From Lepidostoma basale (Eukaryota; Arthropoda; Insecta; Trichoptera; Lepidostomatidae): a stretch of 64,000 nucleotides of DNA. A program made the translations under genes and the position numbers. Each line of letters opens with the position of its first letter. The stretch's first letter is position 1. Location of the stretch: assembly GCA_022606425.2 (NCBI GenBank), contig JAHDVF020001378.1:101297-165296 (forward strand), in the 5' to 3' direction. Of this stretch, positions 1-64,000 are shown piece after piece. The notes beneath the pieces are model-generated. The model was not told the DNA's origin. It searched no databases and was given only the letters and a program-made list of their open reading frames with translations.

Positions 1-50
1 CCAAAGAGAGCGAAACCGGTTGATTCGATAAAACAAAATAAAGTTATGTA
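1..50 (+). repeat. Right-arm fragment of a foldback element, degenerate hammerhead 3' half
   Basis: The left edge starts inside a repeat. GCGAAACCGGTTG at about 10-22 has the GAAAC plus palindromic ACCGGT layout of the ribozyme families described elsewhere in this window. A related copy lies at 14325-14360. The 5' half is off the window, so the core cannot be judged. Confidence 0.35.
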
Positions 51-56
51 AAAACA

Positions 57-318
57 TAGTCCATTAGCGTTTTAAATTATTTTTTAATAATACATAGTAT
101 TTTAAAACTGTTATATAATATTGAAATAACTTTGTTTTTTGTATCACAATTGTATTTTATTTTACGCGACAGCTGTAACACCTGATGATGTCAACATAGG
201 TTGACGAAACAGCTGTCGCGTAAAATAAAATACAATTGTGATACATAAATCAAAGTTATTTTAATTTAACAGTTTTAAAATATTAAGGTATCATAGTGTT
301 TCGGCCAAAACAATGGAC
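57..318. mobile_element. Foldback element with ribozyme in its loop
   Basis: Perfect 36-bp inverted arms (141-176 and 209-244) flank a 32-nt loop that holds a hammerhead core. Weaker pairing continues outward. The right end (TTTCGGCCAAAACAATGGA) matches the termini of the foldback elements at 10820-11328 and near 22050. No ORF is present. Family members end in TAGTCC...GGACTA, so it is a non-autonomous mobile element. Confidence 0.75.
182..217 (+). ncRNA. Hammerhead ribozyme motif, ACAGCTGT family
   Basis: CTGATGA (182-188) is followed by one T, a 6-bp stem II (GTCAAC/GTTGAC) closed by ATAG, then GAAA (206-209), self-complementary stem III ACAGCTGT (209-216) and C217. This matches C3-A9, G12-A14, A15.1-U16.1 and H17 of the hammerhead, with predicted cleavage after 217 (GUC). 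Stem III has no loop, as in hammerheads that cleave as dimers. Deviations are one unpaired T before stem II and a poor stem I. Self-cleavage is inferred, not shown. Confidence 0.75.
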
Positions 319-1327
319 AATACATAGTATTTAATCTTTCTTTGAAAATGGTGTAAAACTTCAAATTAAATAATTAATACGAAAAAATAAAAAAATAAAT
401 TTTAAATTTCAAGCTGTTTTTTTTCATAATGGAAATGACATGTTTCATCTTGTCAAGATATTATTAAATTGTTAATCACCTTGCTAACCATCTAGAGAAA
501 GCAATGTATAGCATTCTCCAGTTCGTCACTATGAAGAGGAATTAAGACATGGCCCCGAATCTCGTGTGACCCTTGAAAAATAAGATAAAGATGCCTTCTC
601 TCAAGTGATAGTCAACGTCAGTGGGACCTGACATGGCACCAATACAAAAGGGAGAACAAATTCTCTATTGTTTCACTGAAATAGACATATTTATTTTATA
701 CAATGTTAAGATTTTAACACCTTTATGAATTGGGGATTTTGTGATATACAAATAAACTGCCTCACATTTGTAGATAGAACCTTTTGAAAACAATATTAAG
801 TACTATTAAATATAAATACTATTCAACGAAGTGAAACATTTCAAGACCAGTTTTATTCAATGTTAGTTTACTAAAATATGCGTCAAAATGAAAGGAAGAT
901 GTCTTTCTTGCATAAGCAACGATGTTTACGAAAATTTAATTGAAAAGAGAATGTGAACCCAGTTTATTATTTTATTTATTCAGAAGACTCGAGAAGAATG
1001 CGAAATGAACAATATATATTTAAAAAATAACCAATTAACAATTGCGATATTTTTCGAAGGATACAAAAATTCTATATTATCCCCTGATAATTTTACAATG
1101 CGTCAGGCATGCATGTCGCCTTACAATGTATCTCTTTATTTTCTTTAAATTTACTTGAAATTTCCTTGAAATATTTATTTATTTTATTAGTCATCATTAG
1201 TCCGACAGTGAGTAAATGACAGCGTCCAGTTTCTGAAATCTTGCAGTCGTTAGGTACTTGAAAATGTTTTACAGTGGATAATTATATAAATTTATTTCTT
1301 TGAACAAATATTTTAAAGCATATACAT
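319..1327. other. AT-rich DNA, no feature recognised
   Basis: Only short ORFs in AT-rich sequence. No splice-flanked coding block, repeat boundary or RNA motif was found on either strand. Confidence 0.5.
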
Positions 1328-1689
1328 TAGGGTGTCCCTTATTTTTCAAAGTTTTAATTTTACAATGCATAGGCTATTGTTTTATTCATTTGGGCCTAAA
1401 ACATCCGAAACCAAATTTTTTCCTTATTCGGAACAGTGTAACCCGTGCCGACTTGCGCGTAAAGATGTCCCATACAAATTGCGTCACAGGAGCGGCGCGT
1501 TGTTGTTGTTATTATGATTTAGTCTCGATTGTAGGGTAGTAAACACGGATTGTTTTATATTTCGAAGATGTCAATGGAACTAAGAAGCAATTAAAAAAGT
1601 ATTTTCTTGGTTGGTGAAGTAAATCACCAAATAACAGGTGTAAACAACCAACTAATCGTCAAGTTCTCGCAGATCTATTTTTCAACATG

Positions 1690-2545
1690 CGTGAAGTTAA
1701 TTTGACTGTTAATGAAAGCGCAAATCTTGTCATTCTGGAGTGCAACATATTCTGAAATAGGCTAGAATACCTACCAGAGCTGTTCTTAATAATGTTAAGA
1801 AGTTAGTGGATCTTCATCAGGTCTGACGAGAACTGCAAAAATAGCAAGAAGATTCAGGACTTGCATTGGCGCCGCGAAGAGAAATTTCAACTTGAATTAG
1901 ATCATTTATTCGACGTCGCACACGCCTATGCTCTTGAATGTGCTGTGATACGACAGCATTTTATACAGGATGCTTGAAGGGAGCTTATGTGCAAAAACTA
2001 GAAAGAGATTTGTTACTCTTTGCTGGCCGCCATCACATATAAAAACTGATGCTCAAAAGTGCGTTTGAATCGCAAAATCGATTGTACGAGATGATTATAG
2101 AGAACTCATTGAGCTTGTTATTGTTTTTCTGGGTAGAGGTAATAAAAATAAAATAAAAATCAGACCTGCTGGCCCAATGAATCAAGCACGATGGACGGCA
2201 AGAGCTATTTACTCCTTGAAAATACTTTTGCTGCAGTCCCAGTTTAAAATGTGCGCTAAGGACAAACAAGCTTTACGAGATGTTTGTTTATTTATTGTGG
2301 CAGTTTATGTAAAGCCCTGGCTTGAATGTAGTTTAGCAATAAAAGCTCAGAATCAAGATTTATGTTTTTGAAAGACCTTTAAAGCCGCTTTGGAAATTGA
2401 CAATTTCCAAAGCGGCTTTAAACAAGTTCAGTCAACATTTGTGGTACTTGTCAGAGGAAATAGCTATCTTTTTAATTTTTGATGACAACGTTGATGAGCA
2501 AACTAAAGGAAACATTGTAGAAAACTTACAAAAATAAAGTTTTGG
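1690..2545 (+). pseudogene. Broken transposon-encoded protein
   Basis: Plus-strand reading gives protein-like islands split by stops and frameshifts. One near 1690-1990 includes LFDVAHAYALE, and one near 2425-2540 includes LWYLSEEIA. Both resemble a protein recalled from arthropod DNA transposons, but the match cannot be verified here. The perfect hairpin at 2378-2422 interrupts it. No intact catalytic domain is readable. Confidence 0.5.
2378..2422. repeat. 45-nt perfect hairpin
   Basis: Arms of 22 bp (2378-2399 and 2401-2422) are exactly complementary around a single A. It lies in the decayed transposon and looks like a local inverted duplication. It would form a stable cruciform or RNA hairpin. 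Confidence 0.8.
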
Positions 2546-3360
2546 TGATTCGGGAAAGAAATATGTTCCATCGAAGGAACAGATGTCTGGGTCTCTATAT
2601 GGTACGTAAGTAGTGTTTAATCTGGTATTTAATTTAGAACTAATTTGTTTTATTTATAGGTACTACAAGTATTTGTTATCTTGTTTCATGGAAATCTTTG
2701 AGTGATTTTGTTTCTGTCAAGAGTAAAGATTTATTTTCATAACTGGAACTTGATAGTAATTTCCTTCAATAAATTTTATCTTCATAGAAAGACAGCGCAA
2801 CGTTTGTGGGAGCTATAAATAAGGTTACTAGCTTAAAAGCAGTTAATGACACAGCTAAAAGAGCTGTTAATCTAATGACAGACTTTCATGATTTGGCTAC
2901 CGCAGATGAAGAACATAAGCAGTTCATATTATGTTGGGTATAGAAAAATTTACCCAGACTGTAAAAAAAGAGACTTTGAAGAGGAAATATCCAAGTAAAT
3001 AAATATAAATTTGGATCTTTTTTGATAATTACATGAAAAGCATTTTATAAATATGTGTTTCCATCAATATTTATCTAACATAATGGTTTTAAGTGATCAT
3101 CTACAACTACATTTAAGAGACACTTAAATCACATATTTTCTAAAACTTTGAGGGCAAGTCGGCACGGGTTAGAATTAATGTAGGAAGTTGAAATTCTGTA
3201 TTTGGGTAACTAGTAGACTATTAAACACAATTAGGGGGTATGCGTTTCAATAATCCAAAAAAAAAATTTTTTGCCCATATAAGGGACACCCTAATATACA
3301 TATTTCACATGTGAATTAGATAAGCCTCAAATTGTTTAGTTTTTATCAATAATATATTGA

Positions 3361-3553
3361 CGACCTTCGTGGCAGAGTGGTTACAAGCTCTGACTTCCAT
3401 GCCGAAGGTCCTGGGTTCGATTCCCGGTGATGGCAGTGTGATTGTCACACTGTCTTTGGTCTGGTGTAGAATTCAAGTGACAATAAAATGGCGATAGATT
3501 GGCTACCTATCACATGTCACGAGAATCAATATAATAGCTAAAAAAAAAAAAAA
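3361..3553 (+). mobile_element. tRNA-derived SINE (family S1)
   Basis: The 5' part is tRNA-like, with a pol III A box TGGCAGAGTGG (3370-3380) and B box GGTTCGATTCC (3414-3424). A family-specific body follows (TGTCTTTGGTCTGG, CAATAAAATGGCGATAGATT), then a 13-A tail. Other copies lie near 12.6, 16.0, 17.1 and 53.7 kb (+) and 19.0, 26.4 and 40.6 kb (-). Confidence 0.85.
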
Positions 3554-3865
3554 TGTATACAGTAATTGGGTCCAAACGACCTGTTGTGTACATAAAAAAA
3601 TAAAATAAAATAAAAAAAAATAAAAATAAAAATAAAATTTTAAAAAAAATATTTATTAACTTTCACGTAGTTAAAATAACAATAATATTATATGTAATAG
3701 CTAAAAAAAATGTTATTTTTACTTAATCTTGCCGTAATTTTTCTACTTGTTTCATTGTTTGCTTTACATAGTTTAGAAATTTTATGTATCAACTTTTACT
3801 AATTTTAAATAACAATATTTACTGGCTCCAATAATACTTAAAATAACCGTTCATTTAGAGGTATC

Positions 3866-3942
3866 AATAATGAAAGACTTTGAGTACAGTTAATAAATAA
3901 ATTATATTAACTGTACTCAAAAATTCCTTCATTATTCATTAT
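3866..3942. repeat. Palindrome, possible MITE remnant
   Basis: Imperfect inverted arms built on TGAGTACAGTTAAT and ATTAACTGTACTCA are separated by about 13 nt. No ORF and no clear target duplication. Surrounding sequence from 3554 to 4387 is otherwise unremarkable apart from the ORF at 4090. Confidence 0.45.
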
Positions 3943-4089
3943 TGTGTAGGTCCATACAATCTAAGAGTATCTTTTCATTATTTTATTAATATCGCTTTTG
4001 TCTGCCATACATTCTTCAATTAATATCTAACTTTCTGTAAAACATTTACCGTTGATTTATATACCTTAAAATAAATCGCTTGAACAAGT

Positions 4090-4389
4090 TTGGAGAAGGG
4101 ATTATTTGAGAATTCCGTCATCTTGGAGGGTATCCATCTTTATGATCCGAATGGTTCTCTTCAACAGCGTCAGCTCACACTATTTTATCTCCCAACATGC
4201 GAAATCAACCTGTCTCTGGTGATGCCGGTTAATATCACAATTAAACTGCTGAACATGATCGCTTGGAAGATCGACGACTTTCATATTAGTAAAAGTACGT
4301 TCAGAAGACAAATACTCTTGACTAGAAAGTTTCTTGTATTCCTTAAGTCGAAACATTTATTGTGGGCTCCTGGTTATAAGATAAGCTAA
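4090..4389 (+). CDS. Hypothetical ORF, 99 codons
   Basis: An open frame starting at a TTG codon and ending in TAA, slightly more GC-rich than the flanks. It has no recognised domain, no signal peptide, and hydrophobic residues are spread evenly. It ends where a LINE fragment begins, so it could be an unknown transposon or host exon remnant. It may equally be chance. Confidence 0.18.
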   Translation: MEKGLFENSVILEGIHLYDPNGSLQQRQLTLFYLPTCEINLSLVMPVNITIKLLNMIAWKIDDFHISKSTFRRQILLTRKFLVFLKSKHLLWAPGYKIS

Positions 4390-4917
4390 CTAATCATCAC
4401 GCCGTTTCCCCGGAGGGGTAGGCAGAGAGGATGGATCACCACATTGTTCTATCCTGACATAATTCTCGCGCCTCATTCACACATCGTGACATGCACGCTC
4501 GTCGATTGTTCCTACTTCGAACGTGGCCGCCTTTCAGTAATAGATAAATTTGGTCATGCCATGTCTTCTTTAGCCTTCCTCAATTTCTTTTCCCATTAAC
4601 ATTACTTGAATATATCTTTTTAACCATTCTTCCCTCATTCATTCGTTTCATATGTCCAAACCATCTTAGTGACCTTTTTTTAATTTTATTTATCACGCAT
4701 TCATCCGCCTTTCATTCTTTTCTTACTTCATCATTAGATATTCTATCATACATTGTCTTTCCGCACATTCTTCTTAGTGACCTCATTTCTACGGCATTTA
4801 TCCTACTTTCATCCTTCTTCTGCCAACTCCAAGCTTCACTTCCATACATAAGGGTCGAGACTAGAACTCCATTGTGCACTGCCGTCTTTGCTTCAGTCAA
4901 TATATTTCTATTTGCAG
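4388..4917 (-). mobile_element. LINE family A, 5'-truncated copy
   Basis: Minus-strand 3' end of a non-LTR retrotransposon. The C-terminal reading includes YGSEAWSWQKKDESRINAVE and MRSLRRMCGK, matching the longest copy at 51172-51915. The 3' end has the conserved sequence ending ...GGCGTGAT followed by a remnant of the TTAG tail. The catalytic RT core is absent, as usual for 5'-truncated insertions. The ORF is frameshifted. Confidence 0.8.
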
Positions 4918-5440
4918 GAATGACTTAAATGTTTATAAGTTTCTATATAATATATTATACCTTTTCTCAATAGATGTACTAAACTATAATTTTTATTTGT
5001 AGTATCTTTAAGAAATAAACTGGTTAGATGTGATTTGATTCACTCTGAATAGAGTATTAGGTAAATAAAGATTTTTCTTTGTGTGATAGAATGAAAATCA
5101 GGCTTTTACAAATCACAATATGCACACTTACTGCTCGAATCAGGGCGCTCCTAGTAGAATAGACTTATCTTCCTATAGAAAAGTCTTATGATTGAGTTCC
5201 TTCGGAAGTTTAAAGAAAATGCATTCGAGAATTGGGATTTTCCAATTCTCAACGTACGCTTGCAGATGTTCTGAACCCGTGAAATATATTTATGATTAAT
5301 CTGTAACATGGGAAGAAAAGAAATATGACGTTAACATAAAATGTATTAACACTTTAAAATTATACAATCTTATAAAAATTGATTACCCGTTTTAAGGTTA
5401 AATTTCAGAACAATTAAAAATTATTTTGTGATGATTCTAA

Positions 5441-5605
5441 CTAACAAACTAACTAACCATCACGCCGTCTCCCCGAAGGGGTAGGCAGAAAGATTGGACT
5501 GCCACACTTTTCTTTCCTGACATATTTCTCTCACTTTCTCAACATTCACACATCGTGTCATGCACGCACGTTGATTTCTCTGACTCTAATTTAATATTTG
5601 ACTGA
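5441..5605 (-). mobile_element. LINE family A, 3'-end fragment
   Basis: About 160 bp of the LINE A 3' terminus with the repeated GTTAGTTAGTT tail seen in reverse (5442-5459), then the conserved CCGAAGGGGTAGGCAG block. Confidence 0.8.
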
Positions 5606-5692
5606 TTTGATTGTGCTAAATTTTATTACTGAAATTGCAGTTTCATAATTCAATTATACTCTCATAATCGTCTAGTTTTACTATATATTCCA

Positions 5693-6062
5693 TTTTAAAT
5701 AATTAATACAAATGAAAACGTTTATTTTCTAGAATATTTATATTATTTTATGGGAATATTATTATATTCCTTAAAATATAATAAAGCTTAGGAATTTTAA
5801 AAAACTATGTTTAGTCCACTAATTATTTAAAAATATTTAAAAACCACGACATATTTCGGAGGATACCTCAATATTCAGGTGGTATCCTCCGAAACATGTC
5901 GTGTTTTTTTATATATTTTAATAATTAGTGGATTAAACAAAGTTATTTTTAATTTCCTAAGTATGTTGCTATGGAATTCTACAGTGTTAATGCCTTAGCG
6001 TTCAATAAGTTGATATAACAAACCTTTTAGTAAACAGACGTTTTCATTTGTAATAAAATTAA
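5693..6062. mobile_element. Nested foldback elements
   Basis: Outer arms (AATGAAAACGT... and ...ACGTTTTCATTTG) match the foldback family at 54849-55037. Inside, about 5803-5945, lies a second palindrome centred near 5877 whose arms run to TCCACTAATTATT and AATAATTAGTGGA. The inner one has GGTATCCTCCGAAACATGTC at 5881-5900: GAAAC, palindromic ACATGT and C, but no recognisable CTGATGA. One foldback element has inserted into another. Confidence 0.65.
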
Positions 6063-6227
6063 CGGATATATAAAATAGTTTTTTTTATATTATTTATTTT
6101 GTATATATAAGTCATAAATCGCATAACCGAACAAGTTAATATGTATAATATTTACGAACAACTTATCGTACCTTCGGTAAGACAAGGGCACAATTGCACG
6201 TTTTGTAATTTTTCATTAGAGACTTTT

Positions 6228-6412
6228 TAAGAATTTTTTTTTTAAGATTAACACCAAAGATTTAAATCAATGATATTAGAATTAATTTTACAATCTTCAA
6301 TATGAGCAAAAAATAGCTATTATGAAAAAGGGTAAGGGTCGTGTCCAGGCTCAAACCCAAGTCCCCTAAATCAGGAGCCAGACGTTCTATCCCTTATTCT
6401 AGCTATATTGAT
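6228..6412 (-). mobile_element. tRNA-derived SINE (family S2), minus
   Basis: Reverse complement of the S2 SINEs at 17630 and 20329. It has the body with a GAGCTATTTT-like stretch, a degenerate B box (6348-6358 reversed) and an A-rich 3' end near 6230. Confidence 0.75.
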
Positions 6413-6949
6413 CATACACTATCGCCTTCTGGAAAAATGAGACTGAACTTAATAAGGGACTTTATTCCTCCAGATAAAGGGATGTTTTAGCGTACATTGG
6501 CATACTTAACTCATTTTGAGAATTTTTATCATTTGAGAATTTATGTACCGAAGGTGCGTTACAATGACCATGTATTAATAATGTAATATTTCCCAGAAGG
6601 TTGATGTCCCCTGACTCCAGCATTTCTGGCAGTGGTGATGCAATGGAGGAGATCCGATTCATCAGCAAGCATCCTCTCGAGATGAAAGTCTTCAGATAAG
6701 AATATCTACAAGAAGGTACTACCTACTAATTCTGATTTTGAAAATTTGGTTTGGTTCATTTGGTGCTCCCGTGAATTTGGAGAAATTACGTGTATAAGTG
6801 AATTGTTTTGGTCAATTTGATTGTTGCCGCACTTTATAATAGTTAATTGTGAGACGTAATACGTTTTAACTGTTTTGATGTCAAAATTATACGTTTTTTT
6901 TTAGTTTTTTTTTTTTTTTTTTCGTTTATATAAAGAATTTTGACAGGTG

Positions 6950-7563
6950 TAAAAATAAATATTTCATTTGTTCCAATAACAATTTGAATAATTTCTTCTA
7001 TATTCCTTTAAAGTTCTTGCTGGTGTTGGTTGGTTTTAAGTGCCTAATTACTGCCAAATAAAAAAAAGTGGATACGTGGAACATTAATTCAATCATATAA
7101 CAGCTAATTTAAAAAACGGTGGATACGTGTAACATAAATTAAATAAACACAAAAGTCCGGATCGTCCATGTCAACATGTGCAACATCGGAAAAACATTAT
7201 GTGTTATTACATTATGTGCTAAATTTAAAAAAACGGTGGATTCGTGGAACATAAATTAAATAGACAAATGTGCACCATCTAAAAATAACATTTTGTATTA
7301 AATTATTTTTATTTTGTTATTTTATTTTATATCATTGTATTTTATATTATTTGTTTTAGATTTATTTTGTGGGTGTTGGACGATCGAAGTGTGCGCGGGA
7401 GATGCCTATTGGTGGCGATGAGGTTCGCAACCCATCACACCGCGTCTCCCGCGGGGCGAAAAGAGAAGGATGGAGTGCCGCATCAGTAAAAGTGTGACAG
7501 TCCATTCTTTCTGCCTACCCTTTCGGGGAGACGGCGTGATGGTTAGTTAGTTAGTTAGTTAGG
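6950..7563 (+). mobile_element. Non-coding element family B with LINE A tail
   Basis: A repeat with no ORF. Its body has repeated GGTGGATACGTG-like motifs and a module GGGAGATGCCTATTGGTGGC...ACCGCGTCTCCCGC. The last part (TTCTGCCTACCCTTTCGGGG, then the GGCGTGATGG junction and GTTAGTTAGTTAGT) is nearly identical to the 3' end of LINE A. Sharing a 3' tail is how SINEs are copied by a LINE enzyme. Copies: 14960, 40838, 44565 (+) and 45470 (-). Confidence 0.7.
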
Positions 7564-7759
7564 TACTACTTCTTTATCACATGACTTGACTAGAGCTTAC
7601 ATTTAGGATTATTTTTGCCCTTTAAACTTTAATTTTGTTTATTCTTCATTTAAACGTGGTGTCTCGTTACTGTTTATGTATTAAAAATAATTATTTATTA
7701 TTATTATAACTTATATTGAAGGTTAAATGATTTGAATCAAATCTCCTAATGGAATTTCT

Positions 7760-8010
7760 TTTTAAATAATCTATAATTTATTAATGAAAACATTAGTTTT
7801 CTAGAATTTTAAGGAAGCGGCATCGCCTAGATAAGGAATCATCACATATATTATGTTATAATACCTTAGATTTTTTTAAACGTCCTAATTCTTCCACGAA
7901 TATAATAAAAATTCTGGAAAATTGACGTTTCATTAAAAAAAATATTAAAACTTTTATAAAACAGACGTTTTCATACGTATTAATAATTCAATGTAGGTTT
8001 TTACATATTT
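7760..8010. mobile_element. Degenerate foldback element, ACATGT family
   Basis: The ends (TTAATGAAAACATTAG and CAGACGTTTTCATACGTATT) match the foldback family at 54849-55037. The centre (about 7815-7860) is too decayed to recognise a ribozyme core. Confidence 0.5.
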
Positions 8011-8243
8011 GTTCAAGAAACAATTTATGTACATATTATACAGGGTCATCGAGAAATAATGCCAACATTTAAAAAAATTATAGCACCGAAACACTTTATG
8101 TTAAACGTGTAATTCTGTCATTTAACGCTAGCTGGTATACGAAATTTTTGTTTTGAAGGTGGCGTGATCTTGCTATGTGCACACAGATGTGCAGTAGCCA
8201 AGGTTGGTGGCGGACGCGCCAACGACTGCCACCGTTCAGTACG

Positions 8244-8550
8244 ATGTTGACCGTTCAACAAAAAGCACAGTGCGTACGCGGTGTCAATGTCACCAGTCAG
8301 TGTACGGCGGTTGTTTCAGATAACTTATCCAGGACAAACTGTACCTGTTAACAAAGCTATCATTCGATGGTTTAACCAGTGTAAGGAAACAGGGACTGTA
8401 GAAAAAAAGTCTAGGCCAGGCCGACCACAAACATCAGACGAGAATATCGAACGTATCCAATCATGTCTCAGGAGCCCCAAAAAATCTATTGCTCAACGAA
8501 GCAAAATATTCCAAAAACAACAATTCAAAATGTGCTGTAAAAACGGTTAA
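8244..8550 (+). pseudogene. Mariner-like transposase N-terminus
   Basis: Reading starts at ATG 8244, shifts frame once near 8280, then continues open to 8550. Readable parts include IIRWFNQCKETGTVEKKSRP and GRPQTSDENIERIQ. This is the helix-turn-helix start of arthropod mariner-like transposases (the type annotated as DUF4817). It recognises the transposon ends. The catalytic DDE domain is absent. Confidence 0.7.
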
Positions 8551-8563
8551 GACTTGCATATAA

Positions 8564-9039
8564 CTAACTAACTAACCATCACGCCATTTCCCCGGAAGGG
8601 TAGGCAGAGAGGATGGATCGCCACAACTGCCTGTCCTGGCATACTCTCGGGATTCCTCTACATTCATACATCGTAACATGCACGCACGTCGATTATTCCG
8701 ACTTCGAATGTGGCCGCCATTTAGTAATTGATTAATTTGGTCATGCCATGTTTTCCTCGGTCGTCCTCGGCTTCTATTCCCACTCACGCTCTTTGTGTAC
8801 AACTTTTTAACCATTCTACTCTCATCCATTCGTTCTCGTATGTCCAAACCATCTCAGGGATCCTTTTTTTAATTTTATTCATAATGCAGTCATCTGCTTA
8901 CATTTCTTTCTTATTTCATCGTTCGGTATTCTATCATACAACGTTTTCCCGCACATTGTTCTTAGTGATCTCATTTCTACAGCGTTTATCCTGCTTTCAT
9001 CCTTCTTTTGCCAGCTCCAAGCTTCACTTCCATACACCA
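8564..9039 (-). mobile_element. LINE family A inserted in the mariner element
   Basis: Flanked by the 9-bp duplication TGCATATAA (8555-8563 and 9040-9048). The minus-strand ORF remnant (about 8572-8847) reads through GNRSRGRPRKTWHDQINQLL. The TTAG-type tail is at 8564-8576. It is truncated at its 5' end, so only the C-terminal region is present. The clean duplication shows a bona fide insertion younger than the mariner element. Confidence 0.88.
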
Positions 9040-9180
9040 TGCATATAAAATTCGAAACATACTAAGGAACGAAAAAAATTATCTTTTTCCGCACATTTTA
9101 AGATCAAAACCATTGAATTACCTTTAATTTTTTTTTGTAACAGTTATTTTAAATGCTGTCATTATTTTTCGATGACCCTG

Positions 9181-9690
9181 TATAGACATACAAGCCACCA
9201 ACAAAAAATATTTTTCGAACAAAGAACTACATTTAGTTTTTTTTATTATATGTAAATTTGTTATCTAGCAACCATACCAAATTTGTAATCCTTTTAAGCT
9301 CCTTATTTATCTGGGACTTACAATCATAATGCTTTTCGTGCCCAAATTAGGGATATTCAAAGTGGACACACGCTTCCATTTTCAAAAAGAACCGTACAAC
9401 ATTATTTGAATTTCAGATATCCGTGTCCTTTCCTTTCACGACTTCTTCCGGTTCCGTTTTTGTTCTTTGATACCTTTATAAAATTATTCAAAGGGTTTGG
9501 ACAATATGTCTTTATCGTTACTTTAAGGTACTTCAAACATCAAGTCCCCAAATTACCAAGATAATAATATGAAAACCCTTTCAAATGTTGTATACAAGTA
9601 CATTCTTTTATGTGAAATGGAACATATTCCAAATTTATCATTTATAAAAATGAGGAAAATCATTTGTGAAGCTAAAAAAAAACTAACTAT
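9181..9690. other. No feature recognised
   Basis: Moderately AT-rich unique-looking sequence. No repeat boundaries, long ORF or RNA motif were seen. Confidence 0.4.
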
Positions 9691-9796
9691 CTAAAACGCC
9701 GTGTCTCCGAAAGGGTAGGCAGAATGAATGGACCGCTACACTTTCCAGGCATGCATCTCTCGCATCCTCAACATTCGCACATCGTGTCATGCATGG
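9691..9796 (-). mobile_element. LINE family A, 3'-end fragment
   Basis: About 105 bp of the minus-strand 3' terminus (GGGTAGGCAGAATGAATGG, CATCGTGTCATGCA). Confidence 0.65.
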
Positions 9797-9944
9797 ATTA
9801 CATTCCATTGTTCTGTAAAATAAATCTACTTAAATAACGTGAATATCAATATTTAAAGTCAGTAAATTTTACATAAGTATTTTAATATTATTATTATATA
9901 CAACCATGTTTGCCACCCCTGATCTATGTGTATATAAGGAAGAG

Positions 9945-10040
9945 AGTGAATCGCAGTATCACCAGTTTGTCGATATCAACGAGCCTGGTGAAACCGGTCG
10001 CTGTCGAAATAAACAGAAATGTAGAAGTACCTACATAGTT
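9945..10040 (+). repeat. Right half of a foldback element, ACCGGT family
   Basis: TTGTCGA at 9967-9973 is followed by T, a weak stem-loop, GAAAC (9990-9994), palindromic ACCGGT and C9999. It matches the paired copies at 18385-18572. Relative to CTGANGA the core has C3 and A6 changed, so it is probably inactive. Confidence 0.55.
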
Positions 10041-10239
10041 ATAAAAAATAAATAAAAATACATTATACATTATATTATTATTTGATGTAATTAAATAATA
10101 TTTTTGTCAATATTTAACGACACATAAATTCGGTATTTTAAATTTAAAGATACGGATAATATCGGAACTGGTCATTTGTAAAAGCAATTATTTTGTTTGT
10201 ATTACCGGCTCTCACTGTGCCCCTTATGACGAGCACATG

Positions 10240-10470
10240 AAAGCTGATTGTTAAGCATGGATTAGGCAAGTACGTCAAGCCAAAGAGACCAAAGCAATCA
10301 AGACTATCCGGAGTAATACCTCTAAGATGGTCTAGACAGCACCTGATGGATAATGTTCTGGCTGATCTGGCTAAATTGGGCGAATCTAATTGCTGGGAGC
10401 AAAAGGCACAGGATCAAGGGGCTGTGAATAACATCATCAAGGAAGCTAAAACTCTTCAAATATTGCACGA
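10240..10470 (+). pseudogene. LINE C-terminal remnant
   Basis: Plus-strand reading gives GRPKQSRLSGVIPLRWSRQ and, further on, NCWEQKAQDQGA and IIKEAKTLQIL. The GRP...RW and late EEAKT-like signature are typical of the end of insect non-LTR reverse transcriptases. It stops at TGA near 10483. No RT core remains. Confidence 0.5.
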
Positions 10471-10909
10471 CCATGTGAAGTGAAGGTGCTACAGAAGAAT
10501 TTTCTGAATTTCTTGAAGATATCACTCTATTACACTATCCTCAAGAAGGAAGCAACATAATAAATCCATTTCAGAGAGTCTAATAGATTCGCCATATTAT
10601 GCCCTACGAGGATCTCTTGGATAATAAAGGGAACAAATTATAGTGAGTGCCCCGAACGGCGTTTAATACTCATATATTGAGTTGAAGAGGGCTGCAGAAG
10701 ACTGATCTCAGTGGAGGACGAGGTGCAAGACTGCTGCAAACCAATCCCTGTATATCCATAAATCAATCCCATAAAGTAAATATCTGACAATTGTATAAAT
10801 GATTTTGAAATAAATTTAATAGTCCATTGTTTTGGCCGAAACACTATGATTTTAAACTGTTAAATTAAATATCTTTGTTTTTATATCACAATTGTATTTT
10901 ATTTTACGC

Positions 10910-10945
10910 GACAGCTGTTTTATCAACCTATGTTGACATCATCAG
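10910..10945 (-). ncRNA. Hammerhead-like motif, left arm (mutated)
   Basis: On the minus strand: CTGATGA (10945-10939), T, stem II, then AAAAC where GAAAC is expected, ACAGCTGT and C at 10910. G12 is changed, so cleavage is unlikely. It is the mirror image of 11204-11239. Confidence 0.55.
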
Positions 10946-11203
10946 GTGTTACAATAATACAATGTATATCAAATGTCAAATTTTCGTGATTTTTCGAATC
11001 TTTATGTCTATTTGTTCCTATGTCAATTTGAATAATTTCTTTGATATAATTTTGAAGTTCTTGCTATATTTTCGTACCTAACTCAATTTCAGCAAGAACT
11101 TCAAAATTATATCAAAGAAATTATTAAAATTGACATAGGAACAAATAGAAATAAAGATTCGAAAAATCACGAAAATTTGACATTTGATATATTATTGTAA
11201 CAC

Positions 11204-11239
11204 CTGATGATGTCAACATAGGTTGATGAAACAGCTGTT
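11204..11239 (+). ncRNA. Hammerhead ribozyme motif, right arm
   Basis: CTGATGA (11204-11210), T, stem II GTCAAC/GTTGAT with a G-U closing pair and ATAG-type loop, GAAA (11228-11231), stem III ACAGCTGT (11231-11238), then T11239 as H17 (GUU). All conserved core positions are present. Stem I is weak and one base is unpaired before stem II. Confidence 0.68.
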
Positions 11240-11470
11240 GCATAAAATAAAATCGGTTGTGATATGTAATTTAACAGTTTAAGTTAAATGTTAAGGTATC
11301 ATAGTGTTTCGGCCAAAACAATGGACTATTTAAGTAATGCAACAAATTATGATTTATACGTCATTTCATATTCCTTATTTCTTTGTACAAATCATAAAGC
11401 AATTTTACTAGGACTGATTAAGAACGTTCACGTGATGACGTACCAATATTGAAACGTACAATTTATTAAC

Positions 11471-11680
11471 CTAATTTTGCGTTCGTGTGTTTGCTTCCCG
11501 GGTATATTTTTCGTAAATTCGTCCCTCAATTTCGTGTTTCGTTCCAGAAGCGCGGCTCGAAAGTGAAAATACAATTTGCATAACATTTGCATGCAAAAAA
11601 CCGTTAGTCACAAGTTTAGGTCCGAGTGTTATTATTTTCGCCGCGGCCAAGGGCTTGTAATTCTGTGGGTCGTTGGACAT
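11471..11680 (-). CDS. Hypothetical ORF, 69 codons
   Basis: Open minus-strand frame in a relatively GC- and CpG-rich stretch (11460-11720) unlike its flanks. No recognised domain. It could be a small host exon, a promoter-proximal GC-rich region or chance. The rest of 11329-12160 shows nothing else recognisable. Confidence 0.18.
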   Translation of the reverse strand: MSNDPQNYKPLAAAKIITLGPKLVTNGFLHANVMQIVFSLSSRASGTKHEIEGRIYEKYTREANTRTQN

Positions 11681-12164
11681 TTAAACCTGTGTGGCGTGCG
11701 TGAAATCGTCACCGAAATCTGACAAGCGTATCTTTATTTTGCTCAATATTTTATTTTTCATACAATATAAACAACGTACAATCGTTCGATAATACTTCTT
11801 GACAACTACTTTCACAGGAAAAGTGTGTACAAATTAAATTGAGCACAACGATCCATGGAAAGGCAAATGCACGGCGTGAAACTTCGAGATAAACTATGAA
11901 ATTAATATATAATAAATTAAATATGGCCGAGCCATAGAGGGCTCCTTCTGCTTACCCGAAGCTGTTATTAGGCCCGTCCCCCGTCCATGCGGGACTGACG
12001 TTAGAAAATAATTATAATAATATATGTATATTTGCAACCAAGGAGGACCCAGACCACATTTAAGCTACGCTACTCTCCCTCGATGTCCCGCCGTACACAC
12101 ATAGCAATACAACAGCAAAAGAAAATACGAAATGAAAATTTTAAATAAAGAAATTAGACGCCGA

Positions 12165-12425
12165 ACTAAAGTTATTATGGATTATAATGGATCATAGAGC
12201 TTAATTGAAGTAGCAAAGAGCTGAGATATATAGCCAGACAGGGCAGTACCAGATGGACATCCAGAATACTCCAAAGGAGATCAGAATTCAACCATAACGA
12301 TTAATTATATTGCGCAAATAGCTGGGATGACCTGGTTGCGGAAGGAACAAAACAGATACGGGTGGAGAAAAATGGAAGAGACAGTTATCCAGTTTGGAGA
12401 GAAGAAGGTCGAAGAAGAAGGAAGT
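12165..12425 (+). pseudogene. RTE-like LINE C-terminal remnant
   Basis: Heavily decayed plus-strand remnant. Frame-shifted pieces echo the C-terminus seen at 19157-19411 and 33948-34495 (an opening RRTKV-like block and a final EE.RRRR block). No catalytic part. Confidence 0.4.
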
Positions 12426-12588
12426 GCTACTTGAAATCTAAGGAATAGTTCGTATTATCCACGGTAAATTTCTAGAGTGATGTTCTTCAAAAGGTTGGTC
12501 AAAGAGGATACCACGAAACATGGACATACCCAAGATCTCAGTATTTTTACCATTTAATGCCTCAACCCTCTTTTATATCAACATACGA

Positions 12589-12764
12589 CGACCTTCGTGG
12601 CAGAGTGGTAAGAGCTCTGATTCCCATTCCGAAGGTTCTGGGTTCGATTCCCGGCGATGGCAGTGTGATTGTCACATTGTCTTTGGTCTGGCGTAGTATT
12701 CACGTGACAATAAAATGGCGATAGATTGGCTACCTGTCACATGTCACGAGAATCAATATATCAG

Positions 12765-12838
<74 letters not shown>
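12589..12838 (+). mobile_element. tRNA-derived SINE S1 with 71-A tail
   Basis: The closest-to-consensus S1 copy, with a tRNA-like head (A box about 12598-12608, B box 12641-12651), a body ending AATCAATATATCAGCTT, and an uninterrupted run of about 71 A (12768-12838). Long pure A tails shorten and mutate with age, so this is likely the most recent S1 insertion here. Confidence 0.88.
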
Positions 12839-12840
<2 letters not shown>

Positions 12841-12892
12841 AAGGCATTTTTTGGACGTTCTTGGTTATTTAAAACAAACTGTTTCAATATTG

Positions 12893-13095
12893 GGTAAAAA
12901 CTCTACGAGATCGTGTCCGTAACGCAGACATAAGAAAAACTTAGATCCAGAAGAAGATACAGAATGGATAGTGACAGAATCGACCTGACAAAGTGACCTG
13001 AGAGACCAACTTAGAGATGGATTGATCACTGGACCATATCATCCCAAGAGATTTCTGTGGCACAGATCATAAGATCTATAAATAGAGGAAGAAGT
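12893..13095 (+). pseudogene. LINE family C, 3'-end remnant
   Basis: The start reads LRDRVRNADIRKT, identical to a stretch of the family C ORF at 42153-43313. It then decays, ending with the family C 3' terminus (TGTGGCACAGATCATAAGAT, AGAGGAAGAAG). Confidence 0.7.
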
Positions 13096-13191
13096 AAAAG
13101 TAGATTTTGTATTGTTTCGATTCATACATAACAATAAACGTTGGTCTGACACGGACGTTGAAAAAGATTTTTAAAAATACGAGGGCTAAAC

Positions 13192-13634
13192 CAATGGTTT
13201 CCAAAGTCGTCCTTACGGATCCCGAGGGTTCCTCGGATCATTCAGGGGGTCCGTGGATAATTAAAATTGATTTGGGAGTCCGCGCAAGGTTAAATAAAAA
13301 ATTGTCAAATCGGGGCAGCCACGACATTCGATTTTTCCAAATGAACAAAAAAATGGTCGACAATGTCCGTGAGAAAAACCAGAATTCGTTGAGGGCGCAG
13401 GCGGCTGGTTTGATTTTCACGAATGACCAAAGAAAAAAGAAAGGTCGACAGCGAATTCCAGATTATTTTTTATCTATTGGCTTGATTTTGCTCTGTGTCA
13501 GCTTCAAAAAAACTCATTTTATAGTTATAATTGAATTTGTAAAAAAAATAACAGTGTCACGAAAGTAGGGGGTCTGCACAAAATAAAATAAATCGGCAAG
13601 GGGTCCACGGTACAAATAAGTTTGAGAACCACCG
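13192..13634. mobile_element. hAT-like MITE
   Basis: Imperfect inverted ends: the left reads CAATGGTTTCCAAAG...ACGGATCCC and the right, reversed, CGGTGGTTCTCAAAC...GTGGACCCC. This matches the CAGTGGTTCTCAAAC style of hAT termini. The flanks GGCTAAAC (13184-13191) and GTCTAAAC (13635-13642) are an 8-bp duplication with one change. The 443-bp interior has an open frame with no transposase similarity. Confidence 0.75.
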
Positions 13635-13642
13635 GTCTAAAC

Positions 13643-14310
13643 AGATGAAAGGGCGCTGCGGCGTTTTATGACAGTTTCAGGTGTGTTACGAGCCTCAAAA
13701 TTTTAAGAAAAATATAATAATTTAGATATCCATAAAAGTGTACGCATAAGAGAACATGTTTTCTGTATTAATTTTTCATAACATATTTAGTGTGAGATTA
13801 TTTGAATAAAATGATTCATACTAAATCTTATATCATAGTTAGAAAATTGACAAATCCATCCATTAAAAAGTTCTCCCTGTGCTAAAAGCTTTCATCTCGA
13901 ACCTGCTTGGAGTACCTGTGGTACTTAAGCCTTGGTAGGTTCAGTTCTTAAGTGCATGAATCATTGCAACTTTTGTTTTGAACTGATACTTCATCGCAGT
14001 GGTTGACAACCAAAATTTTATGAATTCAATTTAAAACAAAAGTTATCAACAATAATTTTATTTTTATGGGAATTTCAGTTTTTTCTGAAATCACAGAATT
14101 ATTTTATTTTATTTATCGTAAGGTTTGTTAATTTTTAATTTGATAAAAAAAAATATAGTTTCACGTGTTGGCATTTTTTTGTTGATAATCTGATATTTGG
14201 AGATTTATTTTAAATATAAAAAAAGCGTATTTCAGTTTCCATTTTAATTCACTGGGACATAATTACACAAGATAAAAAACTTCGTCAAGGTTATTAAATT
14301 AAAATTAGTT
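13643..14310. other. No feature recognised
   Basis: AT-rich DNA without a recognisable repeat or coding block. Confidence 0.4.
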
Positions 14311-14311
14311 T

Positions 14312-14390
14312 TATTAAGTAACCCTGGCTCCGACGGAAGCGAAACCGGTTAATTTTAACAAATATAAAGTGGTGTAAAAAGTGTTTTAAT
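14312..14390 (+). repeat. Degenerate hammerhead half-element
   Basis: GGCTCCGACGGAAGC is followed by GAAACCGGTTAATTTT (about 14325-14355). The stem-loop, GAAAC and palindromic ACCGGT are kept; the CTGATGA part is degraded. The same 3' part occurs at 10-50. Confidence 0.45.
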
Positions 14391-14429
14391 ATTTTTCTTA
14401 ATAATTCCACACTACAAATTAAGTAACAA

Positions 14430-14925
14430 TAGTTAAAACGATTGTTTACTGGTTTTCCTTGGATTTAATTTATAAAAATTATATTATATTATATTATATA
14501 TTATAATTCTTTTTTTTTTCTTGTCTTTTTCTTTTTTTCACATTTTAAAATTATGTTTCATTTTTAACTATTCATTATTACTAATACTACTAGTTTTCTC
14601 TTTAACTTATCAAAGTGTTACTTTATTATTTTTATATATTTAACCTTATGTCAGTTGTTATATAATATTTGTGGTAGCATGTAATTGGCCTTGTTTTGTT
14701 GTCTCTGTGTGTTTATACTCATATACTGTAATTGCTGTTTGTTACCCTCAATAATAAAATAATAAAAATAAAGACGAATTTGTTTCGCCTTGCGAGGGCA
14801 TTCTCAAACGAATATGAGTATGCACTAGCAAGGCGAATCAAATTTCTCAATATTTATATAATTGAAATATATTAAATCCAAGTAAAACCACTTAACAATC
14901 GTGTTTACTATTATATCATAATAAT
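14430..14925. mobile_element. Foldback element, ACAAATTTGT family
   Basis: Outer arms (GATTGTTTACTGG... and its inverse ...CACTTAACAATC) flank an inner pair of motifs. The left, about 14775-14815 on the minus strand, is TTGAGAA, T, stem-loop GCCCT-CGC-AAGGC, then GAAAC. The right, about 14820-14852, is decayed. Same family as 49722-50157. Confidence 0.65.
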
Positions 14926-14959
14926 GGAAATAATATTTTTAAATTCTTTCTAGTTAATT

Positions 14960-15262
14960 TTAAAAAAGCAGTGGATACGTGGAATATAAATAAAATGAAC
15001 ACAAAAGTCATTATTGTTAAGTTATTTTTTTTTTGTTATTTTATTTAAAATCACTGTATGTTATATTATTTCTTTTAGATTTATTTTGTAGATGTCGGAC
15101 GACCGAAGTATGCGTGGGAGATGCCTATTAGTGGCGATAAGGTTTGCAACCCATCAAACTGCGTCTCTCGCGGAGGCGAAAAGAGAAGGTTGGAGTGCCA
15201 CACCGGCTTAAGTGTGGCAGTCCATTCTTTCGGCCTACCCTTTCGGGAAGACGGCATGTTTT
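14960..15262 (+). mobile_element. Non-coding element family B
   Basis: Has the AAGCAGTGGATACGTGGAAT start, TCGGACGACCGAAGTATGCG, the GGGAGATGCCTATTAGTGGC module and the LINE-A-like end CCTACCCTTTCGGGAAGACG. The TTAG tail is missing; it runs into a 36-bp sequence (TTTATAATAAATAATGGAG...) repeated at 15261-15298 and 15334-15369. Confidence 0.65.
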
Positions 15263-15375
15263 TTTATAATAAATAATGGAGTTTTACAAAACCTCTACAA
15301 GTTTTACAAATACAGGAGTTTTACGAAAAAGTTTTTTTATAATAAATAATGGAGTTTTACAAAACCTCAACCATC

Positions 15376-15985
15376 AAATTAAATATTAAGAAAAATATTA
15401 TTTTTACTGTTTTTGGTTCGTATTTGTTTTTAGAAGATAGCCATCTGTTGAAAATACTTAGAATATAAACGAAAAAACTATATGTATTTGGATTCAGTTT
15501 TTTGTGTCTTAAAATGTACAGTATGTGCCAACAATTTCGGACCTCTGTTTATCTACCCTACTGAATTGCCACCAAGTTTCAGGTGGTTTCATGAAATTGT
15601 GCAGTATTTTACAACGGTTTCGCTATTTAAATTCTTGAGTAAGTTTAAATTGTTCAGGGAATGTATTATTATTATGTGTTTCTCAAAAGAAACGAAATGG
15701 AAAGACGATTTTCACTAAATATATCAATAAGATATGTTATTTGACTCACAAATTGAACCCAAACTGTTTGAATTAAATGAACCTTAAAACAATCGCATTT
15801 GCAAATTTAAAATTGAATGAAATAAAACATTAATATGTGCTAAAATATTAAATAAATGTATTTATACATACCATTATTTTATCCTCATTTCTTCATACTT
15901 CAAATATTTTATTATAATTGTTTGTCAGTTGAGCTGCAAGCTTACCTGTAACAAAAAAATAAGATAATGTTAGATGATGTCTTAT
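15376..15985. other. No feature recognised
   Basis: AT-rich. A 78-codon ORF at 15482-15718 begins at a non-ATG codon and has no recognisable domain; it is probably chance. Confidence 0.35.
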
Positions 15986-15989
15986 ATAT

Positions 15990-16085
15990 TGGCCGAGTGG
16001 TAAGTGGTTTGACTGCCATACCGAAGGTTCCGGGTTCGATTCCCGGCGATGGCAGTGTGATTGTCACACTGTCTTTCGTCTGATT
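15990..16085 (+). mobile_element. SINE S1, 5' part
   Basis: tRNA-like head with B box GGTTCGATTCC (16033-16043) and body up to CACACTGTCTTTCGTCTG. The matching 3' half starts 450 bp later (16537-16672), so one SINE may have been split by an insertion of unknown type. Confidence 0.75.
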
Positions 16086-16536
16086 CGAATTGATACCAAT
16101 GGGGAGCATTTTAAAGGGGATAAGATTGATCTAGCCTAAATTTTGGAAAATAAAATTATGAAAAAATCAGATTACGTATTTATTGGACAGATCTCGTATT
16201 CTTATCTGAGGGCTCTGTGGAATGCATAAATTAAATAACATTTGAATTGCCCCAGGGGAGTTCTTAACGCAATTCTACAACTGAACATTTTCCTAAAGGT
16301 GTGTCCGTACGTGCCGTTTAAGTTAAATGACAGGTATTTTAATGTCAGTAGGAGGGCTCCAATAATGAATACATAAACATAAATATGTCTGTACATGCAG
16401 AGACACGTGACTCGAAACGCATTATTTTTAAATGACCATCGATAATTTTGATGAATAATAATTTATTTAAGAGAGCCATGCCCGGAAACCGTAAGATAAC
16501 AAAAGTGAAATTTCTAGAAATGATCGAAAGCATTGT

Positions 16537-16672
16537 TTTAATGTGACAATAAAATGGCGATAGATTAACTACATATCCACATGTCACAAAAATCACTATG
16601 ATACCTTTACCATTTACATGAATTAGGCTCACGCTGTAAAGAGCGATTCAACAAAATAATAATAATATTTAT
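16537..16672 (+). mobile_element. SINE S1, 3' part
   Basis: Starts at GTGACAATAAAATGGCGATA and ends with GCTCACGCTGTAAAGAGCG and an AATAATAATAAT tail. This is a longer S1 subtype whose body continues past the site where short copies have their A tail. Confidence 0.75.
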
Positions 16673-16796
16673 ATTATTATTCTATGCTTTCTTATAGTAT
16701 ATAAACTAGGTTTGCTTTATTACACAAAATCCTTTTTTGTTTATTTACTTTATCACAAAAAATATAATATTGTATAAATAACTTATTTTAAAAATA

Positions 16797-16975
16797 TTAA
16801 ATAAATAAATAAAAACGTTCTATTTAACCACGGTATGGTTATTATTATTGATGCCAACTAGCTTCGCTTGGATCCAACTAAGTTTTTATACTGGCCTGAT
16901 GAAGCTTGGGCCCAAGCGAAACTAGTTGGCATCATTTATAATTAACATATAATGGTTAAATAAAAAGTTTTTTTA
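16797..16975. mobile_element. Foldback element, ACTAGT family
   Basis: Inverted arms (GGTTATTATTATTGATGCCA.. / ..TGGCATCATTTATAATT) around a centre near 16889. The right arm has an intact ribozyme core; the left mirror motif at about 16856-16885 is mutated (GCTTC for GTTTC). Confidence 0.78.
16896..16927 (+). ncRNA. Hammerhead ribozyme motif, ACTAGT family
   Basis: CTGATGA (16896-16902), one A, stem II GCTTG/CAAGC with loop GGCC, GAAA (16918-16921), stem III ACTAGT (16921-16926), T16927 as H17. All invariant core bases are present. Stem I pairs at the first position (G-C) and again at the third and fourth. Confidence 0.75.
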
Positions 16976-17076
16976 TTAATTTTATATTTTTAAAATGTCT
17001 TACCAAAAAGTGAGTGCTTCATATGAAAATTTAACTTATTTTATTTAATTATTGACATTGTCATATGTATATATAC

Positions 17077-17318
17077 CTTCATGGCTGAGTATTAAGTGCT
17101 TTAATTATCACCCGGAAGGTCCGGGTTCGATTCCCGGACCTTATCACACTGTCTTTGGCCTGGAACACAATTCATGTGACAATTAAATGGCGATAGTTTA
17201 TCTAACTATCGCATGTCACGAGAATCAATATGATAGCTATACCCTTTACATGGATTTGGCTCGCGCTGTAAAAATGTAAAAAGCTATTCAACAAAATAAT
17301 CTTAATAATATACAGGAG
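17077..17318 (+). mobile_element. SINE S1, long subtype
   Basis: tRNA-like head (B box 17124-17134), body, then the extension TTGGCTCGCGCTGTAAAAAT and an AATAAT-type 3' end. The A box is degenerate. Confidence 0.8.
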
Positions 17319-17347
17319 TACTTAAAAATATATAAATATTGTATGAT

Positions 17348-17580
17348 ATATCGCCTCTTTGCACGAATAACGTATTATCTCGAAAAATTGAAAAATGAAA
17401 CTAGATACCCGTCGGAAAGAGACAACGTGATAACACAATATACCACTGTTGTGTTGTCTCTTTCGCTCATAAATTCTCTATTTTTTCACTTTAAAAATAC
17501 CATGTTTTTGTAGAAAATAAAATTGAACACGGCGGATTTGATTTTTGAAATGTCATGTTTTTCTTGCAAAGAGGCGATAT
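17348..17580. mobile_element. 233-bp MITE
   Basis: Perfect 16-bp terminal inverted repeats ATATCGCCTCTTTGCA, partly extended. Inside is a second inverted pair (GGAAAGAGACAAC and GTTGTCTCTTTCG). No ORF. Superfamily unknown; the target duplication is not clear. Confidence 0.65.
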
Positions 17581-17629
17581 GTAAATCATGTTTTGTATAT
17601 GGCATCATAGTTTTTTTGATAAGTTATAA

Positions 17630-17810
17630 TATCGGGTGGTGGTTTAGGGGACCTAACCCTTGTCTCCTGATCCAGAAGACTTGGGTTCTAGCCTGGACAC
17701 GACCCGGTTCCTTCTCCATTGTTTTGAGCTATTTTCTACTAATATTGAAGATTGTAAAATAAATTCTAACATCATTGATTTTAATTCTTGGGGTTAGTTA
17801 AAAAAAAAAC
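17630..17810 (+). mobile_element. tRNA-derived SINE (family S2)
   Basis: tRNA-like head CGGGTGGTGGTTTAGGGGAC with B box GGTTCTAGCC (17684-17693), then the S2 body (TTTTGAGCTATTTTCTACTA, CATCATTGATTTTAATTC) and a short A run. A different tRNA ancestor from S1. Confidence 0.82.
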
Positions 17811-18296
17811 ATGTGATGATGTTGTTCCCTTTTCATTAGGCATATAAATTCAAGACAACGAGCTTTTTCATTCGTATTTACTATTCAAAATGGAGTTTTA
17901 CATAACAGAAACAATTGACAATGAAAATGTTTTTTATATTCCCTGTTCAAGCTGGTAAAATTCGTTAATAAAACTATTTGGCTTTTTTTGTATTAGAATT
18001 TGCAAAACAATACGGTTCCAGTTTGGAAATCCTTTTTTGTAATTCCCATAGGGGCAGTGTTGGCTCCCCAACCGAAGGATTGAGGACTACGCTGATTTAT
18101 ATATGATCCTAACCCTTTGTTCGAGATCAGGCCTTGAGCTAATAATGGATACAAACTATTAATAAAGCGATTGATCCGGACTCATCAGGCCAATGTGCGG
18201 TTAGTTCCAAAGTGAACCTTTTGAAATTGTTCCATCTGCGAATATATAATAAAACAAGATGAAAAAAATCTGATTGTTGGTCAGGAAAATGCATAA

Positions 18297-18372
18297 TGGT
18301 GTTCTTGTACCGACCCTTATCTAAGGAAGCGAAGGATGGAACTGGCAAAAGCAGAATGAAAGTAGAATAAAT
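18297..18372 (+). mobile_element. LINE family A internal fragment
   Basis: Reads as the YGSEAWNWQ... region of the family A ORF with mutations. No 3' tail. Confidence 0.6.
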
Positions 18373-18384
18373 GTAAATAATAAT

Positions 18385-18572
18385 TAAATAAAACTATGTT
18401 TTTTAACAATACCACTGTTGTCTTTATTTCGACAGCGAACGGTTTCGCCAAGCTCGCTGGCATCGACAGACTGGCCTAGTCTGTCAATGTCAGCGAGCCT
18501 GGTGAAACTGGTCGCTGTCGTAATAAAGTCAAAAGTGGCAGTAGTTAAATAAAACATCGTTTTTTTTATCAT
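18385..18572. mobile_element. Foldback element, ACCGGT family with paired motifs
   Basis: Inverted arms run from TTAAATAAAACTATGTTTTT to AAATAAAACATCGTTTTTTT. Mirror motifs lie at 18437-18469 (-) and 18481-18513 (+). The left core is CTGTCGA (A6 changed), the right CTGTCAA. Both keep GAAAC and a following stem III (AACGGT and ACTGGT) then C. Confidence 0.7.
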
Positions 18573-19029
18573 TATTTAATTCCATCAAGAGATTTCAGTA
18601 AAATCATTTGATTATATTATAGAATAAATGTAATAAAAATTAGATTAAATGTAATAGCAAGTGTAATTATATTTATTTAAATAACTGATATTAGTATTAT
18701 AATCTGAAATATCAGATATTTCGGGTGCTTTCAATATTATTTTTTTAATCAATTATTTGATTAAATAATAATCTGCACCTTATTGTTGCGACTTACTTGT
18801 ATTACACATACAAATGCATATACGATGAACTATTTTTTCTTAATGTTTTGTTTTATTTTTTTTAGCAAATTGTATGATTAAAAACATAACCTTATTTATC
18901 CAACATTCTAGGCTTGTTGCAGTCAATCACCACTCTACCGTGAAAGAGAAAAATCTTTAAAGTTTTTCCATCACAACTGCTCAAGACTTCGACCAAACTG
19001 CTACCTTGAATGCTGTGAGTAAGATTTAA

Positions 19030-19135
19030 TTATAATTATTATTATTGTGCTGAATTTCTCTTCATATCATTATAGCGAGAGCCAAATCGATGTAAATGGT
19101 ATAGCTATAATATGTGATACGTAGCTAGTCTATCA
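19030..19135 (-). mobile_element. SINE S1 3'-end fragment, minus
   Basis: Reverse of the long S1 subtype end (AATTATTATTATTG tail, GAGCCAAATCGATGTAAA), joined directly to an RTE LINE 3' tail. Confidence 0.6.
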
Positions 19136-19159
19136 TCATCATCATCATCATCATCATCA
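19132..19159. repeat. (ATC)n microsatellite
   Basis: Nine ATC units. It sits at the 3' end of the adjoining minus-strand RTE fragment and is probably that element's short-repeat tail. Confidence 0.85.
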
Positions 19160-19420
19160 GCCGTCTGTCATCCACTGCTGAATAAAGGCCTCTCCCAAAG
19201 CACGCCACCGCCCCCTATCCATTGCCGCTCCCATCCATCTATGTCCAGTAATCCTCTTCAGATCGCCGGTCCATCGGGCAGGAGGACGTCCAACTCTGCG
19301 GAATCCTGTACGCGGTCTCCACTCCAGAACCCGTCTCCCCCATCGGTCGTCGGTTCTCCGACAGATATGTCCAGCCCATCGCCACTTCAGCCCGCCCATC
19401 CTCAGAGCCACCTCGTTCTA
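19157..19420 (-). pseudogene. RTE-like LINE (family D) C-terminus
   Basis: An open minus-strand frame reading LKWRWAGHICRRTDDRWGRR, then VLEWRPRTGFRRVGRPPARW and a final block ending FIQQWMTDG. This is the C-terminal signature of RTE-type LINEs, and the (TGA)n tail fits that clade. The 5' part including the RT core is missing. Relatives: 33948-34495 and 45118-45217. Confidence 0.75.
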
Positions 19421-19989
19421 GCTAGTCTCTCGCCATTTGATTATTTAATATATAATATTACCGAGTTATTATTTGTTGTTATTATTTAACATTTTTTTAA
19501 TTCATCCTTTAAAAGAGTGAACTTTAGAACCTTCACAATGCATGGCAACGATTTGTTCGTGATTCGGGATAAATTTACCAGACGGATACGGCGTGTACAC
19601 AGACCCTAGTTGGGGCATTCAAATTTCGTAAAACATGAAAAGTTTAAACGAAATCCCTTGTCTTACTACCCCCACAACAAACCCTCACTAATAAACCCCA
19701 TTTATATCCACACGCCACCTACCCACAGTAGTGACATTTTCCACACCATCAAATAAAATTTATTGACCACTTTAAATGAGTGAAAAGAGAATTTGAAAAT
19801 ACATTTTTCATTTGCATTCTATGCAAATATTTAAACAAGATTCACAATTAACATAAGATTTTTTTTTTCATATCGGAAAAACAAAATATATCGGAAGATA
19901 TGTTAAAAGTTTCACAAACGTAATTTTAATATTTGAAGAGGTTTAATTTATATTTTTTATATACTTTGTATATACAACATTAACTTCAA

Positions 19990-20050
19990 AAAAAATTTAC
20001 TTATCAGATATGTTTCGGACAATCGGTCCTTCTTCAGTGATACATATTAT
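19990..20050 (-). repeat. Left half of a foldback element, GGAC stem family
   Basis: Contains the ribozyme motif 20007-20037. No matching right arm is evident downstream, so this is a half-element. Related halves are at 21346-21380, 44285-44425 and 56105-56830. Confidence 0.55.
20007..20037 (-). ncRNA. Hammerhead ribozyme motif with 5-bp stem I
   Basis: On the minus strand: stem I TATCA, core CTGAAGA (N7 = A), one A, stem II GGAC/GTCC with a 5-nt loop, GAAA, stem III ACATAT, C17, then stem I TGATA. Stem I is a perfect 5 bp and the core is complete. Stem III has one change from ACATGT, which weakens it. Confidence 0.7.
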
Positions 20051-20328
20051 GAAGATACATATTTAAAATATTATAAAATTGTTAACAAATATGATCAGTT
20101 TTGACAGATTTATAAAGATTTATTTTGTAACGTTTATGCTTTTGTTGTAACAAATATTATGAATCAATTAAAAAATTTAAATAATTTTTTTAAATCTTAT
20201 TGGGGTTTAGGTAATTACTTACAACAAAGGAAATAAATCAAACATTTTACTTGAAGTTAAATTAATTTGATTGCTTGTTTAATTTCTAAAATTTCGAGAT
20301 TGCTCAAAGTTATATTTCTATTATTAAC

Positions 20329-20515
20329 ATCGGGTGGTGGTCTAGGGGATAGAACGCTTGTCTCCTGATCTAAGGGACTCGGGTTCGAGCCTGGACACGA
20401 CCAGATTCGTTCATCATAGTAATGAGCTATTTTCTGTTCACATTGAAGATTGAAAAATAATTTCTAATATCATTGATTTAAATCTTTGGTGTCAGACTTA
20501 TTTTTTAAAAAAACA
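20329..20515 (+). mobile_element. tRNA-derived SINE (family S2)
   Basis: Head CGGGTGGTGGTCTAGGGGAT, B box GGTTCGAGCC (20392-20401), body and A-rich end. This is the best-preserved S2 copy. Confidence 0.85.
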
Positions 20516-21089
20516 TGTAAAATTTCAACGCCATTATCTTTATTAAATGAATTTAAAATAAGAGAGTTATGCAAATATTCTAGGTATATTGCTGAAAGCG
20601 TGTTTAACATAAACAAGTTGATCGTTCAGACCGGAAAATGTTGTATAAGTTCAAGGAATAAAATAGCTTTTGCATAATATTGCATGATAAAATATTTTGT
20701 AATTTTGTTTCATATAACAGATGAAAACACAATGTATGGCATGGCATGCACTCTACCTCATGGGCCCCTGCTTTTATAATATTATGGATATTGGTCAAGG
20801 TCTAAACATGATTTATGGTTTTAAATAACGCCAACAATTCTTGTATTCAAATCAAGTACGAGAGAATTTCTACCAAAACATCGTATCGATTTACTTATGA
20901 AGCATACCGAAGTAAATTATTAAACAATAAAATTCATTAACAAGTTATTACAAATAATGAAAATAATTAACAATTTTTATTTCTTTGTAAACTATGCTTT
21001 ATTATTTTTTTATTTTTTATATTTAAAATAAAATAGAAATAAAAACACTGCACTTTATTTTTCACCACTATGCGGTTATTTTAATTGCC

Positions 21090-21121
21090 GACTAGTTTCG
21101 CTTGTACCAAAGCTTCCTCAG
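21090..21121 (-). ncRNA. Hammerhead ribozyme motif, complete core
   Basis: Minus strand: CTGAGGA (N7 = G), one A, stem II GCTTTG/CAAGC type, GAAA, stem III ACTAGT, C17 at 21090, with a 3-bp stem I (GCT/GGC, one wobble). All invariant core bases are present. Confidence 0.73.
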
Positions 21122-21149
21122 AGCTTCGCAATAACGTTATAACGAAGCC

Positions 21150-21181
21150 CAGAGGAAGCTTGGGTACAAGCGAAAATAGTC
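21150..21181 (+). ncRNA. Hammerhead-like motif, right arm
   Basis: CAGAGGA (U4 changed to A), A, stem II GCTTG/CAAGC, GAAA, AATAGT, C21181. Two differences from the left arm, so reduced or no activity is expected. Confidence 0.55.
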
Positions 21182-21345
21182 GGCAATTAAATTAACCGCA
21201 GAGTGGTGAAAAACAAAGTGCAGTGTTTTTATTTCTATTTTATTTTAAATATAAATTATAATAAAAAATTTAAATGTCTTACCACAAAGTGAATGCTTCA
21301 TACGAAAATTTAATGCGTTATTATTTTTTTAATTAAATTAACTGG

Positions 21346-21380
21346 AGCATGTTTCGGACAAAGAAGCCCTTCATAATTCC
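21346..21380 (-). repeat. Degenerate hammerhead-like motif, GGAC family
   Basis: GCATGTTTCGGACAAAGAAG followed by CCCTTCATAA keeps the family layout, but the core has lost C3 and G5. Confidence 0.45.
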
Positions 21381-21469
21381 TTCATCATCCCCTTAAATCT
21401 TGCGATCTGTTAATGCAGGATATCAACTTTCTTCTTGTAATGAAGATGACCAGCCTTCTCTCCATCTCT

Positions 21470-21560
21470 TTGGTGGTCGTCCATCAATGTGGCGGTCCAT
21501 TACTTCTGCCTACCACTTCGGGGAGACAGCATGATGGTTAGTTTGTAAGTCAGTTAGTAA
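21470..21560 (+). mobile_element. LINE A / element B 3' terminus
   Basis: TTCTGCCTACCACTTCGGGG then GCATGATGGTTAGT and degenerate TTAG units. Too short to tell LINE A from element B. Confidence 0.65.
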
Positions 21561-21894
21561 CTTGTAGGGTTAAAAAATTAACAAATAATAATGAAGTTAG
21601 CAAAAATGACTTTTACGCATGAGATGTTACGAGATGTTTTACGCATGAGTTAATGATGTGTTTGTAAGTGATTCTATCGCGAGTACTTTTGCCCCGAATA
21701 CCACAATCAGCGTAGCACCAAACTCAGCATAATGCTAAGTTTATTCTGCTTGCATTAGTTTTCAAGATTATATATTTTATTAATTCTATACTCACCATTA
21801 CTATGTGTTGCGGATTCATAATTTAACAATATTTTTTACATAGTAAAACAACATTGAAAGTTCATTGAAAATAATGTAGATAATAATTTAAAAC

Positions 21895-22050
21895 TTGTAA
21901 CACCTAATGATGTCAAAAGGTGATGTCGATAGGTGGACTAAACAGCTGTCGCGTAAATTAAAATACAATTGTGATACATAAAAAAAGTGATTTAATTTAA
22001 CAGTTAAAAATGTTAAGGTATCATAGTGTTTCGGCCAAAATAATGGACTA
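21895..22050 (+). mobile_element. Right half of the ACAGCTGT foldback family
   Basis: Decayed core (CTAATGA at 21904-21910, ACTAAAC for GAAAC), then CAGCTGTCGCGTAAATT and the family terminus TTTCGGCCAAAATAATGGAC ending at 22050. A shorter terminus fragment is at 23155-23195. Confidence 0.65.
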
Positions 22051-22084
22051 TTTAGATTATAATTAAAGATTCATTTAAAGTATA

Positions 22085-22609
22085 TGTACGGGACAGATTG
22101 CTCCCCCCGTACCATTAATATTTATTTTGGACGCTGACTGCTGCTCGTCTCCGATGTGGTGTGGATGGTAAAACGGAGAATACGGCGTGATGATGATTGT
22201 GTAATAAAACAAAGTTTTATTATAAGCGGCAATCGGTGCAGGGTAGAAGCGAAGAGAAGTGTGCAGTAGCTCGAATACTGGTTTTCACGTAGTTAAGAGC
22301 GCCAAGCCTCTTTACGCGCAGCGTGTCTACGCGTGTCAGAATTTGAAGGAAGAGTGAGGGCCGAGTCCTTACAAGACCCGCTTATATAGCCTCCGCAAAA
22401 CTAGCGATAACGGTTATTAACGTATTTTTTAGCTTCGGAGAATTTCAGTCGCAGCTGCTGTGTTACTACGGCGTCTATGATTGGCTGTTAAAAACGCGCG
22501 AGCAACCGCAAATAAATTCCGAGAATAATCTCGATTGAGCTACTGCAAATCTCGTTCCCATGCGCTTTCATGCGACTACCGACTGCCTTATTTATTTTAA
22601 CAAAACATA
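22085..22609 (-). mobile_element. Possible solo LTR
   Basis: A GC-richer island bounded by TG...CA. On the minus strand it has CTATATAAGCGG (TATA-like, near 22387), and about 180 nt downstream an AATAAA-type signal, then about 110 nt to the end. That order fits U3-R-U5. No duplication at the ends and no second LTR were found, so a host promoter is an alternative. Confidence 0.35.
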
Positions 22610-23390
22610 AACAAATTAAACTTAAATTAACACAAAATAACAAACATTAATTTAATAATAAATTAGCATAGTTAAAAATAATAAAAAAATAATAATATAA
22701 TAAAAAATTAATAAAATTAAAAACTACTCGCATACGTCCGATACAGTATATATTTAATTTAGTTTAAATCAACTTGATTTCAATCATTTTACCGCTTACT
22801 CTTGCAGTAGACAACAAGAGCTGTTTAAATTTTTCTACTATTTCCTAAAAATATTCTACATAAAAAAATATTGTAAACTTAGATTTCTGAAAGAAGTCTT
22901 ACGTCAACGATCCATATCCCTGCCATACTCTCGTGATAACCAAAAGATGACATCGAAACTGGTCGAAATCTTTAACTTAAGTGGAATTAAACTAAATATG
23001 TATAATATGTGAATATTTTACTATTATTTTCAATGAACTTATTTTTTTTTTTTTCATTATATTAATATGTTTTAATATAAGATAAACTTAAGGCGTTAAC
23101 AATATGGTTATATCGTTCTCCCAATTATGAAGTGTTATAAATATTAACAGTAATAATGTTAAAGTATCATAGTGTAACGGCCAAAAAATGGACTACTTAA
23201 ATACGTATTGCTTAAAACTAGATTATTTATAACTAGGGAGAGTAAGGGGGATCCTATTGACTCTTCGAGCAGTGCATGGCCATCACCATGATGATGTTAA
23301 TGCTACGCTGGAGGATTGGTCTGATCCCAAGTACCTATCCACACCTCCTCGACTTTGGTCTCCCCTGAAAACTATGCGAAGTGTTAAAGA
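22610..23390. other. No gene recognised
   Basis: AT-rich. It holds a short terminus of the ACAGCTGT foldback family at 23155-23195 and a decayed GAAACTGGTC motif near 22948. Confidence 0.4.
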
Positions 23391-23560
23391 TCGAGTAATT
23401 AACCTCGGTGTAAAATATTGATTCATAGGCCAACGACGTTGTAATGCCAAACACCCCCCGTATGACATGTCATACGTGAAGAAATATGGTGGAGGCCCTA
23501 TCCAGCAGTGGACGACAACGGAAAAATTTATATAAACTACACTAAAAAGGCCAGGCATTT
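23390..23560 (-). repeat. LINE 3'-end remnant
   Basis: The minus strand shares blocks with the 3' part of the LINE at 48440-48780 (TGACATGTCATACG region, GTAATGCC). It contains a 91-codon open frame that is not convincing as a gene. Confidence 0.4.
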
Positions 23561-24099
23561 TTTTTTCTTATAATTTTATGTTTTTTAACAAATTAGGTGT
23601 ACGTGTTAGCAAGTGCTTGAGTATGAGTTTACCTACCACAGAAAAATGTGGTAGGTAAAATTAGGGTGCCGAATATAGGTCTTGTAAATGTTTTAATTTT
23701 TCACGATTTCTTACCACAAAAATTATTTATTATTCCATAATATCCCCGAAGCTCAGTTTCTGTTCCAGATCTGTCACACCAGCCGTTGGTTTTTGTCGTT
23801 CTTTAAATATCCGTTTGAGAAATATTTTCCTGCTATCTGTTACCGTCAAGTTTTTCTCAAAAGATAACGACTTCCAGCCACCCCCGCCACCGCACCCTTC
23901 CCCAGCAAATCTGCTTCCACTCGCTTAACCGCCCTGTTATACATAGCTTCTTTAGCCCGGGTAAAAAATTACAGTTTTGTTAACTTAAAAAACTAAGTAA
24001 GAATTAAGTTTACAGCGGATAGTGAGCTTAATGCAATTATTATACAGAAAAAAACGGTTGAATATTAAATAATTAATCAGAATGAAAACAATGAAAACA

Positions 24100-24310
24100 A
24101 AAAAACTTGATACACATTTTGTTTATTATCGTGTATTTAGTGTGCTTCTACTCGTGTTTTTGGTTCGACCGGTTTCGGCAGCTTGCTGCCATCTTTTGGC
24201 ATCAAGCTGCCGAAACCGTTTGAACATAAACACAAGTAGAATCACATTAAATACATGATAATAAATAAATTTTGTATCAAAATTTTATTGTTTTCATTAT
24301 TTAAAATTAA
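24100..24310. mobile_element. Foldback element, ACCGGT / GGCAGC stem family
   Basis: Arms GTGTATTTAGTGTGCTTCTA... and the inverse ...AGAATCACATTAAATACA. The left motif (24167-24198, minus) has a perfect stem GGCAGC-TT-GCTGCC, GAAAC, ACCGGT and C17. Its core CAAAAGA differs from CTGANGA at two conserved positions. The right motif is partly deleted. Relatives: 32555, 32750, 40340. Confidence 0.68.
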
Positions 24311-24337
24311 TTTCTACCAAGAAATTACAATTAAAAA

Positions 24338-24532
24338 CATTAATTATCAGAATGAAAACGTATACTTTCTAGAAATGTTGTTGTAATTTATAGGAATAAC
24401 GTATTTCTCCTTTGTAAGGCATTATTATCAAATGATTTTGATAATGCTTTCATAATGTACATGTAATGGCATTCCCAAAAAAATATGATAAAACTTCTAG
24501 AAAACAGACGTTTTCTTTTGTTTTAATTACAT
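24338..24532. mobile_element. Foldback element, ACATGT / GATAAT family
   Basis: Ends AATGAAAACGTATACTTTCT and AGAAAACAGACGTTTTCTT. The centre has mirrored GATAATGC-type blocks but the GAAAC parts are degraded. Confidence 0.55.
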
Positions 24533-25079
24533 TATACGGAGTTTTACTCATTGTCAATGAATCTATAAAAATTAAAAAAATATTAATAAATACAATATTT
24601 GATTTAGAACACTGTTATAATTTCATATATTAACATATTCATTTTATATCTATAACATTTTCGCGTCAGGTGTTTCATAAACCAATGTTTATATTTGAAT
24701 AAATAAAAATGCACTTAGTATTTAACAATGTTATAACCAAAACATATCTTTTTTAATAAAATGTTGTAATACTAAGTGTAATTACATTAATTTAAATATG
24801 CATCCACAACACAAAATGAAGGCGAATATAGGAAATAAACCTATGTTTCCACTTACAGACTACAATTTTTTTGTATATTTATTGTTTCTTAAACATTTTT
24901 TTTATTTTACAAACATACAATATTTTATTGTATTTCCATGTGTTGATTGCTCATTGTGGTGTAAAACTCCATATTAAATAGTGGTTTCTTGAAGTTTTAT
25001 TATATTTGATAGGAATGACATGATTCGCCTGCCAAATACGAGTAGATAGCACTATTTAATAGTATAAAAAATGTGTGAA

Positions 25080-25552
25080 CATCATAGGTTATGTATAGAA
25101 GTGAAGCATGGAACTGGCAAAAGTAGGATGAAAGTAGAATAAATGCAGTAGAAATGAGATCTCTAAGACAAATGTGTAGCAAATCTGTATATGATAGATC
25201 AAGAAGTGAATGTGTTGCGAATGAAAGTGTTATAAACAAAATAAGGAAAGTGTTATTAAGATGGCTTGGACGCATGGAAAGAATGAGTGAAGACAGAATG
25301 GTAAAGAAGGTATATGTAAACGGCGTGAACGGAGCTAGAAATAGAGGAAGGCCGAGGAAAACGTGGCACAATCAAATCAATCTAATATTGAATGTCGATC
25401 ACGTGAGGAGTCGGAGAAATCGACGTGCGTGCATGAAGATGTATAAATGTAGAGGAAGTGAGAGAAGCATGTCAGGACACAACAGTGTGGCGTTCAATTA
25501 TTTCTGCCTACCCCTCCGGGGAGAAGGCGTGATGATAAGTTAGTTAGTTAGT
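25080..25552 (+). mobile_element. LINE family A, 5'-truncated
   Basis: Plus-strand copy. The ORF (25154-25543, 129 codons) includes VINKIRKVLLRWLGRMERMS and NRGRPRKTWHNQINLILNV, then stops at the family TGA. The tail is AAGTTAGTTAGTTAGT. Close to the 51172 copy but with small deletions. Confidence 0.85.
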
Positions 25553-26130
25553 GAACATCATAAAGTAAGTTTATTAAAAATAATATCACTCACCTTCCAT
25601 TTCACCTCCATTTAATAGAAAATAAATTTGAGGTATCCACACCGCTCGGCTCACGCGAAATTTCACGTATTATACTTCCTGTGTTCTACGAATGGATAGG
25701 TACATTAATCTTACGCGCTTTGATCATACACCCGTGTCAAATGTGTCAAGTGAACCATAGATTATGAAGATCTATTAACCGCATATTAGGTACAGCCTCT
25801 TCTATGTCTCTGAATTTACAATTTTCGTGACAAATTTACTAGTTATTACCTCAGAACATGTATGAAAATGTATGTACTAGAAACCTAAACAAACTGTGTT
25901 TTATAAGTGATAAAACCGTCCCTCCAAAGGGTTTTTTGCTAATTTCAATCCAATAGATTAGTTTGCAGCAAAGTATAACATTTTTGCTAGTTCTTGGGAT
26001 GCCACTTGGGCCTTTATTGTGATAGTTTCCCGTTACCTTCCACATTTGTATACATCAGGTTGTTTGAACCCAGTTATTGATACAATGTTAAAGGTATTGA
26101 TCCTCATGACATGTCATAGGTAGCATCTTC
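25553..26130. other. No feature recognised
   Basis: Unique-looking sequence. A short S1-like piece near 26098-26127 (CATGACATGTCATAGGTA) is the only hint of a repeat. Confidence 0.4.
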
Positions 26131-26132
26131 TT

Positions 26133-26310
26133 CTTTCCGTGTCCCGTCAGGTTTCCCCAACGTTGACTTTCACCCTTGAGTAGGCCTCCCCGTCCTGGGC
26201 AGCTCGGAACAGCTCCCCACGGTCCTCAGCCCCGTCCACTCTCGGATGTTCCTCAGCCAGGAAACCCGCCTTCTCCCAACACCTCGTCGACCCTCAATCT
26301 TACCCTCCAA
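26133..26310. repeat. Dispersed repeat fragment
   Basis: TTCCGTGTCCCGTCAGGTTT and CGTTGACTTTCACCCTTGAG recur with changes at 57165-57215. GC-rich with no domain seen; probably a LINE 3' region. Confidence 0.4.
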
Positions 26311-26345
26311 GATCAGATGTATCTCATCTCATCTGATATCGCTAT

Positions 26346-26472
26346 TTTATTAACACGTAAATTCTACACCAGACCAAAGACAGTGCGACAATCATAATGT
26401 TATTGCCGAGAATCAAACCCAGGACCTTTTGGTGTTTCAGTCATAGATCTTGTCACTCTGCTACGAAAACCA
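26346..26472 (-). mobile_element. SINE S1, minus, 5' half
   Basis: Reverse of the S1 head and body, with a mutated B box (GAATCAAACCC) and TCTGCTACGAA where the A box lies. It abuts a LINE A copy. Confidence 0.65.
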
Positions 26473-26945
26473 TAAGGGATAGGCAGAAAAAATTAACCAC
26501 CACAATGCTCATTTCTGGCATACTTCTCTCGATTCCTCAGCATACATTCATCGTGTCATGTACGCACCTCGATTTCTCCGACTCCTAACGCTGCCGACAT
26601 TTAATATTTGATTGATTTGATCCTGCCTTGTTTTCCTTGGCCTCCTTATTTTTCTATCCCCGTTTTCGTATTCATTCTTTACTATTCTGATTTCATTCAT
26701 TCTTTCCACGTGTCCATCCTAATAATCCTTTCATTATTTTGTTCTTAACACATTCATTCGCACTGCATTCACATCTTATATTTGCATTCGATACTATACG
26801 AGTTCTATATACTATATCAGTTCTATATACAATAGATACTATACGAATACTATATCAGTTCTGCTCCATGTATACTTACTACTTTTATCCTTCTTTTGCC
26901 AGTTCAATGCTTTACTTCCAAACATACATTTTTTATTTAACTTTT
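26473..26945 (-). mobile_element. LINE family A, decayed
   Basis: Minus-strand 3' region of family A, several stops and indels. The CTTTTGCCAGTTCAATGC block matches the W-Q-K codon region of the intact copies. Confidence 0.65.
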
Positions 26946-27559
26946 GTTTATTGAATAAATTTGAAACACTGAATTCAAATGAACTTTCAAATCTGTATAC
27001 ATATATCAATATAAGAAGTCTAGGCACGATTTAAGTAATACGTGTATAGTTTTATGTATATATACAGCCCTCTTAGATCTTCATGAGAAAAACAACTTTA
27101 CAAAATTGATCCACCGGCAAAAAAAGTATTCCGAAAGCGGAATATTTGTTGAAGTTCGCATACACTCAGATGAAGATTTGAGAGTAAGGAAATCTGAGGT
27201 ATCTGTTAGCTTTGAATCGAATCCTTAATGTCTCTCAAATAGCAAGATTGAAATGGATATAATATTGCTTCGATAAGCAATTTACGATGGGATTTGCGAA
27301 GCACTGTAATGAAATATTTGTATAGAGATGAAAACGTTGCAATAATTCCACTCTATACGTAATTTTTTTTTTACAAAATATTCTAATCTTTCAATATGAT
27401 GTTTTTTTTATAGTAGATTAACTATAAATACATTAGTTGTTTTTACCTTTTATGTTAAAAATGTTGTTATTAAGAAAATCAAATGATATTACCGAAATCG
27501 CTTGATGGAAGTTAATTTTAATAATTAAATTAAAGCAGTTTTCTAAGAAGTTTTCTTCC

Positions 27560-27640
27560 ACTACAACTTCCATTTTTATTTTTATTAAGTTAGTAACCGG
27601 TTTAACCAGGCTCGTTGGCATCGATAAACTGATATATGTT
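27560..27640 (-). repeat. Degenerate ACCGGT-family half-element
   Basis: ACCGGTTTAACCAGGCTCGT then TGGCATCGATAAACTG. The GAAAC position is mutated. Confidence 0.45.
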
Positions 27641-28149
27641 GTGTTAAAAGTGTATATACTCGTATTTGTAGTTAGAACAGTTAACATATATAACTAAATA
27701 AACTTATTGAACGTTAAGGCATTAATCAAGTCTAATGCAATACCTATAGATATAGATATAATGCATATACCTATAGATATAATGCAATACCTTAAGATGA
27801 TATTTCGTTAGATAACCATTGGCATAGATTCTTATGCGATACTTAATAATTATTTTTTGTACTAACAGAGCTCAATAAAATCTTCTTCGAAATTTGATTA
27901 CAATAAAGGTCAAAGAACATGTAATTTTTGACGGAAAATTCTCTCAAAGTGATAATAAATTCGGGGAGAAGAGGAGAAGAAACACATTCAAAGAAACGAA
28001 AGAATATTGCTCTCGTAAGTTATTGTCGGAGGAGCCATTGTGATCATATTTCAATTTATTTATTGGAAGAGATAGAATTTTTTTTATCTTCCATAAAATC
28101 TGTACATCAAAGGTAAAGCGTGATAACTCAAGTTTTAATTAATGATACA

Positions 28150-28400
28150 ATACTACAATCTAACCATCACTCCGTTTCCACGGGGTAGTCAGAGGATAGA
28201 CCGCCATACTGCTCTGTCCAGACATACTACTCTAACATCCTCTTCATTCATATATCGTAACCTAACTATCGTCGATTTTTACAACTTCGAATGTGGTTTT
28301 TAGTATTTGATTAAATTGATCATGCCATGCTTTCCTTGGTATTCCACGGCTTCTCTTTACACTTCTTGTACACAATATTTTAACATACTATTTCTGATAA
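28150..28400 (-). mobile_element. LINE family A, 3'-end fragment
   Basis: Minus-strand end with CTAACCATCACTCCGTTTCC followed by the GTAGTCAGAGG block. Truncated at about 28400. Confidence 0.65.
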
Positions 28401-28671
28401 ATTTTATTTAATCCTTTATTTTGTTTCTATATTTTAAATAAAATGCTTGTATTGAATCAAATCAATTTTAAATTAATTTCAATTACAGTTTTTTGAGCAA
28501 CAACATTGTTCGTTACAATTAAAATATTTTTGAAATTGAATTATTTATTTAAATGAGAATTGAAAAAAAGAATAAACGTGTTAAATTAAACATTGCATAA
28601 ATATTTTCTAGTAAGATAAAAATGAACGTTTTTTTTAAAACTCTAATAAAAAATAATTTTCATCAATAATA

Positions 28672-28765
28672 ATTAAATAAAACGATGTTTTTTTTAACTA
28701 CTTCCACTTTTGTCTTTATTTTGACAGCGACCGGTTTCACCAGGCTCACTGGCATCGACAAACTT
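28672..28765 (-). repeat. Half foldback element, ACCGGT family
   Basis: The motif at 28729-28761 (minus) has core TTGTCGA, one T, stem GCCAG/CTGGT, GAAAC, ACCGGT and C. It keeps G5, G8, A9 but not C3 or A6. Confidence 0.55.
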
Positions 28766-28864
28766 CAGTTAAATTTCTCTTTTATTTATTTAAATAAACA
28801 CATTTTTGTTCCAATTCCATTATATTTTACAAAAAATCCTAAATTAAAATAAACTGTAATTGTG

Positions 28865-29310
28865 GCTTACTGAATTTTACTCTCTGACTCGTGAAATACA
28901 TCTTTCGTCAATTCACTTGTCTTTTTCGCACATAAGTATGAGTGTTAAACGTTTTAGGGGGTCGCCTCACTTAGGGTAGGTTTTTGCGATTGATTCGAGG
29001 GATGAAGTGTATTTTATATACGTTGAAATAACCGCGAGTTGGTTTGATGGAAATCGAGCTAAACCAACTCTCATACATCACACTATTCTTGACAAGAAAT
29101 TCGCTTTATTGCTTTTGTGAAGCGATAAAATTTCCTTGGTTTGAAATACTACTCGTACAATGAAAAATGTTGATTTTACGACTTACAATTAAAATGTTGT
29201 TAGGATCAACGAAATACCGGACTTGTGAACTTTTTATTGTGAACGCGATTTTTTATATTCGATTTTTTATATCTGTACACGCTGACTTAAATACGACAAG
29301 ATTTTTTTAT
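28865..29310. other. No gene recognised; one hairpin
   Basis: GAGTTGGTTT (29036-29045) is inverted at 29061-29070, a 10-bp stem. Otherwise unremarkable. Confidence 0.4.
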
Positions 29311-29314
29311 TTAT

Positions 29315-29595
29315 TTATATCTATAAGTTGATGCAGGCAGATGAGGTGGTACGGGCATATAAAACGGAGACCACCAGACCACACAGTAAATAGAGCTTGA
29401 TCTATGAATCTTCCTCGTCAACCACCCAGAGAAACACCTAGGAACACGTGGATGATTCAGTGCAATAGCGTCTTACAGAGAAATGGCTTGAGTGAAGGCC
29501 ATACTCAGAAACGTGAGAGGTACAACTTGAGATCGAGAAGAGCCGACCCCTACAGCCAACACAGAAAATGAGTTGGCATAGCGCCAGAAAGAAGA
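29315..29595 (+). pseudogene. LINE C-terminal remnant
   Basis: Plus-strand reading has MRWYGHIKRRPPDHTVNRAL, then PRQPPRETPRNTW, typical of the end of RTE-like LINE ORFs. No RT core. It ends with a short AGAAAGAAGAAG run. Confidence 0.6.
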
Positions 29596-29701
29596 AGTTT
29601 CATTTTTAGTTTATTTTTTTGACATGTATCAAAAATATAATGACATAGGTAGCAAGATACAAAATTGTTTAAAAAAATTCTAATGGTTAAAAATGGTATT
29701 C

Positions 29702-29797
29702 TTATTCTTCTTTCAACAGATCTGACGATCTGTGGCACAGAAATTACGTGTCCTGGGATGATCAGGTCCAGCTGTCCCTCCATCTTTCAGGTGGGGG
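29702..29797 (-). mobile_element. LINE family C 3'-end fragment
   Basis: Reverse of the family C terminus: ACAGATCTGACGATCTGTGG, CAGCTGTCCCTCCATCTTTC. Identical layout to 42118-42215. Confidence 0.65.
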
Positions 29798-30335
29798 TAT
29801 AAATTGTGTTTAAATTTTTAAAAATCTGAAATCCACCATGTTAATACCATACGTTTTTTAAAAATTAAAGATCGGTATTTTTAACGTTTTTAAATCATAG
29901 GTTTAAAGTTGTTTACCCTATAACTAAATTTGGTGATTATGAGAACAAAGTTAAGGCGAACATAAAAATGTTTTTGCACAATTTTGGAAACAGTTATCTA
30001 TGTAAAACTATGAAACCATACAGATAGCCTCACCTCGCTTGATGCTAAGAGCTATGCTGCTAGGTATTTGACATATCCGAGCGAACCAACGATATTATCG
30101 CCACACTGCACGCTTCGCACCACCTGACTTCATAGTATAACCTAGCTAAGCACTAAGCTTAGCACTTCGGCCTCAAAAGTCAACATCGCAAACACCCTTG
30201 TGTCAAGCAATCGTTATATAATTTGTCTACAAATTCAAAAAGTATGCTTCCATTGTTATAAATTTGAAATGCCTAGATTCGAAGGTTTTTCACATTTTGC
30301 ACAAATAAAATAATTAAATAAAATTGAAAAAGCCC
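29798..30335. other. No feature recognised
   Basis: No repeat boundary, ORF or RNA motif was recognised. Confidence 0.35.
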
Positions 30336-30339
30336 GGAC

Positions 30340-31440
30340 ATAAAGATCAGCAGTAAAATAAGGATCTATTTGTGTGCGGCCTATCATGAAATATGGGATA
30401 GAAAGCAAGACGGACACCATAATTACAAATACGCGCTCAGAGGGTCAGAAATGAATACACTCAGGAATATATGAGAAGCTCTACAAATTCCACATCACAT
30501 CTAAAAAATATAAAAAGACGATTTCTTCTAGTAAAACAAAGTGCTTAACGATATCAAAAAAGCCGCTCAAATGTAAATTGATCATCGATAACACACCTAT
30601 TGAGCAAGTCATGTAAATTGATCATAATTAACACGCCTATTGAACTTACCTAGGCGTAGAGATCGGTAGCTACAGTGACCTATATGATGAAGTGCGACCA
30701 CAAACCAACAAAGCGACAGCCGTGGCTTGCTGCTTGCGCGACACAATATGGAGGAACAAATACATGCTAACCGAAAGTATAGTCAAGATATACAAGGCAT
30801 GCGCTCACCTCATCATGACGTATGGAATAGAGGTCAGAGCCGATACCCATAGAACTAAGAATCTTCTTAGTGTAGCAGAAATGCGAACCCTACGCTCCAT
30901 CACAGGCAAAACCCTCAGAGATCGGATCAGAAATGAAACGATAAGGTCTGTCTGTGGTATTGAGGGCATAGTGAGATGGAGAAGAGGCAGAAGGTTTTGG
31001 CGCTTTTGGAGAGACCCCGTGGACCGCATGGGGAATACAAGAATTGCAAAAAGTGTTAAAGATGAAAACCCAAGCAGCACTAGACAAGGAAGGCTGTCAA
31101 AAAGATGGAGAGATGGCAGGACATCATTATCCCAGGACAGCCCTTCGTCACAAACAGGTCAAACGACCTTAACTAAGAGGAAAAATAAGAAGAAGAGAGA
31201 CTGTATCTGGCAAGACACTGACCGAACACGAAATGAAAGAATAAGGGTATTATGCAAAGTCGAGGATGTCGTTAGATGGGGAAGACAAAATAAATGGAAG
31301 AATGGTTCCATCCAGACTCACATACATTATGTTGAACGACCAACCTCAACGCAGATGACCCTCGAGTAGACCACCAAACAGATCAACCGACAGCTAGGAA
31401 TCAACCTCGCAGGAGGCAAATCCCTAATGATGCATAAAAA
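30340..31440 (+). pseudogene. LINE family C, rearranged partial copies
   Basis: At least three pieces of the same ORF end. 30340-30475 is one decayed block. 30570-31180 runs from the TPIEQVM block through YLGVEI-like and TIWRNKYM to SITGKTLRDRIRNETIR and a final RW.DG. 31195-31370 repeats part of it. The main open frame (30692-31369) lies downstream of the YADD box, so no polymerase activity is encoded. Confidence 0.7.
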
Positions 31441-31444
31441 GAAA

Positions 31445-32205
31445 AAAAGTTAGAAAAATAAAGTGCTATCAACTTAAAATAATCATAGATAAATAGATTG
31501 ATGATGGTTATTACTATTGTTACTAGGAAAAACTACATATTAAGCTTAGTGGGCAGGTTATCAAATGATGTTAACACACATAACATTACCGAGTTAAACT
31601 TTGTAGTATTATATAGATCAGTACTAAGAACCAAACTCATCTGCATCAATTCGGAATCAGTAGCAAAGCCGAACAAACAGATGTTCATATTTCTTCATCC
31701 GGCAAAATGTATTCAAAATGGTGGAGTGTCCTTTATGGAAACGAGTTGTAAAAGGGATTTTTTCGGCACGGAAAATACTCTCAAAAGGATACGTCAAAAA
31801 CAAAGAATACGATTTTATGATAAGTGAACATAAAAAGAGGAAATCTCTCCCCTGAATTATTGATATTTTTTGCCGCCGCGTATAAATGTGAAAATAATAC
31901 ATTCGAAATGTATGTAGAATATGACTTAATGGCCTTTTAATGTTTGAGAGATAGTACACTGCCGCTCGAATTTTTTCCGCAATTTTTATACAAATGTACA
32001 CGCATGTCTGTATTTTACACTTTGGTACTTAACACATTTCGCATCAAGGAAAATACAACGAATAACATCATATGTATATTAATTTTGTGCTATTTAACAT
32101 TTCATGTTAGAAGCTTACATAATTAATATTTTTAATTTAAATTGCTCCGTAGAAGTTCATTTTAAATAATGGAAACAAAAAATCTTTATACAAAATTTCG
32201 TTATT
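31445..32205. other. No confident feature
   Basis: Overlapping ORFs of 109 codons (31498-31827, +) and 114 codons (31657-32001, -) have no recognised domain. They overlap on opposite strands, so at most one can be real. Confidence 0.3.
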
Positions 32206-32210
32206 ATTAT

Positions 32211-32525
32211 ACGAGGTTTGTCCGTATAATAAGATTCCCTGTTTGCTACGGGCGCACAGATCGCTGTTACGTGCAATCCGGCAACACTGGATCGTAGCTT
32301 GGTCTTCCCCCTCCACATCCCCACCCACCCGAACTCGCTACGACGCTCAGTGTCGGTTTGGCAGCCGTAAAGAATGGAGCTCCCAATCGCATCGCCCGCG
32401 AGGTGTGAAGTACGCTCCGTGATTCGTTTTTTGTGCGCCAAAGGCCATTCGGCGACGGAAATTCATTCTCAACTGACAGAAGTGTATGGAGAAACGTGCA
32501 TGAGTATTCCAAAGGTGCGCTGCAT
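32211..32525 (+). mobile_element. Mariner-like transposon, 5' part
   Basis: Starts with TACGAGGTTTGTCCGTATAA (mariner-style terminus), then a leader and the transposase start. The element is cut off near 32525, where a foldback element begins. No 3' terminus was found in the window. Confidence 0.65.
32374..32523 (+). pseudogene. Mariner transposase N-terminal HTH
   Basis: Begins at an ATG and reads SVIRFLCAKGHSATEIHSQL, then YGETCMSIPKVR. This is the Mos1-type helix-turn-helix that binds transposon ends. About 50 codons remain of a usual length near 345. The later domains are lost. Confidence 0.7.
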
Positions 32526-32554
32526 TTTAATTATCAGGGCGATGTGGACATGTT

Positions 32555-32715
32555 TGATTTGTATATTTAGTGTGCTTCTACTTGTGTTTATCGTCGACCG
32601 GTTTCGGCAGCTTGCTGCCATCTTCTTGTCTACGATAAACACAAGTAGAATCACACTACATAAATATAATAATAAAGAAATTTTGTGTCAACAATTTTTT
32701 TTGTTTTCATTATTT
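32555..32715. mobile_element. Foldback element, GGCAGC stem family
   Basis: Arms TATTTAGTGTGCTTCTACTT... and inverse. The minus motif 32596-32627 has stem GGCAGC-TT-GCTGCC, GAAAC, ACCGGT, C17, core AAGAAGA. The right arm lacks a motif. It sits directly at the broken end of the mariner element. Confidence 0.65.
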
Positions 32716-32749
32716 AGAAGTTTATTGTAAATAATGAAAATAAAAATTG

Positions 32750-32870
32750 TAATCAAATCTATTTAAAATCTATATTTCGTTAAAATCCACTAACGTTTGT
32801 GACTTCGACCAGTTTTGGCAGCTTTCTGCTATCTTATGGTCTAGTAGTCAGAACTCAGAAGAAGAAAGTC
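32750..32870 (-). repeat. Degenerate GGCAGC-family half-element
   Basis: CGACCAGTTTTGGCAGC then TTTCTGCTATCTTATGG. GAAAC is mutated to AAAAC. Confidence 0.45.
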
Positions 32871-32894
32871 AGGAAGGTGGCAGCGAGCAGCCGG

Positions 32895-33040
32895 TTTTTT
32901 TTAAGAAAATATATAGTATTTTTCTTAACATGTTTCGAAGGCTTACACCTTCATCATCGTTGAGAGAACGATATAAACTAACCATCATCTATTTCATAAA
33001 TCGTCATGGAATTTCACACTGTTAAAGCTTTAGGTTTATC
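32895..33040 (-). repeat. Half foldback element, ACATGT / GAAGG stem family
   Basis: Minus motif 32927-32960: core ACGATGA, T, stem II GAAGG/CCTTC with a 6-nt loop, GAAAC, ACATGT, T17. The downstream CATGGAATTTCACACTGTTA block matches the copies at 52330-52715. Confidence 0.6.
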
Positions 33041-33193
33041 TCAAATTAAAGTAGTTTATTATATATTCGCCTTAACTTTGTGTTGTGGATTCATTGAATT
33101 ATAAACATCACTAACTTTCAACAAAAAGTTCGCGTTGTTTACAAAGTTTAAAAACATTGTTCTACTAAACAAGTTTTTGACTATAGTTTTTAA

Positions 33194-33238
33194 CTCAAGG
33201 GCGCTGTGACAATCTCACATTGTCACAGCGCCCTTGAG
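33194..33238. repeat. 20-bp perfect inverted repeat
   Basis: CTCAAGGGCGCTGTGACAAT and its exact inverse flank a 5-nt loop. The right arm and flank (CAGCGCCCTTGAG, AAAACGGCGCTGTA) recur with changes at 49012-49060, so this is a dispersed element with a hairpin end. Confidence 0.7.
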
Positions 33239-33550
33239 GTGAGCTATTCACGAAAACGGCGCTGTACAAATTTGCTTAATTATTATATTATTATTATTAT
33301 GAATCTTCTATTTGTCAGAATTCACTCTTAGTTGTCTCCGTGTGTTTTGAATACACAACACCGTAACCCGCGGAATAAGTTAATTTAAAATTTAATGCAC
33401 AAGCTTTTGTGTCCGTTGACACTTAAGAACCGCCACTGACGGTGAGAGAATAATTGTTTCCAAAACAATCTTAAGTAGGATAACCACCGAATACATTTTA
33501 CGAATAGATTATAACACCCACAGAATCAGAACTAATTATTCCGACCGGTA

Positions 33551-33730
33551 TTACAGTTCGTATAATAGCAGCGGTATATCTTGTTCCTGGCTAAATTCAA
33601 ATGTCCACTTGTCAGCCGCCCTTTGTGCTGCGAGGTCCTCAGTTTCAATTAGACCTTTCTTGAATAATTCAATAGCACCCAAAGGACGTATGTAGTTCTC
33701 AGAATGCTCGCCAGTAGGAAAACCGGAGAC
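33551..33730 (-). CDS. Candidate last exon of an unrecognised host gene
   Basis: On the minus strand a frame opens exactly after an AG acceptor (33732-33731, preceded by TTTCTCCTTTGAAATT) and runs 59 codons to TAA. It starts VSGFPTGEHSENYIRPLGAI and ends DIPLLLYEL. An in-frame TAG overlaps the acceptor, as expected for intron sequence. Codon use and GC content differ clearly from the AT-rich surroundings, and no repeat in the window matches it. Phase 0 is assumed. I do not recognise the protein. Upstream exons were not found. An unknown transposon protein is the alternative. Confidence 0.5.
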   Translation of the reverse strand, partial: VSGFPTGEHSENYIRPLGAIELFKKGLIETEDLAAQRAADKWTFEFSQEQDIPLLLYEL

Positions 33731-33947
33731 CTAATTTCAAAGGAGAAATAAACACATTATAACGCCCCAGTCTTCTTGTTATTTTTCTTCCAAATGTTGT
33801 GACGCACTAACACCATATTTCGTAATTAATACGAATAACAAAATGTTTATTTCCTAAATGTTTTATTATATTTTAAGTGATATATGAATGAAATTTTCGG
33901 CTTTGTTTGGAGTTTAGCGTGTGTTCTGCCAGTTGCTAATTATGGCC

Positions 33948-34160
33948 TCGAAACTATATCATGGTTCTTTCCATGACCCAAAGAGCCATGGAAAGAACCT
34001 TGTTAGGAATAAGTCTAAGAGACAGAGTCAGAAACGATACGGTGAGTGAAAAAACAAAGGTCACTGGCATCATCCACCGGGTAGCGATTCTAAAGTGGCA
34101 ATGGGCAGGTCAAATGGACTAAAAGACTGCTGACTTATAGACCGTGGACGGCAAAGAGAA
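33948..34160 (+). pseudogene. RTE-like LINE family D, left piece
   Basis: Reads MERTLLGISLRDRVRNDTVS, then a VAILKWQWAGQ block, the family D C-terminal signature. Interrupted at about 34150 by a minus-strand LINE fragment; the right piece resumes near 34355. Confidence 0.65.
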
Positions 34161-34355
34161 GTGTAGCATTCTGCGGTATATCCACTTCTCGAACGCTTCT
34201 AACCGGTTATTTACATTCACTTTAAGGATCCAGGTTTCGCAACCATATAGTAGAACAGATCATATATAACATTTAATCATTTTTTGTCGGAATTTCAAGT
34301 TAAGATTATCGTTGCAAAATAATGTTCTCATCTTATTAAATGCAGCTCGTGCAAC
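34160..34355 (-). pseudogene. LINE (family E) fragment inside family D
   Basis: Minus-strand reading gives AFNKMRTLFCNDNLNLKFRQ, then CYIWSVLLYGCETWIL and EAFEKWIYRRML. This is the post-polymerase region of a different insect LINE type. Its opposite orientation and the resumption of family D after it suggest a nested insertion. Confidence 0.6.
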
Positions 34356-34500
34356 TCGACCGCAACAACGGTAGAAAGATGACCTGAACAGACATGTCGG
34401 AATAACCTGGATGCAGTCTGCACAAGACAGAGTGACGTGGAAGCAAATTGAGGAAGCCTTTGTCCAGGAGTGGACGGGAATAGGCTGAAGAAGAAGAATA
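34355..34500 (+). pseudogene. RTE-like LINE family D, right piece
   Basis: Reads ITWMQSAQDRVTWKQIEEAF, ends VQEWTGIG and stop, then a GAAGAAGAATAAGAAG tail. One in-frame stop lies upstream. Confidence 0.65.
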
Positions 34501-34534
34501 AGAAGAATTAATGACATTTTTCGCCTGTCTCATC

Positions 34535-34720
34535 ATTATCAGCTGTCCCTCGTGTCTGAGGAAGACTGTACTTCACGGCTGTGGGTCGGCAAATGGCTAA
34601 ATAGTCCGATTCTAGACCACACACCTTGTGGTATCTAGGACAGGATATTGAATGATGGGAAAAGACTGTAAAAGACAGATTAAGGTAGAGAATAACAGAA
34701 CATAAAAGCATACGGGACTT
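34535..34720. repeat. Probable LINE-derived repeat
   Basis: GTCCCTCGTGTCTGAGGAAG and TTCACGGCTGTGGGTCGG look like transposon 3' non-coding sequence. No second copy is visible here, so the call rests on general familiarity. Confidence 0.3.
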
Positions 34721-34734
34721 TTTTTCGGGCATAA

Positions 34735-35460
34735 GACATCAAATGTATATCAAATCAAATCACATCAGTTAACTCAAAAGACATTACAAACCGCAAAATG
34801 TTTAAGGCGTTTAAATATTGACGTTTAAGACGTTTCCCTTGTGTCAGTTGAGAGTACATTATTTTCCTTGGGAGTCTTACCTCAGGCATATTTTAACGTA
34901 ATTCTATTTAACATAATTAAAGTAATATTATGATTTCATTTACGCCGAAAGGTTACCCCGACTTTTTTTTCTAAAATAATGTATATACGAGTACAAGTAA
35001 TAAAATACAAATGTTGAACTCCGAAAAAAATAGTGATTTTCTACATAAACAGAATTGTGTTGTTCCTACATAACTGTTTACCATTAAATGTGACCTCAAT
35101 CAATCAAGAGATTTCCTGAATATTGTATTTTCGTTTCTCTCTGAACTTATGTAATATTATAATATATCACACAAACCAAAAAAACAAACTTTTCCCTTTC
35201 TTTGAAGACCCTTATCAACTGTCAAATGTGTCACAGATCGGGTATTGTTATCTTAAAATTGATATTTTATGTGCGTGCCTTTATCAAATTAGTTTCTTCG
35301 TCTTATTTTAGACTTGACATTTCACAGTATTCTGTCTGTTTATTTGCTTTCTATCATAAAAATTGAATTAAAAAACCACTCTTTCATTTTATTTATTATT
35401 GACACTAATGTCGAAGATAATGTAACTTTTAGATGGTTAAACATTATTTTATTGTCTCCC
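34735..35460. other. No feature recognised
   Basis: AT-rich; only short overlapping ORFs. Confidence 0.4.
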
Positions 35461-35464
35461 CGGT

Positions 35465-35635
35465 TATTTTTCTTCTTCTTCTTTGATGGCCCTACAGCCC
35501 ATATTGAGCCATAGCCTCCATTATTCCTCGCCTCCAACTCCTCCTGTCCTCTGCTTCGACCCTCAAACTTGACACTCAACAATTTCCTTTCCCATCGAAT
35601 ATTTGGTCATCGACCTTCTACGTCTTCTACCACCT
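35465..35635 (-). repeat. LINE 3' non-coding remnant
   Basis: CTTCTTCTTCTTTGATGGCC followed by CTACAGCCCATATTGAGCC is a terminus of a type recalled from invertebrate LINE families. Single copy in this window. Confidence 0.4.
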
Positions 35636-35815
35636 GGAAAGAACAGGAACTGGAAGACCGAGAAAAACGTGTCACGATCAAATAAATCAAATATTGAATG
35701 TCGGCCACGTGAGGAGTCAGAGATATCGACGTGCGTGCATGATACGATGTATGAATATTGAGGAATCGAGTGAAATATGTCAGGAAAGAAAAGTGTGGTA
35801 GTTAGTTAGTTACTA
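35636..35815 (+). mobile_element. LINE family A, internally deleted
   Basis: Contains GACCGAGAAAAACGTGTCAC and the AATATTGAATGTCGGCCACG block. It then jumps from AGAAAAGTGTGG straight to a GTTAGTTAGTTA tail, missing about 40 bp of the usual end. Confidence 0.75.
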
Positions 35816-35905
35816 GAACCAGCATTAGATGGCGAAACATGTCATTACATCTAAAAAAATAAAACTCTACAAAACAGACGGTTTCATTCAAATTAACTTC
35901 TACGA
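35816..35905 (+). repeat. Right half of ACATGT foldback family
   Basis: GATGGCGAAACATGTCATTA and the terminus AAAACAGACGGTTTCATTCA. The CTGATGA part is missing. Confidence 0.5.
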
Positions 35906-36394
35906 TCTTATTTAGTTGCTACATTAAAGCAGTATTCATGAATTCCTAGCTTGAATACAGCTGAAAGGTAGCAGATACTCTCGCAATGTTTTGAGAGTAG
36001 CTTTATTTTAAATATGCCAAATCATTATCGAATTCCCCTTTGAATATGTTTTAGTCACACTCTACGTAAATAAGGTATCCGACCTACTTCCCAACTTCTT
36101 GCCCTGCTCTAACTTCAAATTGATTAGTCCTCGGAACCATCAATCTGATCGTATAGTCATACTAAATAGTACGTTCCTTTGTTGGCTGATTATCCCTGCG
36201 AGCATTTAAGTAAAAACAACATCAAATCGATAGTGGGAAGGAGCACCAAGGATGTACGTACTAAGTTCTCTCTATGTGTCTGTTCGGATACGCCACGCGT
36301 CGGCCTAATTGCAAAAAAAGAATACAGATGACTCCAAGATGGTGGAAACCGAAAACCAATTATGTCCCTCGCAGGTAAAGTAATGTAAGTCGTG

Positions 36395-36530
36395 TTTATT
36401 GATTCTTGAACAGTGGTGTAAAACTCCTTATTGATGGTTGAGGGATTAATTTTGTAAAACTTCATTATTATTTTATAATAGTAAACACGATTGTTCAGTG
36501 GTTTTACTTGGATTTAATTCAAATTCATAA
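36395..36530. repeat. Half foldback element, ACAAATTTGT family
   Basis: The AGTAAACACGATTGTTCAGT and GGTTTTACTTGGATTTAATT arm matches 14430 and 49722. The ribozyme-bearing centre is absent. Confidence 0.5.
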
Positions 36531-37145
36531 TGAATTGTTACTAGGTACATAGCTCAACCTAAATTACTTAGTAATGTTACTGTTAAACATTATATATTGA
36601 CTCTCATAAATTCCTAGTAATTCAATTTAAATTTAAATGTTACTTTTTATTATTATGTATTGAACTTCAAAAATTCCTAGAAATTCAGTTGTAATGTTAC
36701 TGTTTTTTATAATGTATTGAACCTTCAAAATTCCTAAAAATTCCGTTTGAATGTTACTGTTTATTATAAATTATTGAACCTCAAAAATTCTTAGAAATTC
36801 AGTTGTGATGTTACTATTTATTATAATGTAGAGAACCTCAAAAATTCCTGGAAATTTAGTTGTGTGTTACTGTTTATTATAATGTAACGGTATAGAACCT
36901 CAAAAATTCCTAGAAATTCAGTTGTAATGTTACTGTTTATTATTATGTATTGAACCTCAAAACTTCCTAGAAATTCAGTTGTAATGTTACTGTATAGTAT
37001 AATGTATTGAACCTCAAAAATTCCTATAAATTCGGTTGTAATGTAACTGTTTATTATTATGTATTGAACCACAAAAATTCCTAGTAATTCTGGTGTAAAT
37101 TTAAATATTACTATTTATTATTATGTATTGAACCTCAACAATTCT
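36525..37145. repeat. Minisatellite, ~58-62 bp unit, about 10 copies
   Basis: Units contain ATTGAACCTCAAAAATTCCT, AGAAATTCAGTTGTAATG and TTACTGTTTATTATAATG. Copies diverge by point changes and small indels. It begins at the edge of a foldback half-element and ends at an S2 SINE fragment. Confidence 0.85.
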
Positions 37146-37205
37146 TTTTTCATGATAATGAGCTATTTTCTTTTTACATTGAAAATCGTAAAAAAAATAC
37201 ATATT
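37143..37205 (+). mobile_element. SINE S2 3' fragment
   Basis: CATGATAATGAGCTATTTTC and TTACATTGAAAATCGTAAAA match the S2 body. The head is missing. Confidence 0.6.
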
Positions 37206-37610
37206 TAAAATATGTACAATTTTATATATCTACATATGTACACCGAAGAGACCGGTTTGCTCTTATTAAACCACGGAATGAAAGTAAATATCGTCAATGA
37301 AAGGTTGCTAAACTATTGGAATGTGTATTCCTATAATATTAATTTAACCCTGTCTTAAAATCAATATTTGTATTATTCTACTTCAACCGATTTGAAGGAA
37401 CCAACCGAATATCCATGAACCATAAAATTTGTAGAATTAGGTAAAACGAATAATTGAAAATTGGCCTGCGTTTATTTGTTCAGTATAAATCAATTATATC
37501 AGATTTGAAAGCTTCTTCAAATTGATTTTAACGTTATCTCTATTTACGTTTTGGGATTACGTTCTTACACTACACTTTATTTTCACATCACTAACAATTC
37601 ACTGGTTTGA
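37206..37610. other. No feature recognised
   Basis: Unique-looking AT-rich DNA before the minisatellite. GAGACCGGTTTGCTC near 37249 is a lone ACCGGT site without the ribozyme context. Confidence 0.35.
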
Positions 37611-37611
37611 A

Positions 37612-38338
37612 TAGGAACCGAAGAATGATCCACAAAATGATCCTAAGAACGAGTATAAGAATGGTCATAAGAATAATCCTTAGAATGATCCTATGAAGGA
37701 TCACAAGGATGATCCTAAGAATGATCATAAGAATGATCCTAAGAAGGATCCTATGAATGATCCTAAGAATGAGTATAAGAATAATCATAAGAATAATCCT
37801 TAGAATGATCCTATGAAGGATCATAAGGATGATCCTAAAAATGATCATAAGAATGATCATATGAATGATCATAAGAATGATCATATGAATGATCATAAGA
37901 ATGATAATATGAATGATCATAAGAATGATCATATGAATGATCATAAGAATGATCATATGAATGATCATAAGAATGATCATATGAATGATCATAAGAATGA
38001 TCATATGAATGATCATAAGAATGATCATATGAATGATCATAAGAATGATCATATGAATGATCATAAGAATGATCAAAAGAAAGATCATAAGAATGATCAT
38101 AAGAATGATCCTAAGAATGATCATAAGAATCATCCTAAGAATGATCATTAGAATGCTAATAAGAATGATCCTAAGAATGATCATATGAATGATCCTAAGA
38201 ATGATCACATGAATGATTCTATATGAATGATTTAATGAATGATCCTAAGAGTGATCCGAAGAATGATCCTATGAATGAGCATAAGAATGATCCTTAGAAT
38301 GATCCTATGAATGATCAAAAGAATGATTTTATGATGTA
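37612..38338. repeat. 12-bp minisatellite (GATCATAAGAAT type)
   Basis: About 60 tandem 12-mers. In the core (37840-38080) two variants, ATGATCATAAGA and ATGATCATATGA, alternate as a 24-bp higher-order unit; the edges are more mixed. Because 12 is a multiple of 3, frames stay open on both strands: 112 codons of N-D-H-K/M repeats (+) and 205 codons of I-I-L/H-M repeats (-). These are most likely by-products of the repeat, not genes. Every unit carries a GATC site. Confidence 0.93.
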
Positions 38339-38424
38339 ATGTTACCATTACGATTTCTTCGGCCACTGTATTCGCGCCTAACTCTGTAGCTCCCCAGTTA
38401 AGTACCTCTTCGAAATTTATTTCC

Positions 38425-38760
38425 AACTATCCCCTGTTAGCGAAATACAGCAACATCGCGTTATTCCAAAGACGCATTTCCGGTTTGAGAACACTGTTTT
38501 TTCTACCCCCTGCACCGAGCGCCAGAAGCCGCCCCACTTCACTCCAGTCCGTCTTGTAAGCAGGCCGCTTATCTTGTGTTTCGTGTCGCCATGGCCAGTA
38601 CCAGTACCGCCACGATGTAGGATAAACGTTAATCCGTTTCCACCCGGCTGGACCAGCAATGGTTCAGCCTCTCTCCCATCATATTGTTTAAAGGTACGCG
38701 TCCTGGGACCCATCTCTCATGCAACCAACAACAGATCATCAGACCTACAAAAAGAATAAA
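38425..38760. other. GC-richer unique block, origin unknown
   Basis: Clearly more GC-rich than its flanks, with a 98-codon minus ORF (38417-38713) and a 61-codon plus ORF. No domain or second copy was recognised. It could be a transposon fragment or host exon. Confidence 0.3.
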
Positions 38761-38859
38761 TAGAAGAAGAAAACGTAATATACTGTCACTATGTGGAGAA
38801 GAACCTACTCGTATAATAAATAATCTTCAAAACATGTTATATTGAATAATCTATATTAT

Positions 38860-39095
38860 GAATGTTGTCAAAAAAAAAAAACTAAGACGGCGGAGCATAG
38901 TGTTATTGTACCAACGCCTCTGTATGGAAGTGAAGCATGGAACTGGCACAAAAATTATGAAAGCAGAATCAGTGCGTTAGAAATGAGATCTCTCAGACGA
39001 ATGAGCCTTAAATCTGTTTTCTGATTGAGTGTCAGAAGAAAATATAAGAAGTGAATATAATACGAATGAATATCATGAATATTATGAACAAAATA
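38860..39095 (+). mobile_element. LINE family A internal fragment
   Basis: Reads LYGSEAWNWHKNYESRISAL, then EMRSLRRMSLKSVF and a stop. It is cut before the 3' end, unlike most copies here. Confidence 0.75.
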
Positions 39096-39349
39096 TTTAA
39101 AGTTTCAAATAAAATCAAAATATATCATTTCAATAAAATAAATTAAAAATGGTCATTTAAATAACTACAAAACAGACGTTTGTCATGGTACTAATTACTT
39201 TCAACGTTTTAAATACATTCGTTGGATTAAATAAAATAATTGTAATTTAAATTCGCACTAACGATATGAGTGAGAGACGAAATTTATTTCTGAACATCAA
39301 TCTTCAAACTGTAAATATCCATTCCCTCGTTCCAATACATCACGTTATT

Positions 39350-39363
39350 ACCCCCCCCCCCCC
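39350..39363. repeat. Poly-C tract, 13-14 nt
   Basis: An uninterrupted C run in AT-rich DNA. The exact length is prone to sequencing error. Confidence 0.8.
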
Positions 39364-40335
39364 TTCACGATTTAAAAATCGAACTCTGTAAGTCCCGAAG
39401 CATCGGAGGGATTCCCGCCAAATCATTAGGGCGTGAATAAGTAGGTACCTTATATCGAATATTTAGATGTTCCCATTGCCGGCGTATCGGCGAAAGTGTA
39501 ATCCAGAGAAATGGCAACACTTTATTCGATTGAATCGCTTCTGGGCGTTTTAATTTTAGAACGTTTCAGCATTTTGTTCTACGGATCATTCAAATTTGAT
39601 TTTAGATCTTTTTTAATAAAGAATATATTAACATGCTGACGTACTCACCTTTTCTTATGAACATTGAAGCAATTCGAATAAATAAATCAAAAATTATTCG
39701 TTTCATTAACTTATCGGCTTAACATTGATTTGATCCAAGTATGTATACGTTAGGTCATCATTTATAAGATTTTCTCTGATAATTAAAAGCTTCAAGTTTT
39801 GCATCCTGCTGGTATCGTTTTTGTTCAGGTTTTTGTTTTGTATCTTATTTATTTATTTTCACATCTTAGTTTATTTATGTTAGTCGGATAATTCAAAATC
39901 GTATTGCAGTTCATATTCACTATATTTCAGCATGCATAGCGTTGGCCAGGAAAGCGTCAATTCAGAGATTTGCGGCCTAATGAAAAATAAGTGATCCCAT
40001 TCGGTTCTGTGCAAGGCCTTTCCTTGTTGCCGTCTCTCGTTCTCCACCTAAGACTCCGGCCTTTGTCCAAAGCCACCCTTGACCCCTTCACGCTCCTCCC
40101 TATCCGGGTAGTCAGGTCCAAATTTCGGACTCACTCTACCACATCTTCCAAGAAATACTCATCTCTCCATCCAACAATATCCAACCTCAACATCCAAGAA
40201 AGAAATTTCCGAAATGTGGAGGAAGAATAAATTTCGGGCTGGAACTCCCGAGAAGACGATATCCACAGTAAAAACAGGCGCGTATTCGAATGCAACATTG
40301 TGTCTGAATCTAAAAGCAATCATTAAATAACTTTC
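39364..40335. other. No confident gene
   Basis: Two overlapping short ORFs at 39991-40230 (+) and 40131-40319 (-) lie in a GC-richer patch (40000-40260) with no recognised domain. The remainder is unremarkable. Confidence 0.35.
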
Positions 40336-40339
40336 GGAG

Positions 40340-40490
40340 ATTTACTTATTTAAAATTCACTCATGTTTGTGTCTTCGACCGGTTTCGGCAACTCTCTGCC
40401 ATCTGCTAGTCTTGTCACCAGAAGATGGCAACGAATCAGCGAAACCGGTCAAAGACAGAAACATTATTGAATTTTAACGATATATACATA
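40340..40490. mobile_element. Foldback element, GGCAGC / ACCGGT family, two motifs
   Basis: Mirror motifs at 40377-40408 (-) and 40419-40450 (+). The right has core CAGAAGA (only U4 changed), T, a weakened stem, GAAAC, ACCGGT, C. The left has core TAGCAGA and stem GGCA/TGCC. Confidence 0.65.
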
Positions 40491-40514
40491 CATTAAAAAA
40501 ATATATGTATTATA

Positions 40515-40715
40515 TTATTATCATTATTATTTATTCTTGAATCGCTTTTTAAATCATGACAGCATGAGCCAAATCGATGTAAAGGGTATTATAGCTATCA
40601 TAATGATTCTTGTGACATGTGATATGTAGCTGATTTATTGCCATTTTTAATTTCACGTGAATTCTACACCAGACCACAGACGGTGTTACAATCACACTGC
40701 CATTCTAACATTTTT
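40515..40715 (-). mobile_element. SINE S1 long subtype, minus
   Basis: Starts with an ATTATTATT-type tail (reversed), GAGCCAAATCGATGTAAAGG, and runs to CAATCACACTGCCAT. The tRNA-like head is missing. Confidence 0.75.
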
Positions 40716-40837
40716 ATTTTCATTATGTTGAATGATTTTAATTGTGTGAATAAAAATCTTCTAAATCTCTCAAAATTAGAATCGAATTAATAATAAATGA
40801 AAAAAAAAGAGTAATAAATTCATTAATAACATCGGGA

Positions 40838-40965
40838 GATGCTTATTGGTAGCGATTAGGTTCGCGACCCATCACAACGCGTCTCCCGTGGGAGGCGAAA
40901 AGAGAAGTATGGAATGCCGCATCTGTTCGGAGAGACGGCGTGATGGTTAGTTAGTTAGTTAGTCT
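40838..40965 (+). mobile_element. Element family B, short copy
   Basis: GGGAGATGCTTATTGGTAGC, CAACGCGTCTCCCGTGG, a deletion, then GGAGAGACGGCGTGATGG and a GTTAGTTAGTTAGT tail. Confidence 0.72.
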
Positions 40966-41089
40966 TTTATATTATTTATTAAGTTTAATTTCTATTGATT
41001 TTTAGATTCGATCGGTTTCTTCTGGTATAGTATAAAGTATTTTTTTCCTTATTTACAATGGACATCTACCTAAAAACTACAATTAACAT

Positions 41090-41345
41090 CGTTAATTTAA
41101 CATTTATGATAAGCGATACCGAAGATATTGTCAGATGGGGCAGGAAAAGAAGACGCTTCTGGCGAGACCACGTAGAACGAATGAGCGACGATAGACTCCC
41201 CCAAGCAGCCGCAAACAACGTGCCAATGGGAACTCGCCAACCCGGAAGACCTGCGAAGAGATGGCGGGACAGTTGGAGTTCTATGTCCCAGAAGACCTCG
41301 ACGCCATAAAAACAGATCCACAGATCTATTAAAAGAGGAAGAATT
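41090..41345 (+). pseudogene. LINE family C C-terminal fragment
   Basis: Open frame with TEDIVRWGRKRRRFWRDHVE, then RQPGRPAKRWRDSWSSMSQK. Identical in layout to the end of the 42153 ORF. Then the family 3' end ACAGATCTATTAAAAGAGGA. 5'-truncated. Confidence 0.75.
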
Positions 41346-42107
41346 TAACATTTGTTTTCGTGTTGCTTTGTTATTCAAGATGTTTTATTTTTATATTAAA
41401 ATTCAACTTAAAACGAATACGAAGTATTACAAAAAACGAATTGGATTGTTTGAATTAAAACAAAACTACTTCATATTAAATTTTCGCGTATTTATTCAAG
41501 ACAAGTTTAAGGACACTCCTATAACATTACTTGAAAATAAATTAATTTGCGAATTTGTCTCGTTCCCCGTACGAGAAATCAAATTACATTGGAAGAATGG
41601 TAGCGAATAACAAAGAGAGAAAAAGTTACAGTAAACGTCAGAACTAATAACAATCTGAGGAGAATCGTGTGACGTGTGACAGAAGTGACAGGGCTAAGAT
41701 TGGAGAACTTTTAGTGAGAAGAAAAATGAAGAAACCTACACTCATCGCAGAAGAAACTTTTAATAAGTTTGCTCGAACAAGTCATCATGAAAATATGCAC
41801 GTTTTAATGATGCCCAACGAAATAATTGTACGTTGAAGAATATTCAAACTTTCCCAAACTTTTGTTTTTTTGTTTCTTCAAAAATTCAAGTACTTTATAG
41901 TGACGAAAGCTTTCGCTTTCCAGAAGTTTAATTTTCAATATTTGTGACATATATATATTTGCCTTGTTATAAGCACAATGTATTATTTATTGTAACTTGT
42001 TTGATTGTCCCCTAGCTTGTTAAAACTTCTAGAAATTCGGTATTTATTTTAAAATTAACAATGTTGAACTTGGTTGAACTTGATAATAAGGATAAATATG
42101 AGTCTTC
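41346..42107. other. No confident gene
   Basis: One 80-codon ORF at 41368-41610 with AT-driven composition (K, N, I, F). Nothing else recognised. Confidence 0.35.
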
Positions 42108-42215
42108 TTCTTCTTCTTCTTTTGATAGATCTGACGATCTGTGACACAGAAATCATATCTCGTCGGATGATGAGATCCAGCTGTCCCTCCATCTCTTAGG
42201 CGGTCTTCCAGGTGG
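42108..42215 (-). mobile_element. LINE family C 3' untranslated end
   Basis: Downstream end of the minus-strand LINE: CTGGATCTCATCATCCGACG, ACAGATCGTCAGATCTATC and an AAGAAGAAGAAGAAG tail. Matches 29702-29797. Confidence 0.75.
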
Positions 42216-43390
42216 GCGGTGTCCGGAAGGGATTTCATAGGCGGCTGTATACGCGAGTCTGTCACCATTCATTCGGGCTACATGGTCCCTCCAGTATCTT
42301 CTTCTGGATCTACTCCACTGAACGATATCCTCTATTTCGCAGGTTTTCCTTATGTCTGCGTTGCGGACACGATCTCGGAGGGTTTTTCCAGTAATTGATC
42401 TTAGGACCTTCATCTCCGATGTTCTAAGTAGTCCCTTGGTTCGCACAGTGTCAGCCCGCGTCTCTACAGCGTACGTCATGATGGGTCGCACGCATGTTTT
42501 GTATATTCTGATCTTGCTGTCGATACGCATGTGCTTGTTTTTCCAGACTAGATTCTTCAGGCATCCTGACACGGCAGAGGCTTTACTGACTTGTTCACGT
42601 ACTTCGGTATAAAGGTCACTTTGGCTGCAGATCTCCACTCCCAAATACCTGAAACTCATCACCTGCTCCACAGGTATATCATCAACAGTCAGTTTACATC
42701 TTGCAGGTTGCCTAGATATAGTGAGACTTTTTGTTTTGTTGACTGATATAGCCATATTTAGCCTTTGGGATACTGTGTGGAATTTGTACAACATTCTTTG
42801 CAGGTCATCTTCAGACTCTGCTATTAATGCGGCATCGTCCGCATAGCAAATGACATTCACAGTTTTACTGCCCATTTTATAACCTAGTCCCAGGCCAGCT
42901 ACCTCTTCTATAATTTCGTCCATAATAAGATTGAACAGAAAGGGGCTCAAACTATCTCCCTGTCTTATACCATTGCTTGTAGGAATTTCCCTAGACAGTT
43001 CATTGTCAACCTTAATTTTCGTTTTGCAATTGGTATATAGATCTTGGACAGTCTTTATCAATGTATTGGATATTCCTCCTTCCTGTAATTTTCTTACAAT
43101 ATCTCTTAACAACACCCTGTCAAATGCCTTAGTCAGATCGACAAAACATATATAGGCTACTTTATTATATTCAATTGCTTTCTCTTTCAGTTGCCTCAGA
43201 ATGAAGATTGCATCTGTTGTGGAGCGATTTCGTCGAAAACCCTGCTGTTCTTCCCTATTCGTTATCTTTTGCTCAAGTTTCGTTTTCAGAATACTTGTAA
43301 ATAGCTTAAGCATTGTGCATAATAAGGAGATACCTCTGTAGTTCTCTAGGTTTTTCTTTTGCCCTTTCTTAAATACAGGTGTTGTTATAC
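42153..43390 (-). CDS. LINE family C reverse transcriptase (5'-truncated)
   Basis: The best-preserved non-LTR reverse transcriptase here; it copies the LINE RNA at a nicked target. The frame is open for 386 codons from ATG 43313 and continues in frame upstream to about 43390 (TPVFKKGQKKNLENYRGISL), so the true start is lost. From ATG 43313: FVDLTKAFDRV at about 57-67, SNGIRQGDSLSPFLFNLIMD at 113-132, catalytic YADD at 157-160 (42834-42845), SFRYLGVEI, then the C-terminal WKNKHMRIDSKIRIYKTCVR, SITGKTLRDRVRN and a final GRPPKRWRDSW. No internal stop. The apurinic endonuclease domain expected upstream is missing. Most like the RTE group; exact clade uncertain. Confidence 0.85.
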
Positions 43391-43564
43391 TTATACTATG
43401 AGTATTATGTATAAAATAAACACGTTTAAAACATAGATACCTTTATTTTCTATAAGTTTGATTATATTTGATTGAATTGTCGTATTTCGTCTTACTGGGG
43501 TATTATCAAATAATCTTTGAACTATTTCAATATTCTTTAAAATATCATTCATTTTCTTTACTTC

Positions 43565-44000
43565 TTCTTCTTCTCTTCTTCTTCCTTGTTGTAGACCTAT
43601 GTGATCTATTCTCCAGAGTGTTGCTTCTCCTGTGAGGTAGATTCGCAGCTGTTCTTCCATCTTTGAGGAGGTCTTCCACGAGGACGAGTCCCATGAGGCT
43701 GATAATGCAATGCATTAAAGGGGAGTCTGGTGGTGTCCATTCTTTGAACATGACCGTACCAGTCCCTTTTTCGCTGACTGCTCCATCTTATAACCTCACA
43801 TATCCATCTTATTCTGGTGTTCCTTGCGCGATCTCTCAGTGTCTATCGTCCTAAGTGTCTTCATTTCGAAAGTCCACAAAACTTTTTTGGTCCTTACTGT
43901 GTCTGCCCTTGCTTCGACACCATATGTTATTTTTGTATATTCTTATATTTTCTCATCTTACTCCTAATGGCAATGTCTTTGTTTATCCATACATTTTTTT
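43565..44000 (-). pseudogene. Family-C-like LINE, second decayed copy
   Basis: Minus-strand reading, with frameshifts, follows the same C-terminal order (a disrupted SITGKTLRD-like region near 43830-43860, then WRIDHIGLQQ and an EEEEVKK end). It lies directly upstream of the better copy in the same orientation. Confidence 0.55.
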
Positions 44001-44284
44001 AATTTGTAATATTAACTATGAACTTTTGTCGTTTAATTTCAAATAACAATATATTTTTATTAATTTATTCTGATCTTATTAAATTTAAGTTGTTAAAAGT
44101 TTGGTTAGTTTTTGCTCGGATACAAAATAAATATTTAAACAATTTTCTTTTAAATGTGGTCATGTTTGACAGATTTTCTTTTCGATGGTGCACATGTTGT
44201 CAGTTGAACGGTCTGGACTTGTGTTTATTTAATTTAATATTCCACGTATCCACCGTTCTATTTAATTAAAAAACAAAATTCTTT

Positions 44285-44425
44285 ATTCGCCATAACTTTT
44301 TTATTGCGGATTCGTTGAACAATGTTTGTTACTTTGTAAACAACACTTACTTTATTTAAAGTTAAAATTAAAATACAAACATGTTTCGGACACAGAAGTC
44401 CTTCATCAGTGTTTTGTAAGTTTTT
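44285..44425 (-). repeat. Half foldback element, GGAC stem family
   Basis: Left arm (GGATTCGTTGAACAATGTTT, TGTAAACAACACTTACTTTA) leading to the ribozyme motif 44378-44409. No right arm. Confidence 0.6.
44378..44409 (-). ncRNA. Hammerhead ribozyme motif, complete core
   Basis: Minus strand: stem I ACA, CTGATGA (44409-44403), one A, stem II GGAC/GTCC with loop TTCTGT, GAAA, stem III ACATGT, T17 at 44378, stem I TGT. Every conserved core base is present, stem III is a perfect palindrome and stem I has 3 bp. Among the best copies here, apart from the unpaired A before stem II. Confidence 0.76.
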
Positions 44426-44564
44426 GAATTATGTATATTGTGAAAAATCATTTTTATATCTGTCCAAATTGACCACATTGAAAAAATAAACTATTCGATG
44501 TGTTATGCTATTTTCATTTTTTTATTTTATTTTAGATTTTTTTGATGAACTTTTTAGTTACCAA

Positions 44565-44717
44565 CTATGGGCGGGAGATGTCTAATTGGTGGCGACGTGA
44601 TTCGCAACCCATCACACCGCGTCTCCCTCGGGGGCAAAAGGAGAAGAGTGGCAGACCATTCTTTCTGCTTACCCCTTCGGAGAGATGGCATGATAGTTAG
44701 TTAGTTAGTTAGTTCGA
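44565..44717 (+). mobile_element. Element family B copy
   Basis: GGGAGATGTCTAATTGGTGG, ACACCGCGTCTCCCTCGGGG, TTCTGCTTACCCCTTCGGAG, then a GTTAGTTAGTTAGTTAG tail. Confidence 0.78.
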
Positions 44718-45117
44718 AGAAATATATTATTTTTTATTTGGTTTGTACCCTTTTAACTTTTCACAATTGATGTAATTAGCAATTACATTACAATTTACTT
44801 TACCTCTACAGCGTAGCAGCCCGTGTAGAGCTATCCTCGACGTATAGTTATAGTTATTACCAAAGCATTGGGCTCAATGAGATGTAGTCTTAATGAATGT
44901 GAACATTTTTAGTACCCCCGTGGAAGGCATTACGGATAATGTGAACATTACGTAAATGTTCCCGAACTAGGCCCTGTTGGGGTAATACTAACGGGGGGTG
45001 GGACCACTTATTAGACCAAAGTGTGAAGGAGGGTGAGAAACGATTTTAAATACACCTGTCGTTTCGATCATACTATTTTATTTACACAATATCAAAACCA
45101 TGAATAAGTTTAATTTT
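44718..45117. other. No feature recognised
   Basis: Includes a short inverted pair GTGAACATTACG / CGTAAATGTTC near 44940-44965. No coding evidence. Confidence 0.35.
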
Positions 45118-45217
45118 GAAAATTGTATATTTCTTTTGGCAGAATTCGAATGGTGGCTCTGAGGATAAGCGTGCTAAAGTGGCGATGGGCTGGCCATATC
45201 TGTCGGAGACCGACCGA
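45118..45217 (+). pseudogene. RTE-like family D fragment
   Basis: Reads VLKWRWAGHICRRPTDG, matching 19157-19411, then is cut by an inverted LINE A fragment. Confidence 0.6.
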
Positions 45218-45400
45218 TGGGACTGCCACATTTTTTTGCTAACAAACTACTCTCGCTTCCTCGACATTCATAATACATCGTGACATACACGCACGTCGAT
45301 TTCTCCGACTCATCACTTAGCCGACATTCAACGTTTGATTTATTTGATCGTGTCACGTTTTCCTCGATCTTCCTTTATTTCTGTTTTCATTTACTTCATT
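45218..45400 (-). mobile_element. LINE family A fragment
   Basis: ACGCACGTCGATTTCTCCGA and CGTGTCACGTTTTCCTCGAT are the reversed 3' coding part. The terminal 60 bp are missing. Confidence 0.65.
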
Positions 45401-45469
45401 AACATATCGTTATTTTCTCAAAAGTGTAAATAATAGTTTTTTTATTCATAAATAATTCATAAAAAAAAT

Positions 45470-45965
45470 AACTAACCATCACGCCGTCTCTCCAAAAGGG
45501 TAGGCAGAAAGAATGGACTGTCATACTTTTACTGATGCGGCACTCCATCCTTCTCTTTTCGCCCCGCGGGAGACGCGGTGTGATGGGTTGCAAACCTCAT
45601 CGCCACCAATAGGCATCTCCCGCGCACATTTCGATCGTCCAACACCCACAAAACAAATCTAAAACAAATAATATAAAATAAAATAATAAAATAAAAATAA
45701 TTTAACACAAAATGTTATTTTTAGATGGTGTACATATTGTCTATTGAATTCATGTTCCACGTATCCACCGTTTTTTTAATTTAGCACAAAATGGTGTTTT
45801 CGATGTTGCACACGTTGACATGGACGATCCGAATTTTTGTGTTTATTTAATTTATGTTACACGTATCCACCGTTTTATTAAATGAGCTGTAATAAGGCAC
45901 TTAACTAGCAAGAACTTTAAAATAAGATTGGAGAAATTATTCAAATGTTCATTGGAACAAATGAA
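45470..45965 (-). mobile_element. Element family B, longest copy
   Basis: Runs in reverse from CTAACCATCACGCCGTCTCT through the LINE-A-like end, the GGGAGACGCGGTGTGATGGG module and two GTATCCACCGTTTT repeats, to the AGCAAGAACTTTAAAATAAG start. It defines the element at about 500 bp with no ORF. Its far end resembles the interior of the foldback element at 10978-11165. Confidence 0.75.
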
Positions 45966-47190
45966 AAAGTTATTTTTAAATAATTCATTATTACGTAATT
46001 CCAGTCATAACACATTTTTCAACAATTATGTACTTAGGCATATTTGATGAAGATAGCTTAGACTATTTCTTTTTAAAATTTACAATTTTACATGATAAAA
46101 AAATACTTGATTTGTCAAAAAAAATTTGGAGTTAACACAAATCGTCTCTCGGGTAAAATATGTTTTTGATTACAAATAAACACCATCTCAATCTGTATTA
46201 CCAATATCAATAAAGCTTCTGCAAATGCCTTTCACTGAGTAAATACCACATGCAAGTCTATTTCTATCAGTTTTATAGCTTGCGCAATTTCGCAATCGCG
46301 CGTGTTTACTTAAAAGGGTCGCTTACCCAATGAAATGAACTTTCAGAAGTTTTATTTTTTATTACACTAAGAAAGCAAATAAATAAAACTTTTAATAAAA
46401 CACTGATCGTGCTTTGGCATTGCGTGGTTAAATGAATTTATATGGATCTAAATTACAGAGAAATTAAAGTAAAATTTAATTTATACTAATTTACACGAAG
46501 GCATAATATGATTATTGTTTTCGTCAAAAGAACGAATAACTCGGCGTGTTATAAATGTGATTAGAGCTGTTCTTTTAAAATACGATGTAATTCCCTTTTA
46601 AATTATATAGAAAACACTTAAAATATATTACATTTAAGTTCCCAAAAGCCATAAAGTCTTAATAGTTTTTTTACGAAATGGGTTTTGGTGGTAATGTTAG
46701 AATGTAATTATTTCAATATCAATTTATTAAATTCACGATATTTATTAATGTATACAAGTTTTTGAGTGTATACAAATACTTGTAGACAAATACTGGATTT
46801 TACCTATTGCGGGTTAATCATCTTTCAGGATTAATTGTATCTCAATAGAGACGAAGATGTAAATTATTTTTGACCTAAAAAATGTGAAGTGTGTCTCAAC
46901 ATAGTAGCATATATACATCTTTCAAAATTTTGTCAGACTTGGTGGTCGTAAGAAGGACGGAATGGGTTATGTTGTTAACATAAAGCGATCGCTAAACCTA
47001 AAAAATGACAGGTCATAAGTCCTGTAAACGCCTCGGCCACCATATTCTGATTCCAAAAAAAAACAATTTACGTTTTCGTCCTTATTGAGATACAATTAAT
47101 CCTTAAAAACAGAATAATACATTTAAAACACGAAGAGCACACTTTATAATGCAAGAATAATTAGAAGTAAAGTTTCAGAACAATTTTGAT
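45966..47190. other. Long unique-looking stretch, no gene recognised
   Basis: No repeats recognised. A 44-codon stop-to-stop minus frame near 46180-46330 was considered as an exon and rejected. Confidence 0.4.
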
Positions 47191-47191
47191 G

Positions 47192-47700
47192 TAACAAACT
47201 AATCATCACACCGTCTCCCCGAAGGGGTAGCAGAAATAATGTACCGCCACACTGTTCTTTCCTAGCATACTTTTCTCGCTTCCTCAACATTCATACATCG
47301 TGTCATCCACACCTGTTGATGTCTCCGACTCTTCACGTGAGCGACATTTAAGGTTTGTTCGATTGATCATAAATTTTTTAATCAATATTATATTTGTTAT
47401 TATGTGGCCGACATTCAATATTTGATGTTTATTTAATCGTGCCACGTTTTCCTCGTTCTTTCTCTGTTTCTAGTTCCAGTTACATAACAATTACCCTTTT
47501 ACAATTCTTTCCTCATTCATTCTTTCCGTCTGTACAAACCATATAAATGATCTATTCGTTTTTTATTCATAACATTTACATTCGTACCGCATTCACTTCT
47601 TATATTTTTATTCATCACCCTATCGTACACATTTTTACCATAAATTCGTCTAAAAGATCTCATTTCTAATACATTTATTTTACTTTTATTCTTTTTTTTT
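47192..47700 (-). mobile_element. LINE family A with internal duplication
   Basis: Minus copy from ATCATCACACCGTCTCCCCG to the RSLRRM coding region near 47650. Around 47350-47430 the GCGACATTTAAGGTTTG / CCGACATTCAATATTTGATG segment occurs twice with AT-rich DNA between. Confidence 0.75.
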
Positions 47701-47744
47701 TAATTAATCATTTGAAAAATTAAAAGAAATTCCTTACCCTTAAA

Positions 47745-48095
47745 ATGAAATGTTATTTTAAACGTTTGGAAAAACATCTAACAGATATTATAACATCATC
47801 TTTGAATCAAGAAGGCACAACTATCGATAAATCGAAAGTTGTAGAAGCTTCCATGACAGCTTGTTCATTTAAACTGACAACCAACTTTCCCAGAACTGAA
47901 ACAATTTTCTTTGTCGCATGTTTTCTCTATAGCTTTTCTCTCGTTCAGACGGCAAGGACGAAACTTTTAACTCGGAACTCGGGCACAGGAGGTATGCGAT
48001 GGCTAGCCAACAAAAACTGTAATACATTTAAGGTACAAAATAATTATATTGTTAACGTTTTTATTTTCGGTAATAATATTATAAAAACAAACTGA
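47745..48095 (+). CDS. Hypothetical ORF, 116 codons
   Basis: ATG-started open frame. The middle has a hydrophobic stretch (TIFFVACFLYSFSLVQ); the first 40 residues are polar. A possible splice donor (AAG|GTACAA near 48032) would make the last part intronic. No homologue recognised. It could be part of a host gene or chance. Confidence 0.22.
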   Translation: MKCYFKRLEKHLTDIITSSLNQEGTTIDKSKVVEASMTACSFKLTTNFPRTETIFFVACFLYSFSLVQTARTKLLTRNSGTGGMRWLANKNCNTFKVQNNYIVNVFIFGNNIIKTN

Positions 48096-48439
48096 AAAGC
48101 AACGGGAAACTACCACATTAAAGGCCCAAGTGGCATCCCAAGAACCAGCAAAAAATGTCACACTTTGTTGTTAAACAATACTTTGGTTTTGAAACTAACC
48201 AAGAAAAATATAAAAAATATTATGAAAAATATACGAATCTTGAATTTAATTATAAAAGTTTTTTTTCTGCTATTTGCTTTATCTACAATAGATTTAAAAT
48301 TCAATTTTTAAATATTAAATGTTAAATTAAAAAGCTTTGTTTTATTTATCACATTTATACTTTTATTTTTGACCGAAATTAAACAACAATTCATTTTTAT
48401 ATTTTATATATACAAAGTAGTTTAATTCAAAAGCCGTTC

Positions 48440-48780
48440 AGTCTGCTGGACTGTATTTAGGGCGCTGCATGGAATGGGACCCACCTACATATCTGAACTC
48501 TGCATCACCGAGAACCTGAATGCGAGGCAGTCTATATTGCGATCAGCAAGATCTTCCGCGATGGGTAGATTGTACGTACCGAAGCGTTATCCTCGCAGAA
48601 ATTTCGGCGACCGGGCCTTTGCTGTAGCTGGCCCCTCGGCCTGCAACGGTCTCTACAACAGCTGGACATAGGCCTCCCCATACTTCTCCATGTATGACAC
48701 GTCATACGGGGGGTGGTTGGCATTACAACGCCACGCTTGCCAGACGGGTTGGCGAGGTGACCTTCCACGTTAGCCTATGC
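48440..48780 (+). pseudogene. CR1/L2-like LINE C-terminal remnant
   Basis: Reads MGPTYISELCITENLNARQS, then RRNFGDRAFAVAGPSACNGL. The PAYL..L and R.FG.RAF.VAGP.WN.L signatures are typical of the end of CR1/L2-type reverse transcriptases. It continues into 3' sequence shared with 23390-23560. Confidence 0.65.
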
Positions 48781-48784
48781 ATCT

Positions 48785-48995
48785 ATGCATATAAAAATGT
48801 TTATTTTCAACAAAATGTTTATTTTTTTCAAAAATGTGAATTTTAAACTAAATGTTTATTTTTAACGAAAATGTTTATTTTTACCAAAAAATTTATTTTT
48901 ACCAAAAAAATTATTTTTAACTAAATGTTTTATTTTAACAAAATGTTTATTCTGAACGAAATGTTTATTTTAACTAAAACATTTATTTTTAACTA
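48785..48995. repeat. Short tandem repeat, ~17-19 bp unit
   Basis: About eleven imperfect units of AAAATGTTTATTTTTAAC. AT-rich minisatellite. Confidence 0.8.
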
Positions 48996-49680
48996 GTTCA
49001 TAAAGTGAAGCTACAGCGCCCTTGAGATGATTAATTCATAAAAATAGCGCTCTATAAATCGTCCAATTAATTATTAATATATTCAATGCATAAGAAAGAA
49101 AAAATTTTTTTTTCAAATTTCACGCTTTATAGTTTTGGTTCAAATGGTATTCGTCCAAAAAGCTCGCTTTTCCACGAACTCCTTTCGCAGAGGAAAAAAA
49201 TTCCCCAGTCAAAGTTCGCCGGCAGAGAGATGAACTACCTACTTAAGGAAGACTCCGTCTGCGAATGAGAAGATATTATAATTCCGGTCTGTACCCGCCC
49301 GGCGGAGGAAGGCCCAATTGAGCGTACTCAACGAGGGATTTTGAATAAATCCAAGTTTTAACTGTAAATAAATTTGATCCCAGTTCTGATTTTACGTAAC
49401 TTTGCTCTTTAGCTGGTGGGAGTAATTTAGTAACTTACAAAAAATACAAGATAAAAAATTACGTATAATACGAACGTGTACAAATGACATGAAAAACGTG
49501 TAGAACGTGTACAAACGTGTATGTAGTTTTTTTTTGTATTATATAATCATACTATTGTTTACATGTTTCGTTTAAAACACTATTGTTTACATGTTTACGT
49601 GTAATTTTTCTCATTTTTTTTTTAAAACAATAGATAATGCCTTAGAAGGACAAAACATTTCAATTCCATCTCAAATATTG
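48996..49680. other. No confident gene
   Basis: Contains a decayed relative of the 33194 hairpin element (49012-49062) and a GC-richer patch (49150-49320) with a 60-codon ORF of no recognised type. Confidence 0.35.
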
Positions 49681-49783
49681 TACCGATGGTTGGGGTATTA
49701 GTTTTGTAAAACTCCATTATTAATTTATTATAGTAAACACGATTGTTTACTGGTTTTACTGGGATTTAATTTATATAAATTAT

Positions 49784-49818
49784 CACAAATTTGTTTCGCC
49801 TTGCGAGAGCATTCTCAA
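49784..49818 (-). ncRNA. Hammerhead-like motif with U3-A8 core
   Basis: Minus strand: TTGAGAA, T, stem GCTCT/AAGGC (imperfect), GAAA, stem III ACAAATTTGT, T or A. C3 and G8 of the hammerhead are replaced together by U and A, which could keep the 3-8 pair. Confidence 0.5.
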
Positions 49819-50059
49819 ACTGAACCTAATCGCCAAACAGTGTGTCCTTATATTTAATTTAAAAATATTAAGGGTGGGGGAGAAAGTATATAATGCAAAT
49901 TTTTGAATTGTTTAATAGAACAATTTTAAGGTTTTTCTTATATTCTTTCTTTTCTTTTCGTTTTTCTCATCATCTAAGATTTGCATTATATACTTTCTCC
50001 CCACCCTTAAGATTTCTTAATTCAATATTAGGACACACTTTTTGGCGACAAGTTCGGTT

Positions 50060-50094
50060 TGAAATTTGCCCTAGCAAGGCGAAACAAATTTGTT
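50060..50094 (+). ncRNA. Hammerhead-like motif, right arm
   Basis: TTGAAATT, stem GCCCT/AAGGC, GAAA (50081-50084), stem III ACAAATTTGT (50084-50093), T50094. The core is less well kept than in the left arm. Confidence 0.45.
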
Positions 50095-50159
50095 ACAATT
50101 TATATAAATTAAATCCCAGTAAAACCACTAAACAATCTTGTTGACTATTATAAATTAAA

Positions 50160-51170
50160 ATATAGTAGATCTCCTAGAAGACAGACTATTTCATTTATAT
50201 TTATTAAGTGTGAGGGTCACCCCTACAGTTGAACAAACTAATAAATACCGTATGTTGATACGTCCATGTGAACAGGAGAAAAAATTACTACATTATTCAT
50301 AAGGCCCTGCAACTGAAAATGGAAGGAGAGCACTGCTCAACCTCCAGCAACGTGCATGTATACAGTCAAGAATGACTCAAAAATGAATCGACTAGCTATC
50401 CAATGACCCAGAATTGCAAAGCTTGGCAAAGTCATATTAGGAGAGCTGATTCAAAATAACATAAAATGGCTAGGATCAAGAAGTAGAAGAGTCTGGTTCA
50501 ATGAGGTAATCTTTTACTTTTTCTATTAACCCACTTTTCATTCAAATGCAAACGCCAAGTTATGCGAGAGAGCGTCTACCTTTTTCTAACCGAATAAGTT
50601 CCGAAAGATTTATGGTTGATTTTCGATGATAAGTATCGGGGGATTCGGCCGCAAGTGCCCTCATATTTTATTGATAGCTTTAATTCGATGTACGATTACC
50701 ATTTTAATGTTAAGAACGTAAATATAAAATACGAATACATCATTGATGTATACGTGAAATTGGTAAAAATCTTGACTTAGCAAAGTAACTTATTTGTGTT
50801 TGAGAATGCAATGATATTGATATAGCTACTCAACTAGTATGATTAATACGATTTCAATTTAGATATTATAGTATACCATATATAAACCACATGAATCATC
50901 ATTATAAATTATTATAATGCTTAGAAAACAAACAAAAAGATAAAAATATGGATATGGATGTAATAGATTCATTTAAAAATGAGGAAGTCTTATAGTTTTT
51001 CGGCCTATTATTTTTATTTATGTTTGCTGTTTTTTTTAATGCAGTGATATGTTAAAATATCTTGGTATCAGTCTATTTAAAAAAATGTCATATTTATATC
51101 ATCGGTAGGAACTTTATATTAATTATATATTATAAATATCCATAAAATCTATAAAATTATGTTATTTTCT
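50160..51170. other. No confident feature
   Basis: 50160-50210 holds a decayed arm of the ACATGT foldback family. 50270-50510 is slightly GC-richer and may be a decayed LINE end, not provable. The rest is AT-rich. Confidence 0.35.
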
Positions 51171-51171
51171 T

Positions 51172-51894
51172 ATGCTCTTAATAATAATCACGCAAACGGA
51201 TGATTACAAAATAAACTCACATAAAAGGAAAATAAGTGAAAATCTGGAACAAGTGGATGAATTTGTTTATTTAGGAAGTATGTTTACAAAGGATGGGAGG
51301 GTGGAGAAGGATATTGAAAGAAGGGTTGGGGCAGGCAACAGAATAAATAGTGCACTTAAAGTTGTCATCGCAAACAAAAGCCTATCCAAAAAAGCTAAGA
51401 TGGCAGTGCACAATGGTGTTCTTGTGCCGACCCTTATGTATGGAAGTGAAGCATGTAACTGGCAAAAGAAGGATAAAAGTAGAATAAATGCAGTAGAAAT
51501 GAGATCTCTAAGACGAATGTGTGGCAAATCTGTTTATAATAGAGTGACAAATGCAAGTATAAGAAGTGAATGTGGTGCGAATGAAAGTGTTATGAACAAA
51601 ATAAGGAAAGGGTCATTAAGATGGTTTGGACACATGGAAAGAATGAGTGAAGACAGAACGGTAAAGAAGGTATATGTAAACGGCGTAAACGGAGCTAGAA
51701 ATAGAGGAAGGCCGAGGAAAACGTGGCACGATCAAATCAATCAAATATTGAATGTCGGTCACGTGAGGAGTCGGAAAAATCGACGTGCGTGCATGACAAG
51801 ATGTATGAATGTAGAGGAAGCGAGAGACGTATGTCAGGACAGAACAGTGTGGCGTTCCATTCTTTCTGCCTACCCCTCCGGGGAGACGGCGTGA
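51172..51894 (+). CDS. LINE family A ORF2 C-terminal region, 240 codons
   Basis: Downstream part of a non-LTR reverse transcriptase (thumb and C-terminal domain). In order: ENLEQVDEFVYLGSMFTKDG at about 24-43, NRINSALKVVIANKSLSKKA, MAVHNGVLVPTLMYGSEACN, INAVEMRSLRRMCGKSVYN, LRWFGHMERMSEDRTVKKVY, RNRGRPRKTWHDQINQILNV and a Cys/Arg-rich end stopping at TGA 51892-51894. YADD and upstream motifs are absent, so it cannot act alone. The first few codons are probably flanking DNA. The lack of stops suggests a fairly recent insertion. Confidence 0.82.
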   Translation: MLLIIITQTDDYKINSHKRKISENLEQVDEFVYLGSMFTKDGRVEKDIERRVGAGNRINSALKVVIANKSLSKKAKMAVHNGVLVPTLMYGSEACNWQKKDKSRINAVEMRSLRRMCGKSVYNRVTNASIRSECGANESVMNKIRKGSLRWFGHMERMSEDRTVKKVYVNGVNGARNRGRPRKTWHDQINQILNVGHVRSRKNRRACMTRCMNVEEARDVCQDRTVWRSILSAYPSGETA

Positions 51895-51915
51895 TGGTAA
51901 GTTAGTTAGTTAGTA
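51172..51915 (+). mobile_element. LINE family A, longest copy
   Basis: The reference copy for family A. It has an uninterrupted C-terminal ORF (51172-51894) and the 3' terminus CCTCCGGGGAGACGGCGTGA, then TGGTAAGTTAGTTAGTTAGT. The tail is a TTAG microsatellite rather than poly-A. It is 5'-truncated before the polymerase motifs. Confidence 0.88.
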
Positions 51916-52320
51916 ATTTTAAATTAAATTAAAGATTTATTAGATTGAATCGGTATTTCGATATTCTAACGGTAAATTCTTTGTTACTTCTTCTTCTTCC
52001 TAGAGAAGAAGAAGAAGAAGAAGAAGAATTAAGATATCTTTATTTATTTGATATATTCGTATGTGAAAGAAAAAATCTTGTTTTTGAGACAGATTATATA
52101 AAAAAGCAAAACAAAAATTCCTATAATATGTTTCTAAAAATAAATTCAAATACCAGATTTTGGTTACATGCTTCATTATACGACCTATAACATTTCTTTG
52201 AGACCTTCAAGTTACGTAAAATCCTAAATCATAACGTTAAAAAAACATGTTTGTTTTCTTATGATTTATTTATGTCGGTTTATTGTTCATCACGTTAAAT
52301 GTAATTACGGCTTAACATAG
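51916..52320. other. Microsatellite and unremarkable DNA
   Basis: CTTCTTCTTC and GAAGAAGAAGAAGAAGAAG (51986-52028) form a small inverted microsatellite. Otherwise AT-rich. Confidence 0.45.
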
Positions 52321-52376
52321 CATTAAATGTTGTGAATTAAAACACTGTTTTTTCCACTTTTGAGTTTATTTTTCTC

Positions 52377-52410
52377 GACATGTTTCGAAAGCTTACGCCT
52401 TCATTATCGG
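52377..52410 (-). ncRNA. Hammerhead-like motif, left arm
   Basis: Minus strand: CCGATAA, stem GAAGG/CTTTC, GAAAC, ACATGT, C17. U4 and G8 are changed. Confidence 0.5.
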
Positions 52411-52433
52411 GAGAGATAGTTTATATCGTTCTC

Positions 52434-52467
52434 CCGATGATGAAGGTGTAAGCCTTCGAAACATGTC
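52434..52467 (+). ncRNA. Hammerhead ribozyme motif, tandem copy 1
   Basis: Stem I TTCTC, core CCGATGA (only U4 changed, to C), T, stem II GAAGG/CCTTC with a 6-nt loop, GAAA, stem III ACATGT, C52467, stem I GAGAA. Stem I is a perfect 5 bp. Predicted cut after 52467. Confidence 0.65.
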
Positions 52468-52584
52468 GAGAAAAATAAACTCAATAGTGGAAAAAACAGT
52501 GTTTTAATTCATAAAAATTCGTCATTATGGAATTCCACAATGTTAACGCCTAGTTTATCATTAGAGATAGTTTATATTGTTCTC

Positions 52585-52616
52585 CCGATGATTAAGGTTA
52601 GCCTTCGAAACATGTC
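52585..52616 (+). ncRNA. Hammerhead ribozyme motif, tandem copy 2
   Basis: The same layout 149 nt downstream, with stem II loosened (TAAGG/CCTTC, shorter loop). Stem I TTCTC/GAGAA is intact. Predicted cut after 52616. Confidence 0.6.
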
Positions 52617-52715
52617 GAGAAAAATAAACTCAATAGTGGAAAAAACAGTGTTTTAATTCATAAAAATTCGTCGTTATGGAATTCCACAATGTTAAAGCCT
52701 AGTTTATCATTTTCA

Positions 52716-53440
52716 TAAGGAAATTTCGATAAATATTATTTTGTTACCATGCAGTTAAATAAATGTTTTAAATACAATATTATACCTTCATAAACAATAT
52801 GTTTTTAATTTTTTAGGTTAATTAGTTGAATGTGTGAAAAAATTAAGTTCTCTTAAAATTTTATAACAGATCTTATAAACGGACGTTTTCGTTCAAATTA
52901 ATTATTTAACATAGAGTTATACATCTTTCTTAACCGCCCTACCTTCGGGTAATTTTCCGATAAACGTGCAAAAAATAATAGGATTTTTATTATTGAAATT
53001 TAATTATATATTAATTTTATTTTTTCAAATTACGAAACGTCAAATACTCGGCCGCACACATCGCCTGCTCTTTATAAATCTATCATATTTATGAAGACTT
53101 GTATTCAAGTGTTGTTGGCACACGCGCGTATCCCTAACAGTTTGTACATTTTAGTTACATTACTTTTTCGCAAGCGCGTACGTGATACGGGACAGCGCAG
53201 AATGATACAGTCAAAAAAGTAAAGGTATCACGTACGTTCAAATACGTAGGGTGGTTAAAGAAACGATAAATAAAAAAAATACTAATGGGTATTTCGAATT
53301 TACTAGTATTAGACTTTTTAAAACCCCTTTCAGTTTCTTTTGAAATAGTTCACTCATTGAGTCGAGAATAATACACTAAACCGTAGAAGTGAAGGTGTTT
53401 AAATTGAGTTTATCAACAATGTAATACGTGTTTTATTCAA
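52716..53440. other. No gene recognised
   Basis: An ACGTTTTCGTTCAAATTAAT arm of the ACATGT foldback family is at about 52865-52910. Nothing else recognised. Confidence 0.4.
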
Positions 53441-53444
53441 CATG

Positions 53445-53656
53445 TTTTAAATTACTAATAACACAAACTATTTATATTCCAGGTTTAAAATCACGTATAC
53501 TATATATAAACTATGTCTATTCCAAGTTTCAAATTACGAATAACAAAAACTGTGTATAATAAAAGTTTCAAATTACGAATAATAAAAACTGTGTCTAATA
53601 AAAGTTTCAAATTACGAATTAGAAAATCTTAGTCCATTCCATGTTTCAAATTACGA
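53445..53656. repeat. Minisatellite, ~40-bp unit, about 5 copies
   Basis: Units start GTTTCAAATTACGAATAA and continue AAAACTGTGTATAATAAAA. The array is interrupted by an S1 SINE and resumes for one partial unit after 53886. Confidence 0.8.
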
Positions 53657-53879
53657 CCTTCGTAGCCGAGTGGTAAGATTCCCGGCGATGGCAGTGTGAT
53701 TGTCACTCTGTCTTTGGTCTGGTGAAGAATTCACGTGACAATAAAATGGCGATAGATTAGTAACCTACATACCACGTGTTACGAGAATCGATACGATAGC
53801 TATACTCTTTAAAAAATGTATTTGGCTCGCTCTGCAATGATGTAAAGAGCAAGGCAACAAGATAATAATAATAATAATA
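53657..53879 (+). mobile_element. SINE S1 inserted in the minisatellite
   Basis: Flanked by the 7-bp duplication ATTACGA (53650-53656 and 53880-53886), both copies being minisatellite sequence. The head has an internal deletion that removes most of the tRNA-like part including the B box. It ends with an (AAT)n tail. It cannot be transcribed by pol III from its own promoter. Confidence 0.85.
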
Positions 53880-53979
53880 ATTACGAATAAAAAAACTACT
53901 TACATTTTTTTTTATACGTAAATGATGTATAATAACTGCATTTCGCTAAAACCTATTAACATACACGCTTAATTTACGT

Positions 53980-54235
53980 TATCTTCTTCTTCTTCAAGTG
54001 CCCTGTCGAGTCCCCCCGATCAACTCGGCGAACCTCTCCCTGTCCTGCGCTGCTCGGAACAGCTCCTCTACACATCGCATGTCGGTCTACTCCCTTTTTT
54101 TGCAGCCAGGACATCTGTCTCCTACCGGGCCCACGACGTCCTTCAATTTTCCCCTCCAATCAGTTGGTGAAGGTGGTATTTTTCCCCACGCAGTACATGA
54201 CCCAGATGTGAAATCTTCTGAATCTTGACATCAGA
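53980..54235 (-). pseudogene. LINE C-terminal remnant
   Basis: Minus-strand reading ends with GEVRRVDRGDSTGHLKKKK and earlier has EGRRGPGRRQMSWLQ. This GRRGPGRRRMSWL-type signature marks the end of an insect LINE ORF, with an AAGAAGAAGAAGATAA tail near 53983. Confidence 0.65.
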
Positions 54236-54239
54236 CAAG

Positions 54240-54655
54240 TAACTTTATATGATGATAAATACACGATACTTATGTTGTACAATCAGCATCATTTCTATTG
54301 ACACACAAAAATGGAGCAAATCAATCTATTTCATATCTTCTTTTGTATCAATCCTGTAGTTATTTCTATTCTGTATATGTTTACCTCTTCTCGAAATTCT
54401 TTGAATGAAACCTAACATTTCCACACTCGACCAATTATTATTAAGCTGTACAATGGTAACATTATCAAAATCTGGCACGTGATACATGGCAACATTCGTT
54501 TTTCTTTCTTTTGTCCGCCCTCTTACGAAAATAGCTCAATATGTAGTTTGAAGGTCTGATAATTCGCACGAGGAGTACTTAAAAAGTTTCAGTCCACCTG
54601 ACAGAAATACGTACTCATTTAATTAAACCTAATTTCTAACTTAATCCAATTAGTA
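54240..54655. other. No feature recognised
   Basis: AT-rich, no repeats or ORFs of note. Confidence 0.4.
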
Positions 54656-54659
54656 TGAA

Positions 54660-54805
54660 ACAACATGGTTGAGAGAACAATATTAACTAGTTTGAAACGT
54701 TTTTCCGATGATGACAGTGTAAAACTTTATAGAACATGTCGATAAAATTAATTCTTTAGTAGAAAAACAGTGTTTCCATCCGTAACAATAATCATTATGG
54801 AATTC
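54660..54805 (+). repeat. Decayed GAAGG-family half-element
   Basis: CCGATGATGACAGTGTAAAA then AGAACATGTCGATAAAATTA. Same terminus as 52540. GAAAC is mutated to AGAAC. Confidence 0.5.
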
Positions 54806-54908
54806 CCAGTATTTATTGTTTCTTTAACAATTATGTAAAACTCCATATTAAATAATTAATACGAATGAAAACGCGAGTTTTCCAAAAGTTTTATTATATT
54901 TTATGTGG

Positions 54909-54939
54909 ATGACATATTTCGCCCTTCTAAAGCATTATT
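54909..54939 (-). ncRNA. Hammerhead-like motif, left arm
   Basis: Minus strand: TTAATAA, T, stem GCTTT/AGGGC (with wobbles), GAAA, TATGT, C17. C3, G5 and G8 are changed. Confidence 0.45.
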
Positions 54940-54946
54940 AAACGTC

Positions 54947-54977
54947 ATTTGATAATTCCTTAGAAGGGCGAAACATG
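54947..54977 (+). ncRNA. Hammerhead-like motif with U3-A8 core
   Basis: TTGATAA (54947-54953), T, a stem of four pairs closed by AGA, GAAA (54968-54971), stem III ACATGT, C54977. C3 to U and G8 to A change together; all other invariant bases are kept. Confidence 0.55.
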
Positions 54978-55119
54978 TCATTCCCATAAAATATAATAAA
55001 ACTTCTAAAAAACTGACGTTTTCATTCATATTAATTACTTACAAAACAGAGTAAAACATGGTACCGGATTTTAATATACGAGTATAAAATTAAAAGGAAA
55101 AAATCATTTATGGCCATTA

Positions 55120-55335
55120 AATTATTTCAGACAGATATTAGCGAGGGCACGAGGCAGACCAAGAGAAAGATGGACGGGCTGCGTTGAAGATGACTGTGAT
55201 AAACTGGAAAGACCTAGAGAATGAAGAGGAATGGCCAGGAACAGAAGACAGTAGAGGACTATTGTGAAGGAGGCCCATCTCACACCAGGATGTAACGCCA
55301 AGAAAAAGAAGAAGAATAAAGCTATCATAATTTGG
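55120..55335 (+). pseudogene. LINE C-terminal remnant
   Basis: Reads ARGRPRERWTGCVEDDCDKL, then decays, ending with an AAGAAAAAGAAGAAGAATAA tail. Same general type as 10240-10470. Confidence 0.55.
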
Positions 55336-55479
55336 GTAAATTTATATTTTATTTTATCTATTAAGCGCGTTTTGTTTTTAATATCTTTTCCATAATAAAT
55401 TTTTAATACTTTTTTAATCCTTGGATTTTGTGATCTAAAAGTATATATTGTTTCTTGAATAATGATGTAAAACATATTT

Positions 55480-55660
55480 TAAATAATTCATATAATACAA
55501 AAGAAAACATCTGTCTTCTAGTTGTTTTATTATATTTTATGAAAATGACATAGTTCGCTTTGCTAAGGCATTATCAAATAATTAAATGTTAGCAGGGTGA
55601 TTCAAGTTTTAATTGTTTATAACAGTTTATATTTCATAACATGTTTCGAAAATCTGATAT
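55480..55660. repeat. Foldback half-elements, decayed
   Basis: 55480-55590 is the left arm of the ACATGT/GATAAT family (minus core TTGATAA, GAACT for GAAAC). 55630-55660 has TAACATGTTTCGAAAATCTG of the GAAGG family. Confidence 0.5.
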
Positions 55661-56104
55661 TATAAGCATATAAACTAATAAAATTAAATTTCTATCGACT
55701 ACAAGGAGCAGAAAATATCAATAGCGAAATCGTTAGTCAATATCGTTTTCTCTAAGATGAGGTATTTTCAATTATTTCATTTCATTTATTTATTTATAAT
55801 GATAACAAACATTACAGATGCGTCCAAGTCCTCTGCAATCTAAAAATAACAAAATAAGATATATTTTTAATGAAACATTTAAAAAAAATTAAAATAAAAT
55901 ATATATAATACATAAATACTACGGCATCGGAAATTATAATCACAACATTGATATTGCATCCCCAAGGCAACTCACACTATCACGAAATATGTTGACCTCC
56001 AAGGCGACCCGATTAAGCAATGAGATTGCTATACCCACAGGTATAACCATTGGCTGGTTGATTCTGCAGCATAAACATTGGAAACTGTTTACTCTTGTTG
56101 GAAA
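55661..56104. other. No feature recognised
   Basis: No coding or repeat evidence apart from a dense A/T tract at 55840-55920. Confidence 0.35.
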
Positions 56105-56830
56105 AAAATTGATTTATTGAACAATATTTTATTAACTTTGTTACACAACACTTTAATTATTATTGAAATAAAATTAAAAATTAACGTATAGGGACACAGA
56201 AGCCTTTCATCAATCTAGATACATATTATAAATACAAAATAAATATATAAACATTTTTTTCAACATCTCGTCACCTGAGAGGAAGAAGGTTCCAATTGAC
56301 AAAAGTAAAAAGCTGAGAAAAATGAAGTCAAAGTTTTATTGGTTTCGGGTGTGTATCTTGGAATAAAAGGGTTTTATTCCAATTTCCAGAGATTCTTTTA
56401 CCGAGAAACGTGTAAATTTTGTCTGGCAACAGTTGAAATAACAAACTTCTAAGTTTAAATGAATCCTTCTTCAGTGAATCGTGTGTTTTGAATGATCAGA
56501 TGGAACTTGATTATTTTAGTAACATTAAAATGACGATAATTTTACATGTTTTTTTTATTGTATTTATAGATAAGGTCAGTAAGAACCGTTTTCACGAAAA
56601 AAAGCCAAATGTGAAATTTTGTTATTTGGAACCCTCTTACTCTCAGGTGACGATCTGTCAAAACTGACCACATTCAATTTGTTTAAATATTTATTTTGTA
56701 TATATATACATTATAAAATATGTAAGTACACTGATGAAGTGCTTCTGTGTCCTAAAAATGTTAAGTTTTGGGCAACAAAGTTAACGAAATATTATTCAAT
56801 TATGAATTCACAACACAAAGTAAAGTGAAT
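56105..56830. mobile_element. Inverted pair of GGAC-family half-elements
   Basis: Left arm TTGATTTATTGAACAATATT... (56110) and right arm ending ATATTATTCAATTATGAATT (56810) are inverses about 450 bp apart. The left motif near 56186-56212 is decayed. The right (56733-56765) keeps CTGATGA, A, GTGC...GTCC but has TAAAAA for GAAAC. Confidence 0.6.
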
Positions 56831-57139
56831 ACAGAAGAAAAAAATTGGGGTAAAATTGAAACACAAAATTTACACATATCATATTTGAAATATCGCTTCC
56901 GATACTTCACAATATTTGGATTCACAAAAAAACATTTTATGCATTCAATACAATGGCAGTATTAACATACTTACAACTAGAATATATATTAGGTTGTTCT
57001 TTTACACAATTGATAAGATATTTGAATGGGAGAAATGAACACAATAAAACCTGAAATGAACACAATATCCCACGAATAAAATGCGAAGTATGAAACACTT
57101 TCAATTCTCGTGGCCCAGATAAGTATTTTCAAAATCAAT
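56831..57139. other. No feature recognised
   Basis: AT-rich; no repeats or ORFs of note. Confidence 0.35.
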
Positions 57140-57345
57140 ACTATTTTCTATATTTCTACTTCTTTCTGTGTCTTGTCAATTCTCCCTAACGTTGACTATC
57201 ACCCTTGAGAAGGCCTCATGAAATATCCAGAGTGGTATCCCCTTGCTTTCTCTGGAGGATTTTCTGTCGGGCTTACCTTCCCTTAGCTGGGTGTATCAAA
57301 TTTTATGGCGCTGGAAGCTCGCCATTCGTCATCTCTCTATCTACT
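57140..57345. repeat. Dispersed repeat fragment
   Basis: Shares TTCTGTGTCTTGTCAATTCT and CGTTGACTATCACCCTTGAG-type blocks with 26133-26310. It forms the left flank of the gypsy insertion. Confidence 0.4.
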
Positions 57346-57346
57346 A

Positions 57347-58382
57347 TGTAACGTAACAATTACTATTTCTTGTTATTTTCGGTTATCCCAATATTCAGCG
57401 TTTAGCTCTAGACTCCATTCAAACCCCTAGTTCCCGTTTTTACCACCAGAGTGCTACTTTAAACTCTTGTTCCCGCGCGCTTCGCGGATTTGGCGCTAAA
57501 TTCACCCCGATGTGTGCGCCCTCGGCAGTTGACTCTCAGCCCCTTCTGCGCAACCCCTTCTGCGCAGCCCATTCGGCCCGACTTCACTTCGTTTTGAGCT
57601 GTCAACTTCGCGGCATCGATTGCAGGATCGCCGTTTCGACCCGCGATTTTCCCGATGGGATAATCCGCTTTCATCTAGCCTCATCCGCCATGGAATAACT
57701 TCGAGCAAGGTATTTGCGGTACTTGCCATCGTGCCCATAAAATCTGTGGCATTATTTCAGGTTTTCCACCAACTTGTCCTGCACTATGGCGATGCCAAAA
57801 GTGCATATCCGCTCCCAGGCCGTTTGTCAAGCCCGACCTTGCTGCGGTTGATTCCCTCCGCCACGGTCCGAGCCATCCTCTGCTCCCGAAATTGCCGCCC
57901 ACGTGTTGTCGCACATCATGCCCCGACAACGTGGTTGACCTCACCACCATGCGGAACTGCGAGGACCACTTCACGCCGCTTCAGACAGCACCAACAGGTT
58001 AGGGGACCTCGTGTCTGCCAGGTGACGCTCTACATATTGATTTGCTGACCCACCATCTTCTGGTCAGCGTCGCTGATAACGTCTACGGACGACGTCGCCG
58101 GTCGATGTCCTGACGAGCACGCCGTCGAGGAATCGCCTCAAACAGCCTCTTCATTATTTCACCATGTGCCTCTTTTTTTGTATACGTACGACATCTCTAG
58201 CCCCTAGATAATAATTTTAACTATTTTTTGTGTTATAATAAACCCTCATGTATTCCGTCATATGTATTTATTTACACCTTTCCCTATTCGAATGACAAAC
58301 AGCCGGAAAGTATCTCACGAGAAAACCGGAGATCTAAGGGCCCGCTCTCTGCGCTAGCCGAGGTAGGGAGATACCCATTACA
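57347..58382 (+). repeat. 5' LTR, about 1036 bp
   Basis: Bounded by TGTAACG...CCATTACA, a short inverted repeat with canonical TG/CA ends. A poly(A) signal AATAAA is at 58237-58242, leaving about 140 nt of R-U5. The right boundary is fixed by the primer binding site one base later; the left boundary is inferred from TG. Confidence 0.72.
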
Positions 58383-58383
58383 C

Positions 58384-58401
58384 TGGCGCCCAAACGTGTG
58401 G
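58384..58401 (+). promoter_or_regulatory. Primer binding site, tRNA-Lys type
   Basis: TGGCGCCCAAACGTGTGG begins one base after the LTR. TGGCGCCC is complementary to the 3' end of tRNA-Lys (GGGCGCCA). This is where minus-strand DNA synthesis would start. Confidence 0.85.
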
Positions 58402-58511
58402 CGTTCTGGCGTTGTCATTCGATGAAGGACTTGTGTGGGCTAAAGCTTGTGTCGTATATTGATTGTTAACTGTTTATTGTCGAATTGGTAGTTTGTAATT
58501 AATTGTTTATA

Positions 58512-59456
58512 ATGGAACAAATAGTAAATGTTCCCGGGGCCCATTTCAAAACCCTTTGCAAGGCGTTGAAGGATCGCGGAATATTGCCAAAGAATACCCT
58601 CGTGGAAGTCCGTGTTCAGGCTGAGGAATTCAACGCACGGACGAGTGATGTCGTTCCACTCACCATACCCCCCACCGTCGCTGACCTGCCGATCTCCGCC
58701 CCCCTTTCAATCGTGTCCTCTTCATCGGTTTCTCTAACACGACCCCCTGTAGAGCTTCAGCCCTTGAATGTTAATTTCGCATCGTGGCCTGTGCAACATT
58801 TCACCGGCGCGGAAGATGTGCGCGAATTTTTCACCCGTCTAGAAGAAATCGCCAAATCTAGACGCTTCGACTCCCAATTATTGCCATCTGTACTTCCCGA
58901 ATTCCTCAAAGGCCGCGCTCTGACACACTATAGAGCGTATTGTACGACCTCCAGTGACTGGTTGCTCCTTAAGTCACAGTTCCTGCAGCGTTTCGAGGAT
59001 GACGATTATGTCATCTCAAAGAAGCTGGAGATATGGTCCTCGCGCCAGTCTCAAAATGAATTAGCGGCAGACTACTTCGCCCGGGTAGTGAGCACCAATA
59101 ATACCATTGGGGAGGACGGTCTCTCTGACCAGGAGATCCTCAAGGTATTAAGGAAGGGACTTTCGCCCAAATTAGCCCCCGTAATAATTTCAGCCAACTT
59201 CTCCTCCGTCGTGGAACTGGAGAGAGCATGCCAGACCTACGAAAGATTGATTGGTGCGTCGGACCACCCCAGCCGCTCTGAACCTAAATCCGGCCCCTAC
59301 GTCCAGAAATCCCTAGCTGCCGTTCGTGAGCCTCCCAAGAGCCCCCTAAGATGTTTCTCCTGCAAAAACCTGGGCCATATCGCCAAGAATTGCAGAAAAA
59401 AAAACCTTCCTGACACCTCTAGACCACCCCCCAGTTTTTTCGCAACAAAAAACTAG
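58512..59456 (+). CDS. gag: Gypsy Gag polyprotein
   Basis: Structural protein that builds the virus-like particle and packages element RNA. It is 314 codons from ATG 58512, the first in-frame ATG, 128 nt after the primer site. A capsid-like region spans about residues 90-260 (retrotransposon-gag type, e.g. DVREFFTRLEEIAKSRRF). A single zinc knuckle CX2CX4HX4C (CFSCKNLGHIAKNC, about 281-294) binds RNA. It ends with a short Pro-rich tail at TAG 59454-59456, inside the frameshift site. No internal stops; intact. Confidence 0.9.
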   Translation: MEQIVNVPGAHFKTLCKALKDRGILPKNTLVEVRVQAEEFNARTSDVVPLTIPPTVADLPISAPLSIVSSSSVSLTRPPVELQPLNVNFASWPVQHFTGAEDVREFFTRLEEIAKSRRFDSQLLPSVLPEFLKGRALTHYRAYCTTSSDWLLLKSQFLQRFEDDDYVISKKLEIWSSRQSQNELAADYFARVVSTNNTIGEDGLSDQEILKVLRKGLSPKLAPVIISANFSSVVELERACQTYERLIGASDHPSRSEPKSGPYVQKSLAAVREPPKSPLRCFSCKNLGHIAKNCRKKNLPDTSRPPPSFFATKN

Positions 59457-60814
59457 CAGCTAGCCAGTCTCCCGTAATCCCGCGCTCAGCGGAGTGGTTA
59501 GACTGGCTGGCTTCTGTAAAATTATTCCACGAAACCTGGTATCTCCATGCGGTAAAAATTACAAATGCCCGTGACAATCGCCCATACTTGAATTTTAAAA
59601 TCCACAGTGTCCCCTTTCGCGGTCTGCTTGATTCCGGTGCAGCCATCAACATCTTAGGCGGAAATCTGTACCAATCCTTTATTAATCTCAATTATAAAAT
59701 CACCCCTGGTAATTGTTCAATTCACACGGTCGATAATACCTCCCACCGTAGTATCGGAACCGTTACCTTGCCCATTCGTTATGACAATACCACCACTTGG
59801 GTATCATTCGTCCTAGTCCCTTCCCTAAACGACTGTTTCATCCTTGGAGTCCCTTTTATTGAATCATCTGGACTCACTCCCAGGCTATTTCCTGGACATC
59901 TGGATAACAAACCAGCCAAACAGTCAAATACTCAACCCGTGTACTCAGTGAATCCCTCGCCATCTTGTCTCGTCCCTGCCGAAGAATTGAATCCTGCTCA
60001 GTCCAAGGACTTGGACCGAATTAAAAACTTGTTCGAACAAATTTCTTTCGAAAAGATAGGTCTGGGCAGGACCCACCTTGTTAATCACGAGATCGACACG
60101 GGTAACCATCCGCCGGTTAAACAGAAAACATTCCCCCAATCCCATGTTCGCCGCCAACAATTAATAGAGGAACTAGAGAGAATGATCTCGCTGGACGTAG
60201 TTGAACCCTGCAAGAGCCCGTGGCTAAATAATGTATTTATTGTCCCCAAAAAGGATGGTTCTGCACGATTCGTTCTGGATCCGCGAAAACTAAATTCGAT
60301 TACCAAAGCCGACTGTTATCGCTTACCGAACATTGACCGAATTCTAAGCAACCTGCGTGACACTAAATACCTTACTGCCCTTGATTTAAGCATGGGGTTC
60401 TGGCAGATGCCCCTGACTAGAGAATCAATGATTAAAACCGCATTCTTTATTGAGGGTAGGGGTCAGTTTTGTTTCAAAGTTACTCCATTCGGGATCGCCA
60501 ATATACCGAGCCAGTTGCAAAGGTTAATGGATGCTCTATTTTGTGATCTCGGTGACCATGGTTTTTGTTATCTCGATGACATTCTTATTTGCAGTCCAGA
60601 TTTTGAATCTCACGTCAGCACACTCGCCCTGGTTTACGAACGTCTGCGCGAGGCCAACCTCACTATTCGTCTAGGCAAATCAGAATTCTGCAAATCTTCA
60701 CTGAAGTACTTAGGCCATGTGATTGATCGTGAAGGAATAAGAACTGACCCAGATAAGATTAAGGTAATGATTTCCCCCGTCCCACATCTACCAAAGAAGT
60801 TAAATCCTTCTTAG
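59423..60814 (+). CDS. pol: Gypsy Pol, part 1: protease and reverse transcriptase
   Basis: Reached by -1 frameshift from gag; open from 59423 (in-frame TAG just upstream at 59420). Aspartic protease: LLDSGAAINILGG (Asp codon 59630-59632), which cuts the polyprotein. Reverse transcriptase: VPKKDGSARFVLDPRKLNSI, TALDLSMGFWQMPL (catalytic Asp at 60383-60385) and YLDD at 60569-60580, then LGHVIDREGIRTDP. The frame then runs into TAG 60812-60814 because of an indel near 60770-60781; the next domain continues in another frame. All catalytic residues seen are intact. Confidence 0.9.
   Translation, partial: TTPQFFRNKKLAASQSPVIPRSAEWLDWLASVKLFHETWYLHAVKITNARDNRPYLNFKIHSVPFRGLLDSGAAINILGGNLYQSFINLNYKITPGNCSIHTVDNTSHRSIGTVTLPIRYDNTTTWVSFVLVPSLNDCFILGVPFIESSGLTPRLFPGHLDNKPAKQSNTQPVYSVNPSPSCLVPAEELNPAQSKDLDRIKNLFEQISFEKIGLGRTHLVNHEIDTGNHPPVKQKTFPQSHVRRQQLIEELERMISLDVVEPCKSPWLNNVFIVPKKDGSARFVLDPRKLNSITKADCYRLPNIDRILSNLRDTKYLTALDLSMGFWQMPLTRESMIKTAFFIEGRGQFCFKVTPFGIANIPSQLQRLMDALFCDLGDHGFCYLDDILICSPDFESHVSTLALVYERLREANLTIRLGKSEFCKSSLKYLGHVIDREGIRTDPDKIKVMISPVPHLPKKLNPS
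59447..59512 (+). promoter_or_regulatory. -1 ribosomal frameshift signal: slippery site plus hairpin
   Basis: A AAA AAC (59447-59453) is in gag phase and abuts the TAG stop. After 4 nt, a hairpin pairs 59458-59470 with 59500-59512 (13 bp, one G-U). Its loop holds a second stem (59480-59483 with 59489-59492). A second in-phase slippery heptamer, T TTT TTC, lies at 59435-59441. The pol frame is open only from 59423, so both lie in the usable overlap. This is the standard layout for making Gag-Pol. Confidence 0.8.
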
Positions 60815-62643
60815 GCTGTGCCAGTTACTATCGTAAATTCATTGCACATTTTGCCGAAATTGCTGCCCCTTTATGCCGTTTAACAAGTATAAAGCTTAAA
60901 GGCACTTCCTTCCAATGGAACGAAGAGGCTGAACAATCATTTGTTGCCCTAAAAAATATTATGACTACCGCCCCTGTGTTGAAACCCCCTGATTATTCTG
61001 TACCCTACATTCTTACTTGTGATGCCAGTGGTATTAGTATTGGTAGCTTCCTTGCCCAAAAAATGCCTGACGGTTCCGAGCATGCTATAGCGTATTTTTC
61101 CCGAAAACTGACTGCTCCTGAACGTTCCTATTCTACCACTGAACGCGAACTATTGTCTATTGTGGATTCGGTACATCATTTCAGGAGTTACCTGGATGGC
61201 ACACACTTTACGGTCCAAAGTGATCATGGCTGTCTCAAATATTTGAACAATCTGTCATCGCCAGGAGGCAGACTCGCCAGATGGGCTTGCCGTCTATCAC
61301 AATATAGTTTCGATTTTGTATATAAAAAAGGTTGCGAAAACAATTTAGCTGATGCCCTAAGTCGCATCGAAGTGTCCTCCCTGACCTTCCCTCCGCCCTT
61401 CACTAACGTGACTGATCAAACCTATCTAAATCTATATTCGGCATGTAAGGATAACCCGCAGTCGACAGCCAACTATCTTATCAATAACAAACACCTGTAC
61501 CGTTATTCGAAATCAGGAAACTCCTCGCGCCCTGACTCCAGCAGCTACCTCTGGAAGGTTGCTGTACCCGCTAATGAAATCCCCCATGTTATATCTGACT
61601 TTCATAACAACTTCTGTCATCCCGGGATTGAAAAAACATTTAGAACCCTCTCGCAAACATTTTATTGGAGCAATATGCGTCGCACTATCAAACAATTCAT
61701 AAAAGCTTGCGACACCTGCAAGGCCTATAAGCATAGCACGCAGTCCCCTTTAGGTTTAATGACGGTGCCTAAACGCCTTTCTAAACCCCTCGTCTCCTTG
61801 TCTGCAGACCTCGTAGGGCCACTCCCGATGTCCAATCATCGATTCTGTCACATTCTGACAGTAGTAGACAACTTTTCAAAATTTGTTTGGGCGTTTCCCC
61901 TTAGGACAGCCAACTCCAAAACTGTAATTAAATTACTCGAGGAGAAAATATTTCTGCCTTACTCTGTTCCCCGTACGCTTATTATCGACAACGGAAGTCA
62001 ATTTGTCTCCAAGGAGTTCCGTAAGTTCACTGAAACCTATGGAATACAAGACTTGTACTACAACGCCCGCCATCATCCTCAGAACAATGTAAGCGAACGT
62101 CATAATGCAAACATCATTACCGCACTGGCAATTCTGGTAGGGAATAATCAACGGACTTGGTGTTCAAAGCTTCCACAGATCTCATCTTGCTTAAATAATA
62201 CTGTCAGTATTGCTACAGGATATACCCCGTTCTTTCTTTTGCACGGCTTTGAAACTGCTCCCCACGGTTCATTTCACAATAAATTTGTTCGTGAATCAAA
62301 CTCCCATAATCCATCTGACATCACCTCGGACTACGCATCTGGCCTACTTAGAATGGAAAATGTCTATGAAGAAGTTTCTTCCGCACTACTCCAAGCCTTC
62401 CAACGGAACGCTACTCGGTATAATCTAAGGCGTAAATCTTGTACCTTGCATGTCGGACAACTGGTCTGGCGCCGTGCCTTCCTTCAATCTGACGCTTCAA
62501 GGTACATATCTGCCAAACTGTGTCCCAGATTTATCAAGTGCAGGATACTCAAAAGAATTTCAGATACCATATATGAACTTTCTGATATGGCTGGAAAAAG
62601 TATCGGTACATTTCACATCAAGGACTTAGTCAAACAGGAATAG
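60763..62643 (+). CDS. pol: Gypsy Pol, part 2: RT end, RNase H, integrase
   Basis: Continues the same polyprotein in a shifted frame (open from 60763; homologous reading starts about 60780). RT connection: FLGCASYYRKFIAHFAEIAA. RNase H: LTCDASGISIGSFLAQKMPD, SRKLTAPERSYSTTERELLS and a later SDH. Integrase: zinc-binding HX3H and CX2C (HNNFCH, CDTC), then DD35E with Asp 61807-61809, Asp 61987-61989 and Glu 62095-62097. The C-terminal domain (VGQLVWRRAF..., ending IKDLVKQE) has no chromodomain. No internal stop. The upstream indel disconnects it from protease-RT, so this copy is probably defective unless the indel is an assembly error. Confidence 0.9.
   Translation, partial: GNDFPRPTSTKEVKSFLGCASYYRKFIAHFAEIAAPLCRLTSIKLKGTSFQWNEEAEQSFVALKNIMTTAPVLKPPDYSVPYILTCDASGISIGSFLAQKMPDGSEHAIAYFSRKLTAPERSYSTTERELLSIVDSVHHFRSYLDGTHFTVQSDHGCLKYLNNLSSPGGRLARWACRLSQYSFDFVYKKGCENNLADALSRIEVSSLTFPPPFTNVTDQTYLNLYSACKDNPQSTANYLINNKHLYRYSKSGNSSRPDSSSYLWKVAVPANEIPHVISDFHNNFCHPGIEKTFRTLSQTFYWSNMRRTIKQFIKACDTCKAYKHSTQSPLGLMTVPKRLSKPLVSLSADLVGPLPMSNHRFCHILTVVDNFSKFVWAFPLRTANSKTVIKLLEEKIFLPYSVPRTLIIDNGSQFVSKEFRKFTETYGIQDLYYNARHHPQNNVSERHNANIITALAILVGNNQRTWCSKLPQISSCLNNTVSIATGYTPFFLLHGFETAPHGSFHNKFVRESNSHNPSDITSDYASGLLRMENVYEEVSSALLQAFQRNATRYNLRRKSCTLHVGQLVWRRAFLQSDASRYISAKLCPRFIKCRILKRISDTIYELSDMAGKSIGTFHIKDLVKQE
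60770..60781 (+). other. Frameshift lesion in pol
   Basis: Homology to gypsy Pol leaves one frame and resumes in the -1 frame across a T/C homopolymer stretch here. The net change is equivalent to loss of one base (or gain of two). No programmed-shift element is evident at this place. Confidence 0.75.
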
Positions 62644-62672
62644 TTTCTAAGTTAAACTAAAGTTAAACTTAG

Positions 62673-62683
62673 TGGCGCCCAAA
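62673..62683 (+). repeat. Second primer-site-like core
   Basis: TGGCGCCCAAA, identical to the first 11 nt of the primer binding site at 58384-58394, 30 nt after the pol stop. The flanking sequence differs. Function unknown; may be chance. Confidence 0.5.
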
Positions 62684-63576
62684 TATATTAACCTATGACT
62701 CAAACCTTTGTCTTAATATGTATTTTTGTTCTCAAGGGACTCGCATAATTTCCATCATTTCGCGAGGACGGGTAAGCGACCCCGGGACCCTAGCCATTAC
62801 TGCTATTTCTAGCATACTTTCCCCCATAGCAGTAGTGTCCTTCAATATAACCTTGTTTCCTTCCTCATTATGCATCCTATCCCCACTATGATTGCCCCCT
62901 TCCTTGTGCCAATTTCTATCTTACTTGCGTTTGTAGTGTCTATTGTGTTATGGTATGTATGAATAAGAGCCTGATGAAGAATAAACTGCCCCCATTCACC
63001 ACTTGATCTAGTTGTGTTAGGAGCGCTCTAAGAGAAGATGCCTGTATCCATCGAATGCATGAATAATTGTAAATTTCCAGAACGCTAGAGACACTTGGTA
63101 GACCTACAGATGCATTTGTATTATGGTTTGGTTATATTTTCCCTTCCTACTTGAGTGTTCCATGTTCTTGTGTGTTCTGGATGGTTTAAAAACTTATTTT
63201 ATTTGTGTGGAATACAAGATTGTCCATCACTTATAATATTATGAACTTTTCCATCTCACCTGAACAGAAATTTTATTGACATATCATTTTTGTATGTGCA
63301 AATTGTCTAAATTTATAACTATTGTAACACCAATTTCTTTATAAACTTGTTTTTTTTTTCTTCTTATTTATTGTTATATATGTTCATGTGTGTGTTGGGT
63401 CGTGAGTCAGTTAAAGGTGTTGCATATTGGATTGGCAATCACTTTTACGATTGAGTTCACTTCTCCGATTCACCTGAACAATAACGTCCATTATATGTTT
63501 TAAAATGTTGTAGGTATATATGTTGTTTCAGTCACCTGTAGAGTTTGTTTTTGTAGAGAATAGAAGGAGTCAGAAC

Positions 63577-63770
63577 GCTATAGGTATACAGCCTTAGAAT
63601 ATGTAGATGTGCCTTATTTTCCGAGGCGAAAGGGAGCCAGACCCTTATAAAAAGCAACGCTATAGGTATACAGCCTTAGAATATGTAGATGTGCCTTATT
63701 ATCCGAGGCGAAAGGGAGCTAGACCCTAATACAAAGCAACACTATAGGTATACAGCCTCATAATATGTAA
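63577..63770 (+). repeat. 82-bp tandem repeat in the 3' region
   Basis: Two full units (63577-63658, 63659-63740) and a partial third. Each has CTATAGGTATACAGCCTTAG, TGTAGATGTGCCTTATT and GAGGCGAAAGGGAGC. Units differ at only a few positions. Confidence 0.88.
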
Positions 63771-64000
63771 ACGGACATGCCTCTGTTGTATGTAATTTAA
63801 ATTTTTGTTTTTACTGGTGACTGAACACATAATATTGTTGTAACTGTTTTTCTTTATAATCTATCATCTAGGCTAGAGATGTCCAACAATAATTTACCTC
63901 AAGACCCTAACCCCTTCTCCTTTTAGAATCAGTGAGTGCCATTTAGCTACAAAAAAAAAACAACAATTGTGTCTCTTTTGTGCTGTGGAAACTTTAAACA

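Follow-up and report, generated by a model that had tools for sequence, protein, structure and literature searches.

The 64-kb stretch of Lepidostoma basale DNA analysed here (the window) contains head-to-head palindromes without ORFs that carry a hammerhead-like motif, and this raises the question of what these elements are and how their mirror-image arms are formed. The results described below indicate that they are probably pseudo-LTRs (pLTRs, comprising the 5′ end and the beginning of the ORF) of several Penelope-like element (PLE) families, present as short head-to-head pairs without ORF and most likely produced by two-strand priming. Each PLE family is best read as having its own minimal type I hammerhead. 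The elements (E) and motifs, with the sequence families (F) to which they belong, are as follows.

60..322 (ends approximate): E1, head-to-head F1 pLTR foldback; left arm starts at the stem III palindrome ACAGCTGT
182..217, plus strand: minimal hammerhead motif of F1, from C3 to N17, with the consensus core intact
5787..5961: E16, symmetric palindrome; right arm contains GAAACATGTC; no core left at the junction; arms 72/79
7758..8026: E14, F7 head-to-head pair; right arm with tail, left arm weak
10820..11329: E2, F1 foldback; ATGGACTA ends both arms; inner arms long
11204..11239, plus strand: F1 motif, intact core
14415..14928: E15, F6 head-to-head pair; left arm interrupted; both arms terminate near an ATG
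16779..16790 and 17032..17043: 12-bp repeats TAACTTATTTTA flanking E3
16791..17031: E3, F2 foldback; left arm short; the right arm tail reads MSYQKVSASYENL
16896..16927, plus strand: F2 motif, intact core
18363..18376 and 18620..18633: 14-bp repeats TAGAATAAATGTAA flanking E4
18377..18619: E4, F5 foldback; tail on the plus-strand arm 18474..18619
18437..18469, minus strand: F5 motif, core CTGTCGA (A6 changed)
20007..20037, minus strand: single-copy F4b motif; stem I of 5 bp (TATCA/TGATA); one mismatch in stem III
20994..21012 and 21313..21331: repeats ATGC(T/G)TTATTATTTTTTTA flanking E6, 18/19
21013..21312: E6, F2 foldback; arms 91% alike; right arm with tail MSYHKVNASYENL
21090..21121, minus strand: left-arm F2 motif of E6; core CTGAGGA, intact
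21150..21181, plus strand: right-arm F2 motif of E6; altered (core CAGAGGA; one mismatch in stem III)
24338..24569: E13, F7 foldback; tail on the right arm, left arm short
44378..44409, minus strand: F4 motif, intact core, single copy
49685..50156: E10, F6 foldback; core TTGAGAA and tail MEFYKTNTPTIG on the left arm
52325..52562: E9, F3 foldback; left arm short; right tail MEFHNVNA-stop
52434..52467, plus strand: F3 motif, core CCGATGA; 5-bp stem I TTCTC/GAGAA
52563..52711, plus strand: second F3 copy in tandem; motif at 52585..52616 with the first stem II pair broken
54808..55041: E11, F7 foldback; tail MEFYIIVKETINTGN on the left arm; ambiguous at the right end
56143..56850: E12, degraded F4 head-to-head pair; 312 nt between the inner arms

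The motif consists of CTGANGA (at most one mismatch), one extra A or T, stem II, GAAA and a loopless self-complementary stem III. We searched the window with a descriptor (no more than one core mismatch, 4 bp or more in stem II, GAAA) and used 300 simulated sequences as background. Because the descriptor was shaped after the initial matches had been seen and same-family copies are not independent, the enrichment figures serve as guides: when exactly one additional base preceded stem II there were nine matches (simulated mean 1.18, maximum 5), all nine having a stem III that is self-complementary with at most one mismatch (simulated mean 0.44, maximum 3), perfect in six (mean 0.087, maximum 1) and with one mismatch in three, whereas without the extra base the number was at background level (two matches versus 1.28). 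These nine matches fall into six sequence families. F6, F7 and the palindrome at 5787..5961 have the same frame, with a changed or lost core. Stem II was analysed by permutation since a MAFFT alignment of ten motifs, which placed the repeated GATGATG out of register, had been discarded for pair counts and for a covariance model. With four pairs per family and one copy each, stem II paired within families but not between them: only 8 of the 5040 permutations were equally good, and mismatched combinations averaged 2.0 of 4 pairs.

Copies with an intact core are present in F1, F2, F4 and F4b; the core reads CCGATGA in F3, C/TTGTCGA in F5 and mostly TTGANAA in F6 and F7. Stem I comprises 5 bp at 52434 and 20013, 3 bp at 44384 and 21096, and just 1 bp at 182, 11204 and 16896 (21150 and 18443 were left out of this scoring). 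Four of the ten CTGANGA...GAAA strings in the window (26512, 29722, 42131 and 42540) failed the stem test, and exact-pattern scans of viral contigs with two patterns gave no match. No Rfam hammerhead family gave a match, either at the gathering score or with E values of up to 10; a loopless model is possibly absent from Rfam. Ten Rfam microRNA families match four of the palindromes (E2, E9, E10 and E16), all under the gathering score. The lack of an Rfam match, the changed cores in F3, F5, F6 and F7 and the weakness of several stems I would fit chance hammerhead look-alikes in AT-rich palindromes, but the excess of perfect stems III and the family-specific pairing of stem II make this hardly credible. 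We conclude that the minimal hammerhead-like motif is real. A design shared across families, family-specific stems II and a hammerhead-like fold with minimal stem III, all put forward in a preliminary description of this DNA, are in agreement with these results; the CTGANGA-type core that it gave is intact in four families but not uniform, and the covariance-model support that it looked to was not obtained with Rfam.

The window contains many ORF-less copies, with 53 nhmmer matches at E 1e-3, some loci being matched by two families; E16 was found by eye and stands outside these counts. Single arms account for many of the copies. The orientation of neighbouring same-family copies is predominantly head-to-head: 14 of the 19 pairs within 500 bp, with three tail-to-tail and two direct, and 10 of the 12 pairs within 100 bp, with one tail-to-tail and one direct. 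This bears on metazoan non-LTR retrozymes, which are described, in the available parts of PMC7229834 and PMC7761336, as small tandem type I hammerhead repeats spreading via circular RNA. Type I hammerheads and short non-coding units are common to both (PMC7229834), and the F3 motifs at 52434 and 52585, the sole tandem same-strand motif pair seen in the window, lie 151 nt apart, a retrozyme-like spacing. Direct neighbours however make up just two of the 19 pairs, inverted pairs dominate, longer tandem arrays were not seen, and the units terminate near a putative ORF start, so that a retrozyme origin is very unlikely.

Among the foldbacks in which both cores are readable, none has both intact: the right core of E6 is CAGAGGA, the left copy of E2 has AAAA instead of GAAA, and the left core of E9 is CCGATAA. 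Six foldback transcripts were examined, and all fold arm on arm with the ribozyme buried by arm pairing. Moreover, motifs in opposite orientation cannot dimerise within one transcript, as the second motif lies on the other DNA strand. Of the earlier proposal that most elements are ORF-less palindromes with one motif per arm, the palindromes themselves were found, but no readable pair is fully intact and many copies are single arms; action of the two motifs as a dimer is contradicted by the strand position and the folding. Within the foldbacks the ribozymes are thus probably mere passengers, whereas cleavage in the parent RNA would proceed through dimers or be assisted by the protein; dimer cleavage has been reported for minimal PLE hammerheads (Lunse, Weinberg and Breaker; Cervera and de la Pena).

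The arm ends give hints as to how the mirror-image pairs are formed. By eye, a tail of roughly 35–57 nt is present on exactly one arm in six of 13 foldbacks (E3, E4, E6, E9, E10 and E13), the arms end alike in three (E2, E15 and E16), and four were unscored; one-sided tails in six of nine scored foldbacks are no more than random start-site choice could give, and the counts do not require different start sites on the two strands. Tail ends recur among other same-family copies in F2, F3, F6 and F7. Of 15 translated ends, eight have a putative ORF start at the tail or close to it, with similar first residues but too short for proof: MSYQKVSASYENL, MSYHKVNASYENL, MEFHNVNA-stop (twice, with one change), MEFYKTNTPTIG, MKFYKINPSTI, MEFYIIVKETINTG and MFYIIIQETIYTF. 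One further end has MDY only, and six, including the F5 tail, have none. The putative ATG follows the ribozyme motif at a distance of ∼80–125 nt and precedes the end of the tail by about 30–45 nt.

Target-site duplications of 12, 14 and 19 bp, the last with one mismatch, directly flank E3, E4 and E6; AT-rich random pairs scored equally well in 4, 3 and 2 of 1000 cases, respectively. The boundaries of these three elements were placed manually once the sequence had been inspected: the E3 and E4 repeats are the same with the initial boundaries, while that of E6 scored only 7. In nine of the 12 foldbacks tested (E16 was left out) a significant flanking repeat is absent; E2 has a 6-bp ATTTAA that is not significant, and E13 a 9-bp low-complexity repeat that 38 of 1000 random pairs equalled. 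Terminal-inverted-repeat DNA transposons (MITEs) that contain the motif by chance would account for the palindromic shape and for the symmetric ends of E2 and E16. Such an origin is highly improbable in view of flanking repeats that differ in length rather than having one fixed length, the asymmetric arm ends of six foldbacks, and the fact that no terminal repeat common to the families was seen.

The carriers look like pLTRs of PLEs, a known arrangement, rather than a new foldback class. In the parts of PMC3846280 available to us, PLEs of Adineta vaga have head-to-head inverted pLTRs with a palindrome at the junction or pLTR 5′ end, an optional tail of 31 bp (roughly 30–40 bp) on one of the two, and 12–22 ORF residues within pLTR plus tail; their targets are AT-rich, with duplications of 8–10 bp or none, and solo pLTRs occur. 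The window elements share with them the inverted head-to-head pairs, the palindrome at the pLTR 5′ end, the optional one-arm tail, the AT-rich target sites, duplicated here over variable lengths, and the solo pLTRs; a putative ORF start is present at some of their ends. They differ in that the Adineta vaga inverted pLTR adjoins an ORF-bearing element or captured gene, whereas here the arms are joined without ORF and no PLE ORF was found in the 64 kb. Hammerheads have no occurrence in PMC3846280.

The Poseidon enzyme PAc of Anolis, as described in the accessible part of PMC11167929, belongs to an element that carries a hammerhead; it cuts and extends both strands from internal starts, with no difference in start site between strands reported there, and the optional 30–40 bp tail maps between two RT start sites. 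The minimal hammerhead near the pLTR-ORF junction, the two tail-defining starts and the cutting and extension of both strands correspond to what is seen or proposed here. In contrast, PAc is from a vertebrate element studied in vitro, and section 3 of that paper does not report joined head-to-head products. Its hammerhead spans the start codon and RT starts 111–118 bp into the ORF, compared with a ribozyme before the putative ATG and tails ending shortly past it in the window. PLE minimal hammerheads have a type I core and a (near-)loopless self-complementary stem III (PMC6155905, PMC7761336 and PMC6466107, consulted in part), as do the window motifs; here only the class with an extra base after A9 is enriched. 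The Penelope connection made in the preliminary description is supported by the PLE marks of PMC3846280 and PMC11167929 (inverted pairs, tails, putative ORF starts and duplications); its undescribed non-autonomous group is not, as inverted pLTRs, junction palindromes and one-sided tails have already been published for PLEs (PMC3846280, in the part available).

According to the pLTR reading, a PLE endonuclease-reverse transcriptase would cut both strands of AT-rich DNA, and cDNA would be primed on both strands, beginning inside the RNA at either of two sites close to where its ORF starts. Each cDNA would extend through the ribozyme to the RNA 5′ end; the two would meet 5′ end to 5′ end and be joined, and gap repair would duplicate the target. 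The product would be rc(pLTR)-pLTR, with the ribozyme 5′ ends central and the start sites marking the outer ends; frequently only one of the arms would bear a tail. Tentatively, the foldbacks may record two-strand priming by a dimeric PLE enzyme, using separate RNA molecules and either of the two start sites, with joining 5′ to 5′.

Alternatively, as has been suggested for Adineta vaga (PMC3846280, in the part available), an antisense PLE template may fold back at the palindromic pLTR 5′ end and thereby serve as its own primer for the second arm. This self-priming would give the same elements and differ only in the joining step. Several junctions are indeed short palindromes (E6, ATAACGTTAT; E1, the stem III palindrome), but such centres say little, because any clean inverted joint has one; as proof of an annealing step they were dropped. 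Arms from one molecule should be closest relatives, which holds for E6 and E10 but not for E1 and E2 (E1 right to E2 left, 95%; E2 left to E2 right, 87%); as a test of single-event origin, arm closeness gave a mixed result. Self-priming alone does not place both outer ends at recurrent sites, and we consider it possible but doubtful. A non-autonomous group that propagates as a foldback and is mobilised by PLEs in trans seems improbable: the many ORF-less copies (53 matches), the failure to find an RT in the window and arms that are not always closest within a foldback are compatible with it, but single arms are numerous and central junctions differ within a family (E1 versus E2, E3 versus E6). 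Such differences speak against descent from a single master foldback, but deletions after insertion could produce them too. Tail side was dropped as an argument against such a group, since a palindrome has no fixed left or right.

No PLE reverse transcriptase (RT plus GIY-YIG ORF behind a pLTR) was found within the 64-kb window, to which this search was confined, and the PLE protein is therefore inferred. With the PLE proteins among the matches listed in a first search (best 120 of 4913), tblastn of the window gave no match at E 0.01. Those of a second search (best 120 of 1386) gave seven at E 0.1: four in a LINE ORF (best 0.001), one antisense to another LINE ORF (0.016) and two elsewhere (0.086 and 0.098). 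As a control, 120 LINE relatives gave 1036 tblastn matches. We take the clades of the two PLE sets to be Neptune-like and Penelope-type. One of six PLE motif patterns matched the window, once (YVDDIF at 54902, inside E11 and between stops), and is taken as chance. A loose motif of the putative ORF starts matched no N-terminus in the two sets of 120, in which most of the listed proteins begin within the ORF.

In the available parts of PMC3846280, PMC7761336 and PMC11167929, the origin of inverted PLE pLTRs and the role of minimal hammerheads are left open. The ORF-less pairs are handy records of the insertion reaction, since a few hundred bases hold the junction, the target site and the two outer ends of one event. 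The numbers of foldbacks with no tail, one tail or two tails can be determined across a genome and set against the products obtained in vitro. For genome scans, a palindrome that has GAAAC close to its centre is not necessarily a MITE or a microRNA gene but can be a PLE end. If true, two-strand priming from separate RNAs would explain inverted pLTRs in PLEs generally, and short ribozyme-bearing palindromes would be a main PLE product in this genome.

All statements on the elements described here apply to the 64-kb window, whose DNA is AT-rich, repeat-rich and eukaryotic. A descriptor of the hammerhead-like motif (core with no more than one mismatch, a stem II of at least 4 bp, GAAA) was compared with a null of 300 sequences simulated with a first-order Markov model. 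At nine sites a single extra base separated A9 from stem II, versus a mean of 1.18 and a maximum of 5 in the simulations. A self-complementary stem III with no more than one mismatch was present at all nine (mean 0.44, maximum 3), and was perfect at six of them (mean 0.087, maximum 1). The descriptor without the extra base gave background numbers (two sites versus 1.28; with stem III, one versus 0.50). The nine sites belong to six sequence families:

182 and 11204: family F1
16896, 21096 and 21150: family F2
52434: family F3
44384: family F4
20013: family F4b
18443: family F5

Within the seven families compared, stem II paired at 26 of 28 positions. When its 3′ strands were exchanged among families, 8 of the 5040 arrangements were equally good. 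Stem I was uneven, with 5 bp at 52434 and 20013, 3 bp at 44384 and 21096, and 1 bp at 182, 11204 and 16896. The extra-base sites, the stem III enrichment and the family-specific pairing of stem II bear out the hammerhead-like ribozymes of the preliminary description, and indicate, at the level of sequence, that the fold is a genuine pattern. The Rfam covariance models gave no hammerhead match in the window.

The core design proposed as common to all families held for the frame but not for the core itself, which is changed in F3 (U4 to C), F5 (A6 to U) and F6 and F7 (C3 to U with G8 to A). In the same frame as the other families, F6 and F7 carry TTGANAA for CTGANGA in most readable copies, and U3 and A8 occur together in five copies:

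49685-49906
14762-14809
54946-55067
55440-55579
24437-24568

In the active hammerhead core, C3 is paired with G8. Together, U3 and A8 in F6 and F7 would preserve this base pair; this is a lead and not a result. Partial rescue by a C3G/G8C double change is reported in PMC11167929. Because F6 and F7 are related (F7 also weakly matches E10, a palindromic F6 element), their joint change may be a single event.

Motifs or motif remains are carried by 13 palindromic foldbacks (E1, E2, E3, E4, E6 and E9 to E16). Family-wise nhmmer searches gave 53 matches at E 1e-3, a number that includes the model-building copies and some loci matched by two families. Of the neighbours lying within 500 bp of each other, 14 pairs were head-to-head, three tail-to-tail and two direct, and of those within 100 bp ten, one and one, respectively; the weak F7 match on E10 is involved in the close tail-to-tail pair and in one distant head-to-head pair. 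Since head-to-head pairs dominate, the ribozyme 5′ ends mostly face inward and the 3′ ends of the units are outermost. In E2 (10965-11191) the inner arms of 101 nt are 98% complementary and the outer arms differ by about 13%. Ten Rfam microRNA families gave sub-threshold matches on four foldbacks, which look like palindrome artefacts:

49790-50088: on E10
5789-5960: on E16
11008-11144: on E2
52378-52466: on E9

The Penelope-like elements (PLEs) of Adineta vaga are described in PMC3846280 as having inverted pseudo-LTRs (pLTRs), mostly head-to-head, with palindromes at the junctions; one member of an inverted pair may carry a 31-bp tail. Their pLTR takes in the first 12 ORF residues, or 22 with the tail, target duplications are of 8-10 bp or none, targets are AT-rich, and solo pLTRs occur. 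Inverted pLTRs and 3′ extensions are also given as PLE peculiarities in PMC8969392.

Judged by eye, one arm outran its partner by roughly 35-57 nt in E3, E4, E6, E9, E10 and E13, and both arms ended alike in E2, E15 and E16, giving a single tail in six of nine scored foldbacks (E1, E11, E12 and E14 were left out of the scoring). The long ends recurred: in F2 between the right arms of E3 and E6 (57/61), in F3 between the right arm of E9 and its tandem copy (50/52), in F6 between the left arm of E10 and 36433 (42/48), and in F7 between the left arm of E11 and 55440 (54/60), 313-383 (58/69), 24569 (40/50) and 8024 (46/55). When translated, 8 of 15 ends read from an ATG, a putative ORF start, giving MSYQKVSASYENL and MSYHKVNASYENL in F2, MEFHNVNA-stop and MEFHNVKA-stop in F3, MEFYKTNTPTIG and MKFYKINPSTI in F6, and MEFYIIVKETINTG and MFYIIIQETIYTF in F7. 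The ATG reading was absent from six of the 15 (F5 in E4; F7 at 327, 24530, 7985, 52900 and 35910), and the F1 reading ends at MDY. Short as they are, the translated ends resemble one ORF start common to diverged families.

The flanks of 12 foldbacks were scored for direct repeats against 1000 AT-rich random pairs. Strong repeats flank E4 (14 bp; score reached by 3/1000 random pairs), E3 (12 bp; 4/1000) and E6 (18/19; 2/1000). Those of E13 (9 bp; 38/1000 as good), E10 and E1 (score 7) and E2 (6 bp; 441/1000 as good) were not significant, and the remaining foldbacks among the 12 had no significant flanking repeat.

The motif carriers show the marks of PLEs as described for A. vaga. Orientation, one-sided tails and target duplications, and more tentatively the ORF-start-like ends, support the Penelope connection drawn earlier. 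The new non-autonomous foldback group proposed with it is not supported, since the marks of its carriers are published PLE marks, and is an unlikely though conceivable reading. In a literature search covering part of the key works, head-to-head pLTR pairs lacking an ORF did not turn up as a described class, and we claim no priority.

A LINE and a Gypsy element supply the longest recognisable ORFs in the window:

42153-43442, minus strand: LINE reverse transcriptase ORF
18290, 25062, 30644 and 51136: LINE-like fragments (repeat copies)
58503-62643: Gypsy polyprotein in pieces (gag, RT, RNase H, integrase) in three overlapping frames

The nearest named protein relatives of the LINE ORF are in beetles and flies, its best matches being unnamed, which makes an insect host probable. 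The best 120 PLE-like proteins from each of two listings were compared with the window. Those of one gave no match at E 0.01; those of the other gave seven matches at E 0.1, four in the LINE ORF (best 0.001), one antisense to the LINE ORF at 51136 (0.016) and two elsewhere (0.086, 0.098). Of six PLE motif patterns, a single one matched the window, once, within E11 between stops. These comparisons revealed no PLE ORF in the window. Other repeats include a long array with a 12-bp repeat unit at 37501-38244, open on the minus strand with a MIILMIIH-like peptide, tandem arrays at 36543-37153 and 48776-49008 whose periods are 57 bp and about 18 bp, and a tRNA-like family, probably a SINE (3371-3553, 12591-12780, 15990-16082, 17141-17239 and 53629-53811), one copy of which scores as a tRNA in Rfam.

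The enzyme of the Anolis PLE is reported to cut and extend both strands, with reverse transcription beginning internally at two sites, the interval between which is the tail (PMC11167929). For the foldbacks, reverse transcription from both cut strands would probably have begun close to the first pLTR-ORF junction of the RNA, and each cDNA would have stopped at the RNA 5′ end. These ends would face inward where the two cDNAs meet, and joining of the cDNAs would give rc(pLTR)-pLTR without an ORF, with the start sites as outer ends, plus a target duplication; this predicted anatomy matches the foldbacks observed. Use of a different start on each strand would produce the one-sided tail. As the start site did not differ between strands in the Anolis study (PMC11167929), its choice may be random, and picking one of two starts independently and at random could by itself yield six one-tailed foldbacks of nine. 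The rival proposal that an antisense template primes itself (PMC3846280) would also make head-to-head pairs and account for the joint, but leaves the two recurrent outer ends unexplained. The two arms of E6 and of E10 are each other's closest relatives; those of E1 and E2 are not (E1R-E2L 95%, E2L-E2R 87%). For E9R, the closest relative is the tandem copy (97%). These relationships would fit two template RNAs in the two-strand priming scheme, with gene conversion or rate differences as alternatives.

Minimal type I hammerheads without helix III occur in PLE pLTRs and also as thousands of dispersed motifs (reviewed in PMC6155905 and PMC7761336). That of the Anolis PLE is reported to cleave only with protein present and to be dispensable for insertion in vitro (PMC11167929); it lies across the start codon, whereas the motif in the window precedes the putative ATG by about 80-125 nt. 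The two motifs of a foldback are on opposite DNA strands, and a transcript across the palindrome contains a single ribozyme together with the sequence complementary to it. In predicted folds of six foldbacks, arm-to-arm pairs make up 115/117 of all pairs in E6, 224/225 in E2, 80/80 in E3, 86/87 in E4, 83/92 in E9 and 168/180 in E10. Because the arms pair almost completely and the motifs are on opposite strands, dimer cleavage is not expected of these foldbacks. The sole tandem motif pair seen in the window, F3 at 52434 and 52585, has U4 changed, and in its second motif the first base pair of stem II is also disrupted. The foldback ribozymes are thus better seen as passengers, and their function, if any, would belong to the parent RNA.
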